Assembly: GCF_039566955.1 (NCBI RefSeq)
Contig: NZ_CP154796.1
Coordinates: 3,162,001-3,226,000 of the forward strand
Length of the DNA stretch: 64,000 nt
DNA from: Micromonospora sp. DSM 45708
Lineage (GTDB): Bacteria; Actinomycetota; Actinomycetes; Mycobacteriales; Micromonosporaceae
Direction of reading: 5' to 3'
The notes beneath the pieces are model-generated. The model did not search any database. It worked only from the letters and a program-made list of their open reading frames with translations, and was not told the origin of the DNA. This document shows positions 1 to 64,000 of this stretch, piece by piece; the first letter of the stretch is position 1, and each line of letters begins with the position of its first letter. Position numbers and translations under genes: made by a program.

Positions 1-2
1 CC

Positions 3-1700
3 GGCTGGGCGGAGGCCGGGTGGACGGTGCCGGTGCTGCACGACGCCGCCGCCCAGGCGCTCGCCGCCGGCCGGCCCGACGTCGCCGCCGGCTGCCTGCG
101 CCTCGTCGGTCGCGCCGAGGTGGACGACGACCAGCGCGTCGCCATCACCGCCATGCAGGTCAGCGCCCGCTGGCAGATCAACCCCCTTTCCGTCAACGGT
201 CAGCTCGACCAACTGGTCGCCACCGCGCGGGCGGGCGGCTGGCCGACCGACGCCGCCCTGTCCGCCGTGCCGTACCTGCTGTGGCAGGGGCGGGCCGAGG
301 AGGCCGACGAGGCGATCACCGGCTGCGCCGGGGACGACGAGCAGGCCCACGCCCACGCCGCCGGGCGCCGGCGGACGATGCACCTGCTGCTGGGACTCTC
401 CCACCCGGACCACCTGGCCGCCGTACGGGAGACGGCGGGCACGCCACGCGCCGCGCTGCTGGCCGGCGGTTCCTCACCGGCGCAGGCGCTGGGCCTCGTC
501 GGCGCGGCGCTGTCCCCGACCGGCGACCACGACGCGGTGGCCGGCGCCGAACAACTGCTGCACCGCCACCACTCCGACGACGGCATGCTCCCGCTGTTGG
601 CCGCGCCGCTGCTGGCGCTGCTCTGGGCCGGCCGCGCCGACCGGGTGGCCGCCTGGACGGCGGCGCTGCTGGAGCGGCCGGCCGTGCGGCACGCCCCGCT
701 CTGGCGGGCCGTGCTGCGGGCGCTGCGCGCCGAGGCGGCGCTGCGGCTGGGCGACCTGACCGTGGCCGACCAGCAGGCCCGGGCCGCGCTCGACGACCTG
801 CCGGTGGCCGCCTGGGGCGTCGCCGCGGCGGGCCCGCTGGCCACGCTGATCGCCTGCGCCACCGAGTCCGGGCGGCACGCCGAGGCGGACCGCTGGCTGG
901 CGCAGAGCGTGCCCGCCGGTGCCTTCCGCACGCCGCTCGGGCTGCACTACCTGGCCGCCCGGGCACGTCACCACCTGGCGCTCGGCCGGGCCCACGCGGC
1001 CACCACCGACCTGCGCCGGTGCGGCGAACTCATGCGCGCCTGGGGCGTGGACGTGGCCGGGCTGGTGCCCTGGCGGCTGGAGCTGGCCCGGGTGCAGTTC
1101 GCGGTGGGCAACAAGGCACACGCCACCCAACTGCTTCAGGAGCAGCTACGGGCACCGCACGGGGTGGACGACCGCACCCGGGGCCGGGCGCTGCGACTGC
1201 TCGCCGGCACCACCGCGCCGGACCACCGGCGCAAGCTGCTCTCCGAGGCGGTGAACCTGTTGCAGGGCTGCGGCGACCGGCTGGAGCTGGTCCGGGCGCT
1301 CGGTGACACCGGGCAGACGCTGCAACGGGCGGGCGATTCGGCGCAGGCGCGGCTGCTGGTCCGCCGGGCGTACCAGCTGGCGCAGGACTGCGGGGCCTCG
1401 GTGCTGGCCCAGCGGCTGGTCCGGCGCGAGCCGGGCAGCGTGCCGGCGGGTCCGCCGGCCGAGACAGCGGAGCCGGAGGACGGGCTCAGCGAGGCCGAAC
1501 GCCGGGTGGCGGCGCTCGCCGCGCAGGGCCACACCAACCGGCAGATCTCCAGCAAGCTGTTCATCACGGTGAGCACCGTGGAGCAGCACCTCACCCGGGT
1601 CTACCGCAAGCTCGACGTCAAGCGCCGCTCGGACCTGCCGGCCCGGCTGGTGGCCTTCGCCGAGCCGCTGGGCGAGGAGATCCAGCCTGCCGCGTCCTGA
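3..1700 (+). CDS. LuxR/LAL-type transcriptional regulator, C-terminal part (5' end outside window)
   Basis: The frame is open from the first complete codon at base 3, so the GTG at 27 is internal and the gene starts upstream of the window; 565 residues are visible. Most of it is Ala/Leu-rich helical sequence of the TPR-like kind found between the ATPase and DNA-binding parts of LAL regulators. The last ~60 residues are a LuxR/GerE helix-turn-helix: LSEAERRVAALAAQGHTNRQ, then ISSKLFITVSTVEQHL and VYRKLDVKRRSDL, the classical recognition-helix pattern. LAL proteins normally carry an N-terminal Walker ATPase; that part is not visible, so LAL rather than plain LuxR is inferred from the long helical region. 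Such genes are common pathway activators in actinomycete polyketide clusters, and this one converges on the biosynthetic operon, so a cluster-situated activator is the best guess. The TGA stop is at 1698-1700. Confidence 0.85.
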   Translation, partial: GWAEAGWTVPVLHDAAAQALAAGRPDVAAGCLRLVGRAEVDDDQRVAITAMQVSARWQINPLSVNGQLDQLVATARAGGWPTDAALSAVPYLLWQGRAEEADEAITGCAGDDEQAHAHAAGRRRTMHLLLGLSHPDHLAAVRETAGTPRAALLAGGSSPAQALGLVGAALSPTGDHDAVAGAEQLLHRHHSDDGMLPLLAAPLLALLWAGRADRVAAWTAALLERPAVRHAPLWRAVLRALRAEAALRLGDLTVADQQARAALDDLPVAAWGVAAAGPLATLIACATESGRHAEADRWLAQSVPAGAFRTPLGLHYLAARARHHLALGRAHAATTDLRRCGELMRAWGVDVAGLVPWRLELARVQFAVGNKAHATQLLQEQLRAPHGVDDRTRGRALRLLAGTTAPDHRRKLLSEAVNLLQGCGDRLELVRALGDTGQTLQRAGDSAQARLLVRRAYQLAQDCGASVLAQRLVRREPGSVPAGPPAETAEPEDGLSEAERRVAALAAQGHTNRQISSKLFITVSTVEQHLTRVYRKLDVKRRSDLPARLVAFAEPLGEEIQPAAS

Positions 1701-1711
1701 CCCGACCCGGG

Positions 1712-1762
1712 TAAGGCGGGGCCCCTTGTTAACACCGGGTGTTAACAAGGGGCCCCGCCTTA
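1712..1762. terminator. Perfect 24-bp inverted repeat, probable bidirectional terminator
   Basis: Bases 1712-1735 are exactly complementary to 1739-1762, leaving a 3-base loop (CGG). The stem contains the self-complementary cores GGGGCCCC and GTTAAC. It lies between two convergent genes, 11 bases after the regulator stop and 28 bases beyond the glycosyltransferase stop. That is where a shared terminator for both strands would be expected. There is no classic U-tract. Termination is inferred from the stem and its position. Confidence 0.8.
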
Positions 1763-1777
1763 GCCGACTGCGTCAGG

Positions 1778-1793
1778 AAGGGACCCCGCCTTA
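1778..1793. repeat. Third, imperfect copy of the hairpin arm, overlapping a stop codon
   Basis: AAGGGACCCCGCCTTA at 1778-1793 matches the right arm of the hairpin (AAGGGGCCCCGCCTTA, 1747-1762) with one substitution. Its last three bases, TTA read on the minus strand as TAA, are the stop codon of the glycosyltransferase gene. The arm unit therefore occurs three times in 82 bases, once inverted and twice direct. Confidence 0.75.
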
Positions 1794-3146
1794 CCCGCTC
1801 AGCACCAGGTCGGCGGCGGCGGTGACCCCGCCGGCGCGGCGCAGGCAGTCGCGCCAGCGGGCGGCCCGGTCGCGGAACGACGGCTCGGCCAGCAGCCGGC
1901 GCAGCTTGCCGACCACGTCGTCGACGTCGAGCGGGTCCTCGTGCTCGACCGCCAGCGCCACGCCGGCGTCGACCACCCGCACCGCCCCGTCGTAGCAGTC
2001 GAACCAGAACGGCATCACCAGCTGCGGCACCCCGAACCAGGCCGCCTCGTGGATCGCGTTCGCGGCGGCGTGGTTGAAGAACACCCGGACGTGCGGGTGC
2101 GCCAGCACCTCCACCTGCGACGGCAGCCACGACTCGACGCGCAGGTTCGCCGGCAGCTCGTCGGCCGGCGGGAGCAACCCGTGTCGGGCGGCGGGCAGCT
2201 TCCACAGCACCTGGTGCTCCGGCCCGAGCCGGGCGGCCACCTCCACCAGCGCGGCAACCTGCGCGGCGGTCGGGCGCATGATGGTGCCGAAGCCGACGTA
2301 GACCACCGACTCGTGAGCGTCGAGCCAGGCCCGCAGCTCGGCGCCGTCCGGGCTCGGCACGATCTCCCGGGGCACCATCGAGCCCACCATGCGCAGCTTC
2401 GCCGGCGCGGTGTCGAACGGGTACTCCAGCCCGAACACCGTGTAGGCGAGCAGCGCCTCCGCCGCCTCGGCGTACTGCGAGGGACGTAGCTCGACGTTGC
2501 TGATGCCGGCGTCCGCGCGCCGCGCGGCGGCGGCGGTGCTGCGGGCGAGCCGCTCCGGCTCGGTGAGCGTGGCCACCAGCGCGGCCCGGTAGCGGTCGTT
2601 CGCCGCCCGCTGGCTGGGGTTCATCGCCAGCGGGAGCCCCGACAACGACATCGGGTACGCCGGCGGCAGACTGTCCTGGAGGAAGTTCGACGGCGGCACC
2701 GTGACGCTGATGACGAACGGCACCCCACGGGTGGTGGCCGCGTCGAGGCCGAACGAGGCGAACGAGTCCACCACCGCCCGCACCGGTCGCACCTCGTCGA
2801 TGACGGCCAGGCAGCGCTCGTACAGCTCGTGCAGGTGGTCGAAGTCGGTGGAGGCGTCGACGTAGCTGGCGAAGTTCACCACCCGGGAGCCGGTGGACAT
2901 CCGGCGGTGTGTCTCGTCGTCCCAGTGCTCCGGGCGGACCTCCACCCGGGGCGGGCCGAGCGAGACGAACCGCAGGTCACCGTCGCCGGGCAGCGCCTCG
3001 ATCTCGGCCCGCCGCTCATCGGTGCAGGCGAAGCGGACCGGTCGGGCGGCCCGGCGCTTCAGCTCACCGGCCAGCGTGAGCAGCGGGTTGAACAGCCCCG
3101 CGCTGCCGGAGCTGACCAGCAGCAGCGGTCCGTCGTCGGGGGTCAT
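1791..3146 (-). CDS. GT1-family (UGT/macrolide-type) glycosyltransferase-like protein with atypical active site
   Basis: The protein has 451 residues, normal for a GT-B macrolide or sterol-type glycosyltransferase. The N-terminal Rossmann domain starts LLLVSSGSAGLFNPLLTLAG. The C-terminal nucleotide-sugar domain has VVYVGFGTIMRPTAAQ and the donor-site region FFNHAAANAIHEAAWFGVPQ (about residues 365-385), followed by VMPFWFDCYDGA. These align with the family's GHxxP, HGGxxxxxEA, GVP and P...DQ elements. The alignment also shows substitutions: Leu replaces the usual catalytic His in GHxNP, HAA replaces HGG, and Cys-Tyr stands where D-Q is expected. It may transfer a sugar to the finished macrolide, inactivate it for self-protection, or have lost catalysis. 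The ATG at 3146 is 12 bases after the permease stop, so it is the last gene of the operon. Family call is firm; activity is uncertain. Confidence 0.8.
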   Translation of the reverse strand: MTPDDGPLLLVSSGSAGLFNPLLTLAGELKRRAARPVRFACTDERRAEIEALPGDGDLRFVSLGPPRVEVRPEHWDDETHRRMSTGSRVVNFASYVDASTDFDHLHELYERCLAVIDEVRPVRAVVDSFASFGLDAATTRGVPFVISVTVPPSNFLQDSLPPAYPMSLSGLPLAMNPSQRAANDRYRAALVATLTEPERLARSTAAAARRADAGISNVELRPSQYAEAAEALLAYTVFGLEYPFDTAPAKLRMVGSMVPREIVPSPDGAELRAWLDAHESVVYVGFGTIMRPTAAQVAALVEVAARLGPEHQVLWKLPAARHGLLPPADELPANLRVESWLPSQVEVLAHPHVRVFFNHAAANAIHEAAWFGVPQLVMPFWFDCYDGAVRVVDAGVALAVEHEDPLDVDDVVGKLRRLLAEPSFRDRAARWRDCLRRAGGVTAAADLVLSG

Positions 3147-3158
3147 CGCGGCCGGCCC

Positions 3159-3995
3159 CTAGTCCATCGCCCGGCGCATGAAGCCACGGATGCCGACGGC
3201 GGTGAAGACCACGAACACCCCGGCGAGCACGACCAGGTCCAGCCAGAGCGGCACCGACTCGACACCGGGCGGGGCGACGAGCGACCGGGTCCCCTCGCTG
3301 ACGTAGGTGAGCGGGTTGATCGCGCAGACCACCTGGAACCAGGGCAGCGAGTCCAGCGCGCGCAGCGGGAACTGGGTGGCGCCGGTGAACATCAGCGGCG
3401 TCAGCGTGACCGTGAACATGATCTGGATGCGCTGCGGCGGGACCAGCGTGCCGAACGTCAGGCCCATGGCGGCGCCGACCAGCGCGCCGGCGGCCAACAC
3501 GCCGATCACCGGCAGCAACGTGGACAGCGGCCAGGTGACGCCGAGGATCAGCATGCCGACCGGGATGAGCACCAGCCCGGCGACCAGCCCCCGGATCGCC
3601 CCGAAGACGATCTTCTCGAACGCGACCAGCGGGATCGCCATCGGCGACAGCAGCCGGTCCTCGATCTCCCGGGTGAAGGAGAAGTCCATCACCATCGGCA
3701 GCGCGGTGTTCTCCAGCCCGATCAGGAACGCGTTGAGCGCGATGACGCCGGGCAGCAGCACGTTGGCGAAGTCGTCGGAGGCGTACCCGAGGTCCTTGAG
3801 CACCTTGCCGAAGATCAGCAGCATGAACAGCGGCTGGAGGAACACCTGGGCCAGGAACGCGCCCACCTCGCGGCTGGTGACGAACATGTCGCGCCACAGC
3901 ACCGCCCGGAACGTGGTGAGCTGGTCGCGCAGGCGTACCGGCGGGGGTGCGGTGACGGCCGGCGGCGCCGGCGCGGCGGGGGCGGTGACGGTCAC
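3159..3995 (-). CDS. ABC-2 type transporter permease (DrrB-like)
   Basis: The 278-residue protein has a short Ala/Pro-rich cytoplasmic N-terminus followed by about six hydrophobic segments, including VFLQPLFMLLIFGKVL, LLPGVIALNAFLIGL, FGAIRGLVAGLVLIPVGMLI, LLPVIGVLAAGALVGAAM and LDLVVLAGVFVVFTAVGI. Length and layout match ABC2_membrane permeases such as those exporting anthracyclines and macrolides. The GTG start overlaps the ATPase stop by four bases (GTGA), so the two are translationally coupled and should form one exporter. Beside a PKS operon, the likely role is efflux of the product and self-resistance. Substrate is inferred from context only. Confidence 0.9.
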   Translation of the reverse strand: MTVTAPAAPAPPAVTAPPPVRLRDQLTTFRAVLWRDMFVTSREVGAFLAQVFLQPLFMLLIFGKVLKDLGYASDDFANVLLPGVIALNAFLIGLENTALPMVMDFSFTREIEDRLLSPMAIPLVAFEKIVFGAIRGLVAGLVLIPVGMLILGVTWPLSTLLPVIGVLAAGALVGAAMGLTFGTLVPPQRIQIMFTVTLTPLMFTGATQFPLRALDSLPWFQVVCAINPLTYVSEGTRSLVAPPGVESVPLWLDLVVLAGVFVVFTAVGIRGFMRRAMD

Positions 3996-5017
3996 CGAAG
4001 TTCCCTTCCGGTCAGGTGGATGAACACGTCCTCCAGGCTGGGCTGGCCGACGCTGAGGTCGCGGACCTCGCAGCCGAGGTCGGTGAGGACCTTCAACGCC
4101 ATCGGCACGGCGTTGGCCGGCGCGCCGGCGGTGTAGACCCGGAACGACAGCGGCGCGTCCGGGTCCTCCGGCGTCGGCATCGGCGGCATGCCGGGGAACA
4201 TCGGCAGCTCCGCCGCGCCGCCCGCGCGCAGCCGCTCGACGCGCTCCACGTCCGGCACGTCGGCCAGCGCGGTCTGTACCGCCTCGACCGGGGCGCCGGG
4301 CGCGACCACCAGGGTCAGCGTGCTGCTGCCGGGCAGCGTCCGGGTCAGCGCCGCCGGCGTGTCCAGGGTGAGCAGCTTGCCGTGGTCGACGATGCCGACC
4401 CGGTCGCAGAGCTTCTCCGCCTCCTCCATGTCGTGCGTGGTCACCACGACGGTGACCCCGGACCGCTTCAGGTCGGCGATCCGCTCGTGCACGAACAGCC
4501 GGGACTGCGGGTCGAGACCGGCGGACGGCTCGTCGAGGAAGAGCACCCGGGGGGCGTGCATCAACGCCCGGGCGATCATGGTGCGCTGGGCCAGGCCGCC
4601 GGAGAGGAAGTCGGTGCGGGCCTTCGCGAAGTCCTTCAGACCCATCTGCTCCAGCAGCTCGTCGGCGCGCCGGGCGCGGCGGGACCGGGACACCCGGTGG
4701 TACGCGGAGTGGAACAACAGGTTCTGCCGGACGGTGAGCGACCGGTCCAGGTTGACCCGCTGCGGCACCACCGCGAGCAGTTGCCGGGCCACGGCCGGCG
4801 CGCGGGACACGTCCGCGCCGCAGACCAGGGCACGGCCGGCGGTGGCCCGCACCCGGGTCGTCAGCACCCCGATCGTCGTGGTCTTGCCCGCGCCGTTCGG
4901 CCCGAGCAGACCGAAGACCTCGCCCGCGGCGACCGAGAAACTCAGTCCGTCCACCGCCGGCGGCATGTCGGGCCGGTATCTCTTGACCAGCCCGTCGACC
5001 ACCACTGCCTCGTCCAC
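3992..5017 (-). CDS. ABC transporter ATP-binding protein (DrrA-like)
   Basis: The protein carries the complete ABC ATPase set: Walker A GLLGPNGAGKTTT, Q-loop VVPQRVNLDRSLTV, signature LSGGLAQRTMIARAL, Walker B VLFLDEPSAGLD and the H-loop VVTTHDMEEAE. The C-terminal ~90 residues, ending SLEDVFIHLTGRELR, are the extension typical of DrrA/antibiotic-exporter ATPases. I chose the GTG at 5017 (341 residues): it begins just before the conserved VVVDGLVKRY strand and has GGGAG nine bases upstream. The same frame stays open to a TTG at 5092, adding 25 residues that look non-conserved. It is 84 bases downstream of the TE-bearing PKS and overlaps the permease, so it is probably co-transcribed with both. 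Confidence 0.88.
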   Translation of the reverse strand: MDEAVVVDGLVKRYRPDMPPAVDGLSFSVAAGEVFGLLGPNGAGKTTTIGVLTTRVRATAGRALVCGADVSRAPAVARQLLAVVPQRVNLDRSLTVRQNLLFHSAYHRVSRSRRARRADELLEQMGLKDFAKARTDFLSGGLAQRTMIARALMHAPRVLFLDEPSAGLDPQSRLFVHERIADLKRSGVTVVVTTHDMEEAEKLCDRVGIVDHGKLLTLDTPAALTRTLPGSSTLTLVVAPGAPVEAVQTALADVPDVERVERLRAGGAAELPMFPGMPPMPTPEDPDAPLSFRVYTAGAPANAVPMALKVLTDLGCEVRDLSVGQPSLEDVFIHLTGRELR

Positions 5018-5026
5018 GTCGTCATG

Positions 5027-5031
5027 CTCCC
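5027..5031 (-). promoter_or_regulatory. Ribosome binding site deciding the ABC ATPase start
   Basis: CTCCC on the plus strand reads GGGAG on the coding strand, nine bases before the GTG at 5017. No comparable sequence precedes the alternative TTG at 5092, which lies only nine bases after the PKS F stop. Confidence 0.5.
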
Positions 5032-5101
5032 GTCCTGGTTCCTGGTAAGACAGTTGTCCGCCACCGCGATAGGGGGCGTTAGGGGCAGCCAAGGGGCGGC
5101 C

Positions 5102-8100
5102 TCACAGCCCCCGCTCCGCGAGCCATCCGTCGACGGTGGCGCCGAGTTCCGGGCCACGTTCGCCGACCATGGTGAAGTGGTCGCCGGCCGCGTCCCGCGT
5201 CTCGTGCGGGTACGGCCACACCGACCGCCACCCGCCGGGTTCCCCGGTCCACTCCCCCAACGGCTCGCCGGCGCGTACGAGCAGCGTCGGCGCGGCCATC
5301 GGCGCGGGGTTCCAGTCGAGGAACAGCGGCAGGTAGCCGGCCCACGCGGTGGCCCGGTGGTCGTCCATCGGGGTGTACGCGCTGTCCCGCTCGACCATCC
5401 CGTCGAGCAGCTGCGAGGTCCAGCCGCCGAGCACCTCGCTGCCGGGCGGGTAGGTGTCCATCAGCACCACCGCGGCCGGGGCGCGGCCCTGCCGCTCCAG
5501 CTCGGCGGCGAGCAGGTTGGCCACCATGGCGCCGCCGGAGTGGCCGGCCAGCACGAAGCCGCCGGGTCCGACCGTCCGCAGCACGGTGTCCACGTGCACC
5601 CGCAGCAGCGCGTCGAGGTCGGCGGGCAACTCCTCGCCGACGCCGAACCCGGGGTTGGGCAGCGCCCACACGTCACGCCGGCCGCGCAGCCCGGCGGCGA
5701 CGCGGGCGTACTCGTGCGCGCCGGAGAGCAGCGACATGGTGCAGCAGCAGACCACCGGCGTGGCCGGCCCGTCGGCCAGCCGCATGACGCCGGCCGGCCG
5801 GGTGAGGTCCTCCGGGCCGGTGAAGCTGGGCCGGAACTGGGCCAGCTTCACCAGCAGCTCGGCGTAGCCGGCCGCGTCGGCGCGCGCCTTGGGCTGCCGG
5901 AACAGCCCGCCGAGCAGGCCGCCCGCGCCGTCCGGCGTCGCCGCGTCGGCGGGCGCGTCGGCGGCCTGCCCGCCGAGGATCGCGCCGAGCAGGTGCCCGG
6001 CCAGCGCGACCGGGGTGGGGTGGTCGAAGAGCAGGGTGGCGGACAGCTCGGCCCCGGTCTCCTGGCGCAGCGCGTCACGCAGCTCCAGCGCGGTGAGCGA
6101 GTCGAAGCCCAGCTCCAGGAAGTCCCGGTCCTCCTCGACCGCGCCCGGACCGGCGTGCCCGAGAACGGTGGCGGCCTGTGCCCGGACCAGGTCCAGCAGG
6201 ATCCGCTGCCGGTCCCCGGTGGGCACGGCGGCCAGCCGGTCCCGCAGCGCGGTCGCCGGGTCGGAGCCGCCCCCGGTGGCCGGGCCGGCCGCGTCGGGCA
6301 GGGCCGCGTCGGGCACGCCGCGCAGCAGCGGGGCCGGGCGGACCGCGGTGAACGCGGGCACGAACGCCGGCCAGTCGACATCCGCGACGGCGACCTCGTC
6401 GCCGCCACCGGCGACGGCCCGGTCCAGCGCGTCGAGGGCCACGCCGGGGTCCAGCGGGCGGATGCCCCGGCGGCGCAACTGCTCCGGGTCGGTGGCCTCG
6501 CCGTGCCACGGCGCCCACGCCAGCACGGTGGCCGGTCGGCCGGCGGCGCGGCGGCGGGCGGCGAGGGCGGCCAGGCCGGCGCCGGTCGCGGCGGTGACCG
6601 CGGCGCCGCCGCTGCCCCAGGTGGCGGCCGTGGAGACGAAGATCAGGAACTGGTCGACCGGGTGGTCGGCGCAGACGGCGTCGAGCCGGGCCACCGCGGC
6701 CAGGTGCGCGCCGACCGTGTCGGCCAACCGGTCCGGGTCGGCCGCCGCGACCGGCTCGCCGGCCCCGCCGGCGTCGGCCACGTGCAGCACGGTACGCACC
6801 GGCGTGCCGGCCGCGGCCAGTCGCGCCAACGCGGCGGACAGCGCGTCCGGACCGGCCACGGTGGTCACCTCGAGGCCGTGCGCCGTGGTCAGGTCGACGT
6901 CGCCCACGGTCTGCCCGCCCCCGTCCACCGTCGTCCGCCCGGTGTCGTCGCCGGTCGGGTCGTCGTCGGTGAAGGCCGGCGGGCCGGCCAGGAGCAGGTG
7001 GGTCGCGCCCGCCTCGGCGAGCCGGCGCAGCAGGTGCGGGCGGCGGACCGGGGCGTCGCCGTGCACCAGCACCGCGCCGTCCGGCCGCCACGGCCGGTCG
7101 ACGCCGGCCGGCGCGCGTTCCAACCGGCGGGCGCGCAGGCCACCGGCGCGGATCGCGAGCTGGTCCTCGACGCCGTTCCCGGCCACCACGCGGGCGAGCC
7201 GGGCGGCGTCCGGGCCGGCCGGTTCGGCGGGCAGGTCCAGCAGGCCGCCCCAGAGCCGGGGGTGTTCCAACGCCAGCACCCGGCCCAGGCCCCAGAGGCT
7301 GGCGACCGCCGGGTCGGGCGCCGGGTCGTCGGCGTCGACGGCGACCGCGCCCCGGGTGACGCACCACAGCGGCGCGGTGACCCCGGCGTCGGTAAGCGCC
7401 CGCACCAGCGCGACGGTGCCGGCGAGGACGTGCGCGCCGCCGGTGGCCGTCGCTCCGGCCGCGCCCGTTCCCCGCCCCGGTCCGGCCGCCGGCGCTCCGC
7501 TGTCCGCCGACGCGTGGACGGCGGCGACGGCGGGCAGCAGCGAGATCACCCGGACCGGGGTGACCGTGTCGAGGCGGTCGCGCAGCGTGGCGACCGGGTC
7601 GACGCCGGGCGGCGCCGGTACGGGCACCGGGTCCAGGCCCTCGGCGCGTACCGCGTCGGTCACGGCGTCGAGCAGGCCGCCGGGTAGGCCGACGACCAGG
7701 CACGGGCCGGTGGGCGCGGCGCCGGTGGGCGGGTCGACCGGGGTCCAGCCGGTCCGGTAGCGCAGTCCGTCCAGGGTGGCCGCCCGGCGGCGGCGGTCCC
7801 GGTAGCCGGTCAGCGCCGGCAGCAGGTCACCGAGCGGGCCGGCCGCGTCGTCGTCGAGGCCGAGCAGGTCGGCGAGCGCGGCCGGGTCGCCGCCCTCGGC
7901 GGTGGACCAGAACTCGCCGTCGGCCGGGTCGGCGGGGCGCGGGGCCAGGTCGAGCCGGATCGGGTCGGGCCAGAACCGCTCGTGCTGGAACGCGTACGTG
8001 GGCAGGTCGACCCGGGTGGCGTCGGTGCCGGCGAACAGCGCGGGCCAGCGTACGCCGGCACCGCGCAGGTCCACGGCGGCGAGCGCGGCGAGCAGGCCGG

Positions 8101-10693
8101 CCGGTTCGGACAGCTCACGCCGGGCGGCCGGGACGAACGCGGCCGGCTCGGCGTCGGGCAGGCACTCGCGGGCCAGCGCGGTCAGCGCGGCGTCCGGGCC
8201 GAGGTCCAGGAAGGTGCCGGTCCCGGCGGCGGCGAGCGTGGCCACCGCCGACGAGAACCGCACCGTGTCCCGGACGTGCTCGACCCAGTAGCCGGGGTCG
8301 GTGGCCTGCGCGTCGGTGAGCGGCTCCCCGGTGCGGTCGGAGACCAGCGGCACACTCGGCGGCTGCCAGGTGAGTTTCTCGGCGACCACCCGGAACTCGG
8401 CCAGCATGTCGTCCATCCGGGCCGAGTGGAACGCGTGGCCGACCCGCAGCCGGCGGGTCCGGCGGCCCTGGGCGGCGAGCCGCTCGCCGGCGGCGAGCAC
8501 CGCGTCCTCGTCACCGGAGAGCACCACCGCTTCGGGGCCGTTCACCGCGGCCAACGCCACCCGCGCGTCGAGCAGCGGCGTCACCTCGGCGGCGGACGCG
8601 CGGACCGCGAGCATCGCGCCGCCGGCCGGCAGCGCCTGCATGAGCCGGGCCCGGGCGGCCACCAGCGTGGCCGCGTCCGGCAGCGACAGCACGCCGGCGA
8701 CGTGCGCGGCGGCCAACTCGCCGACGGAGTGGCCGAGCAGGTGCGCCGGGCGCAGGCCGACGCTGGTGACCAGCCGGTACGCGGCGACCTGGTAGGCGAA
8801 GAGCGCGGGCTGGGTCCACTCGGTGCGGTCCAGCAGCGCCGCCTCCGGGGTGTCCGGCGCGGCGAACGCCACCTCGCGCAGCGGGCGGCTCAGGTGCCTG
8901 TCGAGTTCGGCGGCCACCTCGTCGAACGCGGCGGCGAAGACCGGGAAGCGGCGGTGCAGGTCGGCGCCCATGCCGGGGCGCTGGCCGCCCTGCCCGGGGA
9001 AGAGGACGGCGAGCTTGCCGGCCGGCCGGGCCACGCCGCGGACCACGCCGGGGGCGGGCCGCTCCTCGGCGACCGCGCGCAGCCCGGCGCGCAGCGCCGC
9101 CGGGTCGTCGCCGGTGACCGCGGCCCGGTGCGGCAGCGCCGCCCGCGTGGTGAGCAGCGCGTACGCCACGTCGGCCGGGCGCAGGTCGGGGTGGGCGGCG
9201 AGGTGGTCCAACAGCCGGCGGGCCTGCCCGGCGAGCGCCGGCCCGGAACGCGCGGAGACCACCCACGGCACCGGCGGGGCGGGGTGTCCGGCCGGCGGGC
9301 CGGGTAGCTCCTCGACCTGTTCGATGACGGCGTGGGCGTTGGTGCCGCTGACGCCGAACGCGGAGACGCCGGCCCGGCGTGGGCGGCCGGTCGCCGGCCA
9401 GGGCCGGGCGTCGGTCAGCAGCTCCACCGCGCCGGCCGACCAGTCGACGTGCGGCGTGGGCCGGTCGACGTGCAGCGTGGCCGGGAGCCGGCCGTGCCGC
9501 ATGGCGAGCACCATCTTGATGATCCCGGCGACGCCGGCGGCGGCCTGGGTGTGGCCGATGTTCGACTTCACGGAGCCGAGCAGCAGCGGTTCGGCCCGGT
9601 CCTGGCCGTACGTGGCGAGCAGCGCCTGCGCCTCGATCGGGTCACCCAGCGTGGTGCCGGTGCCGTGCGCCTCCACCACGTCCACCTCGGCGGCGGTGAG
9701 CCCGGCGTTGGCCAGCGCGGCCCGGATGACCTTCCGCTGGGCGGGGCCGTTGGGCGCGGTGAGGCCGCTGCTGGCGCCGTCCTGGTTGACCGCGGTGCCG
9801 CGTACCACGGCGAGCACCGGGTGGCCGTGGCGGCGGGCGTCGGAGAGCCGTTCGACGAGCAGCATGCCGACGCCCTCGGACCAGCCGGTGCCGTCGGCGG
9901 CGGCGGCGAACGACTTGCACCGGCCGTCGGTGGACAGGCCGCGCTGCCGGGAGAACTCCACGAAGACGGTGGGGGTGGCCATCACGGACACGCCGCCGGC
10001 CAGCGCCAGCGTGCACTCCCCCAGCCGCAGCGCCTGGCAGGCCAGGTGCAGCGCGACGAGCGACGACGAGCAGGCGGTGTCCACGGTGACCGCCGGGCCC
10101 TCCAGGCCCAGCGCGTACGCGATCCGGCCGCTGGCCACCGCCGCCGCGCTGCCGGTGCCGAGGTAGCCCTCGACGCCGCCGCCGACGCCGGTGAGCAGCG
10201 CCGCGTAGTCGCCCTGGCTGCTGGTGGCCGCGTACACGCCGGTGGGCGCGCCGCGCAGCGCGGTGGGGTCGACGCCGGCGGACTCGAACGCCTCCCACGC
10301 GGTCTCCAGCAGCAGCCGCTGCTGCGGGTCCATGGCCAGGGCCTCACGCGGGCTGATGCCGAAGAACGCCGGGTCGAAGTCGCCGGCGTCGGGCAGGAAA
10401 CCGCCGTCGCGGACGTAGGACGTGCCCCGGCTGGCCGGGTCGGTGTCGTAGAGCGCGTCGAGGTCCCAGCCCCGGTCGGCGGGGAACGGCGCCATCGCGT
10501 CGCGGCCGGCGTCGACCAGCTCCCAGAGCTGCTCGGGCGAGCGCACCCCGCCGGGGAAGCGGCAGCTCATCCCGATGATCGCCACCGGTTCGGTGAGCCG
10601 GTCGGCGAGCTGCTGGTTCTGCTGCTTGAGTTTCTGGTTGTCCAGCAGCGACGCGCGCAGCGCGCCCACCACCTCGTCCAGCGAGACGCTCAT
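5102..10693 (-). CDS. Type I PKS F: final module KS-AT(malonyl)-KR(inactive)-ACP-TE
   Basis: This 1863-residue protein performs the last extension and releases the chain. Residues ~1-34 are an N-terminal docking helix ([19 protein letters not shown]). Then come KS (~36-465; DTACSSS at ~208, EAHGTGT at ~347, NIGH), AT (~560-870; GHSVGE ~654, HAFHS ~753: malonyl), a reductase region (~975-1470) that has lost its catalytic residues, ACP (GFDSL, Ser ~1531) and TE (~1640-1863; GHSGG ~1716, Asp in MDTYPP ~1745, His in GDHF ~1837). Because the KR is dead, the released acyl chain should carry a 3-keto group with no methyl at C2. The ATG at 10693 is preceded by AGGGAGG and follows the PKS E stop by 25 bases. 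The docking helix resembles the PikAIV N-terminus, unlike those of the other PKS proteins here. Confidence 0.95.
5105..5770 (-). other. Thioesterase domain of PKS F
   Basis: This is a type I TE of the alpha/beta-hydrolase fold with an intact triad: Ser in [12 protein letters not shown], Asp in [11 protein letters not shown] and His in AGDHFTMV. The lid region [19 protein letters not shown] lies between the Asp and the His. It catalyses release, presumably macrolactonisation on a distal hydroxyl. Ring size cannot be read from the sequence. Confidence 0.92.
6380..7770 (-). other. Decayed ketoreductase region of PKS F
   Basis: The structural half begins at YRTGWTPVD. In the catalytic half the NADPH loop (normally GGTGxLG) reads [10 protein letters not shown]. 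The active-site stretch reads [20 protein letters not shown]: the Tyr position is Thr, the Asn four residues later is Gly, and the usual Lys is His (VGAHLAAV). The preserved W in ATWGSGG and the following sequence resemble the KR of module E2, so this is a degenerated A-type KR. The beta-keto group should survive. Confidence 0.9.
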
Positions 10694-10718
10694 CGGGCCC
10701 TCCCTGCGGCCGGCCGGG

Positions 10719-13700
10719 TCACGAGTCGGATCCTTCGAGCGCCATCCGGACCAGTCCGGCGACGTCGAGGTCGTGGATCTCGGCCGCCGGCACGTCCGGG
10801 GCCGGGTCGGCGGCCGGCGCGGCGGTGTCGCGGCCGAGGCGCAGCAGCTCGTCGAGCAGTCCGGCCTGGCGCAGCCGGTCCAGCGGGATCGCCGCGAGCA
10901 CCCGCCGCACCGTCTCCTCGTCGGCGCCGCCGGCCGGCTCGTCGCCGCCGGGGAACAGCTCGTCGTCGAGGTACGCGGCCAGCCCGGCCGGGGTCGGGTA
11001 GTCGAACACCACGGTGGTGGGCAGTTCGCGCCCGGTCGCGGCGGTGAGCAGGTTGCGCAGCTCCACCGCGGTCAGCGAGTCGAACCCGAGGTCGAGGAAG
11101 CCCCGTTCCGGCTCGACCGCGTCGACCGAGGGGTGGCCGAGCACCTTCGCCGCGTCGGTGCGTACCAGGTCCAGCAGCGCGTCCCGGCGGTCGTCGGCGG
11201 TCAGCGCGCGCAGCTCGGCGAGCCGGTCCCGGCCGTCCGGCCCGGCCGCTGCGACCGGCTCGGCGGCAGCGGCGGCGAGCGCCCGCACGGCCGGCAGGTC
11301 GGCCAGCAGCGGGCTGGGCCGCAGCGCGGTGAACAGCGGGTGGAACGTGGCCCAGTCGACGTCGGCGACGGTGACGCAGGTGTCGCCGGCGGCGAGCGCG
11401 TGCCGCAGCCCGGCCATCGCCGGTTCGGGCGGCAGCACCCGCAGGCCGCGTCGGCGCAACTGCTCCGGCGCGTCGTCGTCGAACATGCCGGACTCGGTCC
11501 ACGGCCCCCAGGCCACCGACGTGGCCGGCAGCCCGCGGTCCCGTCGCCGCTCGGCGAGCGCGTCCAGTGCGGCGTTGCCGGCCGCGTACCCGCCCTGCCC
11601 GCCGCTGCCCCAGGTGGCGGCGATGGAGGAGAAGAGCACGAACGCGTCCAGCTCGACGCCGTCGAGCAGCTCGTCGAGCAGCTCCGCGCCGGCCAGTTTC
11701 GGCCCGATGACGTACGCCAGGTCCTCCAGCGTGGTCTCGGCCAGCGGCACCACCTCGCTGACGCCGGCGGCGTGCACCACCGCGCGCAGCGGTGGCCCGT
11801 CGGAGCGCAGGTCGGCGAGCAGCGCGGCCATGGCGGTCCGGTCGGCGGCGTCGGCGCGGGCGACGCGGCAGTCGACGCCGGACGCGGTCAGCTCGGCCAG
11901 CAGGTCCGTCGCACCCGGCGTGTCGACGCCACGCCGGCTGGTCAGCACGATCCGTTCGGCGCCGGCGTCGGCCGCCCAGCGGGCCACGTGCCCGCCGAGC
12001 GCGCCGGTGCCGCCGGTGATCAGGACCGTGCCGCGCGGCTGCCACGGCGGGCGTTCACCGTCGGTGGCGGCGGGGGCGAGCCGCCGGGCGTACGTCCCGT
12101 CGCCGCGTACCGCGAGCTGGTCCTCCGTGGTGGTGGTCAGCAGCGCGGCGAGTCGGCGGACGGTGTCGTCGTCCACGGTGGCGGGCAGGTCGACCAGGCC
12201 GGCCCAGCGGGCGGGCTGTTCCAGCGCGGCGACGCGGCCGAGGCCCCACAGCGCCGCCTGCCGGGGACTGGGCGGGGCGTCGCCGACGCCGACCGCGCCG
12301 CGGGTGGCGCACCAGAGCCGGGCCGGCGCGTCCAGGTCGGTGAGTGTCTGGAGCAGTCCGACGGTGGCGGCCAGGCCGCGCGGCAGGGTCGGGTGCTCGG
12401 CGTGCGGCGTCTCGTCCAGTCCGAGCAGGGACAGGATGCGGGCCGGCCCGTCGGCGGTGGCGGCGGCGACCAGGTCGGTCAGCCGGGTGGCCAGTTCGTC
12501 GGCGTCGGCGGTGGTGTCCACCGGCGCGGTGGTGGCCGCCGGGCCGAGCGCGCCGGCCAGCGCGACCAGGCCCGGTTCGGCGGCCCGGTCGGCGGGCAGC
12601 AGCACCAGCCAGCGGCCCGGACCGTCCGGCGCGGGCGCGGTGGTGGCGTCGACCGGTTCCCAGTGCACCCGGTAGCGGCTGCCGTCCACCACTGACCGTT
12701 CCCGGCCGCGTCGCCGCCACGCCGACAGGGCCGGCAGCACCGCGTCGAACGGCTGGTCCGGGGCCACGTCCAGCTCGGTGAGCAGGCCGTCCAGGTCCTC
12801 CGCCTCGACGGCCGCCCAGAAGCGGCGTTCCACGGCGGTGTCCTCGGCGGGCGGCGCGGTCAGCCAGGCCGGCGGCTGCGGCCAGTAGCGCTGCCTGTCG
12901 AACACGTGGGTGGGCAGGTCGGCCGGTTGCGGGTCGGCGTCGGCGTAGAGCGCGGGCCAGTCCACGCCCACGCCGTGCACGTGCAGCGCGGCGACCGCGC
13001 GCAGCAGGGTGAGCGGTTCCGGCCGGTCCCGGCGCAGCGTGGGCAGCACCGGCGGGACCGGCCCGTGGGCGGCCAGCACGCCCTGGGCCGGCGCGGTGAG
13101 CACCGCGTCCGGGCCGACCTCGAGGTACGCGGTGCAGCCGTGCTCGCGCAGCGCGGTGAGCGCGTCGGCGAAGCGGACGGTGTCGCGGGCGTGCCGGGCC
13201 CAGTAGCCGGGCGCGCCGATGGTCGCCGCGTCGACCGGCGCGCCGGTGACGGTGGAGATCAGCGGCACGGTCGGCGGGTGGTGCGGCAGCCGGGCGGCGA
13301 GCGCGGCCAACTCGTCGAGCACCGGTTCCATCAGCGGGCTGTGGAACGCGTGGCTGACGGTGAGCCGTCGGGTGCGTACTCCCCGGGCGGTCCAGTCGGC
13401 GGCGGCCCGGTCGACGGCGTCGGCGGGGCCGGCGACCACGACGGCGGCGGGGCCGTTGACCGCGGCGACGGCGAGCCCGTCGGTAAGCGTGGCGCGGACG
13501 TCGTCCTCGCTCGCGGCGACCGCGAGCATGGCGCCGCCGGTGGGCAGCGCCTGCATGAGCCGGCCCCGGGTGGCGACCAGTTCGGCGGCGTCGGCCAGGG
13601 TGAGCACGCCGGCGGCGTGGGCGGCGGCGAACTCGCCGATGGAGTGCCCGGCCACCGCGTCCGGGCGCAGGCCCCACGCGGTGAGCAGCCGGAACAGCGC

Positions 13701-16700
13701 CACCTCGACGGCGAACAGCGCCGGCTGGGTGAACTCGGTGCGGTCCAGCAGCGCCGCGGTGTCGGTGCCGGGGTCGGCGTCGAGCAGCGGGCGCAACGGC
13801 CGGGACAGGTGCGGGTCGAGCGCGGCGCACGCCTCGGTCAGCGCGGCGGCGAACACCGGGTACGCGGCGGCCAGCTCGCGGCCCATGCCGGGGCGTTGCG
13901 CGCCCTGCCCGGAGAACAGGTAGGCCACCCGGGGCCGGCCGGTCACCGCGCCGGTGACCAGCGCGGGCGAGTCGTCGCCGGTGGCGAGCGCGCGGAGCCC
14001 GGCGCGCAGCGCCCGCCGGTCGGTGGCGAGCACGACCGCGCGGTGGTCCAGCGCGGCCCGGGACACCGCCGAGGACCAGCCGACGTCGACAAGCGGGGGC
14101 GCGGTCGGACCGGCGAGCCGGTCGGCCCACGGCGTGGCCTGGGCGGCCAGCGATCCGGCGGTACGGGCGGACAGCAGCACCGGCACCACCGGCGGCTCCG
14201 CCGGTTCCCCGGTCGGCACCGGCGGCTCGGGGGCCTGCTCCAGGATGGTGTGGGCGTTGGTGCCGCTGATCCCGAACGAGGAGACGGCGGCGCGGCGCGG
14301 CCGGCCGGTCAGCGGCCAGGGCCGCCCCTCGGTCAGCAGGTCCACCGAGCCGGTCGTCCAGTCCACCTGGTCGCTGGGCGCGTCGACGTGCAGGGTCGGC
14401 GGCAGGTAGCCGTGGCGCAGCGCGAGGATCATCTTGATCACGCCGGCGACGCCGGCGGCGGCCTGGGTGTGGCCGATGTTCGACTTGATCGAGCCGAGCA
14501 GCAGCGGCCGGTCCGCCGGCCGGCCCTGCCCGTACGTGGCGAGCAGCGCCTGCGCCTCGATCGGGTCGCCGAGCCGGGTGCCGGTGCCGTGCGCCTCGAC
14601 CGCGTCCACGTCGCCGGCGTCGAGCCGGGCGTTGGCCAGCGCCGCGCGGATGACCCGCTGCTGGGCCGGCCCGTTCGGGGCGGTGAGCCCGTTGGACGCG
14701 CCGTCCTGGTTGACCGCGCTGCCCCGGACCACGGCGAGCACCGGGTGGCCGTTGCGGCGGGCGTCGGAGAGCCGCTCGACGAGCAGCACGCCGACGCCCT
14801 CCCCCCAGCTCGTGCCGTCGGCGCCGGCCGCGAACGCCTTGACCCGGCTGTCCGGGGACAGTCCGCGTTGCCGGCTGAAGCCGACGAACACGCCGGGGGT
14901 GGACATCACGGTGACGCCGGCGACCAGCGCCAGGGAACACTCGGCGGCGCGCAGCGCCTGGCCGGCCCAGTGCAGCGCGACCAGCGACGAGGAGCAGGCG
15001 GTGTCGACGGACACGGCCGGCCCTTCCAGTCCGAGCGTGTACGACACCCGCCCGGAGAGCACGCTGCCGGCGTTGCCGGTCATCAGGTGCCCCTCGGCGC
15101 CCTCGGCGGTGAGCATGAGGTTGCGGTAGTCCTGGTAGTTGGTGCCGACGAAGACGCCGGTGGGGGTGCCGCGCAGCGTCCGCGGGTCGATGCCGGCGCG
15201 TTCGATCGCCTCCCACGAGGTCTCCAGCAGCAGCCGCTGCTGCGGGTCCATGGCGAGCGCCTCGCGGGGGCTGATGCCGAAGAAGCCGGGGTCGAAGTCG
15301 GCGACGTCGGGCAGGAAGCCGCCCTGGCGGGCGTAGCTGGTGCCCTCGACGGCGGGGTCGGTGTCGAAGAGCCGGTCGAGGTCCCAGCCCCGGTCGGTGG
15401 GGAAGTCACCGATGGCGTCGCCGCCGGCGGCGAGCAGTTGCCACAGCCGTTCCGGGTCGTCCGCGCCGCCGGGGAAGCGGCAGCTCATCGCCACCACGGC
15501 CAGCGGCTCGTCGGGGGTGGCCACGGCGGCCGGCCCGTCGACCGGCGTGCCGGCGCCGGTGAGCAGCTCGTCGAGGTGCCCGGCGAGCACCGCCGGGTTC
15601 GGGTAGTCGAACGCGAGCGTGGCGGGCAGCCGCAGCTCGGTGGCGGTGGCGAGCAGGTTGCGCAGGTCCACCGCGGTCAGCGAGTCGAGGCCGAGGTCGC
15701 GGAACGGGCGGGTGACGGGCACGTCGGCGGCGGCGCCGTAGCCGAGCGCGGTGGCGGCGCACTGGCGGACCAGGTCGCGCAGCGTCTCGGTGCGTTCGGC
15801 GGCGGTGCGGCCGGCGAGCTGCCGGGCCAGCGCCGAGCCGGGCTGGTCGGCCGGTTCGGGCGCGGTCGGCGTCTCCGGGGGGCGCAGCGCGTCCCGGACC
15901 TCGGGCAGGTCGCCGAGCAGCGGGCTGGGCCGGACCAGCGCGAACGCGGGCGCGAAGCGGCCCCAGTCGACGTCGGCGACGACCACTGTGGGTTCGTCGC
16001 GGCCCAGCGCCCTTGCCAGGGCCGCGACGGCGAGGTCCGGGTCCATGGCGACCATGCCGCCGCGGCGCAGCCGCTGCTGGGCGCGTTCGTTGTCGGCGGG
16101 CAGGCCGGCGCCGGCCCAGGCGCCCCAGGCCACGGAGAGCGCCGGCAGCCCGTCGGCGCGACGTCGGTGGGCGAGCGCGTCGAGGTGGGCGTTCGCCGCG
16201 CCGTACGCGCCCTGGCCGGCGTTGCCGGTGGTGCCGGCGACGGAGGAGAAGAGCACGAACGCGTCCAACTCGTGGTCGCGGGTGAGCGCGTCGAGGTGGT
16301 CGGCGGCGGCGCTCTTGGGCGCGGCGACGGTGTGCAGGCGGGCGGGGGTGACGGTGTCCACGATGCCGTCGTCGAGCACGGCGGCGGTGTGCAGCACGGC
16401 CCGCAGCGGCGCGTCGTCGGGCAGGTCGGCGAGCAGCGCGGCGAGCTGGTCGCGGTCGGTGACGTCGCAGCGGGCCACGGTGACGCGTACCCCGAGGTCG
16501 GTCAGCTCGGCGGCGAGGTCGCCGGCGCCGGGGGCGTCGGGGCCGCGACGGCTGGCCAGTAGCACGTGCGCGGCGCCGGCGCGGGCGGCCCAGCGGGCCA
16601 GGTGCCCGCCGAGGCCGCCGGTGCCGCCGGTGATCAGCACGGTGTCGCGCAGTCGGATCGTGTCGTCGGCGAGGTCGGTGGTCCGGGTGAGTCGGCGGGC

Positions 16701-19700
16701 GTGGGCGCCGGTGTCCCGGACGGCGATCTGGTCCTCGACGCCGTCGGCGCCGAGCACCGCGCCGAGGAGCGCGGCGGTGGTGGCGTCGAGCCGGTCGGGC
16801 AGGTCGACCAGGCCGCGCCAGCGGGCCGGGTGTTCCAGCGCGACGGCCCGGCCGAGGCCCCAGACGGCGGCGGCGGCCGGCTCGGGGGCGGGATCGGTGT
16901 CGCCGGTGGTGACGGCGCGGCGGGTGGCGCACCAGAGCGGCGCCTCGACGCCGAGCGCGCCGAGCGCCTGGACCAGGTGGGCGGTGCCGGCGACACCGAG
17001 CGTGGTGGCCGGGTGCTCGGGGTGGGCTCGCCCGTCGAGCCCGAGCAGGGAGAGCACGGCGGCGGGTCCGTCGGCGGGCAGCGCGGCGCGCAGCCGGTCG
17101 GCGAGCGCGGCCGGGTCGTCGGCCGGGTCGACCGGCACGGGTACGGCGTCGGCGCCGACGTTGCCGAGCGCGCCGAGCACGCCGGTGACGAGCGGATCGT
17201 CGGCCAGGTCGGCGGGCACGGGGACCAGCCAGGCGCCGGTGAGCCGGGTCAGCGGCAGGTCGGGCAGCGGGGTCCAGGTGACCCGGTAGTGCCAGCGGTC
17301 GGGGTCGGGTTCGCCGTCGCGCTCGGTGACGAAGCGCGGCGGGGCGGGCCAGTACCGCTGGTGGTCGAACGCGTAGGTGGGCAGCGCGACGGTGTCCGTC
17401 CCGGCCAGCACGCGGGTGAGGTCGACCGGCAGGCCGATGCTGTACGCGGTGGCCAGGTTGGTCAGCAGCCGGGTCGGGTCGTCCTCGCCCCGCCGCAGCG
17501 TGGACAGCGTGTGCCCGGCCGTGCCGAGGTCGTCCAGGATCGCCGTCACCGGCATGGTCAGCACCGGGTGCGGCGAGATCTCCACGAACGTCGTGTGTCC
17601 CGCCTCGACGGCGGCGCGCACCGCCGTGTCGAACCGGACGGTCTGCCGCAGGTTGTCGTACCAGTAGTCGGCCGTCATCGTCGCCGGGTCCACCCAGTCC
17701 CCGGTCAACGTCGACACCAGCCGGGTGTGACCCGCCTGCGGCGTCACGCCGGCCAGGTCGGTACGCAGTTGCTGCGCCACCTCCTCCACGGCCGCCGAGT
17801 GGGAGGCGTAGTCCACCGGGATCAGCCGGGCACGCACACCCTCGGCCTGACAGGCGTCCACCAGGTCCGCGACCGCCTGCGGCGGGCCGGAAACCACCAC
17901 TGTCGACGGGCCGTTGACCGCCGCGATTCCCACCCCCGCGAAGCGTGATCCGTTCGCGGTCGACCCCGCGCCGACGGACGCCGTCGCGCTTCCCGCCAGC
18001 CGTGCGGTGACGTCGTCGGCCGACAGGTCGACCGACGCCATCGTGCCGGTGCCGCGCAGCACCGACAGCGCCCGCGACCGCAGGGCCACCGTCTTCGCGG
18101 CGTCGTCCAGGGACAGGATCCCCGCCACGCAGGCCGCGCCGATCTCCCCCTGCGAGTGACCGACCACCGCCTGCGGGCTCACCCCCACGTGCCGCCACAC
18201 CGCGGCCAGCGCGACGCCGACGGCCCACAGGACCGGCTGCACCACCTCGACGCGGTCCAGCCACGACTCGTCGTCCCCGGTCAGCACCGACACCAGGTCC
18301 ACGTCCAGATACGGCGTCAACGCCGTCTGGCACTCGGCCAGCGCGGCGTCGAACGGCGCGCACCGGCCCACCAGACCCGCCGCCATCCGCGCCGACTGCG
18401 CGCCCTGACCCGGGAACACGAACACCGGACCGGCGGGCCGCTCCGCCGTGCCGGTCACGACCGCCGCCGACGGCGTGCCGGCCGCGACCGCGTCCAGACC
18501 GGACAGCAGTTCCTCGGCCGACGACCCGAGCACCACCGCCCGCTTGTCGAACGCGGACCGGGTGGTGGCCAGCGACCAGGCCACCGTGGCCGGGTCGGCC
18601 GGGTGCGCGCGCAGGTGCGCGGCCAGCCGCGTGGCCTGCCCGGCGAGCCCGCCCCGGGTACGGGCGGACACCGGCCAGGCGGTGACGGCGGCGGCGAGCA
18701 GCCCCGGGGCGGGGACGGCGCCGGTCGGCGCGGGTGCCTCCGGCGCCTGTTCCACGATGACGTGCGCGTTGGTGCCGGAGATGCCGAACGAGGAGACCGC
18801 CGCCCGGCGGGGACGGCCGCGCTCCGGCCACGGCCGCGCCGACGTCACCAGTTCCAGCGCGCCGGACGACCAGTCGATGTGCGGGGACGGCTCGTCGACG
18901 TGCAGCGTCGCCGGCACCAGTCCGTGCCGGATGGCCAGCACCACCTTGATCACCCCGGCCACCCCGGCGGCGGCCTGGGCGTGCCCGATGTTCGACTTCA
19001 CCGAGCCGAGCAGCGCCGGCCCGGCGTCGCCACGGTCCTGCCCGTACGTGGCCAGCAGCGCCTGCGCCTCGATCGGGTCGCCCAGGTTGGTGCCGGTGCC
19101 GTGCGCCTCGATGAGGTCCACGTCGGCGGTGGCCAGTCGGGCCGCGGTGAGCGCCTGGCTGATCACCCGCTGCTGGGCGGGCCCGTTCGGGGCGGTGAGC
19201 CCGTTCGACGCGCCGTCCTGGTTGACCGCGCTGCCGCGCAGCAAGGCGAGCACCGGGTGCCCGTTGCGGCGCGCGTCGGAGAGGCGCTCCACCAGCAGCC
19301 AGCCGACGCCCTCGGAGAACCCGGCGCCGTCGGCGGCGGCGGCGAAGGAGCGGCACCGCCCGTCCGGGGAGAGCGCGCGCTGCCGGCTCGACCCGATGTA
19401 GAGGCCGGGGGTGGCCATCACGGTGACGCCGCCGGCGAGCGCCAGTTCGCACTCCCCCGCCCGCAGCGCCTGGGCGGCCAGGTGCAGCGCGACCAGCGAC
19501 GAGGAGCAGGCGGTGTCGATGGAGACGGCCGGGCCTTCCAGGCCGAGCGTGTACGACACCCGACCGGAGGCGACCGCCGCCGCCCCACCGGTCATCGAGT
19601 GGCCCTCGTCGCCGTCGGGCGACATCATCAGCAGCGTGCCGTAGTCCTGCCCGTTGGTGCCGACGAACACCCCGGTGCGGCTGCCGCGCAGCGCGGCGGG

Positions 19701-20123
19701 GTCGATGCCGGCGGACTCGACGGTCTCCCAGGCGGTCTCCAGCAGCAGCCGCTGCTGGGGGTCCATGGTGAGCGCCTCGCGGGGCGAGATGCCGAAGAAC
19801 GCGGCGTCGAAGTCCCCGGCCCCGTCGAGGAAGCCGCCCTCGCGGGCGTACGAGGTGCCGGGGTGGTCGGGGTCGGGATGGTAGAGCCGGTCGAGGTCCC
19901 AGCCCCGGTCGTCGGGGAACGGGGCGACCGCGTCCCGGCCCTCGGTCAGCAACTCCCACAGGTCCTGCGGGTCGCGTACGCCGCCGGGCAGCCGGCAGCT
20001 CATCGCGACGATCGCCACCGGCTCCAGTTCCTGGGACTGGGCCTCGCTGAGCCGGCGGCGGGTGTCGTGCAGGTCCGCCATGACCCGCTTGAGGTAGTCG
20101 CGGAGCTTGTCTTCATTGGCCAT
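10719..20123 (-). CDS. Type I PKS E: two modules, KS-AT-KR-ACP x2
   Basis: The protein has 3134 residues and two extension modules. It begins [20 protein letters not shown], the class-1 docking coiled coil shared by PKS A-E. Module E1 (residues ~33-1525) uses methylmalonyl-CoA with a B1-type KR. Module E2 (~1538-3055) uses malonyl-CoA with an A1-type KR. The C-terminus (~3060-3134) has a [16 protein letters not shown] helix and ends [16 protein letters not shown], the PikAIII-like docking form expected to pair with PKS F. The frame stays open upstream to 22043, but that part is antisense to PKS D and looks like low-complexity shadow. The ATG at 20123 has GAGGAAG nine bases upstream and follows the PKS D stop by 44 bases. 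E2 reduces C5 and E1 reduces C7 of the predicted product. Confidence 0.95.
10960..15509 (-). other. Module E2: KS-AT(malonyl)-KR(A1)-ACP
   Basis: KS has DTACSSS (~residue 1708), EAHGTGT and NIGH. AT has [18 protein letters not shown] (~2160) and HAFHS (~2257), so malonyl. KR has GGTGALG (~2702) and [16 protein letters not shown]: no LDD, Trp eight before the Tyr, no His three before it, the A1 fingerprint. ACP is GFDSL (~3013). Expected output is a CH2 alpha carbon and an L-type hydroxyl at C5. Confidence 0.88.
15540..20024 (-). other. Module E1: KS-AT(methylmalonyl)-KR(B1)-ACP
   Basis: KS has DTACSSS (~203). AT has [18 protein letters not shown] (~654) and YASHS (~773), so methylmalonyl; a 10-15 residue insertion rich in Ser/Gly/Ala precedes [13 protein letters not shown] relative to modules C2 and D. 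KR has GGTGGLG (~1166), LDD, and [16 protein letters not shown] with Ala two after the Tyr, so B1. ACP is GLDSL (~1478) rather than GFDSL. No DH is present. Confidence 0.88.
17360..18430 (-). repeat. Methylmalonyl AT block, copy in module E1
   Basis: This segment, covering most of the AT and its C-terminal linker, is close in DNA sequence to 22405-23410, 28075-29090 and 38350-39395. On the coding strand it favours G- and T-ending codons (GTG, GGT, TTG), unlike the C-ending codons of the flanking KS and KR. Of the four copies this one looks the most divergent. Confidence 0.7.
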
Positions 20124-20132
20124 CGGGTGCCG

Positions 20133-20139
20133 CTTCCTC
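20133..20139 (-). promoter_or_regulatory. Ribosome binding site fixing the PKS E start
   Basis: The coding strand reads GAGGAAG nine bases before the ATG at 20123. Together with the conserved docking-domain N-terminus, this rules out the long upstream extension of the open frame. Confidence 0.75.
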
Positions 20140-20167
20140 GCAGGGGACGGGAGTGAGCCGGTGCGGG

Positions 20168-23100
20168 TCAGGACAGACCGAGGTCGCGGTCCACCATGGC
20201 GAACAGCTCGTCGTCGCTGGCGTCGCCGAGATGACGGCCCAGGTCGTCGCCGCCTCCGCCCTGGCCGAGCCGGGTGAGCATGGCCTGGAGGCGGACCGTG
20301 GCCCGGACCCGGGCGGCCTCGTCGCGGGCCACCACGTCGAGCCCGTCGGCGATCCGGTCGAGGTCGTCCAGCAGCGCGGTCGGGGTGACCACGTCGTCCT
20401 GGGCCACCTCGGCGTAGAGGTACTCGGCCAGCGTGGTCGGCGTCGGGTAGTCGAAGACCAGGGTGACCGGCAGCGCCACCCCGGTCGCCAGGCCGAGCCG
20501 GTTGCGCAGCTCGACCGCGGTGACCGAGTCGAAGCCCAGCTCGCGGAACGCCCGGTGCTCGTCCACCGACTCCCCGGACGGGTAGTTGAGCACGGCCGCG
20601 ACCTGGCCGCGGACCAGTGCGAGCAGCACCGCCATCCGGTCGCCGGCGGGCAGTCCGGCGAGCCGGTCGCGCAGCGACTCCGGGCCGTCGGGCACCTCGC
20701 CGCCGGTGGTCCGCTCGACCGTGCGCAGCCGGCGTACGTCCGGCAGGTCGCTGATCAGCGGGCCGGGCCGGGTGGCGGTGAACGCGACGGAGAACCGTTC
20801 CCAGGCGATGTCGGCGACGGTGAGGAACGCCTCGCCGTGGTCGACGGCCTGGTGCAGCGCGGCGATCGCGGCCTCCGGCGGCATCTCGGGTACGCCGTGC
20901 CGGTGCAGCAGCTCGCCGAACGGGCCGTCGGCCATGCCGCCGCCGGCCCAGGCGCCCCAGGCGATGGACGTGCCGGGCAGTCCGAGGCCGCGCCGGTGCT
21001 GGGCGAGCGCGTCGAGGAACGCGTTGCTCGGGGCGTAGTTGCCGACGCCGGAGCTGCCCACCGAGCCGGCGAACGAGGAGAACAGCACGAACGCGCCGAG
21101 GTCCATGTCGAGCGTCAGCTCGTGCAGGTGGTACGCGACGTCGACCTTGGCCGCGAGGACCCGCTCGATCTGGTCGATGCGCAGGTCGTTGATCAGGGCG
21201 TCGTCGAGCACCGCGCTGGCGTGCACCACGGCCCTCAGCGGCCGGTCGGCGGGGATGGCGTCGATCAGCGCGGCCAGCGCGTCCCGGTCGGCGGCGTCGC
21301 AGGTGACCACGCTGGCGGTGACGCCGAGCGCGGTGAGGTCGGCGACGAGTTCGGCGGCGCCGGGGGCGTCCATGCCGCGCCGGCTGGCCACCACGATGTT
21401 CTCCACCCCGCTGCGGGCGAGCCAGCGGGCGGCGTGCCCGCCGAGCGCGCCGGTGCCGCCGGTGACCAGCGCGGTGCCGGAGGGCTGCCACGGGTGCGCG
21501 GGCCGGCTGTCGCCGAGCGGGACGCGGGTGAGCCGGCGGCCGAGCAGTCCGCCGGGGCGTACCGCGATCTGGTCCTCCTCGCCGGCGGCGGTGAGCGCCG
21601 CGACCAGCAGGCCGGCGCTGCGCTCGTCGACCGCCTCCGGCAGGTCGACGAGTCCGCCCCAACGCTGCGGGTGTTCCAGCGCGGCGACGCGGCCGAAGCC
21701 CCAGATCATCGCCTGGCCGGGCGAGCGGAGCAGTTCGGCCCGGCCGACCGAGACGGCGCCGGAGGTGACCGCCCACATCGGGGCGGCCAGGCCGATGTCG
21801 CCGAGCGCCTGGACCAGCGCGACGGTGGCGGCGAAGCCGCCGGGCACGGACGGGTGCATCGGGTGGACCAGCTCGTCGAACGCGAGCAGCGACACCACGC
21901 CGGTCACCTCGGTGAGCGTGCCGTCCGCGCCGGCGGTGAGCGCCTCGCGCAGCAGCTTGCCGAGCACGTCCCGGTCGGCGTCGGTGGTGCTGACCGGCAG
22001 CGGGACGACGGTGGCGCCGGCGGCGGCGAACGCGTCGACGCACGCCTCCTGCCAGGGCTCGACGATGTCGCCGGTGGGCATCACGACCAGCCAGGTGCCG
22101 GCCATGCCGCGGTTGGTGATGCCGGTGAGCGGCTTCCAGGTGTCCTGGTAGCGCCAGCTGTCGATGTCGGACTGGCGACGCTGCTGCCGCCGCCAGCGGT
22201 GCAGCACCGGCAGCGCCGGGGCGAGCGCGTCGAGCGCCTGCCCGGCGGGGAGGTCGTCGCCGGCGAGCACCTCGGCGAGGCCGGACAGGTCGTCGCGTTC
22301 GACGGCGGCCCAGAAGCCGCTGTCGTCCGGGCTGCCGTGGTCGGCCGCCTGGTCCTCCCGCTCGGGGCCGCCGCTGCCGTCGAGCCAGAGCCGCTGGTGG
22401 TCGAACGCGTAGGTGGGCAGCGCGACGGTGTCCGTCTCGGCGAGGACGGCGGTCAGGTCGACCGGCAGGCCGATGCTGTGCGCGGTGGCCAGGTTGGTCA
22501 ACAGGCGGGTCGGGTCGTCCTCACCCCGACGCAACGTCGACAACGTGTGCCCGGCGGTACCGGTGTCGTCCAGGACCGCCGTCACCGGCATCGTCAACAC
22601 CGGATGCGGCGAGATCTCCACGAACGTCGTGTGCCCCGCCTCGATCGCGGTCCGGACAGCGGTGTCGAAGCGGACCGTGCGACGCAGGTTGTCGTACCAG
22701 TAGTCCGCCGTCATCGTCGCCGGGTCCACCCAGTCACCGGTGAGCGTGGACACCAGACGGGTGTGCCCGGCCCGCGGCGTCACGCCGGCCAGGTCGGTAC
22801 GCAACTGCTGGGCCACCTCCTCCACGGCGGCGGAGTGCGAGGCGTAGTCGACCGGGATCAGCCGGGCCCGGATGCCGTCGGCCTGACAGGCATCCACCAG
22901 ATCGGCGACCGCCTGCGGCGGACCGGACACCACCACGGTCGCCGGGCCGTTGACCGCCGCCACACCGACACCCTCGAAGCCGCCCAATCGGGCCGTCACC
23001 TCGTCGGCCGACAGGTCGACCGACGCCATCGTGCCGGTACCCCGCAACGCGGACAGCGCCCGCGACCGCAACGCCACCGTCTTCGCGGCGTCCTCCAGGG

Positions 23101-25138
23101 ACAGAATCCCCGCGACGCACGCCGCGCCGATCTCACCCTGCGAGTGGCCGACCACCGCGTCGGGTGTCACGCCGGCCGCGCGCCAGACGGCGGCGAGCGC
23201 CACACCGACGGCCCACAGCACCGGCTGCACCACCTCGACGCGGTCCAGCCAGGACTCGTCGTCGCCGGTCAGCACCGACACGAGGTCGACGTCCAGGTGG
23301 GGGGCCAGCGCCGTCTGGCACTCGGCCAGCGCGGTGTCGAACGGCGCGCACCGGCCGACCAGGCCGGCGGCCATCCGGGCGGACTGGGCGCCCTGGCCGG
23401 GGAAGACGAAGACCGGGCCGGCGCCGGCGGCGGACGCCGTGCCGGTGACCAGGTTGCCGGCCGGCAGGCCGGCGGCAAGCGCGTCCAGGCCGGCGAGCAG
23501 CTCGGCGGGGTCCGCGCCGACGACGACGGCGCGCTGGTCGAGCGTGGACCGGGTGGTCGCGAGGGACCACGCCACCGCGGCCGGGTCGGCCGGCTGCGCG
23601 CGCAGGTGCGCGGCCACCCGGGCGGCCTGCCCGGCGAGCGCGCCCCGGGTCCGGGCCGAGACCGGCCAGGCGGTGGGGCCGGCGGCGAGCAGGCCGCCGC
23701 GGCGCGGCGCGGGGGCGTCGTCGGCGGGCGTCTCGGCCGCCTCGGTGGCGGAGGGGCGGTACTCCTCGACGATGACGTGGGCGTTGGTGCCGCTGACCCC
23801 GAACGAGGAGACGCCACCGCGGCGGGGCCGGCCCAGGTCCGGCCAGGGCCGGTTCTCGGTGATCAGCTCCACCGCGCCGGCGTCCCAGTCGACGTGCGGG
23901 GACGGCGCGTCCACGTGCAGCGTCGCCGGCAGCGTGCCGTGCCGCAGCGCCATCACCATCTTGACCAGCCCGGCCACGCCTGCGGCGCTCTGCGTGTGGC
24001 CGATGTTCGACTTCACCGAGCCCAGCCAGAGCGGGCGGTCCGCGGGCCGGTCCTGCCCGTACGTGGCGAGCAGCGCCTGCGCCTCGATCGGGTCACCGAG
24101 CGTGGTGCCGGTGCCGTGGGCCTCCACCAGGTCGACGTCGGCCGCGCCGAGCCGGGCGTCGGCCAACGCGGCCCGGATGACCCGCTGCTGGGAGGGGCCG
24201 TTCGGGGCGGTCAGGCCGTTGGACGCGCCGTCCTGGTTGAGCGCGCTGCCGCGGATCACGGCGAGGATCGGGTGGCCGTTGCGTTCGGCGTCGGCGAGCC
24301 GCTCGACCACGACCACGCCGCCGCCCTCGCCCCAGCCGGTGCCGTCGGCGCCGGCCGCGAACGCGCGGCACCGCCCGTCGACGGACATGCCGCGCTGGCG
24401 GGAGAAGACGATGAACACGCCCGGGGTGGCCATCACGGTGACGCCGCCGGCGACCGCCAGATCGCACTCGCCGCGGCGCAGCGCCTGCCCGGCCAGGTGC
24501 AGCGCGACAAGCGACGACGAGCAGGCGGTGTCGACGGTGACGGCGGGGCCGTTGAGGCCGAGCGTGAACGAGATCCGGCCGGAGGCGACGCTCGTGGTGT
24601 TGCCGGTGCCGAGGTACATGTCGACGCCGTCCGGCACGTACGGCAGGCCCATGCCGTAGTTGGACGTGCTCAGCCCGACGAAGACGCCGGTGGCGCTGCC
24701 GCGCAGCGACAGCGGGTCGATGCCGGCCCGCTCGATCGCCTCCCACGACGTCTCCAGCAGCAGCCGCTGCTGCGGGTCCATGGCGAGCGCCTCGCGGGGC
24801 GAGATGCCGAACAGGGCCGGGTCGAAGTCGCCGGCGCGGTCGAGGAAGCCACCGACGCGGGTGTAGCTCTTGCCGGGCTTGTCCGGGTCGGGGTCGTACA
24901 GCCCGTCGAGGTCCCAACCCCGGTCGGCGGGGAACTCGGTGAGCGCGTCGCGCCCGTCGGCGACCAGGTCCCACAGCTCCTCCGGGGACCGGACGCCGCC
25001 GGGGAACCGGCAGCTCATCGACACGATGGCGAGCGGTTCGGTGTCCCGCGCCTCGACGGTCTGCAGCTTGCGCTTCGTGTCGTGCAGGTCGGCGGTCACC
25101 CGCTTGAGGAAGTACCGCAGCTTGTCGTCGTCGCTCAT
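20168..25138 (-). CDS. Type I PKS D: single module KS-AT(methylmalonyl)-KR(B2)-ACP
   Basis: The protein has 1656 residues and starts [20 protein letters not shown] (docking coiled coil). KS (~33-460) has DTACSSS at ~205. AT has [18 protein letters not shown] (~663) and YASHS (~764), so methylmalonyl. KR (~1000-1460) has GGTGALG (~1226), LDD, and [20 protein letters not shown] with Pro two after the Tyr (~1364): the B2 fingerprint, which predicts an epimerised methyl. ACP has GFDSV (Ser ~1535). The C-terminal docking region (~1580-1656) ends [14 protein letters not shown]. It should set C8 methyl and C9 hydroxyl. The start is preceded by AGGGA and lies 33 bases after the PKS C stop. The KR-ACP half is clearly a paralogue of module B2, both sharing NYAP and the HRHGxPEMPP loop. 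Confidence 0.95.
22405..23410 (-). repeat. Methylmalonyl AT block, copy in PKS D
   Basis: Near-repeat of the AT blocks at 28075-29090 and 38350-39395. Its 3' linker matches the PKS B module 3 copy (CTCGGCGAGGACGGCGGTCA on the plus strand, near 22436 and 38385), whereas its [14 protein letters not shown] linker matches the module C2 copy. It is therefore a mosaic. Confidence 0.75.
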
Positions 25139-25171
25139 CGCGTCCCTGCCTCGATCCGCGGTTCGGTCATG

Positions 25172-36115
<10,944 letters not shown>

Positions 36116-36159
36116 GGTCCGCCCATTCCCTGTGTTGCCCCGAGCCGGCAGTCGTCACG

Positions 36160-50229
<14,070 letters not shown>

Positions 50230-50239
50230 CGTGGTCCTA

Positions 50240-50244
50240 CCCTC
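50240..50244 (-). promoter_or_regulatory. Ribosome binding site fixing the PKS B GTG start
   Basis: The coding strand reads GAGGG (followed by TAGG) ten bases before GTG at 50229. No in-frame ATG lies nearby, and the docking coiled coil begins at this GTG. Confidence 0.7.
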
Positions 50245-50276
50245 ACTCGGCGTACCGATGTCGTCGCGGCCGGCGG

Positions 50277-53200
50277 TCAAGACGTCTCCAGCTCGCGGTC
50301 GATCAGGTCGAAGATGTTCTCGGTGGTGGCCGACTCCAGGTCGCCGTCGTCGGCGGTCGTCTCCCGCGCGGTCAGCCGGTCCAGCAGGCCGTGCAGCCGC
50401 TCGGTGATGCCGCGGAACGCCTCGTCGTCCGGGTCGAGCCCGGCCAGCGCCGCCTCCAACCGGTCGAGGTCCCGGCCGACGCCACCGGAGGCGTCGGCCG
50501 CGCCGTCGGGCACGGCGATCCGCGTGGCCAGGTGGGCGGCGAGCGCGGCGGGGGTCGGGTTGTCGAAGACCAGCGTGGCCGGCAGCCGCAGCCCGGTGGC
50601 CGAGCCGAGCCGGTTGCGCAGCTCGACCGCGGTGAGCGAGTCGAAGCCGAGTTCCCGGAACGCGCGGTCCGGCTCCACCCCGGCCGGGTCGCCGACGCCG
50701 AGCACCACGGCGACGTGCGCCAGCACCAGGTCCCGCAGCGCCCGTTCGCGTTTCTCGCCGGACAGGCCACGCAGCGTCTCCGCGTACGCCGGGCCGCCGG
50801 CCGCCTCGGTGACCGCGCCGCGTCGCGTGCCGGCGCGGACCAGCGCGGTGAGCAGCGGATGGACCGGACCGCCGGTGCCCTGCGTGCTGATCTTCGCGGG
50901 CATCAGCGTGGGCCGTTCGGAGCGCCAGGTGGCGTCGAACAGCGCGAGCGCCTCGTGGTCGGTGAGCGCCACCAGGCCGCTGCGTTCCAGCCGTCGCCGG
51001 TCGACCGCGTCGAGGTGACCGGTGATGCCGCTGGCGGTGGCCCACAGGCCCCAGACCAGGGAAACCGCCGGCAGGCCGGACGCGCGACGGTGCTCGGCGA
51101 GGGCGTCGAGGAAGGCGTTGCCGGCCGCGTAGTTGCCCTGGCCCGGCCCGCCCATCAGGCCGGCCGCGGCGGAGTAGAGCACGAACGCGGTCAGCTCGTG
51201 GTGGCGGGTGGCGCGGTGCAGGTTCCAGGCCGCGTCGACCTTGGGGCGTAGCACCGCGGCGAGCCGCTCCGGGGTGAGCTTCTCGACGGTGGCGTCGTCG
51301 ACGACGCCGGCGGTGTGCACCACGGCGCGCAGCGGGTGCCGCGCGTCCACCAGGGACAGCACGTCGGCGACGGCGTCCGGGTCGGCCAGGTCGGCGGCGA
51401 CGAGCTGCACCTCCGCGCCCGACGCCTTGAGGTCGGCGAGCAGTTCGTCGGCGCCCTCGGCGTCCGGGCCGCGCCGGCTGACCAGCAGCAGGTGCCGGGC
51501 CCCGTGTGCGGCGACCAGGTGCCGGCAGAGCAGCGCGCCGAGCGTGCCGGTGGCGCCGGAGACCAGGACGGTGCCGTCGAGCCGGGGCGTCGGCGGGATG
51601 GTCAGCGTGAGCTTGCCGACGTGCCGGGCCTGGCTGAGGAAGCGGAACGCCTCGGGCGCGCGCCGAACGTCCCAGGTGCGGCGCGGCAGCGGGCGCAGCG
51701 TGCCGGCGGCGAACAACGCCATCAGCTCCGCCAGCATCCGCCCGACGACGGCCGGGCCGGCCGCCATCAGGTCGAAGCCCTGGTAGCTGACGCCGGGATG
51801 GTCGGCGGCGACCCGGGCCGGATCACGCGGGTCGGTCTTGCCCATCTCGACGAACCGGCCGCCGCTGTCGAGCATCCGCAGCGACGCGTCCACGTACGCG
51901 CCGGCGAGCGAGTTGAGCACCACGTCGACGCCCCGCCCGGCGCGGCGGGCCCGGAACTCGTCGACGAAGTCCAGGGAGCGGGAGGAGGCGATGTGCGCGT
52001 CGTCGAGGCCGGTGGCGCGCAGCACCGGCCACTTGCCGGGGCTGGCCGTGCCGTAGACCTCGGCGCCGAGGTGCCGGGCGATCTGCACGGCGGCCATCCC
52101 GACACCGCCGGTGGCGGCGTGCACCAGCACCGACTCCCCGGCGGTGAGCCGGCCCAGCTCGACCAGCCCGTACCAGGCGGTCAGGAAGACCACCGGCACG
52201 CCGGCCGCCTCGGCGTACGACCAGCCGTCCGGGATGCGGGTGACCATGCGGTGGTCGGTGACCGCGACGGTGGCGAACGAGCCGGCGAAGATGCCCATCA
52301 CCCGGTCGCCGGGTTTCAGGTCGGTGACGCCGGGGCCGACCTCGCGCACCACGCCGGCGCCCTCGCTGCCGAGCACCTCCTGGCCGGGCACCATGCCGAG
52401 CGCCAGCACCACGTCCCGGAAGTTGAGGCCGGAGGCGCGCATCTCGACCGCGACGTGTCCGGCCGGCACCGCGCCGGCCTCGACCGGCACCGGCAGCAGT
52501 GCCAGGTTCTCCAGCGTGCCCTTCTCGGTGACGTCGAGCCGCCACGGCTGCCGGTCGTCGGGCGGCGTCAGCACGCCGGTGTCGCGGGCGCGGACCAGTC
52601 GGGGCGTCCACGCGGCCCCGTCGCGGAGCGCGAGCTGCGGTTCGCCGGACGCGAGCGCGGCGGGCACCGCGCCGAGCGACGCGGCGGCGTCGTCCAGGTC
52701 GAGCAGCGTGAACCGGCCGGGGTGTTCGGACTGGGCGGAACGGACCAGCCCCCACACCGCGGCGCGGGCCGGGTCGCGGGGGGCCTCGCCGGGCGCGGCG
52801 GCGACCGCGCCCCGGGTGGCCAGCACCAGACGGGTGGCCTCCAGTCGCGGTTCGGCCAGCCACTGCCGCACCAGCGCAAGCGCGTCGCGGGCGGCGGAGT
52901 GGGCGTCCGCGTCCACCCGCTCCGGGTCCGGGTCGGGGCCGCCGCGCAGGTCGACCACGATCTCCGGTACGTCGTCGTCGCCGTCCACGGCGGCGAGCAG
53001 CGCGGCCGGGTCGGGGTGGACGGTCACCCGGTGACCGGCGGCGGTCAGCGCTCCGGCCAGCCCGGCAGGGTCGCCGCCGGGCGTGCCGACCTGATCGCCG
53101 CCGACCGGGTCGGCGAGGCCGGCGCCGGTCGGGTCGGTGCGGTCGCCGGTGAGCAGCGCCCAGCGGGTCGGGGCCGGGGGCTCGGTGGCCGGCAGCGGCG

Positions 53201-56200
53201 TCCAGTCCAGGTGGAACACGGCGGTACGGCGCAGCGCGGCGGTGCCGTCGTCCTGACCGGCGGCGACCGGGCGGAACGTCAGCGACTCGACCGTGGCGAC
53301 CGGGCGGCCGGCCGGGTCGGCGAGCGTGACGGCGACCGTGTCCGGGCCGAGCGAGCGGATCGTCACCCGCAGCCGGGTGGCGCCGTGGGCGTGCAGGGTG
53401 ACCGCGCGGAGCGTGAACGGCAGCCAGCCGCTGCCGGCCTCGGCCGGCGTGCCGAGCAGCGCGGTGGGGCCGGTGGCGTGCAGGGCGGCGTCGAACAGCG
53501 CCGGGTGCAGGCCGAAGCGGGACGCGTCGGCGGCCTGCGCCTCGGGCAGCGCCACCTCGGCGTACACCTCGTCGCCGTGGCGCCAGATCCGGTGCAGGCA
53601 GCGGAACGCGGGGCCGTAGGTGAGGCCGGCCTCGGCGGTGCGGGCGTACCAGGCGTCCAGGTCCGCGTCGACCTCGACGGCGCCGGCCGGCGGCCACTCC
53701 CCCGGCCCGGGTACCGGCTCGGAGAGCTGCGGCAGCAGCAGACCCTCGGCGTGCCGGGTCCAGTCGGCGTCGCCGTCGTCGGCGGGCCGGGAGTGCAGCG
53801 TGACGGCCCGTTCGCCGGTGTCGCCGGGCGCGCCGACGCGCACCTGCACCTGGACCGCGCCGGTGGCGGGCAGCACGAGTGGGCTGATCAGCGTGAGGTC
53901 GCCGACCTGGCCGGCGTCGACCTCGTCGCCGGCCCGGATCACCATGTCGGCGAGCGCGGTGCCGGGGACGACGACGGTCCGGCCGACGACGTGGTCGGCG
54001 AGCCACGGGTGGGTACGCGTGGACAGCCGCCCGGTGAGCACCACGGTCCGGTCGTCGGCGACCGGCAGCGCGGCGCTGAGCAGTGGGTGCGCGGTGTCCT
54101 GGAGGCCGGCGGAGGCGACGTCGTGCGCGGGTCGGACGGTGGTGGTGAGCCAGTACCGCTTCCGGTCGAACGCGTACGTGGGCAGGTCGACGGTGGTCGC
54201 GGGGGTGAGTACGGCGGTCAGGTCGACGGGCAGGCCGATGGTGTGCGCGGTGGCCAGGCTGGTCAGGAGTCGGGTCGGATCGTCGTCACCGCGGCGCAGC
54301 GTGGACAGGGTGTGCCCCGCCGTGTCGGCGTCGTCGAGGATCGCGGTCACCGGCATCGTGAGCACCGGATGCGCCGACACGTCCACGAAGGTGCGATGCC
54401 CAGCCCCGAGCGCGGTCCGCACCGCCTGCTCGAACCGCACCGGCTGCCGCAGGTTCGTGAACCAGTACCCCCCGTCCATGCTCTCCGGGTCAGCCCAGTC
54501 CCCGGTCACCGTCGACACCATCCGAACCCGACCCGCCTGCGGCGACAACCCCGCCAGGTCGGTGAGCATCCGATCGCGGATCCGCTCCACGGCCGGGTTG
54601 TGGGAGGCGTAGTTGAACGGCACCGGCTTCGCCCGCACCCCCTCGACCGCCCACCGCTCGCGCAACTCCGCCAGCGTGTCCGGCGGACCGGACACCACCA
54701 CATGCCCCGGACCATTGAGCACCGCCACCACCGTGCCGGGCACACCCTCGATCCGCGCCTGCACCTCATCGGCCGGCAGATCCACCGCCAACATCCCGCC
54801 GGAACCCGCCAGGGTGGCCAGCGACCGCGCCCGCAGGATGACGGCCTTCGCCGCGTCATCGAGTGACAGCACCCCGGCCACACACGCCGCGGCCATCTCA
54901 CCCTGCGAATGACCGATCACCAACGACGGCTCAACCCCGGCAGCCCGCCACACCTCCGCCAAACACACACCGACCGCGAACAGGACCGGCTGCAACACCT
55001 CCACCCGATCGAGCCAGGCGTCGTCGTCACCGGTCAACACCGACACGAGATCCACGTCCAGGAACGGCGCGAACGCCCGCTGACACTCGGCAAGCCGACC
55101 ATCGAACGGCGCGCACCGACCCACCAGACCGGCCGCCATCCGCACCGACTGACCACCCTGACCCGGAAACACGAACACCGGACCCGCACCGTGCTCGACG
55201 ACCGCACCCGACACCACGTTTCCCGTCGGGGTGCCCGACGCGAGCGCGTCCAGCGCCGTCAGCAGCTCGTCGCCGGTGGTGCCGACCACTGCGGCGCGGT
55301 GCTCGAACGTCGAGCGGGTGGTGGCGAGGGACCAGGCCACCGCAGCCGGGTCGAGCTGCCCGCCAGCGCGCAGGTGGGCGGCGAGCCGGGCGGCCTGCGC
55401 GGCGACGCCGGCCCGGGTACGGGCCGACACCGGCCACAGCCGGACGTCGGCGTCCACCAGGCCCGGGGCGGCGGGCGCCGGACGCGCGTCGGGCTCGTCG
55501 GCCTGTTCGATGACGACGTGGGCGTTGGTGCCGGAGATGCCGAACGACGACACCGCCGCCCGACGCGGCCGGTCCACCGCCGGCCACGCACACGCCTCGG
55601 TCACCAGCTCCACCGCGCCTGCCGACCAGTCGATGTGCGGCGACGGCGCGTCCACGTGCAGCGTCGGCGGCACCACGCCGTGCCGCATCGCGAGGACCAT
55701 CTTGATGATCCCGGCGACGCCGGCGGCGGCCTGGGTGTGGCCGATGTTCGACTTGATCGACCCCAGCAGCAGCGGCGTCTCGCGGTCCTGCCCGTACGTG
55801 GCGAGCAGCGCCTGCGCCTCGATCGGGTCACCCAACGTGGTGCCCGTGCCGTGCGCCTCCACCACGTCCACGTCCGACGTGGACAACCCGGCGTCCGCCA
55901 GGGCGGCCCGGATCACCCGCTGCTGCGACGGCCCGTTCGGCGCGGTCAGGCCGTTCGACGCGCCGTCCTGGTTGATCGCGCTGCCGCGCACCACGGCGAG
56001 CACCGGATGACCGTTGCGGCGGGCCTCGGAGAGCCGTTCCAGCAGCAGCACGCCGACGCCCTCGCCCCAGCCGGTGCCGTCGGCGGCGGCGGCGAACGCC
56101 TTTACCCGGCCGTCGGCGGCCAGTCCACGTTGGCGGGAGAACTCCACGAACAGCCCGGGTGTCGCCATCACGGTCACGCCGCCGGTGAGTGCGAGGTCGC

Positions 56201-59200
56201 ACTCGCCGCGTCGCAGCGCCTGCACGGCCAGGTGGAACGCGACGAGCGACGACGAGCAGCCGGTGTCCACGGACACCGCCGGCCCTTCCAGCCCCAGCGC
56301 GTACGACACCCGGCCGGACACCACGCTTGCCGCGTTGTCGGTGCCGCCGAAGCTCTCGTCCGGGGCGACCAGCACCAACGCGCGGTAGTCCTGCCCGTTG
56401 GTGCCGGCGAACACGCCGGTCCGGGAGCCGCGCAGCGATTCCGGCACCACGCCGGCCCGCTCGATCGCCTCCCAGGACGCCTCCAGCAGCAGCCGCTGCT
56501 GCGGGTCCATGGCGGCGGCCTCGCGCGGCGAGATGCCGAAGAACACCGGGTCGAAGTGGCCGGCGTCGGCCACGAACGCGCCCTGGTCGGTGTAGGTGGT
56601 GCCGGCCGACGCCGCCGCCGGGTCGACCAGCGTGTCCGGGTCCCAGCCCCGGTCGGTGGGGAAGTCGCCGACCGTGTCCACGCCGTCGGCGACGATCCGC
56701 CACAACGCGTCCGGGTCGCTGACGCCGCCGGGGAAGCGGCACGCCATCGCCACCACGGCCACCGGCTCCTCACCGGGGGCGACGGTGGCGACGGTGGTCC
56801 CGACGGGCGCCGGGTCGACGCCGAGCAGCGTGGTCAGCAGCAGCCGGGCCAGCGCCACCGGCGTCGGGTGGTCGAAGACCAGCGTGGTGGGCAGCGGCTG
56901 GCCGGTGGCGGCGACCAGCCGGTTGCGCAGTTCCACCGCGGTCAGCGAGTCGAAGCCGAGGTCCCGGAACGCGGTGGTGGCCGGGATCGCGGCGGCGTCG
57001 GCGTGGCCGAGCACGTCGGCGGCGAGTTCCCGGACCAGGTCGGCGAGCGTCTCCTCGCGGCGGGCCGGGTCCAGGCCGGCGAGCCGGGCCCGCAGCGTCG
57101 CCGCCGGTCCGTCGTCGGCGTCGCCGTCGGCCGGCGCGCCGCCGTCGAGCGCGGCCTTCGCCTCCGGTACGCCCTCCAGCAGCGGCCGACGTCGGGCCGA
57201 GGCGTACGCGGGGGCGAACCGGGACCAGTCCACGTCGGCGACCGTGAGCGTCACGTCGTCGTGGTCGAGGGCCTGCCGCAGCGCGCTCATCGCGACGTCG
57301 GCGTCCATCGGCGGCACGCCTCGGCGGCGCAGCGCCCGGTCGGAGTCGGCCACGTGCATGCCGCCCTCGCCCCATGAGCCCCAGGCGATGGCGGTGCCGG
57401 CCAGCCCGTCGGCGCGTCGCCGCTGCGCCAGCGTGTCCAGGTAGGCGTTGCCGGCCGCGTACCCGGCCTGCCCGGCGCTGCCCCAGGTCGCGGCGATGGA
57501 CGAGTAGACGACGAACGCGTCCAGGTCGTCGCCGGCGAGCAGGTCGTGCAGGTGGGCCGCGCCGGCCACCTTGCCGGCGGTCACCTCGGCCAGTTCGGCG
57601 GCGGTGACGGCGTCCAGCGGGGTGGTCTGCGGCAGGCCGGCGGTGTGCAGGACGGCGCGGATCGGCGGGCCGTCCGCGCGGAGCCGGTCGAGCAGCGCGG
57701 CGACGGCGGCCCGGTCGGCGAGGTCGCAGGCGGCGACCGTGACGCGGGCGCCCCGCTCACGCAGCTCGGCGGCCAGCTCGGTGGCCCCGGGGGCGTCCGG
57801 GCCGCGCCGGCTGACCAGCGCCACGTGTGCGGCGCCGGCGTCGGCGAGCCAGCGGGCGGCGCGCGCGCCGAGCCCGCCGGTGCCGCCGGTGACCAGCACG
57901 GTTCCGGTGGGCGTGAAGCGGCGTGCCGGGGGGCGGTCGCCGATCGGCGCGCGGACCAGGCGGCGGCGCAGGACGCCGGGGCCGCGCACGGCGAGCTGGT
58001 CCTCGCCGTCCGGCGCGGCGAGCAGCGCGGCGAGCCGGCCGGCGGCCCGCGCGTCGGGTTCGGCGGGCAGGTCGACGAGGCCGCCCCAGCGGTGCGGGGC
58101 CTCCACGCCGACCACCCGGCCCAGCCCCCAGACCGCGCCCTGGGCCGGGTCGGTCCCCCGGTCGTACGCGGCGGCGGCCACCGCGTTGCGGGTCACCAGC
58201 CACAGCGGCGCGGCCAGGCCGGTGTCGCCGAGCGCCTGGGTGAGCGCGAGCGTGGCGGCCAGGCCGGGCAGGAGCGGGTCCGGGTCGGTGGCGGGCGCCC
58301 AGGAGAGCAGCGAGACCACCCCGCCGACGTCGACGCGGCCGGTGCCGGCCTCGGTGAGGTCGGCATCCGTGGCGTCGGTGAGGGCGGCGGCGAGCGCGGC
58401 CCGGTCGGCGTCGGGTGCCACGGCCAACGGGCGCACGTCGGCGCCGGCGGCGGTGAGCGCGGCGCGGACGGCGGCCACCGCCGGGTCGTCGTCGAGGCCG
58501 GTCGGCACCGCCAGCAGCCAGGTGCCGCCGAGCGCGGCGGTGGCAGGTTCGGGGGCGGCCTGCCACTCGACCCGGTAGCGCCAGCCGTCGAGTTGGTCGT
58601 GCTGCTGCTGCCGGCGTCGCCAGCCGGCGAGCACGGGCAGCAGCGTCCGCAGCGACCCGGCCGCCTCGGCGTCGTCGACGGCCAGGGTGTCGCGCAGCGC
58701 GTCCAGGTCGGCGCGGTCGACGGCGTCCCAGAACCGGTGGTCGAGCAGGCCGACGCCGGTGGCCGGGGCGGCCGGCTCGCCGGCGGGCACCCAGTAGTGC
58801 TGCCGCTGGAACGGGTAGGTGGGCAGGTCGACCAGGCGGCCCGGCCGGCCGGCGAACGCGGGCCGCCAGTCCACCGGCGTGCCGGCGATGTGCAGCGCCG
58901 CGACGGACCGGTGGAACCGGTCCAGGCCGCCCTCGTCCCGGCGCAGGCTGCCGGTCACGGTGGCCGCGCCCGGTCCGGCGGCGGCCTCGGCGCTGTCCTG
59001 CACCGCCATGGTGAGCACCGGGTGCGCGCTGACCTCGACGAACGTGCGGTAGCCGGCCTCGACGAGACGGCGGACCGCGTCGTCGAAGTGAACCGTCCGG
59101 CGCAGGTTGCGGTACCAGTAGTCGGCGTCGAGTTCCGCGGTGTCGAGCCAGTCGCCGGTCACGGTGGAGCGGAACCGGACCGTGCCGCTGCGGGGCGTCA

Positions 59201-61550
59201 CGTCGGCGAGCCGGGCCAGGAGCTGCTCGCGCAGCGGCTCGACGTGCGCCGAGTGGGAGGCGTAGTCCACCGGCACCCGGCGCACCCGGACGTCCCGGGA
59301 CTCGTAGTGGGCGACCAGCTCGTCCAGCGCGGCGACGTCGCCGGAGACCACCACCGCGGTCGGGCCGTTGACCGCGGCGAGGGAGATCCGCCCGTCCCAG
59401 CGGGCGATCGTCTCGCCCGCCTCCTCGGCGGTGGTCGCCACGGACACCATGCCGCCGTCGCCGGCCAGCTCCGCGATGACCCGGCTGCGCAGCGCCACCA
59501 CGGCGGCAGCGTCCTCCAGGGTCAACCCGCCCGCGACGTGGGCGGCGGCGATCTCGCCCTGCGAGTGGCCGAGCACCGCGGACGGCTGCACGCCGTAGGA
59601 CTGCCACAGCGCGGCGAGGGACACGCCGACCGCGAACAGCGCCGGCTGCACCACGTCCACCCGGTCCAGCGACGGCGCGTCCGGCGCGCCGCGCAGCACG
59701 TCGAGCAGTGACCAGTCGACGTACGGGCGCAGCGCCTCGGCGCAGGCGGTCAGTTTCGCCGCGAACACCGGGGCGGTGTCGAGCAGCCCGGCGGCCATGC
59801 CGACCCACTGCGAGCCCTGGCCGGGAAAGACGAACGCGACCTCGCCGGGCTGTCCGGCGGCGCCGGTGACCAGCGGCGGGGCGGACCGGTCGTCGGCGAG
59901 CGCGTCCAGCGCGGCGGTCAGCTCGTCCCGGTCGGCGGCGAGCACCACGGCGCGGTGCTCCAGCGGCGAGCGGGAGACCACCGACGTCCAGGCCACGTCG
60001 GCGGGCGCGAGGTCGGGATCGGTGGCGAGGCGTCGGGACCAGCGTTCGGCCTGCTGGCGCAGCGCGGTACGGGTGCGGCCGGTGAGCAGCACCGGTCCGG
60101 TCCGGTCGGCCGGCATGGCCGGGGCCGCCGGTTCCTCGGCGGGTTGTTCGAGGACGATGTGGGTGTTGGTGCCGCTCATGCCGAACGAGGAGACGGCGGC
60201 CCGGCGGGGCCGGTCCACCGCCGGCCACGGCGTCGGCTCGGTGACCAGCCGGACCGCGCCGGCGGTCCAGTCGACGTGCGGGGTGGGCTCGTCGACGTGC
60301 AGCGTGGCCGGGACGGTCCCGTGCCGCATGGCGTAGATCATCTTGATGATCCCGGCGATGCCGGCGGCGGCCTGGGCGTGCCCGAGGTTCGACTTGACGG
60401 AGCCGAGCAGCAGCGGCCGGTCGGCGGGCCGGTCCTGCCCGTAGGTGGCCAGCAGCGCCTGTGCCTCGATCGGGTCGCCCAGCGTGGTGCCGGTGCCGTG
60501 CGCCTCCACCACGTCGACCAGGTCGGGGGTGAGCTTCGCGCCGGCCAGCGCGGCCCGGATGACGCGCTGCTGGGACGGGCCGTTCGGGGCGGTGAGGCCG
60601 TTCGACGCGCCGTCCTGGTTGACCGCCGAGCTGCGGATGACGGCCAGCACCGGGTGGCCGTTGCGGCGGGCGTCGCTGAGCCGCTCCAGCAGCAGCACGC
60701 CGACCCCCTCGGACCAGCCGGTGCCGTCGGCGGCGGCGGCGAACGACTTGCACCGCCCGTCGGCGGCGAGCCCGCGCTGCCGGGAGAACTCCACGAACGG
60801 TCCGGGCGTGGCCATCACGGTGGCGCCGCCGGCCACCGCCAGCCCGCACTCGCGTTCCCGCAGTGCCTGGCAGGCGAGGTGGACCGCGACCGACGAGGAC
60901 GAGCAGGCGGTGTCCACGGTGATCGCCGGGCCCTCCAGCCCGAACGTGTAAGCGAGCCGGCCGGAGACCACGCTGGCGGCGGTGCCGGTGAGCACGTACC
61001 CCTCGGCGTTCGGCGCGCGGTGCAGCACGGCGGCGTAGTCCTGGCCGGACGTGCCGACGAAGACACCGGTGCGGCTGCCGCGCAGCGACAGCGGGGCCAG
61101 GCCGGCGCGTTCGAACAGCTCCCAGGTGACCTCCAGCAGCAGCCGCTGCTGCGGGTCCATGGCGACCGCCTCGCGGGGCGAGACGCCGAACAGCGCGGCG
61201 TCGAACTGCCCGGCGTCGGCCAGGAACCCGCCGGCCGCGGTGTAGGACGTGCCGGCGTTCTCCGGGTCGGGGTGGTGCAGCAGGTCGAGGTTCCAGCCCC
61301 GGTCGGCGGGGAAGTCGCCGATGGCGTCGCCGCCGTCCGCGACGAACCGCCACAGCTCCTCCGGCGAGCTGATCCCGCCGGGGTACCGGCAGCTCATCGC
61401 CACCACCGCCACCGGCTCGGACTCCTCGGCGGTGACCTCGCGCAGCCGCTGGCGGGTCTGGTGCAGCTCGGTGACGACCCGGGTCAGATACTCCCGGAGC
61501 CGTGCCTCGTCCCCGGCCGGTCCGGTGGTGCCCACTGCCGTGTCCGCCAT
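50277..61550 (-). CDS. Type I PKS A: two modules, KS-AT-KR-ACP and KS-AT-DH-ER-KR-ACP
   Basis: The protein has 3757 residues from ATG 61550 (MADTAVGTTG), with AGGGAG 11 bases upstream and 34 bases after the PKS Z stop. The frame is open to 61664, but that extension overlaps PKS Z and is not conserved. Module A1 (residues ~45-1580) is methylmalonyl with an A1-type KR; module A2 (~1595-3675) is methylmalonyl with the only complete DH-ER-KR loop in the window. They should set C22 methyl and C23 hydroxyl, then C20 methyl and C21 methylene. The AT of A2 belongs to a different lineage (YASHN). The C-terminal docking region (~3680-3757) ends ENIFDLIDRELETS. Confidence 0.95.
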   Translation of the reverse strand: MADTAVGTTGPAGDEARLREYLTRVVTELHQTRQRLREVTAEESEPVAVVAMSCRYPGGISSPEELWRFVADGGDAIGDFPADRGWNLDLLHHPDPENAGTSYTAAGGFLADAGQFDAALFGVSPREAVAMDPQQRLLLEVTWELFERAGLAPLSLRGSRTGVFVGTSGQDYAAVLHRAPNAEGYVLTGTAASVVSGRLAYTFGLEGPAITVDTACSSSSVAVHLACQALRERECGLAVAGGATVMATPGPFVEFSRQRGLAADGRCKSFAAAADGTGWSEGVGVLLLERLSDARRNGHPVLAVIRSSAVNQDGASNGLTAPNGPSQQRVIRAALAGAKLTPDLVDVVEAHGTGTTLGDPIEAQALLATYGQDRPADRPLLLGSVKSNLGHAQAAAGIAGIIKMIYAMRHGTVPATLHVDEPTPHVDWTAGAVRLVTEPTPWPAVDRPRRAAVSSFGMSGTNTHIVLEQPAEEPAAPAMPADRTGPVLLTGRTRTALRQQAERWSRRLATDPDLAPADVAWTSVVSRSPLEHRAVVLAADRDELTAALDALADDRSAPPLVTGAAGQPGEVAFVFPGQGSQWVGMAAGLLDTAPVFAAKLTACAEALRPYVDWSLLDVLRGAPDAPSLDRVDVVQPALFAVGVSLAALWQSYGVQPSAVLGHSQGEIAAAHVAGGLTLEDAAAVVALRSRVIAELAGDGGMVSVATTAEEAGETIARWDGRISLAAVNGPTAVVVSGDVAALDELVAHYESRDVRVRRVPVDYASHSAHVEPLREQLLARLADVTPRSGTVRFRSTVTGDWLDTAELDADYWYRNLRRTVHFDDAVRRLVEAGYRTFVEVSAHPVLTMAVQDSAEAAAGPGAATVTGSLRRDEGGLDRFHRSVAALHIAGTPVDWRPAFAGRPGRLVDLPTYPFQRQHYWVPAGEPAAPATGVGLLDHRFWDAVDRADLDALRDTLAVDDAEAAGSLRTLLPVLAGWRRRQQQHDQLDGWRYRVEWQAAPEPATAALGGTWLLAVPTGLDDDPAVAAVRAALTAAGADVRPLAVAPDADRAALAAALTDATDADLTEAGTGRVDVGGVVSLLSWAPATDPDPLLPGLAATLALTQALGDTGLAAPLWLVTRNAVAAAAYDRGTDPAQGAVWGLGRVVGVEAPHRWGGLVDLPAEPDARAAGRLAALLAAPDGEDQLAVRGPGVLRRRLVRAPIGDRPPARRFTPTGTVLVTGGTGGLGARAARWLADAGAAHVALVSRRGPDAPGATELAAELRERGARVTVAACDLADRAAVAALLDRLRADGPPIRAVLHTAGLPQTTPLDAVTAAELAEVTAGKVAGAAHLHDLLAGDDLDAFVVYSSIAATWGSAGQAGYAAGNAYLDTLAQRRRADGLAGTAIAWGSWGEGGMHVADSDRALRRRGVPPMDADVAMSALRQALDHDDVTLTVADVDWSRFAPAYASARRRPLLEGVPEAKAALDGGAPADGDADDGPAATLRARLAGLDPARREETLADLVRELAADVLGHADAAAIPATTAFRDLGFDSLTAVELRNRLVAATGQPLPTTLVFDHPTPVALARLLLTTLLGVDPAPVGTTVATVAPGEEPVAVVAMACRFPGGVSDPDALWRIVADGVDTVGDFPTDRGWDPDTLVDPAAASAGTTYTDQGAFVADAGHFDPVFFGISPREAAAMDPQQRLLLEASWEAIERAGVVPESLRGSRTGVFAGTNGQDYRALVLVAPDESFGGTDNAASVVSGRVSYALGLEGPAVSVDTGCSSSLVAFHLAVQALRRGECDLALTGGVTVMATPGLFVEFSRQRGLAADGRVKAFAAAADGTGWGEGVGVLLLERLSEARRNGHPVLAVVRGSAINQDGASNGLTAPNGPSQQRVIRAALADAGLSTSDVDVVEAHGTGTTLGDPIEAQALLATYGQDRETPLLLGSIKSNIGHTQAAAGVAGIIKMVLAMRHGVVPPTLHVDAPSPHIDWSAGAVELVTEACAWPAVDRPRRAAVSSFGISGTNAHVVIEQADEPDARPAPAAPGLVDADVRLWPVSARTRAGVAAQAARLAAHLRAGGQLDPAAVAWSLATTRSTFEHRAAVVGTTGDELLTALDALASGTPTGNVVSGAVVEHGAGPVFVFPGQGGQSVRMAAGLVGRCAPFDGRLAECQRAFAPFLDVDLVSVLTGDDDAWLDRVEVLQPVLFAVGVCLAEVWRAAGVEPSLVIGHSQGEMAAACVAGVLSLDDAAKAVILRARSLATLAGSGGMLAVDLPADEVQARIEGVPGTVVAVLNGPGHVVVSGPPDTLAELRERWAVEGVRAKPVPFNYASHNPAVERIRDRMLTDLAGLSPQAGRVRMVSTVTGDWADPESMDGGYWFTNLRQPVRFEQAVRTALGAGHRTFVDVSAHPVLTMPVTAILDDADTAGHTLSTLRRGDDDPTRLLTSLATAHTIGLPVDLTAVLTPATTVDLPTYAFDRKRYWLTTTVRPAHDVASAGLQDTAHPLLSAALPVADDRTVVLTGRLSTRTHPWLADHVVGRTVVVPGTALADMVIRAGDEVDAGQVGDLTLISPLVLPATGAVQVQVRVGAPGDTGERAVTLHSRPADDGDADWTRHAEGLLLPQLSEPVPGPGEWPPAGAVEVDADLDAWYARTAEAGLTYGPAFRCLHRIWRHGDEVYAEVALPEAQAADASRFGLHPALFDAALHATGPTALLGTPAEAGSGWLPFTLRAVTLHAHGATRLRVTIRSLGPDTVAVTLADPAGRPVATVESLTFRPVAAGQDDGTAALRRTAVFHLDWTPLPATEPPAPTRWALLTGDRTDPTGAGLADPVGGDQVGTPGGDPAGLAGALTAAGHRVTVHPDPAALLAAVDGDDDVPEIVVDLRGGPDPDPERVDADAHSAARDALALVRQWLAEPRLEATRLVLATRGAVAAAPGEAPRDPARAAVWGLVRSAQSEHPGRFTLLDLDDAAASLGAVPAALASGEPQLALRDGAAWTPRLVRARDTGVLTPPDDRQPWRLDVTEKGTLENLALLPVPVEAGAVPAGHVAVEMRASGLNFRDVVLALGMVPGQEVLGSEGAGVVREVGPGVTDLKPGDRVMGIFAGSFATVAVTDHRMVTRIPDGWSYAEAAGVPVVFLTAWYGLVELGRLTAGESVLVHAATGGVGMAAVQIARHLGAEVYGTASPGKWPVLRATGLDDAHIASSRSLDFVDEFRARRAGRGVDVVLNSLAGAYVDASLRMLDSGGRFVEMGKTDPRDPARVAADHPGVSYQGFDLMAAGPAVVGRMLAELMALFAAGTLRPLPRRTWDVRRAPEAFRFLSQARHVGKLTLTIPPTPRLDGTVLVSGATGTLGALLCRHLVAAHGARHLLLVSRRGPDAEGADELLADLKASGAEVQLVAADLADPDAVADVLSLVDARHPLRAVVHTAGVVDDATVEKLTPERLAAVLRPKVDAAWNLHRATRHHELTAFVLYSAAAGLMGGPGQGNYAAGNAFLDALAEHRRASGLPAVSLVWGLWATASGITGHLDAVDRRRLERSGLVALTDHEALALFDATWRSERPTLMPAKISTQGTGGPVHPLLTALVRAGTRRGAVTEAAGGPAYAETLRGLSGEKRERALRDLVLAHVAVVLGVGDPAGVEPDRAFRELGFDSLTAVELRNRLGSATGLRLPATLVFDNPTPAALAAHLATRIAVPDGAADASGGVGRDLDRLEAALAGLDPDDEAFRGITERLHGLLDRLTARETTADDGDLESATTENIFDLIDRELETS
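51590..52550 (-). other. Enoylreductase domain of module A2
   Basis: A medium-chain dehydrogenase-type ER runs from DVTEKGTLENL to about TLTIPPTPRLD. It has the glycine-rich loop HAATGGVGMAA and GSEGAGVV. GMVPG carries Val where, as I recall, ERs giving 2S-methyl branches carry Tyr, so a 2R methyl is tentatively predicted. Confidence 0.88.
54360..55240 (-). other. Third-lineage AT core with distinct codon style in module A2
   Basis: From roughly the AT N-terminus (FVFPGQGGQSVRMAAG) to [10 protein letters not shown] the coding strand is unusually G- and T-rich at third positions, so the plus strand reads conspicuously C/A-rich. The protein differs from both other methylmalonyl ATs (VEVLQ, GHSQGEM, YASHN). 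It looks like an AT acquired separately. Confidence 0.6.
56800..61417 (-). other. Module A1: KS-AT(methylmalonyl)-KR(A1)-ACP
   Basis: KS has DTACSSSSVA (~215). AT has RVDVVQPALFAVGVSLAALW, GHSQGE (~661) and YASHS (~764). KR has GGTGGLG (~1222) and [20 protein letters not shown]: no LDD (GLPQTTPL instead), Trp eight before the Tyr, no His at -3, hence A1. ACP is GFDSL (~1533). Confidence 0.88.
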
Positions 61551-61584
61551 GGTCGATTCCGCTCCCTGGTGTGCCACGCGTGCC

Positions 61585-64000
61585 TCAGGACAACCCGAGA
61601 TCGCGGTCGAGAAGGTCGAAGAGCTCCTGGTTGCTGGCCGTCCGCAGCCGGTCGGCCACCTCACCGCCCGGTTCCGCCGGCTCGTCGGCGCCGAGCCGTT
61701 CCAGCAGCCGGTGCAGCCGCATGGTGATCCGCACCCGGCCGAGGTCGTCGCGCTCCCGCAGCGTGAGCGCCTCCTCCAGCCGGTCCAGCTCCTCCACGGT
61801 GGGCAGTTCCCGCTCCGAGGACTCGTCGACGAGCTGGGCGCGCAGGTGCTCGGCGAGGGCCTGCGGGGTGGGGTAGTCGAACACCACCGAGCTGGCCGGC
61901 GCGAGGCCGGTGAGCCGGGCCAGCCGGCCGCGCAGCTCCACCGCGGTCAGCGAGTCGAACCCGAGGTCCCGGAACGGCCGGTCGGCCTCCAGCGCGTACG
62001 GGCTGTCGTGGCCGATCACCTCGGCGGCGGCGGCGCGGATCAGGTCGACAAGCAGCCGGTTCTGCTCGGCGACGGTCAGGTCGGCGAGGCGCTTGCGCAG
62101 TTCCGCGAGCGTCTCCGTGCCGCCGGTGTCGGCCGGGTCGGTGCCGGCGGGCGGGGCCGCCACCTCGGGCAGGTCGCCGATCAGCGGCCGGGGCCGGGCG
62201 GCGGCGAAGACCGGGGCGAAGCGCGCCCAGTCCACGTCGGCGACGGTGAGCACCGGGTCGTCGCCGGAGATCGCGGCGCGCAGCGCGGCCATCGCCGGTT
62301 CCCGGTCGAGCAGCGTGACGCCGCGGCGGCTCATCGCGGCGGCGTGGTCGGCGTCGACCATGCCACCGCCGGCCCACGGCCCCCAGTTCACCGACACCAC
62401 CCGCGCCGGTCCGGCCGGACGGGACTGCGCCCAGGCGTCCAGGAACGCGTTGGCGGCGGCGTACGCGCCGTGGTCGCCGACGCCCCACGCGGCGGCGATG
62501 GAGGAGAAGTAGACGACCAGTTCCAGCGCCGCCGGGTCGAGCAGCTCGTCGAGGTGGCGGGCGCCGGCGGTCTTGCCGGAGACCACGTCGGCCAGTTCGT
62601 CGGTGGTGACCGCGCGCAGCGGGTTGAGGCGGCCGACGCCGGCGGCGTGCACCACCGCGCGGACCGTCTCGCCGTCGGCGCGCAGCCGGTCGAGGAGCGC
62701 GGCGACGGCGGCGCGGTCGGCCAGGTCGCAGGCGAGCACCCGGGCCTGCGCGCCGAGGTCGGCCAGCTCGGCCACCGTCTCGGCGACGCCGGGCGCGTCC
62801 GGGCCGCGCCGGCTGACCAGGATCACCTTGCGGGCGCCGTGCCGGGCGAACCAGCCGGCGGCGTACCGGCCGATCGCGCCGGTGCCGCCGGTGATGAGCA
62901 CGGTGTCCGGGCAGGTCCAGGTCGGGGCGTCCGGGCGGGCCGGGCGGGGCGCCCGGGCCAGCCGGCGCAGGTGCACGCCGGCCGGGCGGACCGCGAGCTG
63001 GTCCTCGCCGTCGGTGTTCGTCAGCGCCCGCAGCAGGTGCTCCCCGGTCGCGGCGTCCAGGTCGGCCGGCAGGTCGAGCAGGCCACCGGCGTGCGCCGGG
63101 TGTTCCAGCGCGGTGACCAGGCCGAGCCCCCAGGTGGTGGCCGCGTCCGGTCGGGTGAGCGGGTCGCCGGGGCCGGTGCTGACGGCCTGCCGGGTGAGCA
63201 GCCACAGCGGCCCGGTCGGCGCGACGTCGGTGACGGCCTGGACCAGCGCGAGGTTGCCGGTGAGACCGGCCGGCACGCCCGGGTACGCCGGATGGGGTCG
63301 CTCGTCCAGCGCCAGCAGGGAGACGATCCGGCCGGGCCCGTCCGGCAGGTCACCGGCCAGGTCGGCGCGGGTCACGGTGGCCGGGTCGACGGTGAGCGTG
63401 CGCGCCGTCCCGCCGTGCGCGCCGATCAGCGCGGCGATCCGCTCCGCCGGGTCGGCCGCCGCGTCGGCGGGCACGACGAGCAGCCAGTCCCCGGTGGCGG
63501 GGCCGGCGGTGAGCTGCCGGCGGGGCCAGGTGATCCGGTAGCGCCAGCCGTCGGCGACCGCGTCGGCGCGACGCCGCTGGTGCCAGTCGGCGAGCGTGGG
63601 GAGCTGGTCGCGCAGCGGCCGGTCCGGGTCGACGCCGAACCGGGTCGCCAGGGCGTCGCCGTCACCGGCGGTGACGACCTGCCAGAACGCGTCGTCGACC
63701 GGGTCGGCGGCGGCCGGCGCGGCGACGCCGACCAGCTCGCCGTCGGCGACCGGCCAGAAGCGCTGGTGGCGGAACGGGTACGTGGGCAGCGCGGCGGGGT
63801 CGGCGTCGGGCAGCAGCGCCGCCCAGTCCACCGGCGTGCCGTGGCAGTGCAGCCGGGCCAGCGCGCCGAGCAGCGTGGCGACCTCGTCCCGGCCGGGGCG
63901 TTGCACGCCGGTGACCAGCGGTCCGCCGTCCGGCAGCAGGTCGCCGGCGAGCGCGGTGAGCACCGTGTCCGGGCCCACCTCCAGCAGCGTGCCGACGCCG
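61585..64000 (-). CDS. Type I PKS Z, C-terminal end: AT(end)-KR(A2)-ACP-docking (5' part outside window)
   Basis: The frame is open to the window edge, so the GTG at 63978 is internal; 804 residues are visible. They start in the last AT strands (LLEVGPDTVLTAL) and the post-AT linker PTYPFRHQRFW. A KR follows (GGTGAIG, then FSSIAAAWGVGDHGAYAAAN): no LDD, Trp eight before the Tyr and His three before it, the A2 fingerprint. ACP is GFDSL near base 61950. The docking tail ends NQELFDLLDRDLGLS. AT specificity cannot be read because the active-site parts are missing. As the last module before PKS A, it should set an L-type hydroxyl at C25. Any loading module and earlier extension modules lie beyond the right edge. 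Confidence 0.93.
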   Translation of the reverse strand, partial: GVGTLLEVGPDTVLTALAGDLLPDGGPLVTGVQRPGRDEVATLLGALARLHCHGTPVDWAALLPDADPAALPTYPFRHQRFWPVADGELVGVAAPAAADPVDDAFWQVVTAGDGDALATRFGVDPDRPLRDQLPTLADWHQRRRADAVADGWRYRITWPRRQLTAGPATGDWLLVVPADAAADPAERIAALIGAHGGTARTLTVDPATVTRADLAGDLPDGPGRIVSLLALDERPHPAYPGVPAGLTGNLALVQAVTDVAPTGPLWLLTRQAVSTGPGDPLTRPDAATTWGLGLVTALEHPAHAGGLLDLPADLDAATGEHLLRALTNTDGEDQLAVRPAGVHLRRLARAPRPARPDAPTWTCPDTVLITGGTGAIGRYAAGWFARHGARKVILVSRRGPDAPGVAETVAELADLGAQARVLACDLADRAAVAALLDRLRADGETVRAVVHAAGVGRLNPLRAVTTDELADVVSGKTAGARHLDELLDPAALELVVYFSSIAAAWGVGDHGAYAAANAFLDAWAQSRPAGPARVVSVNWGPWAGGGMVDADHAAAMSRRGVTLLDREPAMAALRAAISGDDPVLTVADVDWARFAPVFAAARPRPLIGDLPEVAAPPAGTDPADTGGTETLAELRKRLADLTVAEQNRLLVDLIRAAAAEVIGHDSPYALEADRPFRDLGFDSLTAVELRGRLARLTGLAPASSVVFDYPTPQALAEHLRAQLVDESSERELPTVEELDRLEEALTLRERDDLGRVRITMRLHRLLERLGADEPAEPGGEVADRLRTASNQELFDLLDRDLGLS

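Follow-up and report, generated by a model that had tools for sequence, protein, structure and literature searches.

The 64,000-nucleotide stretch of DNA analyzed here (the window; G000:C1:3162001-3226000, in a genome forming a single contig of 7,016,307 bases) is, with high confidence, the downstream end of a quinolidomicin-type cis-AT modular PKS. It carries modules 23–33, the thioesterase (TE), an ABC exporter, a glycosyltransferase and a LuxR regulator of an assembly line that should make a quinolidomicin congener, and the AT of its module 23 was most likely exchanged for a copy of AT26. This assignment places an apparently unknown scaffold, which the preliminary description had not recognized, in an established class of giant macrolides with published orthologues. 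The cluster type itself is thus already known, and the product of this strain is not to be equated with quinolidomicin itself.

Domains were annotated with profiles derived from the cluster itself, AT and KR motifs were then read, and gene frames were called by codon usage; when the upstream open reading frames were instead chosen by their length, several proved false and had no Pfam hits, and this approach was rejected. Six PKS genes (A8–A13) lie on the minus strand, and a seventh (A7) is cut by the window end, so that its final portion is inside. They hold eleven complete modules (23–33 in quinolidomicin numbering) and the KR and ACP of module 22. Conservation in the following feature list refers to ten clusters compared in full: our own and those of M. 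okii and genomes G087, G092, G141, G033, G024, G031, G008 and G077.

1..1700, plus strand: large LuxR-family regulator, 3' part; kept in 10 of 10 clusters.
1791..3146, minus strand: glycosyltransferase, UDPGT/EryCIII-like; matches the macrolide glycosyltransferase family weakly (61 bits against a cut-off of 260).
3159..3995, minus strand: ABC transporter permease, matching DrrB weakly (40 bits against a cut-off of 223); kept in 10 of 10 clusters.
3992..5017, minus strand: ABC transporter ATPase, DrrA-like (271 bits; curated cut-off 312); kept in 10 of 10 clusters.
5102..10693, minus strand: A13 (qnmA13 orthologue), module 33, KS-AT(malonyl)-degenerate KR-ACP-TE.
5105..5926, minus strand: thioesterase of DEBS/PikAIV type, active site AGHSGG.
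6500..7084, minus strand: KR33, degenerate, HSTG in place of KSYN, Rossmann motif lost.
10719..20123, minus strand: A12, modules 31 (methylmalonyl, KR) and 32 (malonyl, KR).
20168..25138, minus strand: A11, module 30 (methylmalonyl, KR).
25172..36115, minus strand: A10, modules 28 (malonyl, DH-KR) and 29 (methylmalonyl, DH-KR); predicted C10–C13 diene.
36160..50229, minus strand: A9, modules 25 (malonyl, KR), 26 (methylmalonyl, KR) and 27 (methylmalonyl, KR).
36940..37482, minus strand: KR27, KAYN.
41563..42105, minus strand: KR26, KAYN (Ser to Ala).
43069..44034, minus strand: AT26, methylmalonyl; most likely source of the swapped AT23.
50277..61550, minus strand: A8, modules 23 (methylmalonyl, KR) and 24 (methylmalonyl, DH-ER-KR).
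51036..51581, minus strand: KR24, KAYN; our line has the DH24 and ER24 motifs.
58878..59840, minus strand: AT23, methylmalonyl; predicted to set the C22 methyl.
61585..64000, minus strand: 3' end of the A7 gene, covering the module 22 KR and ACP; the gene runs to window-equivalent position 76320.

Motifs of AT, KR, DH and ER domains report substrate choice and activity, as is generally known. The active-site Cys is kept in all eleven KSs of the window (DTGCSS in KS24) and the Ser of GxDS in all eleven ACPs, confirming that the eleven complete modules described earlier are real. The methylmalonyl motif (GHSQG with YASH) was read in the ATs of modules 23, 24, 26, 27, 29, 30 and 31, and the malonyl motif (HAFH) in those of modules 25, 28, 32 and 33. 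With carbons numbered from the TE end of the line, module m (5 to 33) provides alpha carbon C(2(34-m)) and the beta carbon one higher. This arithmetic, applied to the AT motifs, reproduced the previously predicted methyls at C6, C8, C10, C14, C16, C20 and C22; the DH-KR sets of modules 28 and 29 and the DH-ER-KR set of module 24 returned the predicted C10=C11 and C12=C13 alkenes and the CH2 at C21. The Rossmann glycines of KR33 are gone and its KSYN reads HSTG; the domain is degenerate in nine of the compared clusters, and none could be located in M. okii. With KR33 degenerate or missing throughout the ten clusters, the C3 ketone already proposed is well supported: C3 should stay a ketone, and A13 should set C1–C2, keep the keto group and release the chain. 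The broader picture of a large, TE-released macrolide and its chain order was likewise supported.

The window is not most of the macrolide synthase, as had been thought, and covers 11 of 32 extension modules. KS matches run on past its end on the same strand to 3,337,971, adding 21 upstream of the eleven. The full line comprises 32 KSs and 32 extension modules on one strand, in 13 genes spanning 3,167,102-3,340,941 (~174 kb), with 2, 1, 3, 4, 6, 2, 3, 2, 3, 2, 1, 2 and 1 KSs per gene from A1 to A13. Two other large modular PKS loci are present in the same genome (G000:C1:1888171-1925524 and 3846686-3900313).

The table in PMC8698034 sets the quinolidomicin cluster (qnm, Micromonospora chalcea AK-AN57) beside two orthologues, TP-A0316 and M. 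okii; the AK-AN57 cluster is deposited as BGC0002520. The 13-gene module partition of our line is that of the TP-A0316 column, which likewise distributes 32 extension modules over 13 genes, and by the same table module 4 is missing in TP-A0316 and M. okii too. Orthology at the sequence level was found with the published M. okii member. The t1pks-2 cluster of M. okii TP-A0468 (NZ_BBZF01000012.1) shares the PKS gene order at 75–83% identity over aligned parts, the AT12 and AT23 types, and AHBA genes within the stretch in the same order. It differs in lacking KR33, in a degenerate AT21, in the glycosyltransferase, which was not found there, and in additional open reading frames in the A3–A4 and A5–A6 intervals. 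The M. okii assembly contains gaps (784 N over the stretch read).

Compared by the PMC8698034 table, AK-AN57 agrees with our line in the 13 PKS genes, the module order, the C-terminal TE, the ligase loading, and the AT and reduction pattern of modules 24–33. Five modules (4, 10, 12, 19 and 23) and the loading part, however, do not share the AK-AN57 domain set: our line has no module 4, and it has ER10, methylmalonyl AT12 and AT23 and an intact AT19. The loading part of our line also contains a KR-like stretch (96 bits), which is tabulated for TP-A0316 and not for AK-AN57. These differences from the AK-AN57 table indicate an orthologous congener line rather than the same product line. The case raised in the preliminary description, a characterized cluster with the same module order and another product, is therefore realized in part: the tabulated order is that of quinolidomicin, whereas AT23 and several other positions differ. 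Likeness extends to t1pks-8 of Micromonospora sp. AKA38, labelled quinolidomicin in PMC9967187, which by its table has 13 genes, 32 extension modules, the same domain order, ER10 and methylmalonyl AT23, with AT12 unassigned; in the available parts of that paper we found no remark that the AKA38 AT23 departs from qnm. From the missing module 4, ER10 and the methylmalonyl AT12 and AT23, the product should be a quinolidomicin congener whose side chain is shortened by two carbons, with a saturated C48–C49 bond and one additional methyl each at C44 and C22. Summed up, the missing module 4 (-C2H2), the two methyls (+2 CH2) and the ER10 reduction (+H2) predict an unchanged carbon count and four hydrogens more than the quinolidomicin A1 backbone, about +4.03 Da, provided that the remaining units and the tailoring are the same.

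The ten full clusters fall into three layouts. Layout i (our own, G087, G092, G141, G033 and M. okii) has no module 4, has ER10, and carries methylmalonyl AT12 and AT23. Layout ii (G024) is the same except for a malonyl AT23 and resembles the TP-A0316 column of PMC8698034. Layout iii (G031, G008 and G077) includes module 4, lacks ER10 and has the malonyl type at both AT12 and AT23; it resembles the AK-AN57 column, from which it differs in that AT21 is degenerate rather than methylmalonyl as tabulated there. A glycosyltransferase stands beside the ABC exporter in eight of the ten clusters, layout iii clusters G031 and G077 included, and was not found in the cluster stretches of M. okii and G008; it may serve in tailoring or in self-protection.

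Relatives of the terminal PKS gene are spread through the genus. The best segments are 88–94% identical in Micromonospora sp. RP3T, Micromonospora sp. NBS 11-29 and M. maritima, the M. maritima match covering part of the query only; M. okii (78%) and M. halophytica (69%) are more distant. The A13 C-terminus has a match of at least 65% identity, partial in some cases, in 27 of 160 genus genomes, our own counted, which agrees with the wide distribution of the quinolidomicin-type cluster stated in the available text of PMC8698034. A homologue search returned Micromonospora chalcea, M. maritima and others, with no qnm in the shortened names of the 120 of 996 matches listed. A plasmid search with the ABC transporter and glycosyltransferase stretch gave 13 records, the best covering only 19% of the query at 74% identity.

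The departure within the window concerns module 23. We consider it likely that only the AT of this module (~320 residues) was exchanged for a copy of AT26, so that one set of Micromonospora species would incorporate propionate in place of acetate and gain the C22 methyl; in part of this set, AT23 and AT26 would later have exchanged again. AT23 could be typed in 20 genomes, our own counted, as methylmalonyl in 7 and malonyl in 13. Between our module and those of the 13 malonyl-type genomes, KS23 is 87–89% and KR23 76–82% identical, and AT23 only 42–45%. In the tree, the six methylmalonyl AT23s of the full clusters and all ten AT26s form one clade of 16 tips with support 1.0, inside which branching is weak in part (one node at 0.44). 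AT23 and AT26 are 78–93% identical within a genome, in comparison with 48–57% between our AT23 and the other methylmalonyl ATs of the same line. The highest pairwise value, 93%, was found in G033 and suggests repeated exchange.

To locate the borders, module 23 of G033 was profiled in 50-residue windows, named here by their first residue as counted from the KS start; its AT23 domain begins at 528 and spans 320 residues. Identity to module 26 was 36–56% at windows 401–476 (the KS-AT linker), 76% at 501, 90–100% at 526–751, 80–88% at 776–826, 64% at 851 and 38% at 876, with conserved KS windows also reaching 96%. The orthologous G024 module gave the reverse profile, 24–58% at 501–826 and at least 72% just after. 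These shifts near the AT borders indicate an exchange close to AT-only, with the same assembly line as its likely source; most likely, the methylmalonyl AT23 would be a copy of the AT26 of the next gene.

We infer the direction of this change; of the two candidate ancestral types of AT23, malonyl occurs more often (13 of 20). The reverse polarity, in which methylmalonyl AT23 is older and was replaced by malonyl AT23 in the remaining 13 genomes, is an unlikely reading that still deserves weight, since the swap demonstrates an exchange and not its direction, and both AT23 types occur in many species. Against it, the methylmalonyl AT23s are nested within the AT26 clade and AT26 is methylmalonyl in 10 of 10 clusters, which makes AT26 the likelier source. 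A precedent for the preferred reading, the replacement of AT23 by a copy of AT26, is mycolactone D, for which the available text of PMC2569948 describes a natural AT change of propionate for acetate and attributes it to recombination within the same PKS genes. As here, the argued source is the line's own PKS genes; unlike here, genus and product are others, and in our case the likely donor and the borders come from a ten-cluster comparison. In the parts of the literature available to our search, no remark was found on the donor, borders or spread of the AT23 swap or on the C22-methyl prediction. Recurring in several related genomes, the AT23/AT26 exchange provides PKS engineering with a natural experiment, showing at which points an AT can be excised and substituted with KS, KR and ACP left in place. 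If correct, it defines a so far unremarked C22-methyl quinolidomicin family with field-tested AT exchange borders.

The hydroxyls earlier assigned to C15 and C17 are less certain than the other predicted positions, as KR27 and KR26 lack the catalytic Ser, a change that had been overlooked. Across the ten full clusters, KAYN was read in KR24 and KR27 of all ten and in KR26 of six, with KSYN in KR26 of the other four. It occurs in just 1 of 43 KRs from 28 chosen other-PKS loci, and this rarity, together with the counts in the ten clusters, favors the proposal that KR26 and KR27 are inactive and leave ketones, not alcohols, at C15 and C17. We regard that proposal as improbable. KR24 shows the same change in all ten clusters while sitting in a module with DH and ER motifs (HVVGRTVVVP, DAALH and LVHAATGGVG), from which Ala appears tolerated, and the lone outside KAYN domain also belongs to an ER module. 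Moreover, KR27 is the top-scoring KR of our line (257.8 bits), in contrast to the degenerate KR17 and KR33. From these motifs, C15 and C17 are likely, but not certain, to be alcohols.

KR26 carries the Ser-to-Ala change in all six clusters with methylmalonyl AT23 and in none of the four with malonyl AT23, a co-occurrence that may reflect shared ancestry. Upstream of the window, KR19 (A6, 3238359-3248693; window-equivalent 76359-86693) has KSHN, a Tyr-to-His change, in all ten clusters, with the DH19 motif intact. The changes in KR19, KR24, KR26 and KR27 make some predicted oxidation states uncertain, among them that of C31 (KR19). KR17 (module 17, A5) is degenerate in 10 of 10 clusters (TSQD), a loss predicted to give a C35 ketone. 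In none of the ten clusters does DH1 (module 1, A1) retain the catalytic His motif.

At the far end of the line, the N-terminus of A1 is a CoA-ligase-type loading domain (AMP-binding, 296 bits; AMP-binding_C, 65.5 bits), the sole loading ligase found. Beyond A1 lies an AHBA-type cassette encoding an AHBA synthase (633 bits to 1b9h), an AHBA-associated phosphatase that scores 330 bits, over its cut-off of 247, and a type II dehydroquinase. An aminoDHQ-synthase-like protein falls short of its cut-off, and the ROK kinase and shikimate-dehydrogenase-like proteins also encoded there are weak matches. The gap between A2 and A1 holds a methyltransferase, a type II TE and an FAD-oxygenase-like protein, the last judged by eye. 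According to the available text of PMC9054317, quinolidomicins are 60-membered and their structure was revised from a quinone OH to NH2; an aminoquinone fits an AHBA starter, and a literature search found no paper linking quinolidomicin with AHBA.

In the proposed route, AHBA would be loaded and activated by the A1 ligase, 32 extensions would build a C64 chain onto the starter, and the A13 TE would close a 60-membered lactone on the C59 hydroxyl made by KR5. The TE is homologous to the DEBS and Pik enzymes and has the Ser of GHSxG, the features of a macrolactone-forming TE. By module arithmetic a 60-membered ring means closure at C59, the carbon of KR5; module 5 carries a KR and lacks a DH in every one of the ten clusters, and KR5 shows no departure from KSYN. 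The published ring size and this arithmetic together make closure at C15–C25 unlikely, and with it the 16- to 26-membered rings offered in the preliminary description, which presuppose a hydroxyl encoded in the window.

A stand-alone 16- to 26-membered macrolide with its loading module just past base 64000 is scarcely credible: within the window the C15–C25 hydroxyls are the sole candidates for large-ring closure, but the strand carries 21 more KSs beyond it, A1 holds the one loading ligase that was found, and the same module array recurs in the ten clusters examined in full. Equally remote is an AHBA-primed macrolactam closed, as in ansamycins, on the aniline nitrogen rather than a hydroxyl, which the AHBA-type cassette would accommodate; chain release is by a cis DEBS-type TE, and no match to PF00797, the arylamine N-acetyltransferase family, to which RifF-type ansamycin amide synthases belong, occurs anywhere in the genome (a control search gave matches in 3 of 14 genomes). 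The published products are moreover macrolides with the amino group on the quinone, by the available text of PMC9054317.

Some AT positions outside the window vary among the clusters. The AT pattern was unmatched in modules 3 and 5–7 of G141, in module 3 of G092, and in module 9 of G008, which is without YASH. AT19 and AT21 of G031, G008 and G077, and AT21 of M. okii (L095), are degenerate, having lost the GHSxG Ser motif and the YASH-containing stretch while KS, KR and ACP are kept; AT21 of G077 retains GHSHG. The affected modules are AT-less modules within a cis-AT line. As the 60-membered ring seems to need them, another AT may load them.
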